64,000 bases of DNA, taken from the NCBI GenBank assembly GCA_902601705.1, contig CACKNV010000001.1:248001-312000 (forward strand), read 5' to 3'. Position numbers and translations under genes: made by a program. The stretch's first letter is position 1; each line of letters opens with the position of its first letter. The stretch comes from an uncultured Pelagibacteraceae bacterium (GTDB lineage Bacteria > Pseudomonadota > Alphaproteobacteria > Pelagibacterales > Pelagibacteraceae). Shown in pieces: positions 1 to 64,000 of this stretch. Below the pieces are notes generated by a model. The model ran no database searches, was not told where the DNA came from, and saw only the letters and a program-made list of their open reading frames with translations.

Positions 1-89
1 GTTGGCCCTGCAATAAGTTTTCTTACTTCGTGTTGGCTTTTTCCGCAGAAGGAGCAATACAAAATATTTTTATTGTTTTTTTCTGACAT
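1..89 (-). CDS. clpX: ATP-dependent Clp protease ATP-binding subunit ClpX, N-terminal fragment (runs off window)
   Basis: Reverse complement reads [29 protein letters not shown]..., the ClpX zinc-binding domain; sits next to clpP and tig. Confidence 0.9.
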
Positions 90-168
90 ATCGAATCAAT
101 ATTAATAATATAAAACTCTGCTTATCACTTAGCAAGTTGAAGTTGTAAAGTGAGCTATATATAGTGTG

Positions 169-795
169 TTATTTACGTTTTTCCACAACAGAGTCTATTA
201 ACCCAAATTTTTTTGCATCTTCCGCTGTCATGAAATTGTCTCGCTCTAAAGCCTCTGAAATTTCTTCAATAGATTTGCCAGTGTGCTTAGCGTAAATTTT
301 ATTAAGTCTTTCTTTAAGTGATAAAATTTCTTTAGCATGAATTTGAATGTCTGTTGCTTGACCTTGAAAACCTGCTGATGGTTGGTGTACCATTATTCTA
401 GAGTTAGGTAGAGAATATCTTTTTCCCTTTTCCCCTGCAGCCAGAAGAAATGATCCCATCGATGATGCTTGACCGATACAAAGGGTTGATACAGGTGAAT
501 TTATATATTGCATGGTATCATAAATCCCTAAGCCTGCGGTTACTAACCCACCTGGACTATTTATATAAAAATTTATTTCTTTCTTTGGGTTTTCTGACTC
601 TAGAAATAATAATTGAGCCGTCACTAGAGACGCCACAGCGTCGTTAACCGGACCTACTAAAAAGACTATTCTTTCTTTAAGAAGTCTTGAATAGATATCA
701 TATGCCCTTTCTCCTTTGCTTGTTTGCTCAACAACCATTGGGATAAGACTATTCATTTTTTCTTCTAATTCGCGACTCATAGTCGTTTTATACAA
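169..795 (-). CDS. clpP: ATP-dependent Clp protease proteolytic subunit ClpP
   Basis: 208 aa; ClpP motifs [29 protein letters not shown]. Confidence 0.97.
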
Positions 796-802
796 CTATT
801 GA

Positions 803-2173
803 TTACTTTTTACTAATTTTTTTTGATTTTATCTTATTTTTTTCTGCTGGCGTGGTTTTAGATTTCTTAATATCTATATTAGGTTTGTTAAATTCAGCAA
901 TTATTTTTTCAGCTTCTTTTGTGCTAATTTCTTTAGATGTAAGATTAATTTTTGATTTAATTAAATCTATAATTTTTTCCTCATACAGAGAGCCCTTTAA
1001 ACTTTGAGATGCACTTGGGTTTTTTTGGTAATATTCAAGAACCATTTTCTCTTGACCAGGCATTCCTTTTATTTGCTTTTGAATTTCGTTTCTAACTTCA
1101 TCATCAGAAACTTTTAAATTATTTTTCTCACCATATGCATTCAGCAGCAATCCAAGCTTTATTCTAGATTTTGCTAGTTTTTCATTATTGGATTTGTGCT
1201 TTTCTTTTTCCTCTGGTTTTAAATTTTTAGTCATGATCAATAATTCTTGATCGATTAAGTTTTGCGGTAAATCTACTTGATGGCTCTTCTCAATTTGATC
1301 TAATATTTCTTTTTTAGTAATCGAATTTAATGCCTGTGAATATTGGCTCCCAATTTGTTTTTCAATTAAGGATTTTAAATCTTTAATATCTTTCGCTCCC
1401 ATTAATTTAGCAAAATTATCATCAATTTTATTAATCTTTGGTTTTTTTACATTTAAAATTTTACACTGAAATTTTGTTTTTTTGTTTGCGAGTTCTTTTT
1501 TCGGATGATTAGCCGGAAGTGTAGCCTGTAATATTTTTGTATCGTTTTTTTTAACTCCAATCAATTGATTGTCGAAACCCTTTAAGAATAGGTCTTTTCC
1601 TAACTCTAACTGGACGCCCTTTCCTTCACTCCCATCAAATTTATTACCATCAACTGTAGCGGAATAATCAAAAGTTACTTGGTCTCCATTTACTGCTTTC
1701 TCATTTTCATTTTTTTCTTCAAACAGTTTATTTTGAATTGCGATTTCTTCTAATTTTTCCTCAATAACTTTATTTTCAATTTTTACTTTAAAACTTGTAG
1801 CTTTAAATTTTTCAAAGCTTTTTAAAGTTACACTTGGCAAACAATCAATCTGAAGTTCATAGGTTAGATCTTTTCCTTCACCAAACTGTTTTAAGTCTAT
1901 TTTTGGTTGACCTGCAACTTTTAATTTTTTTTCATCAATTGCTTTTGATGTAGTTTCTCTTAAAATCTTATCTACTACCTCTCCATATATAGATTTGCCA
2001 AATTGGCTTTTAATTACTCTATGAGGAACTTTTCCTGGTCTAAAACCTTTTAAAGCTACATCTTTTTGAAGTTCTTTGAGTCTTTCGTCCATTTTTATCT
2101 GTATATTTTTTTTTTCAACTATCACAGATAAAACTGTCCTAAGTCCTTTTTTTGATTTAACTTCTACTTTCAT
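803..2173 (-). CDS. tig: Trigger factor (peptidyl-prolyl isomerase chaperone)
   Basis: 456 aa; GFRPGKVPHRVI ribosome-binding signature, FKBP-like domain; upstream of clpP. Confidence 0.96.
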   Translation of the reverse strand: MKVEVKSKKGLRTVLSVIVEKKNIQIKMDERLKELQKDVALKGFRPGKVPHRVIKSQFGKSIYGEVVDKILRETTSKAIDEKKLKVAGQPKIDLKQFGEGKDLTYELQIDCLPSVTLKSFEKFKATSFKVKIENKVIEEKLEEIAIQNKLFEEKNENEKAVNGDQVTFDYSATVDGNKFDGSEGKGVQLELGKDLFLKGFDNQLIGVKKNDTKILQATLPANHPKKELANKKTKFQCKILNVKKPKINKIDDNFAKLMGAKDIKDLKSLIEKQIGSQYSQALNSITKKEILDQIEKSHQVDLPQNLIDQELLIMTKNLKPEEKEKHKSNNEKLAKSRIKLGLLLNAYGEKNNLKVSDDEVRNEIQKQIKGMPGQEKMVLEYYQKNPSASQSLKGSLYEEKIIDLIKSKINLTSKEISTKEAEKIIAEFNKPNIDIKKSKTTPAEKNKIKSKKISKK

Positions 2174-2180
2174 AATTTTT

Positions 2181-2235
2181 TGGTGGGCAAGAAGAGACTC
2201 GAACTCTTAAGCCTTGCGGCACTGGTTTCTAAGAC
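2181..2235 (-). pseudogene. 3' half of host tRNA-Leu(UAG), disrupted by prophage integration (attL)
   Basis: Minus strand GTCTTAGAAACCAGTGCCGCAAGGCTTAAGAGTTCGAGTCTCTTCTTGCCCACCA: anticodon loop, 3' anticodon stem, variable arm, T arm, 3' acceptor strand and CCA, with no 5' half adjacent. Acceptor strand CTTGCCC pairs with GGGCAAG at 39321-39327. Confidence 0.93.
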
Positions 2236-2284
2236 TAACGCACATCTTAAAACCTTGAACTACCAACACTCCTTTCTTCACCCA

Positions 2285-2324
2285 TTGTATCAATGAATAC
2301 AGTTTTGTATCCATCATTGTATCC
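2285..2324. promoter_or_regulatory. Candidate integrase arm-type binding sites, attL side (3 copies of TTGTATC)
   Basis: TTGTATCAA (2285-2293), TTGTATCC (2305-2312), TTGTATCC (2317-2324); the same motif is inverted at attR. Confidence 0.6.
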
Positions 2325-2337
2325 ATTCTTTGACCAA

Positions 2338-2422
2338 TGGTAGGGCGAAAAGGACTCGAACCTTCACCTCTTGCGAGACCAGTTCCTAAGACTGGCGCGT
2401 CTACCAGTTCCGCCATCGCCCC
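2338..2422 (-). tRNA. Prophage-encoded complete tRNA-Leu(UAG)
   Basis: Minus strand GGGGCGATGGCGGAACTGGTAGACGCGCCAGTCTTAGGAACTGGTCTCGCAAGAGGTGAAGGTTCGAGTCCTTTTCGCCCTACCA; acceptor GGGGCGA/TCGCCCT, anticodon stem CCAGT/ACTGG with loop CTTAGGA (anticodon TAG), long variable arm, encoded CCA. Confidence 0.95.
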
Positions 2423-2457
2423 AACAATTGATACGGAAGTTATAGACATCATTTTCT

Positions 2458-3735
2458 CTATTTCAACACCTTTCTACTATTGTGACCAATTAAAGAAGAT
2501 ACTTCAGCTTTTTTACCTTTAACTTTTTTGTATTCCTCTAATTTAGTTATAGCATTTTCAAGCACCTCATTTGTACTATGCGTGTAGTACTGAAGTGTTG
2601 TCTCAATAGACTTATGTCCTGCTAAATGCTGAACTGCTTTTGGACTTACATCAGCTTCTACTAACCTAGTAATAAAAGTGTGTCTTGTTGAGTAAGGCGT
2701 ATACTCATCGTTTAGACCTGATAACTTAATATACTTATCCCAGTTATGTCTTAGAGAAGATTTAGATACAGGAAAGAAACGGTTGTCTTTATTCTTTAAA
2801 GCAACTTCACGTCTTCTTTTCACTACTTCTAATGCTCTATTTGTTAATGGAACAGTAGACCATTTACCAGTTTTAGGTCTAAAGAATGTCATATTCTTTT
2901 TACCATAGTCTATCTCATCTGGTGTAATCCGATTAAGTTCTCCATCGTGACGTACCCCAGTATCAATCGCAAATACTATCACATCATACCAATAGCCATC
3001 TTCACGTTGCTTACAGGTATTTAGCAATTGTTGTTCTTCTGCAATTGACAGTGCAGGTTTAGGTTTACTTTCTGCACGTCTCTCATCTTGTATCCCAAAG
3101 TTTTTAGCACTTGGGTCAATACAATCATCAAGACTAAAAAGTCTTTGTTTGATTGCGAAGGACGTTAATTGTCTTAACAAACCTAAACGCTTGTTCACGG
3201 TATTAGTGCTACAAGAGTTATAATTATTCATTCTCTTTTTTGCTGAATGAACAATCGCCCACTTCTTGAAGTCAGCTAAAGTAAATACATCGTGAAAGTC
3301 TTTAAGTTTAGGTTTAAGAATTTCCCTATCCTTAAAGAAATCTAATATATCTTTAGCATAGTTAGCAACAGTTTCACCGTGCTTACCTTTCCAAGTATCC
3401 AATCTAACTAAGTCCTGATAAAGGTCATTAATATATGCTTCACCTTTAACAGAAGTATTTTCAGTAAGAAGGAAACTTCTACTTGCTAGACGGTCTCTCA
3501 TTTGAGACTTCACCTTGATTGCTTTACCAAGTGCTTCCTCAAACTTCTCCAATTGTCTAGCTTCAGACATCGTATTATCAATGTCTATCCTGACAGTGGA
3601 AGTCATACGCTTCGACTTCTTAACACCGTCTACGTGGTACTCTTTATACTTGGAGACCCATAAAGAGTTGTCACGCCTTAAAGTTATACCTTTCGGTAAT
3701 GCTTCAAGGATTTTTGCTTTTACTGCTTGTCTCAT
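2458..3735 (-). CDS. int: Phage tyrosine recombinase integrase
   Basis: C-terminal catalytic motifs DTGVRHDGEL...YSTRHTFITRL...LAGHKSIETTLQYYTH. The ORF track start is 3798, but the ATG at 3735 overlaps the upstream TGA (ATGA), which favours the shorter form. Confidence 0.95.
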   Translation of the reverse strand: MRQAVKAKILEALPKGITLRRDNSLWVSKYKEYHVDGVKKSKRMTSTVRIDIDNTMSEARQLEKFEEALGKAIKVKSQMRDRLASRSFLLTENTSVKGEAYINDLYQDLVRLDTWKGKHGETVANYAKDILDFFKDREILKPKLKDFHDVFTLADFKKWAIVHSAKKRMNNYNSCSTNTVNKRLGLLRQLTSFAIKQRLFSLDDCIDPSAKNFGIQDERRAESKPKPALSIAEEQQLLNTCKQREDGYWYDVIVFAIDTGVRHDGELNRITPDEIDYGKKNMTFFRPKTGKWSTVPLTNRALEVVKRRREVALKNKDNRFFPVSKSSLRHNWDKYIKLSGLNDEYTPYSTRHTFITRLVEADVSPKAVQHLAGHKSIETTLQYYTHSTNEVLENAITKLEEYKKVKGKKAEVSSLIGHNSRKVLK

Positions 3736-4160
3736 ATTTTTATACTCCTTGCAGTTTTTAGTTGGTTCTCTATCTTCAACTTCGGCACATCTTTCCAATC
3801 TGACGTAGTTCCGATAAAGAGTTTTTGAAGTCTTCTTCCTGTTGGTGTTAATTTAATCCAACTTAATCTTCTATTCTCGAATGGATTTACAACTCTTTCA
3901 ACGAAACCTAGAGTATGTAAATCACTTACATTTCGAGATATTGAAGACAAGGAAATCACAACTCCAAAAAACTTGTGATACCATTCTCTTATAACCTGAG
4001 TGTTTAATTCTTGACCATCAGGTAAACAAGAGAGTGTCTTAAATGTTAAGACCAATTGTAATGGAATACCATTACCAAAAGTCTTCGCCTTAGACTTTGC
4101 TACTTCTTGCATAAACACTTTATCAAAGTGAATATTACTTGTTGTGCAACTGTAAGACAT
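3732..4160 (-). CDS. Winged-helix (MarR-like) DNA-binding protein, candidate phage regulator
   Basis: SLSSISRNVSDLHTLGFVERVVNPFENRRLSWIKLTPTGRRL matches the MarR wHTH and wing pattern; stop codon overlaps the integrase start. Confidence 0.65.
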   Translation of the reverse strand: MSYSCTTSNIHFDKVFMQEVAKSKAKTFGNGIPLQLVLTFKTLSCLPDGQELNTQVIREWYHKFFGVVISLSSISRNVSDLHTLGFVERVVNPFENRRLSWIKLTPTGRRLQKLFIGTTSDWKDVPKLKIENQLKTARSIKI

Positions 4161-4605
4161 TATTCTCCTTTCGATTTAACTTTATAACCTTCAACTTATC
4201 AGGACGGTTATGAGAGAGTTTTGTCTGCGCTATCACATTTTCAATCGTAGACTTATATGGGTCGTAATGTTCAAACAATGGAATTACTTCACTGTCTTCT
4301 ATTAGACCTTGTCGTCTTAGTTTATTGAAAGTGTATTGGATAACTGCGTCACCTATTTTAATTGATGAAGTCCTTTCATACTCATCATCAACTTCTACTG
4401 TTTTGCAGTAGTAAGGTAGGTCACCAACTGCTTTAGCATAAACTAAAGGATTGGGATATTGAGATTGTAAGTCTGAAATATAATAATCAAAATCATCTAT
4501 ATCTCTCCATAACTTACATCTTACGACCTTCCACACTTTGCAGACTACGCTACTTACATTCATAACGCACCTAGTCGAAAGTTTTACTTTTTTATTTATA
4601 ACCAT
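4135..4605 (-). CDS. Hypothetical phage protein (156 aa)
   Basis: ORF with an AGGAG-type site upstream (TATAGGAGTTAAGT). Confidence 0.6.
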   Translation of the reverse strand: MVINKKVKLSTRCVMNVSSVVCKVWKVVRCKLWRDIDDFDYYISDLQSQYPNPLVYAKAVGDLPYYCKTVEVDDEYERTSSIKIGDAVIQYTFNKLRRQGLIEDSEVIPLFEHYDPYKSTIENVIAQTKLSHNRPDKLKVIKLNRKENNVLQLHNK

Positions 4606-4640
4606 ACTTAACTCCTATATTAAGTTATTCGTTTGCTTTT

Positions 4641-4665
4641 CACAAGTGCAAACTTTCAACTTGTG
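4641..4665. promoter_or_regulatory. Operator-like inverted repeat CACAAGTGCAAACTTTCAACTTGTG
   Basis: CACAAGT/ACTTGTG perfect 7-bp arms, upstream of the 4605->2458 leftward operon. Confidence 0.45.
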
Positions 4666-4760
4666 GATTAATTGCAATTTAGACTCAATATAAACTGCGT
4701 AAAAATAGATAAAAATTAATCTCGGTTTCCTATCTATTGTTCGTCACAACCCAAAAGCGA

Positions 4761-4931
4761 TTACTCTAAATCGTCTTCAGGTGTTTGATACAAGACTACC
4801 TTGTGTTCTATCTTAGGTCTCTTGCTCAACTCACTTACAGTTTGAGATAATGCTTTCGCTAACTTATCCTTACCTTGTGTGTCGAGCATATGACCGAACT
4901 CAGGTAGTTCTTTGACTACTTGTATAATCAT
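4761..4931 (-). CDS. Small hypothetical phage protein (56 aa)
   Basis: Translated by hand: MIIQVVKELPEFGHMLDTQGKDKLAKALSQTVSELSKRPKIEHKVVLYQTPEDDLE; below the length cut-off of the ORF track. Confidence 0.5.
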   Translation of the reverse strand: MIIQVVKELPEFGHMLDTQGKDKLAKALSQTVSELSKRPKIEHKVVLYQTPEDDLE

Positions 4932-4939
4932 TCCTATCC

Positions 4940-5188
4940 TTAGTTGAGGTGCTTACTAGCACTCTCTTTCGCTTCAGCTTTTATTTCATCAAATTCTTTT
5001 TGACTTACAAAAGCAACACCTCTCGTATGAGCCGTCTCGTGCAGGTGGTTTATAGCGATAGCAAGTATAGGTAATGGTTTAAGAAGATTTTTCTTATCAG
5101 GAGAAATCTCCATACTTATATCGAACATACGTTGCCATATGCTCTCAGGAATTTTTAAAGTTTCCGTCTTTTCTTTTTGTGCTTTCAT
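4940..5188 (-). CDS. Hypothetical phage protein (82 aa)
   Basis: ORF in the early/accessory region; no recognised domain. Confidence 0.55.
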   Translation of the reverse strand: MKAQKEKTETLKIPESIWQRMFDISMEISPDKKNLLKPLPILAIAINHLHETAHTRGVAFVSQKEFDEIKAEAKESASKHLN

Positions 5189-5441
5189 TGCACTCCTATC
5201 CTAATAATCTTTCTGGTTAAGGAATAGTTCCAACGAATAGAAAGAAGTAAAGGTTCGTACTTGAATATTTAAAAACAAGTCTTATCTGTCATTGCAACAA
5301 AATAAGCGGAACTCATTCCTGCGTTTTATCTAATCACAAAAATAATATTATTCAATTGGTGCAACCCATAATTTAATCCGAACTGAAATCGGATTGTCAC
5401 TTTTTATCCGAACTGACTTCGGATTTTGTTCTACGTGAAAC

Positions 5442-6524
5442 TTAAATCAAACCTTTAGAATTAGTTTGAGATAAAAATTCTAAGTAAGTTTCAAACTCAC
5501 CATCTGAAATTTCTTTTTTCTTTGTTGCTCTTGCAGTAAATATTTTAATCCACTTCTTAAATTCTTCGTGAAACCTTTTATAGTTCTTCCAGTCGTAGTT
5601 ATATTGTTTACTCCATTGCTTTCTTGCATTGGAATTGAAGAACATTGTCATTGTGAGTTTCATTGGCTTCTTGTCCTCGACTGCTTTGAGCCATAAGTTT
5701 ACAAGTGTTTCACCTGCGATTCCTGCCATTATATTATTATTAGTCTTATAATGCTTGGCTCTCTTGGCTATATAATCTATCACACTTTCCAGTAGTTCTT
5801 GATGAAGCATACCAACGCTTTCTGCTATAGCTACTGCGTCCTGATAAGATATAGTAAAGTAATCTTCATATAGCTTACCTTGCTTTTTCATCTGAGCCAT
5901 CTTTATTACCATATCAACTGGGTCTTTAATCTTGTGTCTATCGCAGAAACTATTCAGTCCGTGATTAGCTACTGATATATCTTCACCTTGTAAATGCGCT
6001 TTTAATCTATTTATTTGTTGCTTTACTTTAGTCTTATTTGGTGTCGGAGAAAGCAAACCCATTGGATATAATTCATCACTTACTTTACCCATCTGTATCA
6101 TCTGACCTGACAGATTAAATGGATTACCTGCTTGTCTTACCTGTTCTCCAAGTTTCTGGTATGCCTGTTCTATTTCATACATTGCTCTTGGTTTGATTGC
6201 GTTCTTTAATTTATCCAGTGCGTCTTGTTGTTTCTTTAACCACGCCTTGTATATCTTGTTTGACTTCTTGTAATTGATAACTCTTTGTTCATTTTCTGCA
6301 GACAATAGTTTACCTTCAAAGTAAAACATCTTGTCTCTCTTTTGAGTGGTAGCAATCCAGTGTGTCTCTTTGAGTGACAATGGTTTCGTATGATACTCTA
6401 GCTTTACACTGCTATCTATTTTAACTGTAGGTCTACCAAGAAATATATCTAGTCTTCTCTCTAAATCCTTTTGTCTATCTTCAGTCTTCTGCTTTGTTGT
6501 TTTCTTTTTTAATAACTTAACCAT
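5442..6524 (-). CDS. Hypothetical phage protein (360 aa)
   Basis: Long basic ORF; no domain recognised by eye. Confidence 0.7.
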   Translation of the reverse strand: MVKLLKKKTTKQKTEDRQKDLERRLDIFLGRPTVKIDSSVKLEYHTKPLSLKETHWIATTQKRDKMFYFEGKLLSAENEQRVINYKKSNKIYKAWLKKQQDALDKLKNAIKPRAMYEIEQAYQKLGEQVRQAGNPFNLSGQMIQMGKVSDELYPMGLLSPTPNKTKVKQQINRLKAHLQGEDISVANHGLNSFCDRHKIKDPVDMVIKMAQMKKQGKLYEDYFTISYQDAVAIAESVGMLHQELLESVIDYIAKRAKHYKTNNNIMAGIAGETLVNLWLKAVEDKKPMKLTMTMFFNSNARKQWSKQYNYDWKNYKRFHEEFKKWIKIFTARATKKKEISDGEFETYLEFLSQTNSKGLI

Positions 6525-6711
6525 ACTGAACTGTAAGTATCATAAAGTTCTTCAAGTTTCAAAACAGATAATGAGAGAGATAATTCGAAATAATTTTTTG
6601 AAAGAAAAAATCTACAAAAAAGTCCATCGGTAGTCTAGAAGACTAACGCAAATCAAAACTATCACTCGGTTTCCTGCAGAAAAATTGTATGTTGGATACA
6701 ATACAGGGTAG

Positions 6712-6748
6712 TACCCCCATTTATTTTTGCTATAGGGTCGAGGGGGTA
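6712..6748. repeat. Inverted repeat TACCCCC...GGGGGTA enclosing a T7-core-like CTATAGGG
   Basis: tacccccatttatttttgctatagggtcgagggggta; GC-rich arms in an otherwise AT-rich intergenic region. Confidence 0.5.
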
Positions 6749-6778
6749 AAAAAAATTTTGTGTATATACGTGAACTTG

Positions 6779-7042
6779 TCAGATTTTTTCGTCAAAACTT
6801 TTTAAGTCAAAGAACTTATCAAACATTGAGTACTCTACGGCATAACCTAAAAAGTCATTAGCGTACTTCAGGATAAACTCTCTAGCCATTTTAGATTTAA
6901 CTTCTGGTGAAACTTTGAGTTTCTTTCTTGGAAATTCTGCTTGTACTACAAATTCTTTTATTATTTTCTCTACATTCTTTTTACTTTTATTCTTTGAAAA
7001 AAGAGCTTTAAGATAGATTACCTTTGGTTCTTTGTGGTTCAT
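6779..7042 (-). CDS. Hypothetical phage protein (87 aa)
   Basis: ORF downstream of the terminase region. Confidence 0.55.
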   Translation of the reverse strand: MNHKEPKVIYLKALFSKNKSKKNVEKIIKEFVVQAEFPRKKLKVSPEVKSKMAREFILKYANDFLGYAVEYSMFDKFFDLKSFDEKI

Positions 7043-7168
7043 AACTTTATTTACTATAAGATATACTCATAGTTAGATGTTGTTGGTTGCACTTATATAA
7101 GGATAAAGATTAACTATAGTTTAACTATAGTAGTATCCTAATAGTGGCACTTAATTAAAAAATCAAAA

Positions 7169-7405
7169 TCAAACAACTTTAAGAGCATTTCTAACCATAG
7201 AAGCTATTTTCTTACTATACTTTGCTCTAGTTCTGTTTTTTCTTTTCTTTGCAGTCGTCCTTGCGTACTCTTTAGAGGACAATCGGTTTATTACGCTTTC
7301 TGGTAAATATCTTTCACCAGTGACACTAGATTTCTTTCCTGATTTAGTTCTCCATTTTTGAGCCGACCAGTTCTTCAAATCTTTTTGAGATTGTTTAAGT
7401 GACAT
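7169..7405 (-). CDS. DUF5872-like small basic phage protein
   Basis: SQKDLKNWSAQKWRTKSGKKSSVTGERYLPESVINRLSSKEYARTTAKKR pattern. Confidence 0.65.
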   Translation of the reverse strand: MSLKQSQKDLKNWSAQKWRTKSGKKSSVTGERYLPESVINRLSSKEYARTTAKKRKNRTRAKYSKKIASMVRNALKVV

Positions 7406-7578
7406 TAGCTTTTATATCCACCACCTGCTTTTTTATATGCTTTCGCTAGTGCTTGTGCTTTTCTTGCACTCCATTTACCACTAGCAGTACCATAAGAAGC
7501 ACTATTGAGTATTCTACTGAATATACGCTTTCTCAAAGTAGGTTTGGTATAATTACCTGATTTATTTACTGTACTCAT
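7405..7578 (-). CDS. Small conserved-type phage protein (57 aa)
   Basis: Hand translation MSTVNKSGNYTKPTLRKRIFSRILNSASYGTASGKWSARKAQALAKAYKKAGGGYKS; TAATG coupling with the next gene; ends in a GGGYKS-type tail common in marine phages. Confidence 0.65.
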   Translation of the reverse strand: MSTVNKSGNYTKPTLRKRIFSRILNSASYGTASGKWSARKAQALAKAYKKAGGGYKS

Positions 7579-9245
7579 ATTATTTTAATCCAACTGTTTT
7601 CTGTTTTATTGTCTCCAAAATATTTCTCTATTTCAGCATTAAGTAAGTCTTCTTTTCTTTGTTTATATGAAAGTTCTTGGTCTTTAGCTAAATGCTGAAC
7701 CCAATGATGACAAGCAACCTGAAGACAATCAATTCTGTCATCGTGTGGCAATGAATGTATTTCTTTTTGTAATCTACTTATTTGGTAGAAAAGCTGATAC
7801 TTCAATGCGCTTTCCTGAGGATACAACATATTAGTACCTTCATAGTCTTTTTTGATTACTGTTTTATCTACAATAATTCTATGCTGAGATATTAGAGGTT
7901 CTAATGTATCTAATATCCTTCTATGTTTATTAGAAGTCTGTCTAACCATTTCTGTAGTACAAGGATATTCTTTAATTAAATAAGGTTTTAATAACGCCTC
8001 GAACATACCTTGACCAAAGTTTTCTTCTATTAAAATCTTATTGACTTTATTTTTCTTAGCTACTTCTACTAATTTAGATAATGTATGTTCTGAATAACCA
8101 CTATTGAAACCACCAATATCTACTAAATAAATATTACCATTTAAGAATTTAGTGACACAATAAGCCGTTTCGTCAGAACCTTTACCTGAAGGGTCAATTG
8201 CCATTACTGTAGATATATAAGGCAACCACTGACCTTGTACTTCCATAGGTCTATAATAAGCGTCTCCTTGTAGTCCTACGTTGGGTAAATCGTTATGTTG
8301 TAATTCAGGAGAACTAGCCCAAATAACTTTTTCTGGTGCGTTCTCAGGATTTAAATTCATAACTGATAAATCTGATAGTTTTAGTGGAAACTTGTTTAGG
8401 TCACTTAACGTAGTATCTAGCTGATACTGCATATTAAAACCTAGTCTTCCATAACTAGCTTCTCTTTCTAATAAATCTTTTTCGTCAAATCTTGATGGGT
8501 CTGTAGGTTTACCAATTAATTCTATATTCCAAGTATTATTAATTATAGGCGCAAGATTAGAACCATATGACTTTATTTGTTTCTCACTAGGGTATCTAGC
8601 AGTCCAATAACGTATTTTATAACCTCTCTCTTGCAACTTGTTATAAATACTTTGTTCTGTTTGTGGTGTACCTAAGTATATAATTCTAGAAGTGTCAGGT
8701 TTAATTACTGCTTCAAATTCTTTAATAGCTTCAGATAACTTGTCTCTCATAAACTGAGTTTGAGTATTTCCTGAAGTTTCAACATCATCAGCAACAACTA
8801 AGTCTGCACGTGAACCTGTAATCTGAGAAGTAATACCTAATGACTTCACTGTTGGTTGTTGTGAAGCAGAAGCCGTATTTACATCAAAACTAATCTTTGA
8901 CTGTCTTTGGTCGTCTTTAGGATATAAATGTTGAAGCAATGGCATTTCGTGAAGTAATCTCAAACAGAAAGTACTAAAGTCATCTGCTCTATTCTTTGAA
9001 GCAGATACAACAAGTATATTAATGTTTGGATTAAGTAAGATACGCCATAAAACATAACTTGCAGTTATCCAACTCTTTCCTACACCTCTAAAAGCACTAA
9101 TAATTATTCTACTGTCTCCATTAGCAATATAGTCAGCTATATCGTATTGAACTTTAGTAGGTTGAGGTAAATTTAAATGCTTCCAAGTGATGTATAGAAA
9201 ATTCCTAAAGTCAGTTATTTTTGACAGGATTTTTTCGTTTTTCAT
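7575..9245 (-). CDS. terL: Terminase large subunit (T7 gp19-like)
   Basis: Walker A-like SAFRGVGKSW, VVADDVE Walker B, C-terminal nuclease AIDPSGKGSDETAY; 556 aa. Confidence 0.95.
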   Translation of the reverse strand: MKNEKILSKITDFRNFLYITWKHLNLPQPTKVQYDIADYIANGDSRIIISAFRGVGKSWITASYVLWRILLNPNINILVVSASKNRADDFSTFCLRLLHEMPLLQHLYPKDDQRQSKISFDVNTASASQQPTVKSLGITSQITGSRADLVVADDVETSGNTQTQFMRDKLSEAIKEFEAVIKPDTSRIIYLGTPQTEQSIYNKLQERGYKIRYWTARYPSEKQIKSYGSNLAPIINNTWNIELIGKPTDPSRFDEKDLLEREASYGRLGFNMQYQLDTTLSDLNKFPLKLSDLSVMNLNPENAPEKVIWASSPELQHNDLPNVGLQGDAYYRPMEVQGQWLPYISTVMAIDPSGKGSDETAYCVTKFLNGNIYLVDIGGFNSGYSEHTLSKLVEVAKKNKVNKILIEENFGQGMFEALLKPYLIKEYPCTTEMVRQTSNKHRRILDTLEPLISQHRIIVDKTVIKKDYEGTNMLYPQESALKYQLFYQISRLQKEIHSLPHDDRIDCLQVACHHWVQHLAKDQELSYKQRKEDLLNAEIEKYFGDNKTENSWIKII

Positions 9246-9432
9246 CGAATGGTAGTTCTTCTAATAGTTTTCCTAGTGGGTTATCTTCTGTTGGAACTGC
9301 GTCTATTCCATTGTCTCTTAAAAACTGTCTAGCAACATTTAAATCTGCAGATTTTGCTTCTGGGTCTTTTACTCTTTTTAATAGTTCTTCTGCTAGAACT
9401 CCGTGTAATTCTTTTAATTTACTATCACTCAT
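9211..9432 (-). CDS. Terminase small subunit (T7 gp18-like)
   Basis: 73-aa protein immediately upstream of and overlapping terL; EELLKRVKDPEAKSADLNVARQFLRDNGI. Confidence 0.7.
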   Translation of the reverse strand: MSDSKLKELHGVLAEELLKRVKDPEAKSADLNVARQFLRDNGIDAVPTEDNPLGKLLEELPFDEKRKNPVKNN

Positions 9433-9629
9433 TGATTTCTCTCTATTTTAATAATTTTCATATCTTCTGATAATTCTGCCTTTACTTTTGAACATATATA
9501 AAGAGCATTACTATTACGTGAAGCTACACGCTTTTTCTCAATACATTTTGAGACTGAAGGCATATATACAAATTCAGTAAGTTTTTGTTCTACACCTACA
9601 AACATTAGTAAAGCCATAACTTCAACCAT
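9429..9629 (-). CDS. Hypothetical phage protein (66 aa)
   Basis: Overlapping start/stop with neighbours. Confidence 0.5.
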   Translation of the reverse strand: MVEVMALLMFVGVEQKLTEFVYMPSVSKCIEKKRVASRNSNALYICSKVKAELSEDMKIIKIERNQ

Positions 9630-9979
9630 TAGTGTCCACTCCCATTTCTAATTAATTTTTCTACATCTTTTTGTAGTTTTTCTATTTTCTTGTTTGCTTC
9701 ATTAAGCATAACTTGTGTGTGGACATTGTCGTCTAATTGAATTTGATGTTTCTCTAATAACTTTGCGTTCATTTCAATTAACATCAGCATTTCTAAATTT
9801 TTGGGTGTCTGTTCAGCTTTCTTTAATAAGTCAGCTTCCATCAATTGCTTTGAAGTTTCTAAAGTATTTAATCTTTCAACAATTCCAAAATAAGCCCACA
9901 AGCCAGAACAAATTACAAAAATTAAAGCGACTAAGTTCCTAATAGGTAAACTGAGGTTAGTCTCAGAATTTATTTTCAT
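9629..9979 (-). CDS. Single-TM coiled-coil protein, possible lysis accessory (Rz/i-spanin-like)
   Basis: One N-terminal TM segment (NLVALIFVICSGLWAYFGI) followed by a charged heptad-rich helix. Confidence 0.5.
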   Translation of the reverse strand: MKINSETNLSLPIRNLVALIFVICSGLWAYFGIVERLNTLETSKQLMEADLLKKAEQTPKNLEMLMLIEMNAKLLEKHQIQLDDNVHTQVMLNEANKKIEKLQKDVEKLIRNGSGH

Positions 9980-10209
9980 ATTTTTGTACCGACTTCTCTA
10001 CATTCAAACTTAACTACAATTTTATTTTGATTTATGTAGTTAGTATCCCATTCTTCTAATTCAGATAAATTTTTAAAAGTTTTTTGTGCAACACCATAAC
10101 CTGCATTGATACAGTCATAGTGTGAATTGAATTGCCAACCAGAAACTGAACTAGATGGACATTGTCCAGTGGCTACACTGCACATATACAGGATTAGTAG
10201 ATATTTCAC
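9976..10209 (-). CDS. Small secreted Cys-containing phage protein
   Basis: Signal-like N-terminus MKYLLILYMCSVATGQC; 77 aa; ATGA overlap with 9629..9979. Confidence 0.5.
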   Translation of the reverse strand: MKYLLILYMCSVATGQCPSSSVSGWQFNSHYDCINAGYGVAQKTFKNLSELEEWDTNYINQNKIVVKFECREVGTKI

Positions 10210-10449
10210 TTATTTAAAATTTAAGAAACCAACAATAGAAGCTACGAGAGTTCCTATAAATACTAGAACTGCTACTGCACCTTTACCTTTGGAAACGTCT
10301 TGTCTTAGAGATTTAACTTCTCTCTTTAATTCATTAATACTATCATTCAAAGTTTTCATTCTTTCAGCACATAATTTTTCGTGTGCAGAAAGTCTTACTC
10401 CTGTTGCTTGTTCAACAAACTCTTTAGCAGTAATCTTTTTTCTAGGCAT
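10210..10449 (-). CDS. C-terminal TM protein, hemolysin XhlA/holin-like
   Basis: Amphipathic helix plus C-terminal TM (GAVAVLVFIGTLVASIVGFLNF). Confidence 0.45.
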   Translation of the reverse strand: MPRKKITAKEFVEQATGVRLSAHEKLCAERMKTLNDSINELKREVKSLRQDVSKGKGAVAVLVFIGTLVASIVGFLNFK

Positions 10450-10450
10450 A

Positions 10451-10942
10451 TTAAAAGTAATTAATGTTTAAAGTTATACGAACATTTTGGTCAGTAGTTG
10501 TTGTACTGTGATGTTCATTAAATGAATTAAAATGTAAAATACGATTTGCAACAGACTCAACTTTTTTATCTTGGTCTTTTAGATAAGTATAACCGTCACA
10601 AGTATTTAAATATAATAATGCTGACTTTATTTGAAAGTCTTGGTCTTTATGTAAGTTATGTTTGAATATTTTAGGTGTTCTTGGATATAAATTTAATTTT
10701 ATATTTCTAATTGCTCTTACATTTAATTTTTCCAATATAGGAACAAACATATTGTATTTGTCACTTTGTATTACAAAATGGTTATAAAGTTGGTGACAAA
10801 AATAATAATTATCTAAAGTTTGTTTTTCATCTTTAAAAGCAACTGTACTTTGAAAATACCATTGTAATTGATTTCCAAATACTAAATCCTGTAAAGATTT
10901 AAAATATTCTTTATCTAAATAATTATCTTCTATTTTTACCAT
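10451..10942 (-). CDS. 2OG-Fe(II) oxygenase-like protein
   Basis: HKDQDFQIKSALLYLNTCDGYTYL...NRILHFNSFNEHHSTTTTDQNVRITLNINYF: HxD...H...R pattern and double-stranded beta-helix order. Confidence 0.7.
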   Translation of the reverse strand: MVKIEDNYLDKEYFKSLQDLVFGNQLQWYFQSTVAFKDEKQTLDNYYFCHQLYNHFVIQSDKYNMFVPILEKLNVRAIRNIKLNLYPRTPKIFKHNLHKDQDFQIKSALLYLNTCDGYTYLKDQDKKVESVANRILHFNSFNEHHSTTTTDQNVRITLNINYF

Positions 10943-11517
10943 CTTGTTCCAAAGTTAAATGACATTGATATTCTGTCTTCTTTAGTTTCGTTTGGTTCTA
11001 CGTAATGTCTTAGATATGATGGAAACAATAATAATAAATTAGGTTCTGCGTTCCAATAATAAGCAGGATAATTATAATTTGTTGTTTCATCAACTTTTGC
11101 ACCATTAGTAAAATAATCAATTCCACTAAAAGGGTGTTCAAATACTATGTTTCCACATTTAGGTCTTTCAGGTGTTTTAAAATAAATAACTCCTGAAATA
11201 CAAGAACCTGCGTGTGTATGAGTTTTATTGAAATCTCTATGGTTGCTTATATTAGTCCAAAAGTTAGCTAGAAATAATTCTGCATTTATTTTAAATAATC
11301 CATAATATTTATTTGCGTGTGGAAATATTTTATCAAATAAAAATTTGTAATTATTATAATCTAAATCGTTTGTTTGGTAGCCACCTTTATTACTTATAAA
11401 TCTTCCTTTAGGATTTTTTTCTTTTTCCTCATAGGACATTTTAATAAGTTTATCCGTATCAATATCTAAAATTGCGTTATAGATAGGTACTGGAAATATT
11501 TCTGTGATATTATTCAT
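10936..11517 (-). CDS. Putative 2OG-Fe(II) oxygenase (marine-phage type)
   Basis: IFPVPIYNAIL N-terminus, THTHAGSCISGVIYFKTP, LLLFPSYLRHYVEPNETKEDRISMSFNF. Confidence 0.85.
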   Translation of the reverse strand: MNNITEIFPVPIYNAILDIDTDKLIKMSYEEKEKNPKGRFISNKGGYQTNDLDYNNYKFLFDKIFPHANKYYGLFKINAELFLANFWTNISNHRDFNKTHTHAGSCISGVIYFKTPERPKCGNIVFEHPFSGIDYFTNGAKVDETTNYNYPAYYWNAEPNLLLLFPSYLRHYVEPNETKEDRISMSFNFGTRW

Positions 11518-11770
11518 TAATTGTTAGTTCCTTTCCGCCAATAAAAATATCTTTCTCTTTATCGTAATAATCACCTGCACTAGGATAATGACCTCTTTTT
11601 TTAGCGTTGTAGGAACATTGAACCCATTTTGTATTCTCACCATAAAGTGATTTACAAAACTCAATACCTTTAGTTTCGCTTTCTTTATTATCAACTAACA
11701 ATTCGTTGTTGTGAACTACGATAACTCTCTTAATGATATTGTCTTCGTCTAATTCTGCGAAGTGTGCCAC
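11510..11770 (-). CDS. Marine-phage conserved small virion-type protein
   Basis: MAHFAELDEDNIIKRVIVVHN...GIEFCKSLYG...WVQCSYNAKKRGHYPSAGDYYDKEKDIFI. Confidence 0.65.
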   Translation of the reverse strand: MAHFAELDEDNIIKRVIVVHNNELLVDNKESETKGIEFCKSLYGENTKWVQCSYNAKKRGHYPSAGDYYDKEKDIFIGGKELTINE

Positions 11771-11774
11771 AAGA

Positions 11775-12095
11775 TTATTCCCACGCTTGGTTTGCTTCGT
11801 TCCAACTATCTCCGCTTTCAGCAGTTTTAGCTACTGGTGCTTCCCAAGAATGGGGTGTAGTTGAAGTGTCTTTTGTCCAAGACGCAAAAGGTTTTGGTAA
11901 AGTAAATGTTTTAGCTTCATCATCATAAAGACAACCAACTCCACATAATTCATTAGGTGCTATAACCCAATTATCTTGTTTAGTTATGTCTTTAATATGT
12001 TGTAATGCTCCGCTTTCAGTCATTTCATCATTAGGGTCAATGAGTGATAACTGATTTACTTTGTTTCCAATTCCAATTTTAGCTACATATTTCAT
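11775..12095 (-). CDS. Hypothetical protein, tail-fibre region
   Basis: 106 aa ORF between fibre genes. Confidence 0.55.
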   Translation of the reverse strand: MKYVAKIGIGNKVNQLSLIDPNDEMTESGALQHIKDITKQDNWVIAPNELCGVGCLYDDEAKTFTLPKPFASWTKDTSTTPHSWEAPVAKTAESGDSWNEANQAWE

Positions 12096-12114
12096 ATTTT
12101 ATTTTCTCCTATAA

Positions 12115-13683
12115 TTAGAATGATGTTGTAGTGAAACTTCCACTACCAGTAAATTTAAGTACCTTGTCACCACCAACGTCTGTTATTGTTGGTGAACCAG
12201 TTGAAGATGAGTAAAGCGAAGAAGCCATTCTAACTATCACAACTCCTGAACCACCGTTAGCATTTTGAGAACCTGCATAGTTTTGACCACTACCACCTGC
12301 TCCGCCACCAGTGTTTGCAGTTCCTGCTTGACCTTGATTAGGTTGCGTACCGCCAGTTCCGCCACCGCCTTGTCCGCCTGAACCTACGTGACTTTCTCCT
12401 GATTGGTTGCAACCGCCACCACCGCCACCTGCGTAGTAATTGTCAGCTCCTGTGATGTTAGATTGTTTTCCGTCACCACCGTTTCCGACTGATGAAGTGC
12501 CTGTACTTGCAGTCACATTTTGACCTGATTGACCTGCTCCACCGCCACCTGCTCCGCCTGAAGTTGTAGAACCATTTTGATTTGTTCCACCGTCATTTCC
12601 TTCGGCAGGTGAAAAGCCACCTTGATTTCCTGAACCTGCGGAAGCACCACCTTGTCCTGCTCCACCGCCTGAACCGCCTGATTGTCCTGAGGTTTGTGGG
12701 TGAGAACCGTAGCCACCGCCTGTTCCAGTAATTGTTGTTAATCCTGAACCTGAGATAGAACTGTTTCCTGCGGTTGTGTAGGAATTGTTTGTTCCGCCAC
12801 CGCCACCGCCAACTGTGACTGTGTACGTAGTAGCACTTGCGAGTGTGAATTTATCGTCAGAAGTTCCACCTCTAAATCCACCTGCTCCACCGCCACCGCC
12901 ATTGTCATTGCCTGATGAACCGCCACCTGCAACAACTAAGTATCTTGCTTTAGCTTCGTTGAAAACGTCTGAACCTTGTACGTTAGTTGGTAGCCAACCT
13001 TTAGTAGCGTCTATGTAAACTATTTCTACAGTTTGACCTTGCGTACTAAAAACTGGGTCTAATGCACTATCGCCTTGAAAGTTATTACTTCCAATAGCTA
13101 GAGTTAAAGAATTAGTGTTAAAAGTTCTTGCGTAGTCTCTAAAAATTATTCTGTCACCGACACTTGGTGAAGTTGGTAGAGTAGCAGTAATTGCTCCGCC
13201 TGAAGTATTTACTGGGTATGCTTCTGAAGCTGACGCAGTAAAGTTAGCAGTTTTAACTGACTGCCAAGAGATAGCAATTGAAGCAGTTCCTTTTGCTAAG
13301 AAAGCCCAAAAGCTAGAATTTATCGTTCCTGCCGTTGATGGTTGTTGTCCTGTGCTATCTGCTACCGCTAAGTAAGTTGATAAAGTTCCGCTATCTGTAA
13401 ACTGAACTACTGCTCCTTTTTGATAAGCAGTTCCACTTGACCAAGCTGACGATTGATAATTTGAAGCTATACTTGCACCTTTTGCAAACATAGCCCAATG
13501 AGTTGAGTTAATCGTTCCGTTAGTCGAAGGTGTTTGACCTGTAGCCGTTGAAGTAATTTTCACATAGCTAGAAGTTTCACTATCGTCAGTAAACTGAACG
13601 ACATCTCTAGGTGCGTATGAAACTGTAGCGTCATACGTTCCTTTCTGAGTAAAAGAAATTTTACCCAAGTCGATTGTTGCCAT
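12115..13683 (-). CDS. Glycine-rich tail fibre/adhesin protein
   Basis: Two tandem ~45-aa repeats (YAPRDVVQFTDDSETSSYVKI.../YQKGAVVQFTDSGTLSTYLAV...) followed by YLVVAGGGSSG...GGGGGAGGF...GGSGVVIVRM Gly-rich domain. Confidence 0.85.
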   Translation of the reverse strand: MATIDLGKISFTQKGTYDATVSYAPRDVVQFTDDSETSSYVKITSTATGQTPSTNGTINSTHWAMFAKGASIASNYQSSAWSSGTAYQKGAVVQFTDSGTLSTYLAVADSTGQQPSTAGTINSSFWAFLAKGTASIAISWQSVKTANFTASASEAYPVNTSGGAITATLPTSPSVGDRIIFRDYARTFNTNSLTLAIGSNNFQGDSALDPVFSTQGQTVEIVYIDATKGWLPTNVQGSDVFNEAKARYLVVAGGGSSGNDNGGGGGAGGFRGGTSDDKFTLASATTYTVTVGGGGGGTNNSYTTAGNSSISGSGLTTITGTGGGYGSHPQTSGQSGGSGGGAGQGGASAGSGNQGGFSPAEGNDGGTNQNGSTTSGGAGGGGAGQSGQNVTASTGTSSVGNGGDGKQSNITGADNYYAGGGGGGCNQSGESHVGSGGQGGGGTGGTQPNQGQAGTANTGGGAGGSGQNYAGSQNANGGSGVVIVRMASSLYSSSTGSPTITDVGGDKVLKFTGSGSFTTTSF

Positions 13684-13707
13684 AATATATTTTCTCCTTA
13701 ATTAAAT

Positions 13708-14889
13708 TTAAAATGTTGCGATTAGGTTTCCTGAAGAATTGAGTGACCAAGTATAACCCGAAGGTGCAAATATCTTGTCATCAAACGCTTCGTATTCTGA
13801 AGCAGTAATACTGTCTGCTCCATTGTTTGTTGTTGTCAATCGTAGAGTTTCTTCGATACCGTCTCCGTCTACGTCTACTAAATCAAAACCATAAAACTCC
13901 GCAACATTTACTGAAAGAGTTAAGGTTTCATTTGAACCTGCATTAGTGACTGTCTTATTAAGAGAACCACTTACTGCAAGTTTATCATTAAGTACGCCTG
14001 TTCCTGTATCGCTTCCTGTGACTTTTACGTTTTGGTCTTGGGAAGCTACAGTGTTCCATTGCGAACCTGAATAATATTTTAATTCGTTTGAACTTGTGTT
14101 GAATACAAGGTCTCCTGCGTCTAGTGATGTAGATGGGTCAGAAGACGCTACTCTATATCTATTATGAAAATCGTTTACCGTGCCAATATTTGTAGCTAAA
14201 GTATTGATGTTAGCTATATCGTTTCCAACAGTATTAATATTTGCAATATTCGTTGCTACCGTATCAATCTCCGCTACTGCTTCATTTAAGTCGTTAGCTA
14301 CCGTTATAACTTTAGCAATATCTGAAGCTACGGTATTAATATTTGCAATATTCGTTGCAACCGTATTTACGTTTGTATTGTTGGAAGCTAAAGAAGCTAA
14401 ATTAGTAATTCCTGCTAGTGTTGTAATATTAGATTTATCACTAGGCGATAACCAAACTGTTTCTAAATAATTCTTAGTGACTGCGTCTTGTGCTGAAGTT
14501 GGGTCAGCTACATTAATAATTCTTTTGTTTAAAGCGTCAAATCTATCACTGGTATCAAGCTTCAATACACTTTGAAATTCGTCATTTATTTCTTGTGCAA
14601 TAAAGAAGTTTTGGTCTGCAGATTTATCTAAATCACTTTCTGTTAATACTGAGCCATCTTGGAAGTCTACTAATCTTGAATCTGTAGGTGTTTCTCTTTT
14701 AATTAATACAACAACCCCATTAGCAGGATTGCTATTCATAATCACATTACTTCCTGATATTGAGAAAGCAGTTGTTGCTACTCCATCTAAAAATACTTTT
14801 ACGTGAGTGCTATCTAAGAAAGCAAACGTAATTGCAAACGTAGCGTTTGAACCGTTAGCAGTATAGCTAACTTTAGCATTAAACGACAT
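13708..14889 (-). CDS. Tail fibre protein with T7 gp17-like N-terminus
   Basis: N-terminus SYTANGSNATFAITFAFLDSTHVKVFLDGV...LIKRETPTDSRLVDFQDGSVLTESDLDKSADQNFFIAQEI; internal ATNIANINTV repeats. Confidence 0.88.
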   Translation of the reverse strand: MSFNAKVSYTANGSNATFAITFAFLDSTHVKVFLDGVATTAFSISGSNVIMNSNPANGVVVLIKRETPTDSRLVDFQDGSVLTESDLDKSADQNFFIAQEINDEFQSVLKLDTSDRFDALNKRIINVADPTSAQDAVTKNYLETVWLSPSDKSNITTLAGITNLASLASNNTNVNTVATNIANINTVASDIAKVITVANDLNEAVAEIDTVATNIANINTVGNDIANINTLATNIGTVNDFHNRYRVASSDPSTSLDAGDLVFNTSSNELKYYSGSQWNTVASQDQNVKVTGSDTGTGVLNDKLAVSGSLNKTVTNAGSNETLTLSVNVAEFYGFDLVDVDGDGIEETLRLTTTNNGADSITASEYEAFDDKIFAPSGYTWSLNSSGNLIATF

Positions 14890-14898
14890 ATATTATTC

Positions 14899-17800
14899 CT
14901 ATTGATTTAGTCCGAAAGTAATTATCGGTTTTAATTTTATATTTTGATTGTTTCCTCTATTTCTAGAGATTGTTTCACTATTTGCTTTATTGTTGGCTAT
15001 AGCTTTTTTCAAAGTTAGCTTTTCATTATCTACAAATAAGTAATCTTTCTTTTCCAATTCAAATTTACTTTTTGCTTTTTGTATGTATTGATTTTGGATA
15101 AATCTTAATCTTTCGTATTTACTGCCATTATCAGTAATACCTTTACCTATAGTTATTGGGTCTGATTTATTCTTATAACTATCAAGTTGTATTTCTGCTT
15201 CTAATGCTTGACGTAATGTCTTTCCATTAATTGTAATAGTTGAAACCAATTGGTTCATTCTATCGTATGCAGAAACTTTACCTTTTTTGTATTTAGCATA
15301 TTCAACTAAATCCATAAACTTAGGTAAGACTGGTAATCCTTTTCCTAGTCTAACTATTTCTTCAGCAATAATATCGCTTCGCTTTTGTGTAGTAGCTAGA
15401 GGATTAATAGCGTTCTTAATAAATCTTTTTATTCCACTATCTTTATCTTTGTGTGCTTCACCTAGTGCATTGTATCTAGGAGAAGAAGGTGTTCCCATTC
15501 CTGTCCTATTTTTAACTTGTTCTAAAATAGTTGTAGCGTCTCTATAGTATGGGTCGTTTACAAATTTATAAACAATGTTTGGAACATAACTTCCTATCTT
15601 TTGAGAAAGGTATCTTTGCATTGCTCTTTCATCTTCAGTATTAAATGCTTCAACTAAATCTGCTAAACCTCTTAAATAAGTTTTACTAAAGATATTTCTT
15701 TTGACTGCTTCATAACCTGAACCTGCAAATATTTGTGCTTTCTGTCCGAAGTCTAATGGATTTTTACCACCATTTTGCAACATCAATAATTGCATATCTG
15801 CACCAAATCTTTCGATTTCTTCTTCAGTCATTTGGTCATAGACACTTACGAAGTCTACCATTATTCCAAGTAATGCACCGTATGGGTCTAGTTGTCCGAA
15901 TGGTAATTGTCTTCCATCATCAAAGACATATGAATAAGGTTTAAAACCTAAATCAGATTTTTTCATTCTGATAATTTCAGCGTCTTTATAAATATCTAAA
16001 TTCTTTTCTCCTACCTTACCAGTTCTACCTTGTAGTTTACCTTGTTGTGCAAGTATGTAAGCTACACTTAAAATAATACTTCCGACTGCTAATTGACCTC
16101 TTGCTTTTGCAATGGCTACTGGGTCACCACTTCTACCAAGTATATCTCCCATTCTATAAGCTAAAGCCAAAGGAGACCTGTCTGCTATTGCTTTTGCAAT
16201 GTTTGTAGGTGTTTTAACGAAAGGAAAGAATTGTTTTAAATAAGGTTGAGAGTTTACTAAATCTGCAAACTTATCTGTAAATCCAACTAATTCATTAGTA
16301 AATGTATTTTCTTCAGCATATCTTAATGCTTCTTCATTTACTCCTCTTAATCCAGTTTCGTCATATCCTTGTTTGATATATTCATCTACGTATTTTTTAA
16401 TATCTGTCTTTTTAGTTAAACCTAATCTTTTAGCTTCTCTAACTGCTTGTGATTTAAGTTTACCTCTATAATTAATCTGTTTGAAAAATTCATCAGTAGC
16501 ATTTAAAAATCTTGATGGTGTTCTAACAATAGCACCACCTAAATAATCAGGAACTTCTTTAGTGACAGAAGTATCAAACTTAGAAGCACCTGCGTCTTTT
16601 GATTGTAAAACTAATTCACCATTTCTAAAAGCGACACCTGCATATTTTAAAGAAGCAGATAAACTTTCTGCCATTCCTGCATATCTTGCTATTGCTTCTT
16701 CTGTATTTAATTTAAATGCTTTTGCTTTATCAAGGTCATTAAATGATACTAATTCTGATATTTTACTTCCAATAGCTTCTTCCATTGGTCTCATCATTCC
16801 TATTACACCATTAGATACTGCGTTTACTAATTGTGTTTTTGGTGATGATAGCAATGCGTTAATCCATATTTCGTTAGCTACATTCCATATTCTATTTTTA
16901 AGAGCAAAGTTAAGAACTTGTCTACCTACTGTTGGATTATCGGCTCTACCTAATCTTTCAAGAAACATATCAAAACCTTTCTGTCCACCACCGAAATTTT
17001 TGTATGCGTTTCTTGCGTTTATAAATTCTTCTTCTACGTATTTAGCTTGTAAAAATTCTTCTTTAGTTAAATTAAATATTCTTAAATTTCTACCAGTTGC
17101 AGTACGAACTCGTTTTGCATTGATTGTCATATTCTCAATCATAAACATCATAAGTTCCATATCACCTTTAGTACGGTTTCCTTTTTTGTACTGTCTTATG
17201 AATTTTGGAAATGCGTTTAGTAATGAAGTATAAGCAACTTCGTGTGCAAATATTAATGAGTTTGTATTATCAACATTATCTGCAAACTTAGCAAAATCTT
17301 GAAATACTTGGTTTACATCACCACCATAATCATTAATGGCTTTTCTTTTGACTGCTTCATCAGTCATTCTTTTTGTTAATTTTGTATTAGTAGCAGTTAT
17401 AGCGTCATAGAAAGATTTAAATGTTCTTACACCTTCTATTGTCAAACCACCTTCAACTTTACCTGTTTTAAGATTTTTTTGTGCTTTGAAAGTATCTAGA
17501 TTAATAAATCCTTCAGGAATATTAAATGCTTCTTCTGAAGTAAGTTCACCTTTATTCCATCTTTCAAAATTATTTTTTAATCCTGATTTAACAGTATCAT
17601 TTATAATTTTAATTCTTTGAGACTGATTTAATTGTTTTGTTTTGAATTTCTTTGGAAACGCTTCATCTAAAGCCGTATTAAGAATATCCATCTTTTGACT
17701 AATAGTCTGCGCTTCATTTAATCTTTCGCCTACTTCATCAAAAACATTATTAGTCTTTTCTAAATATGCTTGGTCTTCTTTTGCAGTTTTAGTATCTATT

Positions 17801-18657
17801 TTTCTATCTCTAATAGCTTTACCAAATCTAACACCTCTAAATAGTGCTTCTGCTATTGAACCTAAACCTAGACCTTCTATTGTGTTCTTAAATCTTGCTT
17901 CCCACCATTCGTCATTTACATCAGACTTTAAATATCCAAAATAACTATCAACAGTTTCTGGTGCATATTCAGCAAGTAAATCTGTCATTCTTCCTGAATT
18001 TTCATCAAATACTGTAAAGTCAGCTAAAGCACCTTTTGCAGACGCTTGACCAAATGCACCTAGAGTTGATTTAGCTTTTGGTATATTTCTTAATTTAAAT
18101 AATTTATCTGCACCTTTAAATCCAATAACAAACTGACCAATACCTTCTACAAGATTACCAGACATACTTGTTGTATGGTCATCGTTGTCAGGATTAGTTG
18201 GGTCGTAAAAGAAACCTTTTATATTGAAAGCGTCATTGACACCTATAGCACCTGTAATTGGTGCAAGTATTCCGTATGTTGCAACTTTATCTGCTTCTTG
18301 TACTGCTTGTTTATATGGAATGTATTCAATCAATCCATTTTTAGCGTCTTTACCATATCTAAAGCCACCAAGAGTAGTCTTGTCTCCTAAAGTGTCACCT
18401 AAATCTTCTACTAGACCTACTGTACTATTTATTGCTTTTCTTGACGCTTCATACGGTGCAACTGCAAAAGTATCAAACGCCCAATTGTTTTTTAATGCAG
18501 GTGGTAAATCAGATAATACTCCTGCTTCTGTAGGTTTATCTATAGTCTTAGCTGATTGATATTGTTCTGAATTAAATGTTTCTTGAATTTGTTGTTCTGT
18601 AGTTCCGTCAGGAAATGAAACAAGTTCACCATTAGGTGCTTTTCTTAATATTGCCAT
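14899..18657 (-). CDS. Internal virion protein (T7 gp16-like, 1252 aa)
   Basis: Large ORF in the gp16 position between fibre and gp15-like gene. Confidence 0.8.
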   Translation of the reverse strand: MAILRKAPNGELVSFPDGTTEQQIQETFNSEQYQSAKTIDKPTEAGVLSDLPPALKNNWAFDTFAVAPYEASRKAINSTVGLVEDLGDTLGDKTTLGGFRYGKDAKNGLIEYIPYKQAVQEADKVATYGILAPITGAIGVNDAFNIKGFFYDPTNPDNDDHTTSMSGNLVEGIGQFVIGFKGADKLFKLRNIPKAKSTLGAFGQASAKGALADFTVFDENSGRMTDLLAEYAPETVDSYFGYLKSDVNDEWWEARFKNTIEGLGLGSIAEALFRGVRFGKAIRDRKIDTKTAKEDQAYLEKTNNVFDEVGERLNEAQTISQKMDILNTALDEAFPKKFKTKQLNQSQRIKIINDTVKSGLKNNFERWNKGELTSEEAFNIPEGFINLDTFKAQKNLKTGKVEGGLTIEGVRTFKSFYDAITATNTKLTKRMTDEAVKRKAINDYGGDVNQVFQDFAKFADNVDNTNSLIFAHEVAYTSLLNAFPKFIRQYKKGNRTKGDMELMMFMIENMTINAKRVRTATGRNLRIFNLTKEEFLQAKYVEEEFINARNAYKNFGGGQKGFDMFLERLGRADNPTVGRQVLNFALKNRIWNVANEIWINALLSSPKTQLVNAVSNGVIGMMRPMEEAIGSKISELVSFNDLDKAKAFKLNTEEAIARYAGMAESLSASLKYAGVAFRNGELVLQSKDAGASKFDTSVTKEVPDYLGGAIVRTPSRFLNATDEFFKQINYRGKLKSQAVREAKRLGLTKKTDIKKYVDEYIKQGYDETGLRGVNEEALRYAEENTFTNELVGFTDKFADLVNSQPYLKQFFPFVKTPTNIAKAIADRSPLALAYRMGDILGRSGDPVAIAKARGQLAVGSIILSVAYILAQQGKLQGRTGKVGEKNLDIYKDAEIIRMKKSDLGFKPYSYVFDDGRQLPFGQLDPYGALLGIMVDFVSVYDQMTEEEIERFGADMQLLMLQNGGKNPLDFGQKAQIFAGSGYEAVKRNIFSKTYLRGLADLVEAFNTEDERAMQRYLSQKIGSYVPNIVYKFVNDPYYRDATTILEQVKNRTGMGTPSSPRYNALGEAHKDKDSGIKRFIKNAINPLATTQKRSDIIAEEIVRLGKGLPVLPKFMDLVEYAKYKKGKVSAYDRMNQLVSTITINGKTLRQALEAEIQLDSYKNKSDPITIGKGITDNGSKYERLRFIQNQYIQKAKSKFELEKKDYLFVDNEKLTLKKAIANNKANSETISRNRGNNQNIKLKPIITFGLNQ

Positions 18658-20333
18658 TACTTATTGCTCATACTCTTTAAGGTTTCATCTAGATTGTTAA
18701 ATACTGCACCACTAGATTGGGTTTCATTAAATTGTAATGCTTTGAATACAAAGTCACCATCAGGTTTCTTAGCAGTCTTCATTACTTCAATTATGTTTCT
18801 AAAATGATTTATAAAATCTGCTTCAAATTTTTCTGATTGAAACACACCATCAACCATATACTTAGCTTGTTTATGGTTTTCTCTATACCATCTTAACATT
18901 CTTGTATTGATATAAGTCTTTGCTTGTCCTGCTTGAAGTTTATCTCCGTAGTTAGAACTACTAGCTACAAGTGCGTCTAAACCTTTTATAGTTTCTGTAA
19001 ATTCAATATTTCCAAATACAGGTTTGTCTTTAAAGTTTCTATAGTTAGGAATGTCAGAAGTAATTATTGTTGTGAATGTAGACTTTCTAATATTTCCTTT
19101 GTAATAATTTTGTCTAGCAAAGTCTTCTGCTTCCTCAAATTTACCTTCTTCTAAGAGTTTACCTATTTCAACCATAATCAAAGAACTATCACTATTTCCA
19201 CCATCAAACTTCTGGTCATTTATAAAAGTATCAATTGCTTTTATTTCTGTATTAGTTCTAGAACTATCGTTTCGATATTCTATAATATTAAAGTCATCAT
19301 CTTGGTTAGATAAGAAGTCATAAGTTTTAAGAAATTCTTTTTTATCTTTTGACTCTCTTAATTTAATTTCATTATTTAAAGTAGCTTCTTCGTTATCTAA
19401 TAATAATTTTGTAAGTTCTTCTTTTTTCTTTTTTACTTTACCAATGTTTGCAATAGTATCAGTTCCACCTTGAATAAAGTCTGGTAAGTTTTCTATAATC
19501 TCTTTTGCATACTCAAAGTCTGTAGTTGTAGTGACATATGTCTCAATACCTTCAAGTATTCTGTCAGTTATATCAGAAGCGTCATAACCAACTCCTAGTA
19601 ATTCAGTGACTTCTTTTTGTATTTTACTTGCTAAAAATGAATATTTATCAACACCATCATCAAAGTCTCCTAATGGTGATTGGTCAAAATCTTTAAATTT
19701 TTCAAATATACCATAAATTCTATTATCTACTTTATTATTAAAGTCTTTCTCAAATTCTTGTAGTTGAGAATTTCTATGAGTATTTTCTAATATATTTCTA
19801 TAAGAAGTAGTTTCTTTGAAAAAACCTTTCTCTAATTCTAATGGTGAAAAGAAACCTAAATCATTATCTTTAATAAATTTATCTAATTCTGATTTATAGA
19901 ATTGATTAAATGCACCGTCTCTTGTGTCTTTAGCTACATTTTTTTCTTTATATGCTTTACCTAATTTATCTATAAATTTATCTGCAAATTCATTTAGACT
20001 TAATTCTTTATATTTTTCTATATAGTAAGGATTGGCAGTTTTATCTATTGTTCCATTCTTAACTGCGTCTCTAAATTTATTTTTATTTTCTATAAAGTCT
20101 TTTTCTGCTTGTGCAGAATTAATTTCTTTTTGTTTAAGTTCTTTTGATAAAACTATTTTAGTTCCTGCGTCAGATATAAAGTTATCTAATGAAGCAGTAA
20201 ATTCTTTTAGTCCTGCAATTTCAGGTTCTGCTTCTGGTTTATAAAATAAATTAAAGTCTTCAGATAATACTTGTGGTAATTCTGGTTGCAGATTTAATTC
20301 TGGTTTAATTCTTCTTTTTGCCATTATGTCCAA
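18657..20333 (-). CDS. Internal virion protein (T7 gp15-like)
   Basis: 558 aa, syntenic position. Confidence 0.72.
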   Translation of the reverse strand: MDIMAKRRIKPELNLQPELPQVLSEDFNLFYKPEAEPEIAGLKEFTASLDNFISDAGTKIVLSKELKQKEINSAQAEKDFIENKNKFRDAVKNGTIDKTANPYYIEKYKELSLNEFADKFIDKLGKAYKEKNVAKDTRDGAFNQFYKSELDKFIKDNDLGFFSPLELEKGFFKETTSYRNILENTHRNSQLQEFEKDFNNKVDNRIYGIFEKFKDFDQSPLGDFDDGVDKYSFLASKIQKEVTELLGVGYDASDITDRILEGIETYVTTTTDFEYAKEIIENLPDFIQGGTDTIANIGKVKKKKEELTKLLLDNEEATLNNEIKLRESKDKKEFLKTYDFLSNQDDDFNIIEYRNDSSRTNTEIKAIDTFINDQKFDGGNSDSSLIMVEIGKLLEEGKFEEAEDFARQNYYKGNIRKSTFTTIITSDIPNYRNFKDKPVFGNIEFTETIKGLDALVASSSNYGDKLQAGQAKTYINTRMLRWYRENHKQAKYMVDGVFQSEKFEADFINHFRNIIEVMKTAKKPDGDFVFKALQFNETQSSGAVFNNLDETLKSMSNK

Positions 20334-20899
20334 ACTCCTGATACAGAATTAGTTTGTGCGTTCTTCTGTTTGTTTGTCATCAGACCTGCGTTCTCTTTTT
20401 GAAATTCTAAACTGTAATAAGTATTTGCAACATTCAATGCAGACGAAGCAAATAACAATGCAGGATTAGGTGGTTGTAAATAAGTTGATTGTGCTTCTTG
20501 TCCAAACTGTATCGCTTCTAAGTTCCTTTCAAATTGAGAAATATTAATTCCTAAGTTTCTTTGTAGTGAAGCATTATAATTACCTTGAACTCTATAATAA
20601 TCACCCATCAATCTTTCTTGTGAACCTGATAAAGCTAAACCTTCTGAACCTGCTATGAATTTTGCTCTAGCTACTCTAGAACGAATGTCTGCTTGGAAAC
20701 CTTTTTCAGAACTTTTTGCAACTGCTTGTCTTATTTTTAATTGTTCAGTTGCATATCTTCTTATTGCATTTACTCTAGCAATTTCATTTTGTCTTTTCTG
20801 CGCAACGAAACGTGCCTTTTGAGATTCTTTCGCCTGTTGGTATTGTAAGAAAGACGACCCTGCACTAGCAATTAAGAGTGCCGTTGTTGGTTCACACAT
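20324..20899 (-). CDS. Internal virion protein (T7 gp14-like)
   Basis: 191 aa, MCEPTTALLIASAGSSFLQYQQAKESQKARF N-terminus; syntenic position. Confidence 0.75.
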   Translation of the reverse strand: MCEPTTALLIASAGSSFLQYQQAKESQKARFVAQKRQNEIARVNAIRRYATEQLKIRQAVAKSSEKGFQADIRSRVARAKFIAGSEGLALSGSQERLMGDYYRVQGNYNASLQRNLGINISQFERNLEAIQFGQEAQSTYLQPPNPALLFASSALNVANTYYSLEFQKENAGLMTNKQKNAQTNSVSGVWT

Positions 20900-21375
20900 A
20901 TTTTAATAAACTCATAAAATGGTAGTTGTAAAACTCCGTAGTTAATTTTTCGTAAAAATTTAAATCCACACCATTTGAGCCAACGTATATGTAGTTCATT
21001 TCTACAATCTACGTAGTTCCATAATGTTGGATACTTTTGATTTAAAAAATCTATCACTTTTCTACTTTCTCGTAAGAAACTAAATCTTATGCGATAGATT
21101 TCATCTGAAGCTAATAACCAGATAGCACCTTCTTTAGATACTCCAAACATACCGACAGGTATATTTTCAGTGTCTACAATTGTGAAACATACTTCAGAAG
21201 CAACATACCCCTTTAGTAAAACATTGTATGGTGTTGAACCTGAATTAGCTAATATTTCTTGAATATCTGCATATCGAAGTTTGTCTTTTAAGTAATGACA
21301 ATCTTCGTGAGTAGATAAACGAAAACCATTAAATTCTTTGACTTGCAGTGACATAAAAACCTTGCCAACTTGCAT
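20872..21375 (-). CDS. T7 gp13-like / acyltransferase-fold internal protein
   Basis: SEVCFTIVDTENIPVGMFGVS...IWLLASDEIYRIRFSFLRESRKVIDFLNQKYPTLWNYVDCRNELHIRWLKWCGFKF, GNAT-like order; between gp14- and gp12-like genes. Confidence 0.7.
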   Translation of the reverse strand: MQVGKVFMSLQVKEFNGFRLSTHEDCHYLKDKLRYADIQEILANSGSTPYNVLLKGYVASEVCFTIVDTENIPVGMFGVSKEGAIWLLASDEIYRIRFSFLRESRKVIDFLNQKYPTLWNYVDCRNELHIRWLKWCGFKFLRKINYGVLQLPFYEFIKICVNQQRHS

Positions 21376-23686
21376 TAATGAAGTTGCTAGGTAAGTGACT
21401 ATTGTTTTTTATTTTAACTGTTAATTTGTCATTTTCAGATTGGACTGCAAAAGTAAAATCTCCATCTTCTAGATTTACAGTTCCTGTTAGTCCTGAACCG
21501 ACTACCGTTCCTGTAAATGTAGAATTTGAGGTACTACGTCCTACTGGTGTGACTTCTGTTGTAAAAAATCCTGTATCATTAAAACTTACAGACCAATTTC
21601 TAATCTGTAATCTTCCTTCTTTAACTGAAACTCTACTTCCTACGCTATCTGCTACTTGTAAGAATTGTTGTGAGAATTGAAATTCAAATTCATATTGCTC
21701 ACCAATAAAAAAGTTTTGTGCAGTTATATCTCCACTTACTACAATACTTGTTCCTGATTGTGATACTGTAGCAATTTCTTGTCCTGCTTTGTTTGAAGCA
21801 CCAGAACGACCAACTACCTTCATTGTATTATTTATTGTGTAAGGCAACGTGATAGTTGTTTGGTTTGTTCCTGCGTTATAGCTTTCTGTAATCTGAGTGT
21901 TGTTAAGTTTTCTATCTAAGTGAGTTAAATAAGTTTCTCCTGTATCAGTAAGTGCAGGTGAAACATCTATAGTTTCTAAATAAACTCCATCACTTCTTTC
22001 GTTTACAATAAATAAAGTATTTTCAATAAAATCAATATTTAAAATTTTATCTGAAGTAGTAGAACCATAAGTCCATTTGTGCCACGCAGATTGTAGTCTT
22101 TTGTTTTGTGCTACGTAATATTGAAATACATATAAAGCATTATCCTCATCACCTGATAAAGCTATTAAGATATTTTCAGTTGTAGAAGTAGCAAGTTTAA
22201 AAACATTAGCAGGAATAAACTTAGGCACATTAGCCGTAATATCGTCAGCTTTTTTCGTATCTGTATCAGACGCAACGAAAAACTCTCTAACCCCTGTAAA
22301 GTTTCCTTTATTAAACGTGAAGAAGACATTAGAACCTGAGCCAACTGGTTTAACTTTTCTGTCTGCTTCGAACTCAGTTGTGACATTGATTGATATATTT
22401 CCTGCAGTTAATGTTGCGCCACCAGTCACCATAAATTGAGACTGGTCACTAAATATTAATAATTCTTCATCAAAAGATACTGCGTGTCTTAATATACTTA
22501 CTTTAGTGTGAGTACTTGCAACATCTATTGGGTCAGTATCTAAAGTAGAAGTCACTGTTTCAGGAAAGAACTCAAAGAACTCTCCACTTCTACTCATTAT
22601 AACATTTTCATCAGCTAACAAACCTAGTCTGTTTCTATGAAAGAAAATGTCATTTAATTTTTTACCTATAAAACTTGGGTCAGGTGCAGAAGTTAAATCA
22701 CCACAAACTCTTTCTCCTAAAGAAGGAACATCATAAGAGGTTGCTGAAATAGTATAAGAACTTCCATCTATTTGAGTAAATCTAAAATTACCGTCTGCAG
22801 TCCTAATTAATAAATGAGGAAACTTTGTATTTTTAATTGTTGTAGCAGTTGCAGGTGCTACAGTTTCTTGCCATAAATTGTCTACGTATTTTACATAGTA
22901 ATTATCAAAGTTATTACTTGCGTCTCCAATAACTTCAACAACCATTCCATTTATTGCAGGTTGAGGTAAATCAGAAAAGTTTTGTACTTTATCGTGAATA
23001 ACCTGAGAAGCGTCATCACCAAATCCATCAGAAGCTGATACACTTAAAGTCCCTGACGATTTAGTAATTGAAAAACTGCTATCTCCAATACTTTGAATTG
23101 TTATTCCACTTGGCGAACCAATTGCAGATTGTAGTCCATTTCTTATATCTTCAAAATTTGTATTAGAAGATGTAAAGCTAAAAGTCGTTCCATCAATCGT
23201 CAAAGAATATTTAGTATTGTCAACTCCTTGTAAGACAGAATAAATTGCTTGTTCTACTTTTGCAGGACTTGTTGTTGTGTCCATTTCACATTGAATATTT
23301 TTATTTAATACAAAAGTAAAATCTGCAACAGTCACACAAACAAAATCATTCTTTGGGTCTGAAGAAGTTAAATATGCAGTTGCGCCTGTTTGATTTACTA
23401 CAGTCTTTTGAGTTCCATCTGTTTCGTATGCTTCTATAGAACCATTTTTTATTACAATAATATATCTTTCAGCTACGTCTCTATTAATGGTATGCAAGAA
23501 AGCATTTCCAAAAGTTGATGTTGATAGTTTTGCGATATAATTAGTTGGTGGTCTTTTTTTGAGACCTTCAACAACACTAGAAAAACCATTAAGTTGAGTT
23601 GTAGCTTGTGAACTTAATCTTAATACTTCTGGTTGCTGACTTACTCCTTGAACCAAGTTTGGTATGGTTCTAGAAACTAAAGGCAT
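21329..23686 (-). CDS. Tail tubular protein B (T7 gp12-like)
   Basis: 785 aa; MPLVSRTIPNLVQGVSQQPEVLRLSSQATTQLNGFSSVVEGLKKRPP is a strong gp12 signature. Confidence 0.93.
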   Translation of the reverse strand: MPLVSRTIPNLVQGVSQQPEVLRLSSQATTQLNGFSSVVEGLKKRPPTNYIAKLSTSTFGNAFLHTINRDVAERYIIVIKNGSIEAYETDGTQKTVVNQTGATAYLTSSDPKNDFVCVTVADFTFVLNKNIQCEMDTTTSPAKVEQAIYSVLQGVDNTKYSLTIDGTTFSFTSSNTNFEDIRNGLQSAIGSPSGITIQSIGDSSFSITKSSGTLSVSASDGFGDDASQVIHDKVQNFSDLPQPAINGMVVEVIGDASNNFDNYYVKYVDNLWQETVAPATATTIKNTKFPHLLIRTADGNFRFTQIDGSSYTISATSYDVPSLGERVCGDLTSAPDPSFIGKKLNDIFFHRNRLGLLADENVIMSRSGEFFEFFPETVTSTLDTDPIDVASTHTKVSILRHAVSFDEELLIFSDQSQFMVTGGATLTAGNISINVTTEFEADRKVKPVGSGSNVFFTFNKGNFTGVREFFVASDTDTKKADDITANVPKFIPANVFKLATSTTENILIALSGDEDNALYVFQYYVAQNKRLQSAWHKWTYGSTTSDKILNIDFIENTLFIVNERSDGVYLETIDVSPALTDTGETYLTHLDRKLNNTQITESYNAGTNQTTITLPYTINNTMKVVGRSGASNKAGQEIATVSQSGTSIVVSGDITAQNFFIGEQYEFEFQFSQQFLQVADSVGSRVSVKEGRLQIRNWSVSFNDTGFFTTEVTPVGRSTSNSTFTGTVVGSGLTGTVNLEDGDFTFAVQSENDKLTVKIKNNSHLPSNFINASWQGFYVTASQRI

Positions 23687-24291
23687 TAGTAAATCCTATT
23701 ACTTCTTGAAATTGTGTAAGTTTGTTCTGGCGTATCAAATATTGAATAGTCACCAGTATTTGCTTCTGCGCTTCTCAAAATAGATAACGCTTGTTTTTCA
23801 TCTTCTTGTGAAAATTTGTGTAAAGTATTTGCGCCTAAAGTTCTATCGTGAAAAACTCTAGCACTTCTTATTGTAATATATCTTTTAGCTTGTTCAGGTA
23901 TTTCATTAAAAGGTAATAAATAAACTTGAACTACATCTTCAAAATCTCTATCGAATATATCTGTATTCTTTGCAAGATTATAAAGAAAGCCATCACGTTG
24001 AACTAAATCATAGTCACGTCTAGAAATTAGATTTGGGTCTAAGTCTACTCTAACTACATTAGTTGCAACTGGAATTTTGTTATTAGTATCTCTTGTTAGA
24101 GTACTTTTATAATGAGTGTTGAAGTGCCAACCTGCAGATTGAACTTCTCTTGAAATTTCTGATAAAACATTTTTAGCGACTGTTCCGTCTACTGGTAAAG
24201 ACCCACTTAAACTGTTTAATGGACTTTCCCCAATTGTACTAAGAATTACATTGACACTTTCAAGTTCAGTGCCACGAGTTGTTGTTGTCAT
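23686..24291 (-). CDS. Tail tubular protein A (T7 gp11-like)
   Basis: ESVNVILSTIGESPLNSLSG...EISREVQSAGWHFNTH...RYITIRSARVFHDR. Confidence 0.93.
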   Translation of the reverse strand: MTTTTRGTELESVNVILSTIGESPLNSLSGSLPVDGTVAKNVLSEISREVQSAGWHFNTHYKSTLTRDTNNKIPVATNVVRVDLDPNLISRRDYDLVQRDGFLYNLAKNTDIFDRDFEDVVQVYLLPFNEIPEQAKRYITIRSARVFHDRTLGANTLHKFSQEDEKQALSILRSAEANTGDYSIFDTPEQTYTISRSNRIY

Positions 24292-24368
24292 TACGGTAAA
24301 AAACTATCAAACCACTGGTCAATCTTTTTACCTATCCATCTTCTAAATTTACAAAACCAACACGGCAT
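24291..24368 (-). CDS. 25-aa micro-ORF coupled to tail tube gene
   Basis: Hand translation MPCWFCKFRRWIGKKIDQWFDSFLP; AGGAG upstream; TAATG overlap with tail tubular protein A start. Confidence 0.55.
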   Translation of the reverse strand: MPCWFCKFRRWIGKKIDQWFDSFLP

Positions 24369-24384
24369 AATTATCTCCTATAAG

Positions 24385-24414
24385 ACCACTGGCGTAGTCT
24401 CCCACGCCAGTAGT
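24385..24414 (-). terminator. Stem-loop downstream of major capsid gene
   Basis: Minus strand ACTACTGGCGT-GGGAGACT-ACGCCAGTGGT, 11-bp stem with one G-T pair; positioned like T7 T-phi after gene 10, but no clear U tract. Confidence 0.6.
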
Positions 24415-24423
24415 TATTTATTA

Positions 24424-25377
24424 TTATGATTTATTGATTGAAACTGCACATTCTGGTCTTAGAATGTTATGTCCAACCATCATTCTTGCAGTCATTAATG
24501 TTCCCATTCTTCTTGGGTCATAAGTACTTTCAAGAGTTAAGTCTTTTCTCTTTACAGTTCCTATTGCACCTCTTTGGAAGATAGTCGCAACAACGTCTGA
24601 AGCGTTCACTAAATAATCGTTGTTTTGTCCAGTAGCACTGTCTGTAGACGAATTTACATAAGCGTCTACTGCAGTATTTGATTTAATTACTGGTACTCCA
24701 CCGATAGCTACTACAGAACCTTTACCAAAGTCACCATTGTTCGCTGAGAAATCTCTTGAAACAAGTTTGTCAACATTTGCAAGTTTGTAATAAATATCTG
24801 GTGTCACAACCATATATCTTTCAGTTGAAGGAACATCGTTTTCATCTAACTTCTGAATACCTTCAAATACGCTTTCAATTAATGAAGTCATATTTGTATC
24901 AGCGTCAGCGTCAACAATTTCAGTTCCTGCACCAGTATCGCCACTGATATTTGCAGTTGCTCTACTAGCTTTTACAATTAACTGAAGTAAGTGTTTGTCT
25001 ACTTTTTTTGCTAAAGCACGACCCATTTCGTTTGAGAATATACTTCTCACGTCAAAATGATTTTTAAGTTCGTCTACTTCTGCAACGAAAGTTGAAGAAA
25101 TCAACATATCATCTATGTTAATTAACTTCTCGGTTTGTTTAACAGTTGACCCTGTTATCTCGTTTCCTGCAGTATGATAATCAGCAGTAATTTTTCCTGT
25201 GACAGGAAAAGAAGCTGACTTACCATTTTGGATATTTCTTACAGTAGTCATATTCATCATTTGGTTTTCTCTACCAAAAGCAGATAATACTTCACCACTG
25301 AAGATTTTTAGGAAAAGAGCATTAGCGTCACCTGTTGCTAGGTTTTGACCTAGTCTTGTTGGTGTAGCGTTTGCCAT
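24424..25377 (-). CDS. Major capsid protein (T7 gp10-like)
   Basis: 317 aa; RLGQNLATGDANALFLKIFSGEVLSAFGRENQMMNM...RRMGTLMTARMMVGHNILRPECAV. Confidence 0.93.
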   Translation of the reverse strand: MANATPTRLGQNLATGDANALFLKIFSGEVLSAFGRENQMMNMTTVRNIQNGKSASFPVTGKITADYHTAGNEITGSTVKQTEKLINIDDMLISSTFVAEVDELKNHFDVRSIFSNEMGRALAKKVDKHLLQLIVKASRATANISGDTGAGTEIVDADADTNMTSLIESVFEGIQKLDENDVPSTERYMVVTPDIYYKLANVDKLVSRDFSANNGDFGKGSVVAIGGVPVIKSNTAVDAYVNSSTDSATGQNNDYLVNASDVVATIFQRGAIGTVKRKDLTLESTYDPRRMGTLMTARMMVGHNILRPECAVSINKS

Positions 25378-25497
25378 AGTTTATTTTCTCCTTTTTAACT
25401 ATTTATTATCTACTCATTTACTTTCATTGCTAAGTTGTCACTCGTAAGTGGCTAAGTTAGATTTTAATAAGTACACCCCTCTTATGAGAAGTGGTGT

Positions 25498-25620
25498 TCA
25501 CTTGTTAAATCTTTTGGACATTACTTTCCAAAATTCTTCTTCAGTTAATCTTTTCTTTCTTTTCTTTGTTTTGCATTTACACTCTTTGCATTTACATTTC
25601 TTTTTATATTTTTGTTCCAA
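25498..25620 (-). CDS. Candidate small Cys/Lys-rich protein (TTG start)
   Basis: Hand translation M(TTG)EQKYKKKCKCKECKCKTKKRKKRLTEEEFWKVMSKRFNK; CxCxxCxC metal-binding-like cluster. Confidence 0.4.
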   Translation of the reverse strand: MEQKYKKKCKCKECKCKTKKRKKRLTEEEFWKVMSKRFNK

Positions 25621-25870
25621 GTTTCCAAGACCTCAAAGCCCAATATACTGGTGATAGATTTTTTTGACCTTTTACTTTTTTTAATAATGCACCGTGTCGT
25701 GCCATAAAAGATTTTCTATTACTGTCTGAACTTCGTTTTATTTTCATATTTGGGTCACCAAATCTGACTGTCTTGATATTACCTGTTGATTGGTCTTTGA
25801 CGTAAACTTTAAACTTTTTAGTTCCTGTATTATCTCTAATAATTTTATTTAAAGGTTTTTTATCTTCCAC
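25604..25870 (-). CDS. Conserved phage protein with FGDPxM...RKSFMARH...YWALRSW motif
   Basis: VRFGDPNMKIKRSSDSNRKSFMARHGALLKKVKGQKNLSPVYWALRSW, a motif recurrent in marine phage virion-region proteins. Confidence 0.65.
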   Translation of the reverse strand: MEDKKPLNKIIRDNTGTKKFKVYVKDQSTGNIKTVRFGDPNMKIKRSSDSNRKSFMARHGALLKKVKGQKNLSPVYWALRSWKLGTKI

Positions 25871-26015
25871 CTCTATTTGCCTTTTTAAAAGTTCTCTTTT
25901 TACTTTTATTCATAGAAGAAAATTTAGGTCTCTTTTTTGAGATACTTGTTTTTTTAAATCTACTTCTAGTTTCGTGTTCTATCTTATTAAGAAGACTATT
26001 CTTCTTTTTTGCCAC
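25860..26015 (-). CDS. Small Lys/Arg-rich phage protein (51 aa, GTG start)
   Basis: Hand translation MAKKKNSLLNKIEHETRSRFKKTSISKKRPKFSSMNKSKKRTFKKANRGGR. Confidence 0.5.
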   Translation of the reverse strand: MAKKKNSLLNKIEHETRSRFKKTSISKKRPKFSSMNKSKKRTFKKANRGGR

Positions 26016-26165
26016 CTACTTTCCTGCAATTTTAAGTGCCTGTCGGTGTGCAAATTTAAAAGACTTACCTTTGTTCATTAATTGGTTCATTAAAGCCATA
26101 TGCTTTTTTGAGTGATGAACACTATGTTTTTTCAAGGTAGCTTTTTGTTTATCTGTAAGTGCCAT
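26016..26165 (-). CDS. Small His/Lys-rich phage protein (49 aa)
   Basis: Hand translation MALTDKQKATLKKHSVHHSKKHMALMNQLMNKGKSFKFAHRQALKIAGK. Confidence 0.6.
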   Translation of the reverse strand: MALTDKQKATLKKHSVHHSKKHMALMNQLMNKGKSFKFAHRQALKIAGK

Positions 26166-26166
26166 A

Positions 26167-26265
26167 TTAGTACATCTTTAGCTTTTTCTTCTTAGCCATA
26201 GCAATTGCAGATTGTTGTTTTTTGCTTTTGCTTTTACCTTTTTTGTTTTTCTTTTTTCCGTACAT
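26167..26265 (-). CDS. 32-aa Lys-rich phage microprotein
   Basis: Hand translation MYGKKKNKKGKSKSKKQQSAIAMAKKKKLKMY; TAATG overlap with holin stop. Confidence 0.5.
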   Translation of the reverse strand: MYGKKKNKKGKSKSKKQQSAIAMAKKKKLKMY

Positions 26266-26630
26266 TATTTTTTCCCCTTTATGTTTTTAAGAGTAGACAT
26301 TCCAAAACTTCCTGAGAATACAATAAGGACTGCCCACCAAAATTCAGTTGGTGCTGATTTAAGTATTTCAAAACCTTTCATCATATAAGGTTGAGAAAAC
26401 GGTAGAAAAGTAAAAATAAAAATAGCACTAATTAAAATAGTTAATATTTCATCTTTAATTGAGTGTTCTTGTTGTCTTACTTGTTCAACAGAAACAGTTT
26501 TTACTGCTTCAATTTCTTTTGCTCTAATTATTTTATCTTTCTCCATTTTATGATTTATTCCATCTATGACTTTAGAACCAATCATTCTAGTCAATGGATT
26601 TTTCAAAATTGGTAAAATAAAATTAAGCAT
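26265..26630 (-). CDS. Holin (3TM-type)
   Basis: NPLTRMIGSKVID..., two strong TM segments near C-terminus (ILTILISAIFIFTFLPFSQP, FWWAVLIVFSGSFGMSTL). Confidence 0.72.
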   Translation of the reverse strand: MLNFILPILKNPLTRMIGSKVIDGINHKMEKDKIIRAKEIEAVKTVSVEQVRQQEHSIKDEILTILISAIFIFTFLPFSQPYMMKGFEILKSAPTEFWWAVLIVFSGSFGMSTLKNIKGKK

Positions 26631-26847
26631 TTCTTGCTCTATTCCTTTTTATTGATGATATTCTTAAATTAGAAGGTGAGTTATTTCTTGGGTTGCTATC
26701 TTTGTGGTCTACATCTTTACCTGCAAGTTTAGCTTTACCAAGTCTCTTAGCCATTAAACGTCTAGCTATATTTCTGCTAGACCTATTCTTACGTTGTTCT
26801 GGTTTTGAGTGATAGTTTTTGTACTCACGCTTATAATTTCTTTCCAT
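26623..26847 (-). CDS. HNH-endonuclease-like small protein
   Basis: KDVDHKDSNPRNNSPSNLRI matches the HNH DHKDxNPxNNxPxNL pattern. Confidence 0.6.
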   Translation of the reverse strand: MERNYKREYKNYHSKPEQRKNRSSRNIARRLMAKRLGKAKLAGKDVDHKDSNPRNNSPSNLRISSIKRNRARNA

Positions 26848-27644
26848 TAGATTACAGAACTTCTTGCTAGTTTATCTTCTACTTCTTTTCTAAACGCGGG
26901 GTCTTTACTGTATCTTGGGTCATTCATTGCTTCAGTGACTTGTGCTACAGATTTAAATACATCTGTTGCAACATTTTCTGTATCACCTTCAAACAAAGAT
27001 TGTTGTGGATTATCTGCAGACATACCTGCACGTGCCATAAGTCCAGTCACGGCTTGTTTAACTTGTTCAGTACTTCCATTGTCTATTGTGTCATTGAAAG
27101 CGTCTTTTTCAGATTGTGATAAATTCTTTGCAGACCAATCTAAAAGGTTTGCATAGTTATCTTGTCCACCGACAACATTATGAATAGTTGCAACGTCATT
27201 ATCTGCTAATGCTTTTTGACCTGCAATATATCCATCAACTAAATCTCTAGATAAACCCATACCTTCTAATTCAGTATAACTTTTATCTGAGAGTTCATTG
27301 TTTTCAGTATACTCCTCGTAATACTTATCTAGTTGTTGAACTTCCTGAGGTGCTTCTTCAGTACTTTCAGGAACTTCTTCTTTAGGTGCAGACATTTTCT
27401 TTTCAAGTTCACCATATGCTTTTGCTAATTCTTCTGCAGAAGCAAACTTCTCAGGCAACCAGTTAGGTCTAACTTCATCTTCTGAGGATTGAACTTTATT
27501 ATCTGGTTCAGAAATATTTATGCTTTCACCGTTTGCATTAACTTGGCTTTCATTAACATTAATACCTTGTTTAGCTAAATCTTTCTGAGATTCTTCTAAT
27601 GGTTTATTTGTATTGTCTGGGTTTATTTCAACTCTATCAGTCAT
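26847..27644 (-). CDS. Capsid assembly scaffolding protein (T7 gp9-like)
   Basis: Acidic 265-aa protein between portal and capsid genes; RPNWLPEKFASAEELAKAYGELEKK. Confidence 0.88.
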   Translation of the reverse strand: MTDRVEINPDNTNKPLEESQKDLAKQGINVNESQVNANGESINISEPDNKVQSSEDEVRPNWLPEKFASAEELAKAYGELEKKMSAPKEEVPESTEEAPQEVQQLDKYYEEYTENNELSDKSYTELEGMGLSRDLVDGYIAGQKALADNDVATIHNVVGGQDNYANLLDWSAKNLSQSEKDAFNDTIDNGSTEQVKQAVTGLMARAGMSADNPQQSLFEGDTENVATDVFKSVAQVTEAMNDPRYSKDPAFRKEVEDKLARSSVI

Positions 27645-27647
27645 TTA

Positions 27648-29249
27648 TTATTCTCCTTGTAATGATACTTGCCCTTCATCATCAATTTGAGGTCTGACAT
27701 TAGAATTAGCGAGTTGCTTTCCTGCTTCTATTGCTACTCTTGGGTCAGCTAGTGCCTGTTGTGCAAATTGTTGTTGTTGGGCTTGTTGTTGTTCTTGTTG
27801 GATTTGTTCGTTTGATTTAATTAATCCCTGAGTATCAATACCGTTTGCTACTGCAAATTTCTTAATAGCGTCATCAAGATTAATATGTCTTGCAAGTGTT
27901 TCAGCACCTAAAGTACCTGCTAGGTCTGACATAAATTGAAGTAATCTCAATCTGTCACTTGCTCTACCTAATGCTTCCATTCCAACAATGATTTTTGTTT
28001 TCACAATATCTTTTGGAAGTTCAGGTAAAAGTTTCTGTTGTCTTAACATCGCTAATTTAGTGTTGATATAAGGCAACTGAAATTCTGTTGTTAATATTCC
28101 GTAAACGCCACCTAAAGCGTCTTGTAATTCGTTAGCTACTAATTGTACTTCTGTAGCCGTCACTCTTTCTGCTTGTCGTTGAACACTTGCATTTAAAAGA
28201 AAAGCAAACTGAAGTCTTTGTTCAATTCTATTCATTGCTTCAAACGTCACTCTAAAATCTCCAAACTTATTAGCTTGAAGAACTGAAACGTCACCTGCAC
28301 TACCTTCTATGATTGCGCCATTAGGTGCTTTAGCAATTGCACTTGCTCTAGTTGTTCCTGATGGATTTACCATTAGAAGCATTTTTGCTGAAGCTGATGA
28401 ACCTTCTAATATTGCTCTTGATAAACCTTCTAAAGATTTAAGGTCACCAAGATACATTTCTGTATGACCTCTACCGTAGTTAGCACCATCTATTCTGTTA
28501 AATCTTAATGCTAAATATGGAAGTTTATCTAAATCAAATTTTGCAGAATTAACAATCTTACCTTTTACTTCCTGCATTACAGAAAAATTATTTTTTTCTC
28601 TTTTAATACAAGTAAATAAATTAATTATTTTTTGTTCTTCTTGAACAACATTACCTATAATTTGTGATAGTTTTTTTGGTAAAGTGTTAGGTGATAAACT
28701 TTCTTTAATAATTATTTTTAAAATTTTACCTTGTGGGTCTCTTTTAACTACGTAATTATCTAATCTATAAACTCTTAATCCATCGTCTGTTAATTTTAAT
28801 AAAGCATTACCTGCAACAATTAAATGTTTTAACGCTTCATATACTGCAACCCTGTCATTGTTTCTTTCAATGCTATCCATAACTGCTTTTTCAATTTTTG
28901 CTAAACCTTGCTCAATTGTAGCTTTTTGTTGTGGGTCACCTTGAATTTGTCTGTAGACTAAATCATCAACATCTAATCTAAAGAAAGGTGCTTGTGGTGG
29001 AAATAAAGCTAACATTAATTTACTAGCTAAATTCATTACACCTCTTGCACCAATAGCTTGGTAAGGTGTTGGATACGTTGTTGCCTGATTACTACCTGCA
29101 GGTGGATATAAATATGGAATAGTTAGTTCGGCACTTTCTCTTGCTCTTTCCAAATAGATTTCTCTATCTATCTCCATCTTTTGATACTGACTTTCGATAG
29201 AAGATTTACTGTCTATGGAAGTAGAAAATCCAAACTCATATCTTTCCAT
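27648..29249 (-). CDS. Portal / head-tail connector protein (T7 gp8-like)
   Basis: 533 aa; LTIPYLYPP...ASKLMLALFPPQAPFFRLDVD, QRQAERVTATEVQLVANELQDALGGVYGILTTEFQLP. Confidence 0.93.
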   Translation of the reverse strand: MERYEFGFSTSIDSKSSIESQYQKMEIDREIYLERARESAELTIPYLYPPAGSNQATTYPTPYQAIGARGVMNLASKLMLALFPPQAPFFRLDVDDLVYRQIQGDPQQKATIEQGLAKIEKAVMDSIERNNDRVAVYEALKHLIVAGNALLKLTDDGLRVYRLDNYVVKRDPQGKILKIIIKESLSPNTLPKKLSQIIGNVVQEEQKIINLFTCIKREKNNFSVMQEVKGKIVNSAKFDLDKLPYLALRFNRIDGANYGRGHTEMYLGDLKSLEGLSRAILEGSSASAKMLLMVNPSGTTRASAIAKAPNGAIIEGSAGDVSVLQANKFGDFRVTFEAMNRIEQRLQFAFLLNASVQRQAERVTATEVQLVANELQDALGGVYGILTTEFQLPYINTKLAMLRQQKLLPELPKDIVKTKIIVGMEALGRASDRLRLLQFMSDLAGTLGAETLARHINLDDAIKKFAVANGIDTQGLIKSNEQIQQEQQQAQQQQFAQQALADPRVAIEAGKQLANSNVRPQIDDEGQVSLQGE

Positions 29250-29521
29250 TATGCACTTGGTATATTAAGACCACTCTTTGTAAGACCAGAAGTTGCTAGA
29301 GGTATTCTCAAAGTTCCTCTACCGACCCTTCTTCTTGCTACTCTTGAAGCAACAGTTGTGTCTCTACCTTCAGCGTCTGCAGAAGTAGGTGCAACTTGTT
29401 TAGTTGTTGCGTTTGATACACTTGGTGGTGTAGCAGGAATTGGTTCTGGTGCTGGTGGTGGCGCAGGGGCTTTTACACTTACACACATATTAGTTTTCTC
29501 CTTGTATTTTAAATTGTTCAA
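29249..29521 (-). CDS. Small phage protein upstream of portal (90 aa)
   Basis: ORF with Pro/Ala-rich N-terminus; syntenic with T7 gp7-region proteins. Confidence 0.55.
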   Translation of the reverse strand: MNNLKYKEKTNMCVSVKAPAPPPAPEPIPATPPSVSNATTKQVAPTSADAEGRDTTVASRVARRRVGRGTLRIPLATSGLTKSGLNIPSA

Positions 29522-29669
29522 TTAAATGATTTACGACTGACCTTTGACCTGATTTGTAAAAGACTTCTTTTTCCGTATCTTTTAAATCAGCACATTTGTC
29601 AGGAAACAATTGTTCTAAATAATTAATAAGTTCTTCACTTATTAGTGGGGTTTTTATCTTTTTTTGCAT
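29490..29669 (-). CDS. Small conserved-type phage protein (59 aa)
   Basis: Hand translation MQKKIKTPLISEELINYLEQLFPDKCADLKDTEKEVFYKSGQRSVVNHLIEQFKIQGEN; SD AGGAG upstream. Confidence 0.7.
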   Translation of the reverse strand: MQKKIKTPLISEELINYLEQLFPDKCADLKDTEKEVFYKSGQRSVVNHLIEQFKIQGEN

Positions 29670-29982
29670 TAGATACTCCTAAAGTGGAACTTATTTCAGA
29701 CCTTTTACTTGCTATATGTCCTGCTATGGCTTGATAACCACAACCATCTATATAGTCGTCAATGTTATGTTCACCTGCTTGTGACCTTGCTATTTTTAGC
29801 AAAGTCATAAGTTGAGCAACGTCTTCAGGTGTCAAAACTATCATAAGTTTTGTTTTGTTCTGTAAATACGAAGACCACAATCTAGAAATGTTTTCGTGGT
29901 TAGCTACTTTATCACCGTGTGTCTTAGCACGACTGTCATTAACTAGCTTCTCGGTTTTCTTCAAAATGTCTGTAGTGTTCAT
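29635..29982 (-). CDS. DUF6378-like phage protein
   Basis: ORF track 29635..30030; likely start MNTTDILKKTEKLV at 29982; RAKTHGDKVANHENISRLWSSYL...DDYIDGCGYQAIAGHI. Confidence 0.65.
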   Translation of the reverse strand: MNTTDILKKTEKLVNDSRAKTHGDKVANHENISRLWSSYLQNKTKLMIVLTPEDVAQLMTLLKIARSQAGEHNIDDYIDGCGYQAIAGHIASKRSEISSTLGVSNAKKDKNPTNK

Positions 29983-30754
29983 ATTTATAACTCCATAATT
30001 TAGGTTCTTGTTTTTTGTAATCGTACTCACCCTCTCTAAGTATTCTTGCTAGTCTACTTTGGTGATATGCGTCTTCAATTGTGTATCCATTTCTTTGATA
30101 CTCTTGAAGTACTGCTTCCCACATTGAGGATATGTTTTTCTTGCCATCAAGTATTCTACTTGCCTTGACTGCACCGACACCCTTGCACCCAATATAACCA
30201 TCTGACTTATCGCCAGTTAGAACCTGAGTACAAAAGTTTAAGTCGGCTTTCTGGTTGTCTACGAACTCAATACTGTCATCTATAATAAAACAATGCCAAG
30301 TAGGTATAGTTCGCATATCTTTGTCACCAGAAACGACAACGCAATTATCTTTATACTTACCTGTAGCAAGTAATCCCAATGCGTCATCACCTTCAAGGAA
30401 CGGAAAGGATATTGTTTTATGCGTTTCTTCAATCCAATATCTTAATGGTTTATAAGCTATTGGTTTTCTAATTCCTTTTCTAAAAGATTTATATTCTAAA
30501 TCTATTTGCTTTCTGTAATTTGAGACATCAGAAAACGCAATGATTGCGTGAGCTGAATTTGTATGTTGTAAATAATAAGCAATAGATTGTTTCCAAAATT
30601 GCTTACACTTGTCTAAATCACAATGTAAAGTCCATACATCGTCTTCCCACTCGATAGGTTCTTCTAAAGCAGAAGTAATCTTATAAGCGAGTAAGTCTCC
30701 ATCAACCAACATCATTTTACCTTTGTTGGCGTGAAACTCATTTAAGTTTTTCAT
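29939..30754 (-). CDS. 5'-3' exonuclease (T7 gp6-like)
   Basis: MLVDGDLLAYK, EGDDALGLLA, VVSGDKDMRTI, TGDKSDGYIGCKGVGAVKA: FEN-type motifs. Confidence 0.92.
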   Translation of the reverse strand: MKNLNEFHANKGKMMLVDGDLLAYKITSALEEPIEWEDDVWTLHCDLDKCKQFWKQSIAYYLQHTNSAHAIIAFSDVSNYRKQIDLEYKSFRKGIRKPIAYKPLRYWIEETHKTISFPFLEGDDALGLLATGKYKDNCVVVSGDKDMRTIPTWHCFIIDDSIEFVDNQKADLNFCTQVLTGDKSDGYIGCKGVGAVKASRILDGKKNISSMWEAVLQEYQRNGYTIEDAYHQSRLARILREGEYDYKKQEPKLWSYKYEHYRHFEENREAS

Positions 30755-30998
30755 ATATTCTCCTCATTGATTTAATACAGGCACGAGGTATTACATTTGT
30801 ATCTGCAAACGTAATTTCCTTACTGCCTTTGTTGATTGAAAATGAAGCAAAAGTTCTAACTATCTTTTTGTCTTTAGAATAGACGTATGCTTCTATTACA
30901 CATTCTTCAGGTGTAAATTCTTTTAATTCTTTTTCTGATTGCCAACCACTGTCACCAGTGGGGTCTAAGAAAACTATTCTATATTTTTTATATTTCAT
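30738..30998 (-). CDS. Hypothetical phage protein
   Basis: Probable start MKYKKYRIVFLDPTGDSGWQSEKEL at 30998 within ORF 30738..31055. Confidence 0.6.
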   Translation of the reverse strand: MKYKKYRIVFLDPTGDSGWQSEKELKEFTPEECVIEAYVYSKDKKIVRTFASFSINKGSKEITFADTNVIPRACIKSMRRIYEKLK

Positions 30999-31374
30999 AT
31001 TGTAGTAATGCTTCCTTTGGAACACAGTGACCTTTACTTTCCCAGTTATCGCCACCTGATTTAATTGGAAATTTCTTCATTAATTTTTTTAGAATTTTTG
31101 TTGGAATCAGAACCCAAACTTGGTCTTTACGTTCCTCTTTCCATAAACAAAAAGCAAAATAGATTGCTTTAGTGTTCATTATTCCTGAAGGTTTTCCGTT
31201 GTCTTCTATTTCAACAAAGACATTTCCAGTCTTTTGACAGACCCTATCTGTCTTAACTTCTACTAATTTATTATTAAATATTTCTTGAAGTTCGTTTTCT
31301 TTCTCTTGTCCGAATTTTAAATCCAAGTCAAAATGAGGTCTTGCTTTAGTGTGTATCACTCCAATTCTGTCCAA
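30988..31374 (-). CDS. Putative PD-(D/E)XK-like endonuclease
   Basis: LDLKFGQEKENELQEIFNNKLVEVKTDRVCQKTGNVFVEIE, nuclease-like D/E...ExK arrangement. Confidence 0.65.
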   Translation of the reverse strand: MDRIGVIHTKARPHFDLDLKFGQEKENELQEIFNNKLVEVKTDRVCQKTGNVFVEIEDNGKPSGIMNTKAIYFAFCLWKEERKDQVWVLIPTKILKKLMKKFPIKSGGDNWESKGHCVPKEALLQYEI

Positions 31375-33109
31375 CTTTAATTTCTCCGTCTAATGGACAT
31401 CTAAAGTTAAAATGCTCTTGTGTTTTTTTGAATATTGATTTTGTGATAGTTTTGAAGTCTTCTAGTTTATCTTTATGTACTTCAAACTGTATTTCATCGT
31501 GTATATGCAAGACCTGCGCATAGTCTTTACCCCACACAAATCCTGCTTTTTCTAGTTCTTGATTTAATAATATAGTTCCTTGTTTTACTAATAAGCTACC
31601 TGCAGACTGTATTAATGTATTTAAAGAACTATGTTCTGCTCTACACATTAATTTTCTTTTATCTAAACCATTAACAAAACCAGTTCTTCTATATTTAGAA
31701 ACGACTGCGTCTTTTAAAGTTTTTAGTGCAGGTAATTTTTTCTCAAAAGTATCTCTTATTCTTTTGGCTTCGTCATAAGAGACGTTAAGTATCTCACCGA
31801 GTTTTTTATTTCCCCCACCATAAATGTAAGCATATATAAAAGTTTTAGCTTTAGAACGTGAGGATAATCCGAGAGATTTTTGATTTTGGGAATGTATATC
31901 ATCTTCAAGCAATTGTTTTTGAAAATATCCATTGTCGTATACACCCAAGTAATGAGAAAGCACACGCAACTCCAGACCACTAAAATCGACACCACACATA
32001 ACCATATCGGTAGAAGCAGTAAATAAGGAACGAAGTTCTTTACCATATGGTAAATCGCTTGAACAAACTTGTGCAAGGTTTGGTGAGTGGTGAGTACACC
32101 TGCCAGTGACTGCCCCATTCGTAATAACTTGTCCATAAATTTTTCCTTTTTTAATTTGTTTTAAATATGCTTGGTCACCTTCTGAAAGTTGTCCAAGTCT
32201 TTTCTGTATCATCAAATATTCTGCAATAAGTTTTGCTTCAGGATAATTTAATGATTTTAATATTTTTTCACTTACTTCAGGTTTGCCACCTGCAGTAAAG
32301 TCTTTTGGTTTCCACCCTAAAGTTTTTAATCTAGAAGCAATATGGTCTCTAGAGTTAGGATTGAACGTGATAGTTTTTGTAATTTTAACTGGCACTCCTG
32401 CCCTGATACCTCTTTTCTTATTATCTCTTTTATAAGTTTTATAACCTTGTACTTCTTCCCAAGACGGAAATACTAGAGCCAACTGGTCAGCTAACTCTAG
32501 TCTCCGTTTTGTTAGGATAGATAAAAGGTTCTCAGCAGAACTCTCATCAAAACACACACCGAACATTTCTTGTTGCCTAATCCAGTGTGCGAATTGATGT
32601 TCTAAGAGGATAGCTTCTTTAGAATAGTTTGTTTTAATTATAAGGTCGTATAATTTGTGAGTGACTTCTACGTCTCTTTCACAATAGTCTTGCATTTCAA
32701 GAGACCAAACATCAAATGTTGAATGTTCTTGATAATCACCTTTACGTAATCCCAATCGGTAGCCCCAACTTTCAAGTGAGTGTCTACCGATTAGTTTTGG
32801 TGGTAGGTTTTTAACTTTAAAATCTAATTCTTGTCTATTTGTCCAAATTAATCTTGAACATAAAAGAGTATCTAAAATTTCTCCTGAATATTTAAATCCA
32901 AATATTTTATCTAATGCAGGTAGGTCGAAGCCCTGTATATTATGACCTATTAATAAAGTAGCTTTCTTTAGCAACTCTAGACCGTCATTTAAATTGTCAG
33001 GATTATATGAATATACCTTATTGGTTTCTATATCCTTGCAGACAATGCAGTGAATGACATCTAATTTGTCTAGAAACCCATTAGTTTCTAGGTCAATTAT
33101 TAGCTTCAT
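31346..33109 (-). CDS. DNA polymerase, family A (T7 gp5-like) with 3'-5' exonuclease domain
   Basis: LIIDLETNG exo I; CGVDFSGLELRVLSHYLG; KTFIYAYIYGGG; HIHDEIQFEV. Confidence 0.97.
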   Translation of the reverse strand: MKLIIDLETNGFLDKLDVIHCIVCKDIETNKVYSYNPDNLNDGLELLKKATLLIGHNIQGFDLPALDKIFGFKYSGEILDTLLCSRLIWTNRQELDFKVKNLPPKLIGRHSLESWGYRLGLRKGDYQEHSTFDVWSLEMQDYCERDVEVTHKLYDLIIKTNYSKEAILLEHQFAHWIRQQEMFGVCFDESSAENLLSILTKRRLELADQLALVFPSWEEVQGYKTYKRDNKKRGIRAGVPVKITKTITFNPNSRDHIASRLKTLGWKPKDFTAGGKPEVSEKILKSLNYPEAKLIAEYLMIQKRLGQLSEGDQAYLKQIKKGKIYGQVITNGAVTGRCTHHSPNLAQVCSSDLPYGKELRSLFTASTDMVMCGVDFSGLELRVLSHYLGVYDNGYFQKQLLEDDIHSQNQKSLGLSSRSKAKTFIYAYIYGGGNKKLGEILNVSYDEAKRIRDTFEKKLPALKTLKDAVVSKYRRTGFVNGLDKRKLMCRAEHSSLNTLIQSAGSLLVKQGTILLNQELEKAGFVWGKDYAQVLHIHDEIQFEVHKDKLEDFKTITKSIFKKTQEHFNFRCPLDGEIKVGQNWSDTH

Positions 33110-33394
33110 TTAATGTATTAAGTGGACTGTAATTTTTTCTGTACTTGGTAGTATTTCTCCAACACCTTCAATTGCTTTTTTAATTATTGCTCTTGCTTCA
33201 GCGTCACCACACATAATTACTGGGTGGACATTGTCGTATTTAATAGCGTTATAAATAGCCATCATAATTGTACGACAAGTTTGGAAAATTAATTGTTGTT
33301 GTTCAGTATCTAACTCTACGTAATCAGGTTTATCTACTAAATAACTTAAAATAAATTTAGTTAAAGTTGCTTCATTCATCGAAGTTTCCTTCAA
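33110..33394 (-). CDS. Hypothetical phage protein
   Basis: 94 aa ORF between primase/helicase and polymerase. Confidence 0.6.
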   Translation of the reverse strand: MKETSMNEATLTKFILSYLVDKPDYVELDTEQQQLIFQTCRTIMMAIYNAIKYDNVHPVIMCGDAEARAIIKKAIEGVGEILPSTEKITVHLIH

Positions 33395-34982
33395 CCAAAC
33401 GACCTGTATCTTTGTTCCAAATTAAATCACAAGCAACACCAGTGTCACCTGTAAATCTATTTTTTAAAACTCTAACAGTCATTATATTGTTTTCTGTTTC
33501 CGATTGTTGGTCTCTTTCAAAACCAATCACTGCGTCTGATAATTGAGCAAGTGAATGAGAACCCCTGAGGTGTGAAAGAGACGTTTGAATACCTTCTTCG
33601 TGTCCTGTTTTACTGTCCACTCTTTTCAAGTGTGAAACAACAAACATTCCACAATTAACTTCTTCAACTAACTTTCTAAGGTTAGTCATTAAGTTATCAA
33701 TATTACGTCTCTCATCACCCTCAGAAATTCCTGATATAACAATGGAGATATGGTCTAAGAAAATGTATTTACAGTTAAGACCTTGAACCATAAATCTAAT
33801 TCTATTTAATAGGTCATCACTGTCTGAACTTCCAAAATGGTCATAAAAGCATACCTTGTCTTTTATTTTTTCCCACGCTGAAATTAAATCTTTATCTGAA
33901 ATCTTTTTTCTAACTTCTGGTATATGTATTGGTTGGTTTACTGCAAGAGAGACTAAACCTCTTACACTTCTCTTTACGCTTTCTTCTAAAGCAATATATC
34001 CAACTTTATTTCCTTTATTAATTAAATCAAAAGCAAGTTCTCTACAAACTTGTGACTTACCAGTTCCTGAACCTGCACATAGTAAAACTAATTCTTTAGG
34101 TCTGATACCTGATAGTTTTTTGTTTAGTCCATCAAATACATATGGAACACTTTCAACATAATCATCTTTTAATAATAAATCTTTTGTATCATTACCTTCA
34201 ATAATACCTTGTGGTGTGTAATGTTTAGCTTCAAAGATTGCGTCTATAATTTTATTACCTTTACCTTTTTGTAATAATTCACTTGCGTCTTTACCTTGAA
34301 GTTTAGCAATGAAACATTTTTTTACTGGTAAAATATTTGCACATTCAACACTAGCTTTCATTCCTGCTTCATCAGTGTCAAACATTAGGATTATCTTTTC
34401 AAATTTAGATAACCATTCTAATTCTTGTTTAATATATTTTTTAGCTGACGCAGTTCCTGAAGGTATAGAACAAACAGGATATTTATTAGAATTTACTTTT
34501 GATACACTAAGGCAATCTAATTCTCCTTCTGTTAAAACTATTGTTCTTCCACCATCACGCCAGTTTTGCTGACCGAATAAAGTAATTTTATCAGTATCAC
34601 CAAGCCACTTAAAAGTTTTATCTTGAAATCGTAGCTTTTGCGCTACCTTGTTATAATGCTTGTCATAGTAATTAGCGATTTGAACTGGTCTTCCTTCATA
34701 TTCGCCTTGCTGATAATCAAATACTTTGCAAGTTTCCTCGTCTATATTTCGTTTATCTAATCTATTGTAATTTCCATTTATCATATCAGTATTAATCTTT
34801 GTTTGAATTTGTTCTGGTAGAACACCAGTTGTTTTTTGATAATCGTGGCAACCGAAACAATAAGTATGGTTCTCGTAGACTCCGAGATTGTCTCGGCTAC
34901 CACAATTTTCACAAGGTGCGTGATGAAGAAACTTTTCTTCAGGATTGGTCTTCAAGTTCCATCTCCTGTAAATCAGCTTCAT
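33372..34982 (-). CDS. DNA primase/helicase (T7 gp4-like)
   Basis: Zn finger CENCGSRDN...CFGCHDY; TOPRIM EGELDCLS; Walker A CAGSGTGKSQ; DnaB-like SHLKR. Confidence 0.96.
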   Translation of the reverse strand: MKLIYRRWNLKTNPEEKFLHHAPCENCGSRDNLGVYENHTYCFGCHDYQKTTGVLPEQIQTKINTDMINGNYNRLDKRNIDEETCKVFDYQQGEYEGRPVQIANYYDKHYNKVAQKLRFQDKTFKWLGDTDKITLFGQQNWRDGGRTIVLTEGELDCLSVSKVNSNKYPVCSIPSGTASAKKYIKQELEWLSKFEKIILMFDTDEAGMKASVECANILPVKKCFIAKLQGKDASELLQKGKGNKIIDAIFEAKHYTPQGIIEGNDTKDLLLKDDYVESVPYVFDGLNKKLSGIRPKELVLLCAGSGTGKSQVCRELAFDLINKGNKVGYIALEESVKRSVRGLVSLAVNQPIHIPEVRKKISDKDLISAWEKIKDKVCFYDHFGSSDSDDLLNRIRFMVQGLNCKYIFLDHISIVISGISEGDERRNIDNLMTNLRKLVEEVNCGMFVVSHLKRVDSKTGHEEGIQTSLSHLRGSHSLAQLSDAVIGFERDQQSETENNIMTVRVLKNRFTGDTGVACDLIWNKDTGRLVEGNFDE

Positions 34983-35439
34983 CAGTCAAGCCATCTTGGA
35001 ACTTATAACCCTTTACGTCTTCGTTAAGTAAATATTCTCTTACGTTAAAGTTTGGACAAGTCTTTGCTTCGTCCAACATATAATGACCGACTATTTGTGC
35101 GTCTGGGTATTTTATTAATAATTCTTCTAAAGTTTTCTTTAATGCTTCCCATTGTTCGGCAGTAAAATTATCTTCTGGTTCTTTCCAGTTTTCTTCTTTT
35201 GCACCACCTGCTAAAGCTAATCCGTATGAGCAATGATTATATCCCTTAACGTGGGCTTGTATTTCATCATCACCTCTACCTTGTTCAACTTCACCATTTC
35301 TTCTGATTACTTTTCCATAACCAATTTTTAGCCAACCTCTTTCTCTATGCCATCTGTCTATATCTTTTGCACCTATATCCTGACTTGGTCTAGTTTGAGT
35401 ACAATGGATAACTATGTATTTAGTTTCTGGTCTTGCCAT
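34939..35439 (-). CDS. N-acetylmuramoyl-L-alanine amidase (T7 lysozyme gp3.5-like)
   Basis: YIVIHCTQTRPSQDIGAKDIDRWHRERGW...HCSYGLALAGG...GHYMLDEAKTCPNF. Confidence 0.93.
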   Translation of the reverse strand: MARPETKYIVIHCTQTRPSQDIGAKDIDRWHRERGWLKIGYGKVIRRNGEVEQGRGDDEIQAHVKGYNHCSYGLALAGGAKEENWKEPEDNFTAEQWEALKKTLEELLIKYPDAQIVGHYMLDEAKTCPNFNVREYLLNEDVKGYKFQDGLTDEADLQEMELEDQS

Positions 35440-35440
35440 T

Positions 35441-35950
35441 TTATTTTCCTTTAATTTCTATTAACCAATCTTGTGGAAAGGTTTGTTTTGTTGATTGAAT
35501 ACAGTGATAGCGAAATCCAAATAATTCACACCACTTGCCATAAGTAGTTTTAGACTTCTTACCTATTTTAGTTTTTGAGTTCGAAAAAATAAATCGAATA
35601 TCTAATTCTGGGTTCTGCGATTTAATAGTCTTCATCTTTTTTCTATCTGCAGAATTGAAAGCACCTTTAGTTTCTATAATGAAAAAATTCTTTATTGGGA
35701 AATCAGGTGTATATGTTTTCTTAATTTCAGGTTGGAAGTAAGTAATCTTCATTCCTTCGTAAGTAAAATTAATCTTTTGCTTAGTTAGGTAATTAAAAAC
35801 TTCTTCTTCCAAACCTGATTTTAGGACAACACCACTAGAAGTCTTTACTCTCTTGAACTTCTGACGTTTCATTTGAGATAACTTCTGGTTTGGGTGTTGC
35901 TTCATAGCCATCTTCTTTTTCAAAAAGGTTGCTATCTTTTCCCTCAACAA
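35441..35950 (-). CDS. Endonuclease I (T7 gp3-like Holliday-junction resolvase)
   Basis: SGLEEEVFNYLTKQKINFTYEGMKITYF...YTPDFPIKNFFIIETKGAFNSADRKKM; true start may be a downstream ATG. Confidence 0.9.
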   Translation of the reverse strand: MLREKIATFLKKKMAMKQHPNQKLSQMKRQKFKRVKTSSGVVLKSGLEEEVFNYLTKQKINFTYEGMKITYFQPEIKKTYTPDFPIKNFFIIETKGAFNSADRKKMKTIKSQNPELDIRFIFSNSKTKIGKKSKTTYGKWCELFGFRYHCIQSTKQTFPQDWLIEIKGK

Positions 35951-36422
35951 GTTCGATAACTTGTACTGCTTTTAATCTAGCAGTAATACCTGCGCCTAAC
36001 ATTGGCGTAAAGTAAGATACTAAATTGTAAGCGACACGCATTTTAGAACCACCCCATATTATCGTAGATAATGGAATAGGATTTTTCTTTGCGTCAAACA
36101 ATTGGGGTTTTTGTGAAAACTTTTCTTTAGTCTTCTGGTTTACCCCAGTTGCTTTCATTTTGAATTTGAAGAAAACGTAATCGCCTTCTTCTGTATAAGG
36201 TTTCGGTGCTTTTTTAATCCCTTTACCTTTATGGTTTTGTTCAGCTAATTTAAGACTGTCATCTAAAGCTGAAGTATATAACTTCAACATTTCAGTTGCG
36301 TCTGATTTAGCGACCTTCAAGGTCACCTTATATTCACCTGCTTCGTTAAAACGAACATCAGGTTTATTTAGGTGAGGATAAATAGCTTCTCCGACAACAC
36401 TTATGTTTGTTGTTGGTTGCAT
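35835..36422 (-). CDS. ssDNA-binding protein (T7 gp2.5-like)
   Basis: AIYPHLNKPDVRFNEAGEYKVTLKV...; acidic C-terminus SEVQESKDF. Confidence 0.85.
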   Translation of the reverse strand: MQPTTNISVVGEAIYPHLNKPDVRFNEAGEYKVTLKVAKSDATEMLKLYTSALDDSLKLAEQNHKGKGIKKAPKPYTEEGDYVFFKFKMKATGVNQKTKEKFSQKPQLFDAKKNPIPLSTIIWGGSKMRVAYNLVSYFTPMLGAGITARLKAVQVIELVEGKDSNLFEKEDGYEATPKPEVISNETSEVQESKDF

Positions 36423-36473
36423 ATTATACTCCTATAATTTGGCTTCGTTTATGTAGCCATAAGTGGAACTTTA

Positions 36474-36489
36474 TTTGCACAAGTGCAAA
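36474..36489. promoter_or_regulatory. Perfect palindromic operator-like site TTTGCACAAGTGCAAA
   Basis: 7-bp inverted arms TTTGCAC/GTGCAAA around AA, in the RNAP-SSB intergenic gap. Confidence 0.5.
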
Positions 36490-36492
36490 GGT

Positions 36493-38223
36493 CTAGACGC
36501 AAAAAAAGACACTTTGCTTTACTAAAGACAAATCCAAGTTTCCTCTTTGAGGAATGTTAGGAAATTTCTTCATATTCTTAATAGAAAGCATTTGTCTCAT
36601 TTCCATCGCCCAGTTAGCAAGAACATCATTTTCATATATTTCACAAAATGCTTCTCTTATAGCTTCTGACAACATATCTACATCAGGTGCTACACAACCA
36701 AAAGAGTCGTGAATTAAACTAAAGTTAGTCACTCCTTTTTGTTTTGCTTTTACAACTGCTAAATGAAGAACACTTGCGTCAAGAGAATGTATAAAGTTAG
36801 GACAAATAGATTGAGCAGTTTTTCTTTTATCAATTACATCAGTATCAGATTGTATAGATAATTTTATTATACTGTCTCCCATTTTAGTCTTAACTCTTTT
36901 ACTTTCTTTTTTATAACACATCATTTGTACTGGGAATCCTAGAGGTGTTGTCCAAGTGACTGGTAAGTTTTCTGAAGCAACTAAACGAGATACTTTTTTT
37001 AAAAAATCCATTATCTCTTTTGCACCAACTATTACATCGTTAATACTTGACCAAACAATTGGTTGAAGAAAGTTGGTAGCTTTGAATAAATCATTACCGA
37101 AGTTATGTTGTACTCCACGTTCTTTTAATTCCTTCTCAACGTGGTCTTGCAGATATTGCCTACAGGAATATTGAGTTAAAGAATATGGTAAACACATTAC
37201 AGGTTTCTTACATAGCTTTCTGTCTACACCATAATCTAACCACTTCTTAGCTAGTGGGTCAGGATTTACTTCTAATTTTTCTATCACTTTTTCAGATACA
37301 GTTCTGTAAACATCTTCAGGTTTATTTGATGGAATTAGATTAGTAGCTTTACCGCCTATTTCGTCTCTCATCATTGCTGAATAATGTTGTAAACCAGAAT
37401 TACTACAGTCTGATTGTATTGGTAGTGTAGTTATAAAACTAGCGTCAAAATCTGTTTCTGCAAAGTCTTTAAGTTCAAAACACCAAGCAAGAAAACAAAA
37501 AGATTTATCAGCTTGTGACCAATAAGTATCTTCTAGTGGGTTATTTGCACAATTTATAAATCGTTGCATATTATCTTTAACCCAATCTAATCTTGTTTGA
37601 ATGTCTTCTTTATCTACTTCTCCAAATAATCCTGCACCTGCGATTGCAAAACTATCAAAACTACTATTCTCTTTCATTTGTTTTCCATACTTAAATTTAA
37701 GTAATGCTCTAGAATAGTCAGCACCTTGTGGAGATAACATTGCAGGTTTTGGATAACCTCTTGACCTAAAGTCTATTTGATGAGGAAAGAAGAAAGACCT
37801 ATCTTTTAATAAATTAGCTTCTTCAAGAATTTGCCTTACCTGTATATATTTAGATTTTGACTTAGCTTGTTCTTTATAAATATTAGACGCTTCTCTTTTC
37901 CATCTAACTAAACTTTCTTTATTAGTAGCTATATCTATTGGTTTAGGTGGAAGTTCCATACTTTGAGGATTTACTGGTAGCTTTCCCAAAGTCACATCTT
38001 TTTTAATTAATGTTTCTATGACATCTAAAACAGGTTTATTTATAACCCATTCAGTTTCCTGCATAATATTTATGCTATCGTAAAGGTCTTTCATTTCGTG
38101 ACCTCTATTTTTAAGTTCTTCTAAGTATCTTCTGTTTGACGCTTTTACTAAATTATAGTGCATTTTTGACCTCATCTGGTTTGTTTTCGTGATTGTGTTT
38201 TCTTCCGTAATATCCACCGACAA
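36493..38223 (-). CDS. T7-type RNA polymerase, C-terminal catalytic part (split ORF)
   Basis: SDCSNSGLQHYSAMMRDEIGG, KKPVMCLPYSLTQYSCRQ, FIHSLDASVL, LIHDSFGC: T7 RNAP palm/fingers motifs. Confidence 0.93.
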   Translation of the reverse strand: MSVDITEENTITKTNQMRSKMHYNLVKASNRRYLEELKNRGHEMKDLYDSINIMQETEWVINKPVLDVIETLIKKDVTLGKLPVNPQSMELPPKPIDIATNKESLVRWKREASNIYKEQAKSKSKYIQVRQILEEANLLKDRSFFFPHQIDFRSRGYPKPAMLSPQGADYSRALLKFKYGKQMKENSSFDSFAIAGAGLFGEVDKEDIQTRLDWVKDNMQRFINCANNPLEDTYWSQADKSFCFLAWCFELKDFAETDFDASFITTLPIQSDCSNSGLQHYSAMMRDEIGGKATNLIPSNKPEDVYRTVSEKVIEKLEVNPDPLAKKWLDYGVDRKLCKKPVMCLPYSLTQYSCRQYLQDHVEKELKERGVQHNFGNDLFKATNFLQPIVWSSINDVIVGAKEIMDFLKKVSRLVASENLPVTWTTPLGFPVQMMCYKKESKRVKTKMGDSIIKLSIQSDTDVIDKRKTAQSICPNFIHSLDASVLHLAVVKAKQKGVTNFSLIHDSFGCVAPDVDMLSEAIREAFCEIYENDVLANWAMEMRQMLSIKNMKKFPNIPQRGNLDLSLVKQSVFFCV

Positions 38224-39121
38224 AAGGATTATATTCCCATTTTCTAGGTGGCATTAACATTGGAAGGTATTTAGGTTGAAGTGCTTCATTCTTGATATTG
38301 AAGTTCCTAATCTCATCTATGATTTTTCTAGTAGCTTCAACATAAGTGACTGTCTTGAATTTATTTAGCTTTCTATTCTGGTGTCTTACTAAACCCAGTT
38401 TTTCTAGAAAACCAATCATCTTAACTCCAAGATGAAGTCTTCCTTCCTTGCCCCAATCGTCAAACTCCAGTTGGTTTTTATTAATCATATAAGTCCAAAC
38501 TTTATGCTTATATTGATACCTATTTACCTTCTGAGGTATGTTCTTTCCTGCAAGTCTTTTATATATCCTATTATAATTTTCCTTATCTCTATCCTTAAAC
38601 ATCGTTATTCTAGCTTCCATCATCAAGCCAGTTCCTATCTTTATTGCTAGTTTATTCATTGTGGTTTCATTGCTGATACCATCAATTGTATTCTTCAAAA
38701 CTATCAACGAACAGGTATCCCAAACTGTATGTTCTTTAGAAAGAAATACACCTTTATCAAAAGCTGATTTTGGCAGACATTGACACAATAGTTTTAGTGC
38801 AGTCATTCGATTACCTGCACCACCATCTTCCATAGTCTTAATATCGCCATTAATTAATAAGGACAGTTTAGTTATATACTTCTGTTGTAATACTAGACCG
38901 TGAAGTGTTGTGCTTTCTTGACCTTTAGCAATAGCGTCTTTCACGGTCTTTCTGAAACGGTCTATACCACCTTGTAGCATAGCGTCTTCAAATTCTAATT
39001 CTTCTTGAATACGTTTTGTATAATCTGAATTATCTTTAAACTTGCCACCTACGCCTACTTTGACAAGTTCTTGTAATTGTAATTGTAGGTCTTGTTGTTG
39101 TTGATTTAATATATCGGACAT
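38153..39121 (-). CDS. T7-type RNA polymerase, N-terminal part (split ORF)
   Basis: N-terminal domain with LPMLMPPRKWEYNPFVGGYYG (T7 VVPPKPWTGITGGGYW equivalent), then stop; continues in another frame in 36493..38223. Confidence 0.9.
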   Translation of the reverse strand: MSDILNQQQQDLQLQLQELVKVGVGGKFKDNSDYTKRIQEELEFEDAMLQGGIDRFRKTVKDAIAKGQESTTLHGLVLQQKYITKLSLLINGDIKTMEDGGAGNRMTALKLLCQCLPKSAFDKGVFLSKEHTVWDTCSLIVLKNTIDGISNETTMNKLAIKIGTGLMMEARITMFKDRDKENYNRIYKRLAGKNIPQKVNRYQYKHKVWTYMINKNQLEFDDWGKEGRLHLGVKMIGFLEKLGLVRHQNRKLNKFKTVTYVEATRKIIDEIRNFNIKNEALQPKYLPMLMPPRKWEYNPFVGGYYGRKHNHENKPDEVKNAL

Positions 39122-39147
39122 TTAGTGAACATTTCTCCATTTATTTA

Positions 39148-39267
39148 TTGCAGAAGTGCAGGATACAGTAGTTTTGATACAATTTGATACAAGACTATCG
39201 CACAAGTGCAAAGATTGATTTTTTAAAAAAACACAAGCAACACAATAGTAATTCGTCACTTGTGCAA
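39148..39267. promoter_or_regulatory. RNAP upstream region: three GCACAAGTGC-type operator-like sites and three GATACA arm-type sites
   Basis: Operator-like: TTGCAGAAGTGCA (39148-39160), GCACAAGTGCAAA (39200-39212), CACTTGTGCAA (39257-39267). Arm-like: GGATACA (39161-39167), TTGATACAA (39174-39182), TTGATACAA (39184-39192). Confidence 0.5.
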
Positions 39268-39288
39268 TGAAGAAGAAGTGTCGGTATC

Positions 39289-39327
39289 TTCTAAGACCAG
39301 CGCGTATACCAATTCCGCCACTTGCCC
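39289..39327 (-). pseudogene. 5' half of host tRNA-Leu(UAG), disrupted by prophage integration (attR)
   Basis: Minus strand GGGCAAGTGGCGGAATTGGTATACGCGCTGGTCTTAGAA: acceptor, D arm, 5' anticodon stem and loop, then phage sequence that cannot complete the stem. Confidence 0.93.
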
Positions 39328-39356
39328 TTGTTTTAAAGATTGTTTTATATATCAAA

Positions 39357-40418
39357 TTAATTTTTTGTTAAATGATAAAGTCTTGAATAAATTATTAAGT
39401 AAATTAGCAACAGGATAAAGAACCAATACCTGCTTAATTGAGTATCGTTTATAAAATACAACCCTGGTATTATTAGAATTAAGTAAAAAAGATTAATGAT
39501 AATTGAATTTAAATAATTACCCTTTTTTTTTCCATAGATATTAGAAATTTTATAAAAACTAAGCATATGCAAATGCTTCTCATCTGGATGAATTGGAGAT
39601 TTTTTTTGCAAAATTTTTCTCAAGAACGAAAAAAACACCTCGAAAAAAATATAAAATAGTAACGTGCAAAAAAAGAAAGAAGATATTTCAGGATTTAAGT
39701 TATTCGTTATTATTGTATTTAACCCAACAAGCGCTCCCATGGTATAAGCTCCACTATCACCTAGAAAAATTTTTGCGCTTGGGAAGTTAAATAATAAAAA
39801 TGAAAAGAGAATTATTATTTGAGAAATTATTAAAATTGAAAATTCTAAGTTTTCATTACTGATATTTATGTAAGTTAAAATAATATTTATAATAATTAAA
39901 TTTATTGTTAATAATCCGTTAAACCCATCAATTAAATTAGAGCCATTGATAACAAACAGAAAACAAAAAAGTACAAATATTGATGAAAAGATATGGCTAG
40001 ACATTAAAGGAATTAAAAATGGAATATCTATATTTAAGACCTTTATAGGTAATGTGTATATGAATATAAAAAGGAGAATTACCATAAATAATAATCTGTC
40101 CAATGGTTTAATATTAATTCTCAAGTCATCTAAAAAACCAACTATAAAAACTGAGAAACTTACAAAAATATAATTATATAAAACTTCTGAATACAATAAA
40201 TAATAAATATAGAAAAATATACTTAAAGAAATAATCGCGGCCATTCCTCCGCTACGTGTAATAGGGATTTCATGGAAAGCTTGAGGTTTTAGAAAATCTT
40301 TATCTAATAAAGCCCCACCTTTAATTTTGTGTGAAAATTTGCTTGCAAGCAAAAAAATAAAAAAACTGATTAAAGCGAATAATGACAAAAAACTTGCTTC
40401 GATTGACTCTGTACCCAT
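39357..40418 (-). CDS. Glycosyltransferase family 4 (MraY/WecA-like undecaprenyl-phosphate sugar-1-phosphate transferase)
   Basis: NGSNLIDGFNGLLTIN, FLGDSGAYTMGALVG, PIHPDEKHLHM; multiple TM. Confidence 0.88.
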   Translation of the reverse strand: MGTESIEASFLSLFALISFFIFLLASKFSHKIKGGALLDKDFLKPQAFHEIPITRSGGMAAIISLSIFFYIYYLLYSEVLYNYIFVSFSVFIVGFLDDLRINIKPLDRLLFMVILLFIFIYTLPIKVLNIDIPFLIPLMSSHIFSSIFVLFCFLFVINGSNLIDGFNGLLTINLIIINIILTYINISNENLEFSILIISQIIILFSFLLFNFPSAKIFLGDSGAYTMGALVGLNTIITNNLNPEISSFFFCTLLFYIFFEVFFSFLRKILQKKSPIHPDEKHLHMLSFYKISNIYGKKKGNYLNSIIINLFYLILIIPGLYFINDTQLSRYWFFILLLIYLIIYSRLYHLTKN

Positions 40419-40421
40419 TTT

Positions 40422-41300
40422 TTATCCTTTATTATTTTTTTTAAATATATAAATTCCAATAAGTATTACAACTAATGATACAATAACTTTCCAAGTAATT
40501 ATTTCATCCATCAGAAAATAACCAAAAATAATTCCAAAAATAGGTATTAAATATGCTACCTGGGTTTGAAAAACTAAACCGTTTACTGTTAAAATTCTAA
40601 ATCTGATTAACCAGGCTAAGCCTGTTGCGATAACACCTAAATATAGCAGCGAAAGAGTTGAAATTAAAGTTGGTGTGGACTCCCACGGTGTTTCAATGAT
40701 TAATGAAAAAGGTAGAAGGAAAATAACTGACCATAAAGTTGTAGACGTTGTAACATTTTCATTTTTTTTGTTTTTTAATTTTAAAGTAAATAAACCCCCA
40801 ATACAGTAAAATGTTGATCCTAGAATAGTAATAATAGCGTAAATAAAATTTTCACTATTAATAATCACTTTGTCAAAAAATAATAATATAATTCCACTGA
40901 AACCAATTAAAACACCTAAAGATTTTAGGTAGGATAATTTTTCATCTTTAGTAAAAAAATGTGCCAGTATTGATCCACTTAATGGTGTCGTGCTCATAAG
41001 TATCGCTGCAAGGTAGCTATTTATTTTAGCAGTGCCAATAGCAATTAGAACAAAAGGTATTGCAATATTGCACAGACCAATCAAAGCGTACCAATTCCAA
41101 TTTTTACTGAATGCTTCAATCTTAATTCCGCTTATTTTACAAAGAATTAATAGTGGTATGCTTGCAAAGATTACTCTTACTAGAGCAAGTGTGATCGGGT
41201 CATAGGAGTATGTGGCTATCTTAATATTAAAGAAAGAAGAACCCCAAATAACAGCAAGTAATACTAATAAAGTTAGATCTAAAGTATTTGCTTCTCTCAT
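40422..41300 (-). CDS. EamA/DMT family transporter
   Basis: VIWGSSFFNIKIA, duplicated 5-TM arrangement, 292 aa. Confidence 0.88.
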   Translation of the reverse strand: MREANTLDLTLLVLLAVIWGSSFFNIKIATYSYDPITLALVRVIFASIPLLILCKISGIKIEAFSKNWNWYALIGLCNIAIPFVLIAIGTAKINSYLAAILMSTTPLSGSILAHFFTKDEKLSYLKSLGVLIGFSGIILLFFDKVIINSENFIYAIITILGSTFYCIGGLFTLKLKNKKNENVTTSTTLWSVIFLLPFSLIIETPWESTPTLISTLSLLYLGVIATGLAWLIRFRILTVNGLVFQTQVAYLIPIFGIIFGYFLMDEIITWKVIVSLVVILIGIYIFKKNNKG

Positions 41301-41418
41301 TGTAAGTCTGAAGTGTGGATATGTGATAAATGCATAGCTGATATATATATTTAATTATACTATAAAAAACATCCTTATATATGTTCGCTACGATTAAACA
41401 TAATTCTTGGGGAGCAAA

Positions 41419-42825
41419 ATGAGTTCAAAAGACGTTTTAAAGCTTATAAAAGATAAACAAGTTGAATTTGTGGATTTAAGATTCACTGATCCTAAAGGAA
41501 AACTTCAACATTTGACTATAGACTCAACTGTAGTAGATGAGGACATGTTAAATAATGGTGTATTTTTTGACGGATCATCTATAGCTGGTTGGAAAGCTAT
41601 TAATGAGTCAGACATGATTTTAAAACCTGACTTGGAAAGACCAATAATTGATCCTTTTAACTCTCACACTACAGTAAACATATTTTGTGATATTTTAGAT
41701 GCAGTGAAAAAAGATCCCTATGGAAGAGATCCAAGAGGTACCGCCAAGAAAGCTGAAGCTTATTTAAAAAAATCAGGAATAGGAGATAAGTCATACTTTG
41801 GTCCGGAACCAGAATTTTTTGTATTTGATGATGTAAGATTCAAAAATGATATGAATGAAACTAGTTTTAAAATAGATAGTTCAGAAGGTCCCTACAACAC
41901 CGGTAAAAAATACGAAAACGGCAACATGGGTCACAGACCAGGAATTAAAGGTGGTTACTTTCCTGTACCCCCAGTTGATAGCGCTCAAGATATGAGAGGA
42001 GAATATTTAAAAGCTCTTAAAGATATGGGCGTTAAAGTTGAAAAACATCACCACGAAGTAGCACCAAGTCAACATGAGCTTGGAATGTATTTTGGAACTT
42101 TAACTAATATGGCAGACAATGTTCAGTTATATAAGTATGCAGTTCAAATGGTAACTCATTCTTTTGGAAAGACTGCAACATTTATGCCAAAGCCAGTAAA
42201 AGGCGATAATGGTTCTGGAATGCACTGTCACCAATCTATTTGGAAAGGTAGCACGCCAGTATTTATGGGTAAAGAGTATGCGGGATTATCAAAAGAAGCG
42301 CTATACTATATTGGTGGAATTTTAAAACATGCTAAAGCAATAAATGCTTTTTCAAACGCCACAACTAATAGTTATAAAAGATTAATTCCAGGTTTTGAGG
42401 CACCAGTAATTTTGGCATACTCAGCTAGAAACAGATCTGCTTCATGTCGAATACCTGTGATAATGAATCCCAAAGCAGCTAGAATGGAAATAAGATTTCC
42501 GGACGCTGCGGGTAATCCTTACTTAACTTTCGCATCAATGTTAATGGCTGGTATCGATGGTATCAAAAACAAAATTGATCCGGGGAAAGCCTTTGATCAA
42601 GATTTATATTCTCTTACAGAAGATGAAGTGAAAAAATTACCTACTGTTTGCGGCTCATTAAGAGAGGCTATGCAAAATTTAGATAAAGATAGAAAGTTTT
42701 TGACTGAGGGTGGAGTGTTTACTGACGATCAGATCGACGCTTATATTGAGTTAAAATTCCAGGAAATCTATAAATTTGAGCATACACCACATCCAATTGA
42801 ATTTGAGATGTATTATAGCAGCTAA
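41419..42825 (+). CDS. glnA: Glutamine synthetase type I
   Basis: FDGSSIAGWKAINESDM, GSGMHCHQSIWK, NRSASCRIP; ATG 41419 preceded by GGGGAG (track start 41407 is TTG). Confidence 0.96.
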   Translation: MSSKDVLKLIKDKQVEFVDLRFTDPKGKLQHLTIDSTVVDEDMLNNGVFFDGSSIAGWKAINESDMILKPDLERPIIDPFNSHTTVNIFCDILDAVKKDPYGRDPRGTAKKAEAYLKKSGIGDKSYFGPEPEFFVFDDVRFKNDMNETSFKIDSSEGPYNTGKKYENGNMGHRPGIKGGYFPVPPVDSAQDMRGEYLKALKDMGVKVEKHHHEVAPSQHELGMYFGTLTNMADNVQLYKYAVQMVTHSFGKTATFMPKPVKGDNGSGMHCHQSIWKGSTPVFMGKEYAGLSKEALYYIGGILKHAKAINAFSNATTNSYKRLIPGFEAPVILAYSARNRSASCRIPVIMNPKAARMEIRFPDAAGNPYLTFASMLMAGIDGIKNKIDPGKAFDQDLYSLTEDEVKKLPTVCGSLREAMQNLDKDRKFLTEGGVFTDDQIDAYIELKFQEIYKFEHTPHPIEFEMYYSS

Positions 42826-43157
42826 ACCTTAAAAGACTCACCGCAACCACAACGCTCAGTTTCGTTAGGATTCTTAAACACGAATTGAGAAGAAAATTTT
42901 TCTTTCTTGTAATCCATTTCAGTTCCTAAAAGATACATAATTGCTTTTGGATCAATTAAAACCTTAACACCTTTTTCCTCTATAATTTCTTCATTAGGTT
43001 TAATATCTTTTGCATATTCCATCACATAAGACATTCCCGCGCATCCTCCTGACTTTACTCCAACTCTAACACCAATAGCTTTGTCTTCTGCTTTAGACAT
43101 AATTTCCTTAATTCTTTCAGCTGCATTTGTACTTAATTTAATTACTTGTTCGCTCAT
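42822..43157 (-). CDS. sufA: Iron-sulfur cluster assembly accessory protein (SufA/ErpA/IscA)
   Basis: VKSGGCAGMSYVMEYA ... RCGCGESF conserved cysteines. Confidence 0.92.
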   Translation of the reverse strand: MSEQVIKLSTNAAERIKEIMSKAEDKAIGVRVGVKSGGCAGMSYVMEYAKDIKPNEEIIEEKGVKVLIDPKAIMYLLGTEMDYKKEKFSSQFVFKNPNETERCGCGESFKV

Positions 43158-43456
43158 AAATTTAATTCTAATTTGGCTGCCTCTGACATCATATCTTTAG
43201 TCCAAGGAGGACTCCATACTAATTTTAAATCAACATCAGAGACTTCTTCAATTTTTAATACATTATCTTTTACCATTTTAGGCAAACTTTCGGCAACAGG
43301 ACAATTTGGTGAGGTCAAAGTCATTTCAATATCTACTTTTTTTTCAACACTGATTTCTATTTTATAAATTAGGCCAAGTTCATAAATATTGACCGGTATT
43401 TCTGGGTCATAAATCTTTTTAATTTCATTAATTATCTTGTTTTTTAATTCGGTCAT
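43154..43456 (-). CDS. SUF-associated DUF59/MIP18 family protein (SufT-like)
   Basis: IYDPEIPVNIYELGLIYKIEI...MTLTSPNCPVAESLP...VWSPPWTKDMMSEAAKLELNL. Confidence 0.9.
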   Translation of the reverse strand: MTELKNKIINEIKKIYDPEIPVNIYELGLIYKIEISVEKKVDIEMTLTSPNCPVAESLPKMVKDNVLKIEEVSDVDLKLVWSPPWTKDMMSEAAKLELNL

Positions 43457-43893
43457 TTTTTATCTACTGCTGACAAACAAGTATGCCAAGCCATTGTTGC
43501 GCATTTTACCCTCATTGGAAACTCTTGCACTCCAGACAAAGACGAGATTGTTGTTATCTGGTCATCCGAAAGACTATTAATTGTAATTTTTGCTTTATTC
43601 TTAATCATGTTAATAAAATCTTCATTTATTTTCTTTAAGAAAGATAAATCTTTTCCTTTTACTATTTCAGTCAAAATAGATGCTGATGCCAATGAGATTG
43701 CACACCCTTCTCCCTCAAAGCTTAAATCTTCAATTTCTTTATTTTTATTTAGTTTCAAATAAATATGAACTTTATCACCACATAAAGGATTGTGAGCTTT
43801 TGCATCATTAGTATAACCATCACACTTACCTTTATTTCTTGGATTTTTACCATGATCTAAAATTATTTCTTGATATAGTTCTTTTAAGTTCAT
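43453..43893 (-). CDS. sufU: SufU/IscU-like Fe-S scaffold / sulfur transfer protein
   Basis: LYQEIILDHGKNPRNKG, HNPLCGD, FEGEGCAISLASAS, RVKCATMAWHT. Confidence 0.93.
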   Translation of the reverse strand: MNLKELYQEIILDHGKNPRNKGKCDGYTNDAKAHNPLCGDKVHIYLKLNKNKEIEDLSFEGEGCAISLASASILTEIVKGKDLSFLKKINEDFINMIKNKAKITINSLSDDQITTISSLSGVQEFPMRVKCATMAWHTCLSAVDKK

Positions 43894-45111
43894 TTAATTC
43901 TGAAATACTTTCTGACAATTTTTAATTGCGTCTGATAATTTGTCCATATCTTCCTTATCGTTGTAGACTCCAATTGAAGCTCTAGCTGTAGCAGATATAC
44001 CAAGTTTATCATGTAATATTTGACAACAATGATGTCCTGCTCTTATTGCTACACCATCGTCATCTAAAATAGTTGCTATATCATGAGGATGAATATCTTT
44101 TAAAGTAAAACACAAAACTGACCCTCTTTCTTGTGGATCTCCAATAATATTTATAGAATTATTTTTTCTTAATTTTTCCAATCCATATTGTAAGATTTCG
44201 TTTTCATGAGACGCTATTTTTTTGATACCTATGTCTTCAATAAAATTTAATGCTTCTGCAAATGCAACTACTTCTGCTGTTTGCATTGTTCCAGCCTCAA
44301 ATTTTGTAAAAGCGTCAGCAAAAGTAATATTGTCTTTTTTTACCTCATTAATCATTCCTCCTCCTCCTTGATATGGAGGTAAGTCATCAACCCATTTTTT
44401 TTTCATATACAATACACCTAGACCATTTGGGCCATACATTTTATGACAAGATATTGCGTAAAAATCACAACCCATTTTCTGCATGTCAATTTCAGAATGA
44501 GGTGCGCCTTGTGTCCCATCCACTAGAACTGGAATATTTTTTTCTTTTGCAAGATCTACAATTTTTGCTATTGGCAAAATTGCTCCAGTAACATTTGATA
44601 TGTGAGTGATTGCAATAATTTTAGTTTTATTCGTTATAAGCTTTTTAATTTCCTCTATTTCAATATCACCATTTTCATTAACTTCTGCAAATTTTATAAC
44701 TGCACCTTTATCAGTTCTTAGATAGTTCCAAGGTACATAGTTTGAGTGATGTTCTAACTCTGTAATTAATACTTCGTCTCCTTTTTTAATATATTTTTTT
44801 CCATAGGACGATGCTACTAGGTTTATTGCTTCTGTTGCACCTTTAGTAAATATTATTTCTTCTCTGTGTTTAGCATTTAAATATTTTTGGATTTTATCTC
44901 TTGTAGCCTCAAATCTATTTGTCGCTTTTACAGCAAGAGTATGAACACTTCTTCCAACATTAGAATACTCTGTTTCATAAAAGCTTGAGATTTTATCTAT
45001 TACAATTTTTGGTTTTTGAGAAGAATTCGCACTATCTAAATAAACTAAGGGTTTGCCATTAATTTTTTGTTTAAATATTGGAAATTCTTTTTTTATATTT
45101 TTAATATCCAT
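43894..45111 (-). CDS. sufS: Cysteine desulfurase SufS
   Basis: ELEHHSNYVPW, ISCHKMYGPNGLGVLY, RAGHHCCQILH. Confidence 0.96.
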   Translation of the reverse strand: MDIKNIKKEFPIFKQKINGKPLVYLDSANSSQKPKIVIDKISSFYETEYSNVGRSVHTLAVKATNRFEATRDKIQKYLNAKHREEIIFTKGATEAINLVASSYGKKYIKKGDEVLITELEHHSNYVPWNYLRTDKGAVIKFAEVNENGDIEIEEIKKLITNKTKIIAITHISNVTGAILPIAKIVDLAKEKNIPVLVDGTQGAPHSEIDMQKMGCDFYAISCHKMYGPNGLGVLYMKKKWVDDLPPYQGGGGMINEVKKDNITFADAFTKFEAGTMQTAEVVAFAEALNFIEDIGIKKIASHENEILQYGLEKLRKNNSINIIGDPQERGSVLCFTLKDIHPHDIATILDDDGVAIRAGHHCCQILHDKLGISATARASIGVYNDKEDMDKLSDAIKNCQKVFQN

Positions 45112-46345
45112 TGATTTGTCTTCCCATCTTTTCTATTAAAAATTTCTTTAAATTATCTTTAGGTAATTTCTCCAAAATCTCAGATAAAAAACCACTAATC
45201 AGAATCTTATAAGCTTCTTTTTCAGGTATACCTCTTGATTTTAAATAATGTATTGAATTTAAATCTATGCTTCCTGATGTAGAACCATGGGAACATTTTA
45301 CATCATCTGCATAAATTTCTAATTCTGGTTTGGCATCAAATTCTACATTGTCATTTAATAATAAAGCTTTACTTAATTGATATGCATCAGTTTTTTGAGC
45401 TTTTTGTTTAACAAAAATTTTTCCTTGATAAACTCCTCTACTTTGATCATTCAATACATTCTTAATTTTTTGATAACTTTGACAGTTTTTAAAATTATGA
45501 TTTATACTGCTTTTAATTTCTTGATGTTCCTCACTGCTAAGACTAAGTGCTGAAAAAATTGAACTTTTAGCTTGTTCTTCGTTCAAATTAATTTCTATAT
45601 CAAACTTGTTAAATTTAAAACCGGAAGAAAGAATATAATTATCTAAATTAGTATTCTGCTCTAAATTGCTTTTTAAATAGTGATGAAAATAACAATTACA
45701 TCTTTCTTTATTTATAAAAATATTTTTTAAGTTAGAGTCTTTTTTAAGTTTTAAGTAGTCAAAAGAATTTACAAAAAAATTATTTCTAGAGTTAGTATCT
45801 GTATAATTCAAAATTGTTAATTCTGAATTTTCGTTAAGGATTAATGAATTTTTATAACTTATTATTTGTTCCTTAATATTTTTAGAAAAATGATTGTAAA
45901 CAACTAAAGGCTTTTTAAATTTATAATTTTTTGATACTTCAAGGAAATAGCCGCCTGTAGCCAATGCATTATTGAGAAAATTTAAGGAATTTTGATTACT
46001 AACAGATATTTTTTTTTTATAATCGTACTCTTTAATCAAAAACTTATTTTTGTCTTCAAACTTAAATTCATTTGAAACGAGTTTTCCGTCTATTACAAAT
46101 AAATAATTATGATCAAATTCTTCAATTAATTCAAATTTTTTTTCTTTTAACGAGATATAATTATTCGTGATGTAAGCAAAATTTTTACTTAGTATTGTAT
46201 TAAGATCAGTAAATTTCCATGCTTCTTCTCTTTTATTTGGAAAACCTTTTTTGCTAAATAGATCTAATTCTCTGTTTCTAAATTTTTTTTCCTGCGCAGA
46301 AAGACCTTTTATATTATCAACTTTAAAATCGTAAAAATTTTTCAT
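45101..46345 (-). CDS. sufD: Fe-S assembly protein SufD
   Basis: AKPELEIYADDVKCSHGSTSGSID...YLKSRGIPEKEAYKILISGFL. Confidence 0.94.
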   Translation of the reverse strand: MKNFYDFKVDNIKGLSAQEKKFRNRELDLFSKKGFPNKREEAWKFTDLNTILSKNFAYITNNYISLKEKKFELIEEFDHNYLFVIDGKLVSNEFKFEDKNKFLIKEYDYKKKISVSNQNSLNFLNNALATGGYFLEVSKNYKFKKPLVVYNHFSKNIKEQIISYKNSLILNENSELTILNYTDTNSRNNFFVNSFDYLKLKKDSNLKNIFINKERCNCYFHHYLKSNLEQNTNLDNYILSSGFKFNKFDIEINLNEEQAKSSIFSALSLSSEEHQEIKSSINHNFKNCQSYQKIKNVLNDQSRGVYQGKIFVKQKAQKTDAYQLSKALLLNDNVEFDAKPELEIYADDVKCSHGSTSGSIDLNSIHYLKSRGIPEKEAYKILISGFLSEILEKLPKDNLKKFLIEKMGRQINGY

Positions 46346-47080
46346 TTAAATTAAATTTGTGTAACCAGTTTTCTCTAATTCAACTCCAAGCTTGGCGTTC
46401 CCAGTCTTAACAATTTTCCCTTTGGATAAAACATGTACAAAATCTGGCTTTATATAATCTAAAAGTCTCTGATAATGAGTTATGATTAAGAAAGCGTTAT
46501 CTTTATTTTTATAGGAGTTTACACCGTCAGCAACAATTCTTAACGCATCAATATCTAAACCTGAGTCCGTCTCATCTAAAATTGCAAGCTTAGGCTGTAG
46601 TATTTTCATTTGTAAAATTTCATTTTTCTTCTTTTCACCGCCTGAAAACCCAACGTTTAACTGACGTGATAAAAATTTTTCATCAATTCCAAGTTCGGAT
46701 GATTTTTCTTTTACTAGTTTCAAAAAATTTAACGTATCTAATTCTTTTTCACCTCTTGCTTTTCTTACTGAATTAAGTGATGTTCTTAAAAAAACATTCA
46801 TATTTACTCCTGGTATTTCTAATGGATATTGAAATGCTAAGAATATTCCTTTTTGAGCTCTTTCTTCAGTTGATAATTCACTTAGATTATAACCGTCAAA
46901 TTTAATTTCTCCTTTAGTCTCGTAACCATTCTTGCCAGATAATATGTTTGCCAATGTACTTTTTCCTGAACCATTTGGTCCCATTATTGCATGAACTTCA
47001 CCAGGTTTAATATCAAGATTTAAGCCATTCAAAATATGCTTATTATCAACCTTCGCTTTTAAATTTTTAATATTTAACAT
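46346..47080 (-). CDS. sufC: Fe-S assembly ATPase SufC
   Basis: MGPNGSGKSTLANILSG, FSGGEKKKNEILQM, ILDETDSGLDIDA. Confidence 0.97.
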   Translation of the reverse strand: MLNIKNLKAKVDNKHILNGLNLDIKPGEVHAIMGPNGSGKSTLANILSGKNGYETKGEIKFDGYNLSELSTEERAQKGIFLAFQYPLEIPGVNMNVFLRTSLNSVRKARGEKELDTLNFLKLVKEKSSELGIDEKFLSRQLNVGFSGGEKKKNEILQMKILQPKLAILDETDSGLDIDALRIVADGVNSYKNKDNAFLIITHYQRLLDYIKPDFVHVLSKGKIVKTGNAKLGVELEKTGYTNLI

Positions 47081-48516
47081 TATCCAACACTTCCCTCTAA
47101 ACTTATTGCCACAAGTTTTTGAGCTTCAACTGCAAATTCCATGGGTAGTTGCTGTAAAACTTCTTTACAAAAACCATTTACAATTAAACTAACTGCTTCT
47201 TCTTGGTCTAGTCCTCTTTGGTTGCAGTAGTAAAGTTGTTCTTCATTTATTTTTGTAGTTGTTGCTTCGTGCTCTATTGTTGAAGTAGAATTATTATTTT
47301 TAATATAAGGAATAGTGTGCGCTCCACACTTATTACCCATCAATAAAGAGTCACATTGGGTATAATTTCTAGAATTACTAGCTTTATTTTTAATTTCTAC
47401 AAGGCCTCTATACATATTATCTGCTTTGCCAGCAGAAATACCTTTTGAAATTATTTTACTTTTTGTATTTTTTCCTAAGTGGATCATCTTTGTTCCAGTA
47501 TCTGCTTTTTGATGATTATTTGTAATTGCAATTGAATAAAATTCCCCGACAGAATTATCCCCTTGCAAAATACAACTAGGGTATTTCCAGGTAATAGCTG
47601 AACCAGTCTCAACCTGTGTCCATGAAATTTTTGAATTATTACCTCTACAGGCTCCTCTTTTTGTAACAAAGTTATAAATTCCACCCACACCATTTTCATC
47701 ACCAGGATACCAATTTTGCACTGTTGAATATTTTATCTCTGCATCATCCAGAGCCACTAATTCTACATTAGCTGCGTGAAGTTGATTTTCATCTCTCATA
47801 GGAGCTGTACAACCCTCTAAATAACTTACGTAGCTTCCTTTATCTGCAATAATTAAAGTTCTTTCAAATTGACCAGTTTCAGATGCGTTGATTCTAAAGT
47901 AAGTAGACAACTCCATCGGACACTTTGTGTTAGGTGGAATGTAAACAAAAGAGCCATCAGTAAATACAGCTGAATTTAAAGTTGCAAAATAATGATCACT
48001 TAGAGGTATTACTGAACCAAGATATTTTTTTACAAGGTCAGGGTGTTTTTGAATAGCTTCCGATATTGAACAAAATATTATTCCCTTTTTTGTGAGCTCA
48101 TCTTTAAAAGTAGTAGCAACTGAAACTGAGTCAAAAACTGCGTCTACTGCTATTCCATTTAATCTTTGCTGCTCTACCAAAGGTATTCCCAGTTTTTTAT
48201 AAGTTTCTAATATTTTCGGATCTATTTCGTCTAAACTTTTTGGTTTTTCCGAAGAGCTTTTAGGTGCAGAGTAGTAGTATAAGTTTTGATAATCTATTTT
48301 TGGATATTTTGGCTTTTGCCAATCAGGTTCTTTTAAAACTTTTAATCTATTAAAAGCCTTTAATCTCCACTCTAACATCCATTTTGGTTCATTTTTAATA
48401 TTAGAGATAAATTTAATTGTTTCTTCACTTAGACCTTTAGGAGATCTGATGTTTTCCACATCTGTGGTAAAGCCATATTTATAATCTTTATTATTTTTTA
48501 AATCCTCTGTTTTCAT
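47080..48516 (-). CDS. sufB: Fe-S assembly protein SufB
   Basis: [59 protein letters not shown]. Confidence 0.97.
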
Positions 48517-48938
48517 TTACTTAAATTGTGATTTTTTTTTACTAAATCTTGCAATTTTATCTTTTCAAAAAAACTGTTAATGTGTTGATCAAGCTGATCC
48601 CATAAATTATGAGTAATACATTTTGTAAATTTATTGTTACAACCTTTTTTGGACTCTTTTTTGCAATTAAGCGTTTTAACTTCTTCATCCACTGCAGAAA
48701 TTATATTAGAAATTCTTATTTCCTCGGGGGGAAGTTCTAACACGTAACCGCCTTTAGCTCCTCTTACACTTTTAACTAAATGATTTTTTTTAAGCTTTAT
48801 AAATATCTGCTCTAAGTATGCTAAAGAGATGTTTTGCCTTAATGAGATATCTGTTAAATTTGTGGGCCCTTTACCTCTAAATAAAGCTAGGTCTGCCATA
48901 GCCATTACTGCGTATCTACCTTTTGTAGTAAGTTTCAT
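48513..48938 (-). CDS. Rrf2/IscR family transcriptional regulator of the suf operon
   Basis: [19 protein letters not shown]...[31 protein letters not shown]; Cys cluster. Confidence 0.93.
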
Positions 48939-49047
48939 AAATTATCGTTGTGATACAATATTTTTTATTTAATTCCTACTATTTAGGTCAGAATTAAAAA
49001 AAATTATTTGCCGCAGAAAAACGTGTTATAAATCATTACTTTTTTTT

Positions 49048-49066
49048 AAAAATAATAATCATTATC
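49048..49066. promoter_or_regulatory. Fur-box-like sequence AAAAATAATAATCATTATC
   Basis: 16 of 19 positions match classical GATAATGATAATCATTATC; 5 bp before the ATG of 49071..49727. Confidence 0.4.
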
Positions 49067-49070
49067 AAAC

Positions 49071-49727
49071 ATGAAGCCTAAAAGTTTAGAAATTTTTATT
49101 CCTGGTCCAGCTGGTAGACTTGAGGCTAAGTACTACAAAAATCCTAAGTTTGGATCTCCAGTAGCTATTGTACTACATCCACATCCTCAATATGGAGGAA
49201 CCATGAATAATAGGATTGTCCAATTAATGTATAACATTTTTTTAGAAAATGGTTTTTCAGTTATAAAAGTAAATTTTAGAGGTGTAGGTAAAAGCGACGG
49301 AGTTTTTGACAATGGACAAGGTGAATTATCTGATGCAGCAGCAGCATTAGATTGGATTGAAAGACAAAACTTAGATTATAGCCAATGTTGGGTTTCTGGT
49401 TTTTCTTTTGGTTCTTTAATTTGTATGCAGCTAATTATGAGAAGACCTGAAGTAAATAATTTTATCGCTGTTTCTCCTCAACCTAATGTTTATGATTTTT
49501 CTTTTCTTGCACCATGCCCAACATCTGGTCAGGTTGTTTATAGTGAAAATGATGAATTAGTCACTAAAGAGAGTATTGATGATTTGGATAAGAGGATTAA
49601 AAGTCAAAAGGGTGTTGAAGTTATTTTTTCAAAAATAAAAAATTCAAATCATTTTTTTAAAAATAAGGAAAAAGAATTATCTCTAGAAATTGAAAAATAT
49701 TTGAAAGAAAAGACAGCCTTAATTTAA
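49071..49727 (+). CDS. Alpha/beta hydrolase family protein
   Basis: VAIVLHPHPQYGGTMNNRIVQ, NFRGVGKSDG, GFSFGSLICM, SENDELV. Confidence 0.9.
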   Translation: MKPKSLEIFIPGPAGRLEAKYYKNPKFGSPVAIVLHPHPQYGGTMNNRIVQLMYNIFLENGFSVIKVNFRGVGKSDGVFDNGQGELSDAAAALDWIERQNLDYSQCWVSGFSFGSLICMQLIMRRPEVNNFIAVSPQPNVYDFSFLAPCPTSGQVVYSENDELVTKESIDDLDKRIKSQKGVEVIFSKIKNSNHFFKNKEKELSLEIEKYLKEKTALI

Positions 49728-50842
49728 TTATTTATTAATTCTCCTCCAACACTAGAAGACCTGCAACCTGTTGTATTAGGAAACGAAATTGGCAGTTTAT
49801 TGAAAGATCTCACTGCTAAATAGGCAAAAGCTTGTGACTCAATGAAATCACCATCGATTTTATAATCATCTATAAGTTTTAAATTTATATTAAATGGTAA
49901 ATTCTCTTTAATTTTTAATAAAAGAGTTTTATTTTTTCTTCCACCACCACATAGTAATACTTCTTGGATGTTTTTTTTTGACTCTTTTATTGAAAAAGAT
50001 AATTCTTCACCAATAACACTTGCTGTAAAATCTGTTAGTGTTGTTACACCATCCTCAAAACTTAGACCTCTAACAAAAGAAATATCAAAATCATTTGTAT
50101 CAAATGATAATTTTTGTTTATTTTTTCTATTATTGTATAATTCTTGAGCTTGTTCATAGATAATTTCATTTCTTGCTCCTGTAGATGCAATAAGACCGTC
50201 CTTATCAAATTTTTTTTTTGAATTTTTTCTTACCCAAGTATCTATAAGACAGTTTCCAGGTCCAATATCTTTACTTGATAATTCAGATAGATTATCTTTA
50301 TCGGATACAATTGTGATATTTGAGATGCCCCCAATATTAAGAAAGCAAACTGGTAATTTTATTTTATTTTGAGAGCTAACTAAATGATGAAAAACAGGTG
50401 TTAAAGGTGCTCCCTGTCCCCCATTCAAAATATCGTTATTTCTAAAGTTATAAACAATTTTCTTTTTTGTTAACTGGTTTAAAAGTTTAGCATTACCTAA
50501 CTGCTTAGATATTTTTTCTTTAGCATTATGATAAATTGTTTGGCCATGAAAACCTACTAAAGCATCATCACTAATATTCATTTCTTCAATTATTTTTGCG
50601 TGGAAAATTGTTATTTTTCTCTCTAAGTTTTTTATTTCTTCTTTGTGCAATTCTAAATGATCAATTTTGTCTATTTTTTCTTTTATACTGTGAATTCCCT
50701 CATATATATCTGTTTCATATTCAAAATATTTATCCTTGATCGGCTCGTAATTATCAATTCCATTAGTTCTAATAATGGAGGCATCAACTCCATCTCCAGA
50801 AGTGCCGCTCATTAAACCTAAAGATAGCCAATTTTTTTGCAT
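49724..50842 (-). CDS. anmK: Anhydro-N-acetylmuramic acid kinase
   Basis: LGLMSGTSGDGVDASI, GFHGQTIYH, GQGAPLTPVFH, NIGGISNIT, DIGPGNCLID. Confidence 0.95.
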   Translation of the reverse strand: MQKNWLSLGLMSGTSGDGVDASIIRTNGIDNYEPIKDKYFEYETDIYEGIHSIKEKIDKIDHLELHKEEIKNLERKITIFHAKIIEEMNISDDALVGFHGQTIYHNAKEKISKQLGNAKLLNQLTKKKIVYNFRNNDILNGGQGAPLTPVFHHLVSSQNKIKLPVCFLNIGGISNITIVSDKDNLSELSSKDIGPGNCLIDTWVRKNSKKKFDKDGLIASTGARNEIIYEQAQELYNNRKNKQKLSFDTNDFDISFVRGLSFEDGVTTLTDFTASVIGEELSFSIKESKKNIQEVLLCGGGRKNKTLLLKIKENLPFNINLKLIDDYKIDGDFIESQAFAYLAVRSFNKLPISFPNTTGCRSSSVGGELINN

Positions 50843-50897
50843 ATTTTTATTTATTTATAATAATTTTTGTATAATAGTTGCTTTAGTAAATATCGCT

Positions 50898-52136
50898 ATG
50901 AAAAATACATTTTTACATGAGATGAAAGAGCGTGGCTATCTTAATCAATGTACAGATTTAGAAAAACTAAGCCATATTTGCAATAATAAATCAATATCTG
51001 GATATATTGGCTTTGATTGTACTGCCAGCAGCTTACATGTTGGTAGTTTATTGCAGATAATGATTTTAAGATTAATGCAAAAACATGGTCACCAGCCTAT
51101 TGTTCTTTTAGGTGGAGGCACTACATTAATTGGGGATCCTTCGGGAAAAGATTCTACCAGAAAAATATTAGATCAAATTAAAATAAAAAAAAATATTAAA
51201 AGTATAAAAAAAGTTTTTAATAAAATTTTAAATACTTCTAATAAAAATGTTGCTCCTAAATTTGTTGATAACGCTAATTGGTTAAATAAATTAAATTATA
51301 TTCAATTTCTAAGAGACATCGGAAGTAATTTTACAATTAACAAAATGCTTACTTTTGATAGTGTTAAATTGAGATTAGAAAGAGAACAATCTTTAAGTTA
51401 TATGGAATTTAATTATATGATCTTACAAGCTTACGATTTCTTTAAATTATTTAAAGATAAAAACTGTATATTGCAAATTGGAGGATCAGATCAATGGGGA
51501 AATATCGTAAACGGTGTAGATTTAATTAGAAGAAAACAAAAAAAAGAAGCTTACGGACTTACAACTCCATTAATTACTTTAGCCTCTGGAGCAAAAATGG
51601 GTAAAACAGAAAGTGGAGCGATTTGGCTTAATAAAGATTTGCTTTCTCCTTATGATTATTGGCAATTTTGGAGAAACACTGATGACCAGGATGTTGAAAG
51701 ATTCTTAAAATTTTTTACAGAAATAGAACTTACTGAATTAGAAAATATAGTAAAAAAAGAGAACAATATAAATAATTTAAAGATTTTATTGGCTAATGAA
51801 GCAACCAAAATACTTCACGGTGATGAGGCCTCAAAAAAAGCAGAAAAAACTGCTAGAGATACATTTGAAGGAGGCGGTTTAGGTTCGGACTTACCTGAAC
51901 TTAAGATTGAGTCAAATGAAATTGAAAAAGGTATTAAAATTTTAGATTTAATCGCAAATCAAAAGATTTTAAGTTCTAAAAGTGAGGTAAGAAGAGCGAT
52001 CGCAAATAAAGGTTTTAAAATTAATGACATCGTAATTGATGACGAAAATAAAATTATACAAATTAAAGATTTTAAAAAAAATATATTAAAACTTTCTTAT
52101 GGAAAGAAAAAACACTATTTAGTCAAAATTATTTAG
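50898..52136 (+). CDS. tyrS: Tyrosyl-tRNA synthetase
   Basis: YIGFDCTASSLHVGSLLQIM, QIGGSDQWGNIVNG, GAKMGKTESGAIWL (KMSKS-like); start placed at ATG 50898 (MKNTFLHEMKERG). Confidence 0.96.
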   Translation: MKNTFLHEMKERGYLNQCTDLEKLSHICNNKSISGYIGFDCTASSLHVGSLLQIMILRLMQKHGHQPIVLLGGGTTLIGDPSGKDSTRKILDQIKIKKNIKSIKKVFNKILNTSNKNVAPKFVDNANWLNKLNYIQFLRDIGSNFTINKMLTFDSVKLRLEREQSLSYMEFNYMILQAYDFFKLFKDKNCILQIGGSDQWGNIVNGVDLIRRKQKKEAYGLTTPLITLASGAKMGKTESGAIWLNKDLLSPYDYWQFWRNTDDQDVERFLKFFTEIELTELENIVKKENNINNLKILLANEATKILHGDEASKKAEKTARDTFEGGGLGSDLPELKIESNEIEKGIKILDLIANQKILSSKSEVRRAIANKGFKINDIVIDDENKIIQIKDFKKNILKLSYGKKKHYLVKII

Positions 52137-54297
52137 GACTATTTTTTTTTTCAATAATTTTTTGAATAAATCTTGGAGTTAATGTTCTAATAGGATCAAT
52201 AGTAGTTTTTATATTACCTTTTGGCCCCTTCATTTTAAAACTTATACCGAATAAACCCTCACCAACTTCTTTGGGAATTACAATATTGCCAATTAGAGGT
52301 ATTTTTGAAATCATCTTATTTAAGGTTTTTGCTGGGACTAATGTTCCTCTTAAACTAGTTAATCCTTTTTCATCTTGATAGCCTTCAATTAAAACAGACA
52401 TACTTGGCCCAAGAGCTAATATTTCATTTAATTTTAAGAAATTTCCATTTCTCTCCATATCAATCTCTAAAATATCAAAAGATAGACCTTCACCCTCCGC
52501 CAGATCTGCTAAGCCACCAAGATCAGCTAATGATAATAATTTAATTACCCCTGGAGCATTTATTACTTTAAAGTTCTCTATTTTTAGTTTTGAGTTTGAT
52601 TTTGAATTATCAATAATAGATGTAAAAAGTAATTTCCCTCCAGAAAGCCCTTTAAAAAAATTATACTCAGTAAGTAATGGTCTGGTTAGATCTGAATAAA
52701 TTTCTAAATACTTTTTATCTGTTTTAGTATCTTTTTTCATTGAGATATCTAAAAAATTACCCCCACCAAAATCTCCTTTGGAAGTAATTTTGATAAACTG
52801 GCCTTTTTTAATTTCACCTATCAATTTAAAATTTCTTAACTTTTCTGACATTGGGACTATTATGTTTTTAAAATCAATTTCAATGTTATTACTTATCTTT
52901 TTAAAATTATTTTTTTCACCTTGATTACCTAAAAATTTAAATATATTTGTTGCGTCAAATTTAGAGCCTTTTATTAAAATATTTTTGCCATATCTTATAA
53001 AAAATTTATTATTCGATGTTGCAACATCAATATTTTTAAAAGAAAAAAATTGATTTTTTTTGAAGCTTAATCCGTCAATTTTAAATGAATTTTCACCCTC
53101 ATTATAATATAATTTATTAATATCAATATTCTCTTTATTTTTTCTAAGTTCTAAGGATATATTAGCTGTAGATTTATTTAATTTTTCATAATTGATAACC
53201 TCTAGTTTTAAGTTATTTCCATATTCAAATTTTAATTTAAGATTTAACAAATCTTTTACAAAATTATTTTCTAAATCAATTTTATAAAATTTAGAACCAT
53301 TAAAAGAATATTTACCTAAACCATTTATTTTATTTTTTTTGGGAGAAAAAATAGAGTCTAATTGAAAATCTGATAAATAAATTTTACTAATTTCATCTAT
53401 AATTGTGTTTTTAATCTTTTTAGAAAGTTCAAATTTACTTTCTTTAATTTTTCCTGAAAAACTATAGTTATAATCATTAACCTTATAAGTGTTATCAAAA
53501 TTAATATAAAAATTATTTTTGAATGACCCGTTTAAACTTTTGATTTGATTATAAAAACCTAATTTATTCAAAATTTTTGACTTTTTAATAAAAAACTCCT
53601 CATCAAGGTTAAAATGAGCATTAAAGTTTGAACTTACTTTAGCTCCATTTTCAAAGTTTAATTTAATATCTCCATCAGCTATTTTTATATTATCAATATT
53701 ACCTTCAATTTTTTTTATTAAAATATCACTTTTATCTGCAATAAAAGTAAAGTTCATTTTAGATAATTCAAACCCATCAAATAATTCAGCTTTTAAATTT
53801 TTAATTTTTCCCTTCGCAATGTAATTATTTATTTCACTCTTTTTATCCAAAAAAATTTCAATTTCAGATATTAATTTTCCTTCTTTAACTTTATTATTCA
53901 AAATGTTCTTAAAATTTGAGGGCTTTAAGATGGTAGATAAATTTTTCAATTGTTTTATATCTAATTCCTCCATTACGAGATTGGTTTTTTTTATTTTTAG
54001 ATCAGATTTAAATAAAGACAAAAAATCTACAAATACTTGAACGTTCTGAACAGGTAATGATACACTTCTATAATTGATTATAGGATTTTTAGTTTCTAAG
54101 AATAAATTTAATTTTTTAGGATCAAGTTTAAACTGAATTGTGTTTAATTCTAAATTTATATTTTTTGATCGATTTACGTTATCTGAAATCAATTTATTAA
54201 ACTTATCTGTTTCTATACCGACGGTTGCCAGTAATATTATCAAGGTAAAAAACAAAAAAACTACAACTAAAATTAAATTAAAAAAAATTTTTTTCAT
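52129..54297 (-). CDS. AsmA-like / DUF3971 family membrane-anchored protein
   Basis: Signal anchor then long beta-rich region; GPSMSVLIEGYQDEKGLTSLRGTLVPAKTLNKMISKIPLIG. Confidence 0.75.
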   Translation of the reverse strand: MKKIFFNLILVVVFLFFTLIILLATVGIETDKFNKLISDNVNRSKNINLELNTIQFKLDPKKLNLFLETKNPIINYRSVSLPVQNVQVFVDFLSLFKSDLKIKKTNLVMEELDIKQLKNLSTILKPSNFKNILNNKVKEGKLISEIEIFLDKKSEINNYIAKGKIKNLKAELFDGFELSKMNFTFIADKSDILIKKIEGNIDNIKIADGDIKLNFENGAKVSSNFNAHFNLDEEFFIKKSKILNKLGFYNQIKSLNGSFKNNFYINFDNTYKVNDYNYSFSGKIKESKFELSKKIKNTIIDEISKIYLSDFQLDSIFSPKKNKINGLGKYSFNGSKFYKIDLENNFVKDLLNLKLKFEYGNNLKLEVINYEKLNKSTANISLELRKNKENIDINKLYYNEGENSFKIDGLSFKKNQFFSFKNIDVATSNNKFFIRYGKNILIKGSKFDATNIFKFLGNQGEKNNFKKISNNIEIDFKNIIVPMSEKLRNFKLIGEIKKGQFIKITSKGDFGGGNFLDISMKKDTKTDKKYLEIYSDLTRPLLTEYNFFKGLSGGKLLFTSIIDNSKSNSKLKIENFKVINAPGVIKLLSLADLGGLADLAEGEGLSFDILEIDMERNGNFLKLNEILALGPSMSVLIEGYQDEKGLTSLRGTLVPAKTLNKMISKIPLIGNIVIPKEVGEGLFGISFKMKGPKGNIKTTIDPIRTLTPRFIQKIIEKKNSPK

Positions 54298-55386
54298 CTT
54301 TTAATTTTAATTCCTTCTTCAATAAATTGATCTATATTACCATCTAATATACTTGTCGGATTTGTGCTCTCAATTTTATTCCTTAAATCTTTTACTAATT
54401 GATAAGGTTGTAATACGTATGATCTTATTTGATGGCCCCAACCAATATCTGTTTTTGAAGTTAATTCTTTTTGATTTTCTTCTTCTTTTTTTTGTAATTC
54501 ATGTTCATAAAGTCTTGCTTTTAACATTTTGAAACATGTTTCTTTATTTTTATGTTGAGACCTTTCATTTTGACACTGAACAACTATTTTAGTTGGTATG
54601 TGTGTAATCCTTACTGCGCTATCTGTTGTGTTTACGTGTTGTCCGCCAGCCCCACTTGATCTGTAAGTATCAATTCTTAAATCTTTGTCATCTATTTGAA
54701 TATTTATATCGTCCTCTACTGCAGGATAAACCCATATACTTGCAAAACTAGTGTGCCTTCTAGCGCCACTGTCAAAAGGGGAGATTCTTACAAGTCTGTG
54801 AACGCCTGACTCGTTCTTCATTAGTCCATATAAATAATTACCTTGAACCTTAATTGTAGATGACTTTATTCCTGCCTCCTCGCCTTTATGCTCACTTATT
54901 ATTTCATATTTAAAATCTTTTTTATCAAACCACTTCATGTACATTCTTCGAAGCATGTCAGCCCAGTCTTGGCTTTCTGTACCTCCTGCACCGGCATGAA
55001 TTTCTAGATAAATATCGTAGTCATCATTTTCTCCTGATAAAAAACAATTAATTTCATTTTTTTTGATTTCTTGAAAAATTTGTTCAATTTTTTTATTACA
55101 ATCTTTTAAAGTTTCCTCATCTTTTTCTTTATGAGCCAGACTATGCAAATCTTTTAAATTATTAAAATCTTTCAATGATTGATTATAAGAATTAACAATA
55201 TCTTCAAAAAATTTTTTTTGTTTTACTGTTTTTTTTACTAAATTTTGATCTTTCCAAAAATTTTCTTTAAGTGAAATTTGCTCTAATTCGATTATCTTTG
55301 ACTCGATGTTTTCTTTATCAAAGATACCCCCTTATATTATTTAAAGATTTTTTGGTGTTAGCAGATAGTGTTTCAAAATTTTCCAT
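54294..55386 (-). CDS. prfB: Peptide chain release factor 2, expressed through +1 programmed frameshift
   Basis: GGQ motif SSGAGGQHVNTTDSAVRITH. First ORF from ATG 55386 (MENFETLSANTKKSLNNIRGYL) reaches UGA at 55318-55320 inside AGGGGGTATCTTTGA; +1 shift gives YLDKENIESKIIELEQ... in frame with ORF 54294..55175. Confidence 0.95.
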
Positions 55387-57746
55387 TAATAAAACTGTCT
55401 AAATTTAATTATTTTATCACGACCATTACTAGAGATTAAGTTATTATTCTCTAAATTGTTAATATCTCTTAATTTCAATGCTTCGATAATTGAATTTTTT
55501 TCACCTGGTGCTGACTTCAATCCAGTGTCATAATTTAATGAAGTTAAATATATATTTTCAGGTATTTCAAATTCATAAAAATCTTCTTTGTATAAAGCTT
55601 TTTCAACAAAATCCTTGAAAATAGGTAATGCTGCTTTAGATCCGGTTTCATATTTTCCAAGTGATTTTGGGTTATCATAACCGACATAAACTCCAATAAC
55701 TAAATTTGAAGAAAAACCTATAAACCATGCATCATAATTATCATTTGTGGTTCCAGTCTTACCTGCTAAAGGCACTTTTAAAGATCTCAACTTTTTTGCA
55801 GTACCTCTTTGTACAGCACCTTCTAAAATAGAAGTCATTTGATATGCAGTTTCTTTACTGATCACTTCTTTATTATTATTTTTAATTTTCGGTAATTCAG
55901 CTTCGTCATTAACAAACTTGTCACAACCTAAGCAAATTCGACTTTGTTCCTGGAAAATTGTTTTTCCTCTTCTATCTTGTATACGTGAAATAAGTTTTGG
56001 TTCAATTTTTTTTCCACCATTAACAAAAGGTGCGTAAGCGGATGTTAAATTAATTAATGTAGTTTCTGCAGCTCCTAGTGATACAGATAACAATTCTGGT
56101 ATTTCATCATATATATTTAGTTTTTTAGACAGATTGAGAATCTCCTCTAAGCCTAAAATCTTTGCAATCCTTACTGTCATTAAGTTTCTTGAATATTCAA
56201 TACCTTTTCTAAAAGTTGAAGGACCATAAAATTTTTTTCCATAATTTTCTGGTTTCCAATTTTTTAGACCTACACCTTGGCTTTCTACAAATGGCGCGTC
56301 CAAAATGATTGAGTTTGGTGCAAAACCATTTTCGAGAGCTGCAGCGTAAACTATTGGTTTGAAAGCAGAGCCAGGTTGTCTTTTTGCTTGAGTTACTCTA
56401 TTAAATTCACTTGTTTTAAAATTAAATCCACCTACGAGAGCTAGTACATCTCCAGTATAAGGATCTAATATGACAATTCCTCCATTAACTTTTGGATATT
56501 GTTTTAATTTCCAATAATTATTTTCTTTCTTAACAAAAATTATATCTCCAACTTGATGAATTTCATCTAATAATTTTTTTCTTGGATTAGTCCACTTTAA
56601 ATTAATTGGAAGTATTACTCCCTCTACAACTGCTTTATCTTCATTTACAGTTTTAAATTTTATTTCATTATTGCTTGAAGAAATAATTTCGGCTATTTGC
56701 CAATTCAAAGTTGGATCAAGCTTATATCTTTTAATAGTTTTTATCCAATTTTTATTTTTAATTTTATTTGTTATTGGTCCTCTCCAACCACGTCTCCGAT
56801 CAAAATCTTCGATTCCTTTCCTTAAAGATTTTAAAGCTTGAATTTGATAATTTATTTTAAGAGGCGTGCTTATGCTTAAACCTTGTGAGTAAAGTTTTTC
56901 AAAGCCATATATATTTTTTACAGTTCTCCTTACTTCCTCAGTATAAGAATTAGCTTCGTTGATAATCTCTATTTTTCTTTTTTTTAAACTTATTTTTGTA
57001 TCTTTGAGTATGTTTAACTGTTTCTTTGATATAAAATTATTATCGTTTAAATTATCAAGAACTAAGTTTCTCCTAAATTTTGCAACTTCAGGATATTTGT
57101 AAGGATTATATTTACTTGGAGCTTTCGGTAAAGCCGCCAGTAGAGCAGCTTCTGAATAGTTCAATTCTTTTATTGATTTATTAAAATATTCAAGACTAGC
57201 TGCTGCTATTCCATAAGTGCCTTGTCCTAAATATATTTGATTTAAATAAAGTTCTAGAATTCTCTCTTTTGTATAAGCTCTTTCGATACGAAAAGCCAAA
57301 ATAGCCTCTTTAATTTTTCTTTTCATTGAAACTTCATTTGTGAGTAAAAAATTTTTTGCTACCTGTTGTGTAATCGTAGATGCACCTTCCAATCTTTTAT
57401 TTTGCGTAACATTTTTTATATTTTTTATGATTGCTCGTATAATTCCTTTGGCATCTATGCCTGGGTGACTAAAAAAATTTTTATCTTCAGCGGACAAAAA
57501 AGCATTTACAACTTTATCTGGAATTGACTCGTAAGGTATAAATAGTCTTTTTTCTAAAGCATACTCGGCTATTAATTTTCTATTTTCAGAATAAACTCTA
57601 CTAGATATTGGCGGCTGATAATTTGATAATTTTTTATAATCAGGAAGACCTATTGAAAAATACCATAAAGTTGAAAAAATGAAAAATACACAAACAACAA
57701 AAAAAATAATAATAAATTTTATTGAGAAATTAAGAAATTTAAACAT
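55386..57746 (-). CDS. mrcA: Penicillin-binding protein 1A (transglycosylase/transpeptidase)
   Basis: SAEDKNFFSHPGID, EGASTITQQVAKN, RQPGSAFKPIVY, GKTGTTNDNYDAWFIG. Confidence 0.95.
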   Translation of the reverse strand: MFKFLNFSIKFIIIFFVVCVFFIFSTLWYFSIGLPDYKKLSNYQPPISSRVYSENRKLIAEYALEKRLFIPYESIPDKVVNAFLSAEDKNFFSHPGIDAKGIIRAIIKNIKNVTQNKRLEGASTITQQVAKNFLLTNEVSMKRKIKEAILAFRIERAYTKERILELYLNQIYLGQGTYGIAAASLEYFNKSIKELNYSEAALLAALPKAPSKYNPYKYPEVAKFRRNLVLDNLNDNNFISKKQLNILKDTKISLKKRKIEIINEANSYTEEVRRTVKNIYGFEKLYSQGLSISTPLKINYQIQALKSLRKGIEDFDRRRGWRGPITNKIKNKNWIKTIKRYKLDPTLNWQIAEIISSSNNEIKFKTVNEDKAVVEGVILPINLKWTNPRKKLLDEIHQVGDIIFVKKENNYWKLKQYPKVNGGIVILDPYTGDVLALVGGFNFKTSEFNRVTQAKRQPGSAFKPIVYAAALENGFAPNSIILDAPFVESQGVGLKNWKPENYGKKFYGPSTFRKGIEYSRNLMTVRIAKILGLEEILNLSKKLNIYDEIPELLSVSLGAAETTLINLTSAYAPFVNGGKKIEPKLISRIQDRRGKTIFQEQSRICLGCDKFVNDEAELPKIKNNNKEVISKETAYQMTSILEGAVQRGTAKKLRSLKVPLAGKTGTTNDNYDAWFIGFSSNLVIGVYVGYDNPKSLGKYETGSKAALPIFKDFVEKALYKEDFYEFEIPENIYLTSLNYDTGLKSAPGEKNSIIEALKLRDINNLENNNLISSNGRDKIIKFRQFY

Positions 57747-57890
57747 ATATTTAATTTATAACATTAAATCTGACTATCTTTGGGCATTTAAAAATTTAAT
57801 CGTATATTTACTCACAAAATGGTATAAAATATCACATATGACAAATTTAATAATATCAAATTTCAAAAAATTAAAAGGAATTCTAATAAA

Positions 57891-59714
57891 ATGGAAAAAA
57901 ACTTATACATTGATGCGTCGCATCCAAATGAAACCCGAATTGTTCTTAAATCAAATGATTTTATCGAAGAATATGAATTTGAAGATAAAAATAATTTAAA
58001 TTTTAAGAATAATATTTATCTAGCAACAATAAGCAGAGTTGAACCTTCATTACAAGCAGCTTTTGTAAATTTTGGAAGGGAACGGCACGGGTTTTTAGCG
58101 TTTAACGATATTCAATCAGATTATTATCAACTACCATTAGAAGATAAAGAAAAAATCAGAATAGCTGAAGAGAAAATTCGAGAGGACCTAAAAGATAAAA
58201 CAATTGATCCTAATCAAGATAGTTTACAAATCGAAGAACATTCAGAAAATAAAGAGGAAAAGTCTGATAATGATGAAAATCTAATTGATAAAAAAAACAA
58301 AAAACTTGAATATCGTGAAAAAGTAAAGTCTTCCTTTGGTATAAAAAGGTATAAAATTCAAGAAGTGATTAAACCAGGTCAGGTCATTTTAATTCAAGTA
58401 ATCAAAGAGGAAAGGGGTCAGAAAGGTGCTGCTCTTACAACTTTTATTTCTTTGGCTGGCAAATATATGGTTTTGATGCCAAATACTCCTAAGGGAGGAG
58501 GAATATCTCGAAAAATTTTTAATTCGTCTGATCGACAAAAAATAAGAAACATACTTAATGAAATTGAGATACCTAAAAATATGGGTGTAATTGTAAGAAC
58601 TGCTGGAGCCAACAAAACAAAAAATGAAATTGAAAAAGATTTTCAAAATACCTTAAAAACTTGGGAAGAGATTACAGATAAAGCTTTAGACTCTAATGCT
58701 CCTTCATTAGTGTATGAAGAGGGAGATATTATCAAAAGAACATTAAGAGATACGTATGATAACGATACTAAAAATGTTTATGTTGAAGGAAATGAAGCCT
58801 ATCAAAAAGCAAAGAAATTCATGAAAGAATTGATGCCAAAAAATGTAAAAAATATTAAAAAATATCGAGGAAAAATACCTCTGTTTCATGATGCTAATAT
58901 AGAAAAAGAATTAAATAACATTTACGAGCCGACGGTGAAATTAAAATCTGGAGGTTATTTAGTAATAAATCCAACAGAAGCATTGGTTTCTATAGATATA
59001 AATTCTGGTCAATCCACAAAACAAATAAATATCGAAAAAACAGCTTTAAACACTAACCTGGAAGCAGCAGAGGAAATAGCTCGCCAAATTAAATTAAGAG
59101 ATTTGTCTGGTTTAATTGTAATAGACTTCATAGATATGATGAATTTTTATAATAGAAGAATAGTTGAGAAAAAAATGAGAGAAGGTATAAGAAAAGATAG
59201 GGCAAGAATTCAAATTGGAAGAATTAGTAATTTTGGATTACTTGAAATGACTCGTCAAAGATTGCGTGAAGGTTCAATTAAATGGGAAACACAATTATCA
59301 CTTTCCTCATTTTCACAGAAAATTTTAAAAAAAGTTCAGTATCTAGCCTTTTTAGATAAGGTTAAAATCATCAATTCATATGTACCAGAGAAAGTAAAAA
59401 TTTATATAGAAAAAAATTTATTGGATGAATTAAAATATTTCCAAAAAAAATATTCTTTTGATGTAAAAATATTATCTAATAATGAATTTGTGATTCCAGA
59501 ATATAAGATTGATTTAATGAATAAATCAAAAAAACTTATAAATTCAATCGAAAACGTCAACATAATTATCGATACTAAAAAAATCAAAAATAAACTTGGT
59601 CAACCTGAAAAAGATAAAAATAAATCCACAATCAAAAATAAAGATAAATTAAAAAAAACTAAAACTAAAAAGAAACCAAGAACTCTTTGGGTTAGAAGAA
59701 AAAAAAAGAGCTAA
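57891..59714 (+). CDS. Ribonuclease E/G
   Basis: S1-like N-terminus, [70 protein letters not shown]. Confidence 0.95.
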
Positions 59715-60484
59715 ATTAATCCTTTAATTGGGGAGCTTGGTTTTGCAAAATAATTTTTTTTCATTCTGCCAGCTAAGTATGAATTTCTACCTGAAATGAC
59801 TGCATCCTTAAATGCTTTTGCCATTAATGTTGGTTTTTTTGCATTTGCTATGGCGCTGTTAATTAAAACTCCATCACAACCAAGCTCCATTGCTATTGTT
59901 GCATCTGAAGCTGTACCTATTCCGGCGTCTACTATGACAGGTACTTTTGATTGATTAATGATCATAGAAATATTGATTTTGTTTTGTATTCCTAATCCTG
60001 ACCCAATTGGCGAAGCTAAAGGCATAATCGCAGAAGCTCCACAATCCTCTAATTTTTTTGCTAATAGAGGATCATCCGTGCAATATACCAAAACTTGAAA
60101 CCCTTCTTTAACTAGTATTTTAGTTGACTTAATTGTTTCTATCATATTTGGGTAAAGTGTTTTTTTATCTCCCAAGACTTCAAGTTTTACTAATTTCCAG
60201 CCACCCATTTCCCTGGCAAGCCTCAAGGTCCTCAAAGCTTCTTCAGAGTTAAAACACCCTGCTGTATTAGGTAAAAAAATAATTTTTTTAGGGTTAAGGT
60301 AATCAGTTAATATAGGTTTTTTTTTATCTAAAATATTTACTCTTCTTACAGCGACTGTCACCATATCAGCTCCTGAAGCTTTAATCGCTTTAGCGGTTTC
60401 AGAAAAATTTTTGTATTTTCCGGTCCCTACTATCAATCTAGATTTAAGTGATTTACCAGCAACTTTAAAAATATCTTTTTTCAA
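59711..60484 (-). CDS. thiG: Thiazole synthase
   Basis: [60 protein letters not shown]. Confidence 0.96.
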
Positions 60485-60485
60485 T

Positions 60486-60689
60486 TTAACCGCCGCCTAT
60501 AAAATGTACAATTTCTATCTTATCATTATTCTTTAAATATTTCTTACTGTAATTCACTTTTTGAACTATTGTTCCATTATGTTCTATCGCAACTTTTTTA
60601 TTAGTTAATTTATATTTTTTTAATAGATCTAGTATCGACAAGTTAGATTTAATTTCCACTTTTTTTCCATTTAATTGTATTTTTGCCAT
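60486..60689 (-). CDS. thiS: Sulfur carrier protein ThiS
   Basis: Start at [14 protein letters not shown] (60689); C-terminal VHFIGGG. Confidence 0.93.
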
Positions 60690-60717
60690 AATTAAGTTAT
60701 TCAGTACCAAGCAGTTT

Positions 60718-61155
60718 ATGAATAAAATTATAATTCTTAATGGACCAAACCTCAACCTTTTAGGTGAGAGAGAAAAAAGTCAATATGGAACTTTTACTTT
60801 AAAGGATATTGAAAAAAATTGTAATGATTATGCAACTAAAAATAATATTAAATTGACATTGTTTCAATCTAATCTTGAAGGAGAGTTAGTTGATAAAATT
60901 CAATCCTCTAGAAGTAATCAAGATGGACTGATTATAAATGCTGGTGGATATACTCATACTTCAGTAGCAATTCATGATGCCTTGAAAATATTAAAAATTC
61001 CAATTATAGAATTGCATATTAGCAATATTTATAATAGAGAGGAATTTAGACACAAATCTTTAATTAGCAAAGTTGCTAAAGGGATTATCTGCGGGTTTGG
61101 AGCTAATGGATATATAATGTCTCTAAATGCGATGAAAAAGATTTTGGTAAAATGA
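60718..61155 (+). CDS. aroQ: 3-dehydroquinate dehydratase type II
   Basis: ILNGPNLNLLGERE, LFQSNLEGELVDKI, INAGGYTHTSVAI, ELHISNIYNREEFR. Confidence 0.96.
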   Translation: MNKIIILNGPNLNLLGEREKSQYGTFTLKDIEKNCNDYATKNNIKLTLFQSNLEGELVDKIQSSRSNQDGLIINAGGYTHTSVAIHDALKILKIPIIELHISNIYNREEFRHKSLISKVAKGIICGFGANGYIMSLNAMKKILVK

Positions 61156-61577
61156 AAATTGATAAAAAATTAATTAAAGAATTAGTTGAAAATCTTAAAG
61201 AATTCGAATTGACAGAATTAGAGTATCAAGAAGGCCAAACAAAAATAAAAGTTTCAAAAGCTTCAAAGGGGATTGATCAAATAAAAACAAGTGCAGTAAC
61301 TCCTCAAAATAAAGCAGTCTTAAAATCTTCTGACGATAGTGACGGAATTAGAGTAAAGTCTCCAATTATAGGAACAGCGTATTTAGCTGCTGAACCTGGA
61401 GCTAAAAAATTTATTGAAGTTGGAGATAAAATAAAGAAAGGTCAGACCGTTATGATTGTTGAAGCAATGAAAACAATGAATCACGTTCCTTCTACCTCTA
61501 ACGGGGAAGTAAAAAAAATTTTAGTAGAGGATGGTCAACCCGTTGAGTTCGGTCAAACTTTAGTTATTCTTAAATAG
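61152..61577 (+). CDS. accB: Acetyl-CoA carboxylase biotin carboxyl carrier protein
   Basis: VEAMKTMNHV biotinylation motif. Confidence 0.96.
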   Translation: MKIDKKLIKELVENLKEFELTELEYQEGQTKIKVSKASKGIDQIKTSAVTPQNKAVLKSSDDSDGIRVKSPIIGTAYLAAEPGAKKFIEVGDKIKKGQTVMIVEAMKTMNHVPSTSNGEVKKILVEDGQPVEFGQTLVILK

Positions 61578-61583
61578 ATCATA

Positions 61584-62921
61584 ATGTTTAAAAAAGTTTT
61601 AATAGCTAATAGAGGAGAAATAGCTGTTAGAGTTATTAGAGCCTGTAAAGAATGGGGAATTAAAACAGTCGCGGTACACTCGGATGTAGATGCAGACTCA
61701 ATGCATGTTAGACTCGCAGATGAAAGTGTTTGCATTGGATCGCACCAACCTCAAAATAGTTATTTAAATATCTCCTCGATAATGTCTGCTGTAGATTTAA
61801 CTGGCGCAGAGGCAATTCATCCTGGTTATGGATTTTTATCTGAAAATGCAAAGTTTTCTGAGATAGTAAATAAACATGGTATTAAATTCATTGGCCCTAG
61901 TGCAGAAATAATTTCAAAGATGGGTGATAAAATTCAAGCAAAGAGAATTGCAAAAAAATTTGGTTTACCTGTAATTGAAGGCTCTGAAGGTGGAGTAAAA
62001 TCATTTGCTGAAGCTAAATCAATTTGTAAAGAAATTGGTTATCCTGTTCTAATTAAAGCTGCTGGTGGCGGTGGTGGAAAGGGTATGAAAATAGTAGACG
62101 AAGAGAGTAAATTAGAAAATTTATTTCTAACAGCTAAGTCTGAGGCAAAAAAATTTTTTAATAATGATGAATTATATATTGAAAAATATTTTAAAAATCC
62201 GAGACATATTGAGGTTCAAATAATGTCTGGAAAAAATAAAACTGTACATTTGGCTGAACGAGACTGCTCCGTACAAAGAAGACATCAAAAACTGATTGAA
62301 GAAACTCCAAGCCCAGTTTTAAATGACAAAATAAGAAAAGATCTTTTTGAAAAAACTGTAAAAATGGTTGAACAAATTAATTATGAAGGTGCAGGAACAG
62401 TTGAATTTATTTATGAAAAAGGAAAATTTTATTTTCTTGAAATGAACACAAGGGTTCAAGTTGAACATCCAGTGACTGAAGTTCAAACAGGAATTGACAT
62501 AGTTAAAGAGCAATTATGGATAGCTTTTACTGGAGATACTGCACTTAAACAAAGTGATATTAATCCAAGAGGACATACCATTGAATGTAGAATCAATGCC
62601 GAAAACCCTGCACTTGATTTTCAACCAAGTCCTGGAACAATAAGTGTTTGTCATCAACCATCTGGATTTAGAACAAGAGTTGATGGTTCAATATTTCAGG
62701 GATGTAAAGTTACACCCTTTTATGACAGTTTAATTGCCAAAGTAATTTGTAAGGGCAGAAATAGAACTGAAGCTATACAACGAACGTTAAGATCTTTAGA
62801 CGAATTTGTTTTAGAGGGTATAACAACTACAATTGATTTACATAAAAAAATATTAAATCATAAAAAATTTATTTCTTCAGATTTTGATACAAATTGGCTA
62901 GGTAAAGAAAAGTTTTTTTAA
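61584..62921 (+). CDS. accC: Acetyl-CoA carboxylase biotin carboxylase subunit
   Basis: KVLIANRGEIAVRVIRACKE, KAAGGGGGKGM, FLEMNTRVQVEHPVTE. Confidence 0.97.
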   Translation: MFKKVLIANRGEIAVRVIRACKEWGIKTVAVHSDVDADSMHVRLADESVCIGSHQPQNSYLNISSIMSAVDLTGAEAIHPGYGFLSENAKFSEIVNKHGIKFIGPSAEIISKMGDKIQAKRIAKKFGLPVIEGSEGGVKSFAEAKSICKEIGYPVLIKAAGGGGGKGMKIVDEESKLENLFLTAKSEAKKFFNNDELYIEKYFKNPRHIEVQIMSGKNKTVHLAERDCSVQRRHQKLIEETPSPVLNDKIRKDLFEKTVKMVEQINYEGAGTVEFIYEKGKFYFLEMNTRVQVEHPVTEVQTGIDIVKEQLWIAFTGDTALKQSDINPRGHTIECRINAENPALDFQPSPGTISVCHQPSGFRTRVDGSIFQGCKVTPFYDSLIAKVICKGRNRTEAIQRTLRSLDEFVLEGITTTIDLHKKILNHKKFISSDFDTNWLGKEKFF

Positions 62922-63421
62922 ACATTTCTGCAATTTAATAATTGCAGATCATAAATTGCATGGTCAAATGGTGTTAAACTTGGACTTGATGCAAATGTCC
63001 AGCCATTAAAAATAAATACCTTATCATTTTCATTTTTTGTTAAATCTTTTACTTGCATGTAAGCTACACTATCAACTTTATTGTTTATTTTTACTTTTCC
63101 ACACTTAAGAATTTTAATTTCTAATGGACCGAATTTTTTACTTTCATTTAAATTTACGACTAATTCAGATGATTTTGCTGTAATTTTATCTAAACCAATC
63201 AAGATTGCTTGTGATGATTTTAAGTTTTTTATATCTTTTTTTTCTTTAAGATTATTATCAGAAGGAACTTTTTCACTTTCTTCGTTAGTTTCTTCAAAAC
63301 TTGGTTTAATTTTTTCAACATTTATTAATGGAGTAGTTATAATCTTTTCATCTGCAATAAGAATGCTGAAATAAAAATTAAAAAAAAATAAAAATAAAAT
63401 AGCTTTATTTCCAAGTTTCAT
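62918..63421 (-). CDS. DUF2155 domain-containing periplasmic protein
   Basis: ILIGLDKITAKSSELVVNLNESKKFGPLEIKILKC...VFIFNGWTFASSPSLTPFDHAIYDLQLLNC. Confidence 0.9.
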   Translation of the reverse strand: MKLGNKAILFLFFFNFYFSILIADEKIITTPLINVEKIKPSFEETNEESEKVPSDNNLKEKKDIKNLKSSQAILIGLDKITAKSSELVVNLNESKKFGPLEIKILKCGKVKINNKVDSVAYMQVKDLTKNENDKVFIFNGWTFASSPSLTPFDHAIYDLQLLNCRNV

Positions 63422-63779
63422 ATTTTTTTTTAATTTCGTTTTTTCTAATTTTTACCGGTTTAAAACTGTCTTTTGTGCCAGTTTGATTCTGTAAGTGATT
63501 TTTTTGCCATGAATACTTAATTTCTTTTTTATCTGGAATTTTGTCAACTGTGTGATGAATCCAAAGATACCAATCAGATGTAATTTTTGTTGCTTCGATT
63601 TTATTAGAATAAACTACCCATCTTTCATTTTTTTTACTCCTATAATATCTATTACCAAATTCGTCAGAGCCAACGTATTTTCCAAAAAATAAAGTTTTGA
63701 GAAATGTCCCAAATGTTTGTCTGTTCCACCATGTAAATAATATTTTAAAACTCATATTAGAAATTTTAAATCCACACAA
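63405..63779 (-). CDS. NADH:ubiquinone oxidoreductase NDUFA12-like subunit
   Basis: TFGTFLKTLFFGKYVGSDEFGNRYYRSK...RWVVYSNKIEATKITSDWYLWIHHTVD. Confidence 0.92.
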   Translation of the reverse strand: MCGFKISNMSFKILFTWWNRQTFGTFLKTLFFGKYVGSDEFGNRYYRSKKNERWVVYSNKIEATKITSDWYLWIHHTVDKIPDKKEIKYSWQKNHLQNQTGTKDSFKPVKIRKNEIKKKYETWK

Positions 63780-63855
63780 TTTTAAATTGTATCATTAAGT
63801 AATAGACACCTTATACAATTAATATATACCTAAATAAAGAGATTCCATAAATTTT

Positions 63856-64000
63856 ATGAAAAAATATGTCGTTGAAACCTTCTATACCTGTACTTTTAAA
63901 ACAGTTCATACGTTAAACACTTTAGATGATAAAGAATTATCAAAAATTGATCATCGAACTGACGGGGATGTAGAAGTTATTGATGTAAAACTTAATAATA
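63856..64000 (+). CDS. Hypothetical protein, 5' part (runs off window)
   Basis: MKKYVVETFYTCTFKTVHTLNTLDDKELSKIDHRTDGDVEVIDVKLNN... open to window end. Confidence 0.55.
   Translation, partial: MKKYVVETFYTCTFKTVHTLNTLDDKELSKIDHRTDGDVEVIDVKLNN

Follow-up and report, generated by a model that had tools for sequence, protein, structure and literature searches.

tRNA-dependent lysogeny was defined in 2024 in the mycobacteriophage Fionnbharth and cluster K4/L phages (Guerrero-Bustamante and Hatfull, PMC10865867), a paper in which pelagiphages go unmentioned. The same arrangement was described in 2019 for the pelagiphages HTVC011P and HTVC025P and for the Fonsibacter prophage uv-Fonsiphage-EPL (Chen et al., PMC6811365, which cites Zhao et al.). 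Here we analyse an integrated phage in a 64,000-nucleotide stretch of DNA (the window) from an uncultured Pelagibacteraceae bacterium. We consider it very probable that the integrated phage is a T7-like pelagiphage whose lysogeny is tRNA-dependent, with a phage tRNA-Leu(UAG) standing in for the host gene that the prophage splits.

The prophage breaks the anticodon loop of the host tRNA-Leu(UAG) gene

The prophage and its host flanks comprise the following features.

803-2173, minus strand: host trigger factor gene tig, 7 nt past the 3′ end of the host tRNA
2181-2226, minus strand: 3′ half of the host tRNA-Leu(UAG) at attL (46-nt piece)
2227-2235, minus strand: core GTCTTAGAA, attL copy
2227-39288: integrated T7-like (Autographiviridae) prophage, 37,062 bp
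2458-3798, minus strand: tyrosine integrase, 446 aa (PF00589, PHROG integrase)
36493-38223, minus strand: T7-like RNA polymerase, C-terminal half (PF00940)
38153-39121, minus strand: T7-like RNA polymerase, N-terminal half of the split gene (PF14700)
39289-39297, minus strand: core GTCTTAGAA, attR copy
39289-39327, minus strand: 5′ half of the host tRNA-Leu(UAG) at attR (39-nt piece, its last 9 nt being the core)
39357-40418, minus strand: host gene for a family 4 glycosyl transferase, on the opposite flank of the site

A preliminary description of this DNA had reported that a prophage separates two tRNA pieces, and we recovered both the 39-nt and the 46-nt piece with the sequence and at the coordinates claimed. 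The joined halves indeed form a perfect 85-nt tRNA-Leu(UAG), with 23 of 23 stem pairs and a call by ARAGORN. The gene is broken in its anticodon loop and the prophage ends share the 9-bp core only, as had been described; the halves, placed about 37 kb apart, are separated by a prophage that measures 37,062 bp. The tRNA is restored at neither junction, again in agreement with that description, since only 18 of 23 stem pairs form at attL and 13 of 23 at attR, and ARAGORN called no tRNA at either junction of the window. Integrases that enter tRNA genes usually act differently (PMC10865867), one junction rebuilding the host tRNA from a long block of identity, and the phage side of attP does have a weak excess of similarity to the 5′ half of the tRNA (10.3 matches of 30, compared to 7.6 at other offsets). 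However, the 9-bp block, the incomplete pairing and the lack of a tRNA call at the junctions refute such rebuilding for the window, and we consider it very improbable. We also rejected the idea that the P side holds a decayed tRNA 5′ half, because the excess is weak and a constraint on the integrase core site is an equally possible source.

The preliminary description had proposed looking beside tig in related genomes for the uninterrupted gene, and it is there. At least 51 relatives in our first sample have an intact 85-nt gene, which is 100% identical to the joined halves in 38 same-genus genomes and 94-96% identical in 13 further relatives. The intact gene adjoins tig in nearly all fetched loci, with a homologue of the gene at 39357 on the other flank where the contig reaches that far. 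Since 38 same-genus genomes have a gene identical to the joined halves, the match of the halves is not due to chance. A perfect tRNA from both halves together might also point to halves that are transcribed apart and joined in trans, as in the split tRNAs of archaea; however, the gene is uninterrupted in the relatives, an intact replacement is present in the prophage, and we know of no bacterial machinery for joining tRNA halves in trans. We therefore regard trans joining as vanishingly improbable.

A phage-borne tRNA-Leu(UAG) most likely replaces the host gene

The replacement lies within the prophage, near the attL core.

2338-2422, minus strand: complete phage-borne tRNA-Leu(UAG), with G37 in place of A37 (ARAGORN, Rfam)
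2439-2466, minus strand: TTGAAA-16-TATAAC, a weak manual match to a promoter whose end lies 16 nt ahead of the phage tRNA

This is the one intact tRNA that ARAGORN and Rfam find in the window, and it was overlooked in the preliminary description. The integrase gene ends 35 nt upstream of this tRNA, and the attL core follows about 100 bp after it. The phage tRNA is only 69% identical to the host tRNA-Leu(UAG), too little for a recent copy of the host gene. The core common to phage and host is only 9 bp, so that the tRNA is restored at neither junction and the phage thus carries a complete tRNA-Leu(UAG). The claim that integration destroys the gene therefore stands in part: the host gene is split, but function is most likely not lost, because the prophage brings its own tRNA with the same anticodon and integration amounts to a replacement. 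Judged from the sequences, the function of the host gene is most likely supplied by the phage tRNA. We infer that the host gene is essential, that the phage tRNA is expressed and aminoacylated, and that the lysogen depends on it.

In the mechanism that we propose, a lambda-like tyrosine integrase would split the host's single tRNA-Leu(UAG) gene by recombining its anticodon loop with the short core of attP, the phage tRNA-Leu(UAG) beside the integrase would decode CUA and CUG in the lysogen, and precise excision would regenerate the host gene.

The tRNA inventory consists of the loci found by searching the genome, which is 94.85% complete, and its leucine tRNAs are UAG (the phage copy only), CAA and GAG. 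No intact copy of the host tRNA-Leu(UAG) gene turned up elsewhere in this 94.85% complete genome, and relatives show a single tRNA-Leu(UAG); strictly, a second UAG tRNA could still lie in the missing part. tRNA-Leu(UAA) was likewise not found in the 94.85% complete genome, but it is present in a same-genus genome, and the copy of the window's genome is thus probably in the missing part of the assembly. Ala, Ile and Thr tRNAs were also not found in this inventory, probably due to assembly incompleteness.

If the split tRNA were dispensable and simply destroyed, its codons would have to be covered by other leucine tRNAs, and the GAG and CAA tRNAs are present. However, the host uses CUA and CUG (61 and 22 of 6846 codons), which, of the tRNAs found, the UAG one alone would read under standard wobble rules, and the phage UAG tRNA is carried by all of the lysogens examined (10/10). 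It is thus highly unlikely that the host does without this tRNA.

Replacement of the host gene is not the only use to which the phage could put its tRNA. CTA use is slightly higher in the phage than in the host (12.1 versus 8.9 per 1000 codons), and the tRNA is also carried by phages isolated through lytic growth, as might be expected if it served mainly for lytic translation and lay beside the integrase incidentally. We consider this very unlikely, because the anticodon invariably matches the disrupted gene and because almost every locus has the tRNA placed between integrase and attP. The phage tRNA may nevertheless have an additional role in lytic growth.

The 24 distinct 85-nt phage tRNAs keep 100% of the 23 stem pairs, with compensatory changes at 16 of the 23, a pattern of substitution which indicates that the phage tRNAs are under strong structural selection. 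The TTGAAA-16-TATAAC match is only suggestive of a promoter for the phage tRNA, and the consensus promoter scan listed none for it. Two other candidates were set aside. A second tRNA-Leu(UAG) in one genome (G071, contig C63) resembled a phage tRNA, but it adjoins tig in another SAR11 lineage; the bin is 7% contaminated. We also set aside the idea that the altered core of the phage tRNA guards against re-integration, since many relatives have the same core in the tRNA and in attP.

The integrase, tRNA and core form a conserved module

The primase-helicase, DNA polymerase and exonuclease of the prophage are of T7 type, and its large terminase is 77-79% identical to those of HTVC041P, HTVC025P, HTVC011P, Gjalp and Eyrgjafa. 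Its integrase, in contrast to the 33-40% identity found with cultured pelagiphages, is 88-91% identical to those of a lysogen of the same genus (G050) and of a free phage (L072). The order integrase, tRNA-Leu(UAG), core is found in nearly all of the fetched integrase relatives that extend far enough. It occurs in nine further SAR11 lysogens (G050 and L091-L098), each with tig directly past the core, and in the free phage L072, where the attP core is intact. The exception is a set of five near-identical contigs (L142-L145 and L157), which have neither tRNA-Leu nor core downstream of the integrase, this gene lying directly against that of the RNA polymerase; these phages possibly have another att location or have lost lysogeny.

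Within the genus, the integrase occurs in 2 of 121 sampled genomes, one of them the genome of the window. G050 (C6:27759-64496; L060, L061) is a second same-genus lysogen, integrated at this site too and with G37 in its core. At its attL, ARAGORN calls a poor 89-nt tRNA with a mismatched acceptor stem.

Two arrays of repeats flank the core on the phage side.

2286-2323, minus strand: P arm, three direct GATACA repeats (2318-2323, 2306-2311 and 2286-2291), putative arm-type integrase sites
39162-39191, minus strand: P′ arm, three inverted copies, TGTATC (39186-39191, 39176-39181 and 39162-39167), putative arm-type sites

Three copies per arm, direct in P and inverted in P′, compare with 0.22 expected, and this layout is that of lambda-type arm sites, which leads us to treat the repeats as putative integrase sites.

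The map also suggests how integration would alter transcription at the site. Integration would part the host tRNA promoter from tig and probably from clpP, with the phage tRNA taking the equivalent upstream position. The host tRNA promoter would then face the phage RNA polymerase gene, whose N-terminal half lies directly downstream on the same strand. Between the promoter of the host tRNA and the RNA polymerase gene, the P′ arm gave no support for a terminator: the fold z-score is -0.72 and there was no scan match.

The attP core, as deduced from the junctions, corresponds to the anticodon-loop allele of the host

Two main anticodon-loop alleles of tRNA-Leu(UAG) occur in the host clade, G37 and A37, the latter being the one in the 38 genomes whose gene is identical to the joined halves. 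In tRNAs that read CUN codons, methylation to m1G37 normally acts on a G36-G37 pair, which is missing from the A37 allele. The alleles of the host gene were compared between L030-L059 on one side and L063-L065 and L075-L084 on the other. Position 37 is A at both junctions of the window and G at both junctions of G050, and the attP of L072 has G. Since one junction inherits the base of the phage, A at both junctions of the window means that its phage carried A. The attP core of this phage, deduced from the junctions and not from an observed attP, thus appears to match the anticodon-loop allele of its host. This match suggests that integration host range may hang on single-base alleles of the tRNA anticodon loop.

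An open frame through attP is cut by integration

In most free phages, an open frame begins just past the integrase, crosses the tRNA, the two arms and the core, and reaches the point where the RNA polymerase gene starts (L066, L072, L138, L140, L141, L148, L150, L156, L158, L159, L161 and L162). In the prophage this frame is divided.

2207-2452, minus strand: prophage-truncated form (81 aa) of the attP-spanning open frame, ending soon after the core
39122-39288, minus strand: P′ arm and distal part of the attP-spanning frame, with TAA directly before the RNA polymerase ATG at 39121

Among 16 representative attP regions, chosen to be <80% identical to one another, 12 have a frame that stays open throughout the 260-340 nt beyond the tRNA. 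For each of these 12, dinucleotide shuffles match the stop-free length in 0.05-3% of cases. We rejected the frame as a conserved protein, because dN/dS is mostly 0.5-1.2 and there is no excess of third-position change, with the qualification that these dN/dS values are not decisive, since constraint on the arm sites at the DNA level could lower synonymous change. Two database records annotate a hypothetical protein over this stretch. The avoidance of stops together with nearly unconstrained amino acids would fit selection on translation and not on a protein. We suggest, tentatively and with more doubt than belief, that ribosomes on the attP-spanning frame could couple translation of the RNA polymerase to the excised state, in which case integration would help to silence the T7-like lytic programme.

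Comparison with known systems

The features of the window would extend tRNA-dependent lysogeny beyond the Actinobacteria, to a group of T7-like SAR11 phages for which it appears to be the standard strategy. The prophage would become conditionally essential to its streamlined host unless precisely excised, and these phages would have a simple reason for carrying one tRNA gene.

The window has in common with the phages of tRNA-dependent lysogeny (PMC10865867) a tyrosine-family integrase, an attB within a host tRNA gene (single-copy there and, as far as the 94.85% complete genome shows, here), a short core that does not reconstruct the gene (∼10 bp there, 9 bp here), a phage tRNA of the same isotype, here tRNA-Leu(UAG), and arm-type sites around attP, which are putative here. 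In Fionnbharth and the K4/L phages, however, the tRNA is Lys(TTT), the hosts are Actinobacteria and the requirement for the tRNA was shown genetically (PMC10865867), whereas the window concerns Leu(UAG) in SAR11 and a T7-like phage, with evidence from sequence. Unlike in the Fionnbharth-type phages (PMC10865867), the tRNA in the window sits between the integrase and attP.

The window also resembles HTVC019Pvirus group III (HTVC011P and HTVC025P) and uv-Fonsiphage-EPL, for which a tRNA-Leu(TAG) target beside trigger factor and a tRNA-Leu of the phage's own are described, and for group III a split RNA polymerase in all but HTVC011P (PMC6811365). The prophage likewise combines a T7-like genome that has an integrase with a close large terminase, a split RNA polymerase, the tRNA-Leu(TAG) site and its own tRNA-Leu. 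The core is 11 bp in those phages (PMC6811365) but 9 bp in the window, and the prophage departs from the cultured pelagiphages both in its integrase, only 33-40% identical to theirs, and in having A37, which matches this host clade, and not G37 in its core.

In the T7-like cyanophages P-SSP7 and S-TIP37, attP matches the tRNA over ∼39 bp (PMC8776855), whereas the prophage in the window has 9 bp and carries the whole tRNA. The open frame resembles integration-dependent immunity of the mycobacteriophage BPs type (PMC4557955), in which attP also lies inside a frame that integration truncates. In the BPs type this frame encodes a repressor, while the attP-spanning frame here shows neither conservation at the protein level nor similarity to a repressor.

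The arrangement was thus reported in 2019 (PMC6811365) and defined in 2024 (PMC10865867), and the case in the window is not unprecedented. The details added here are the putative lambda-like arm sites, the deduced match between the attP core and the host allele, and the attP-spanning frame that is cut by integration.
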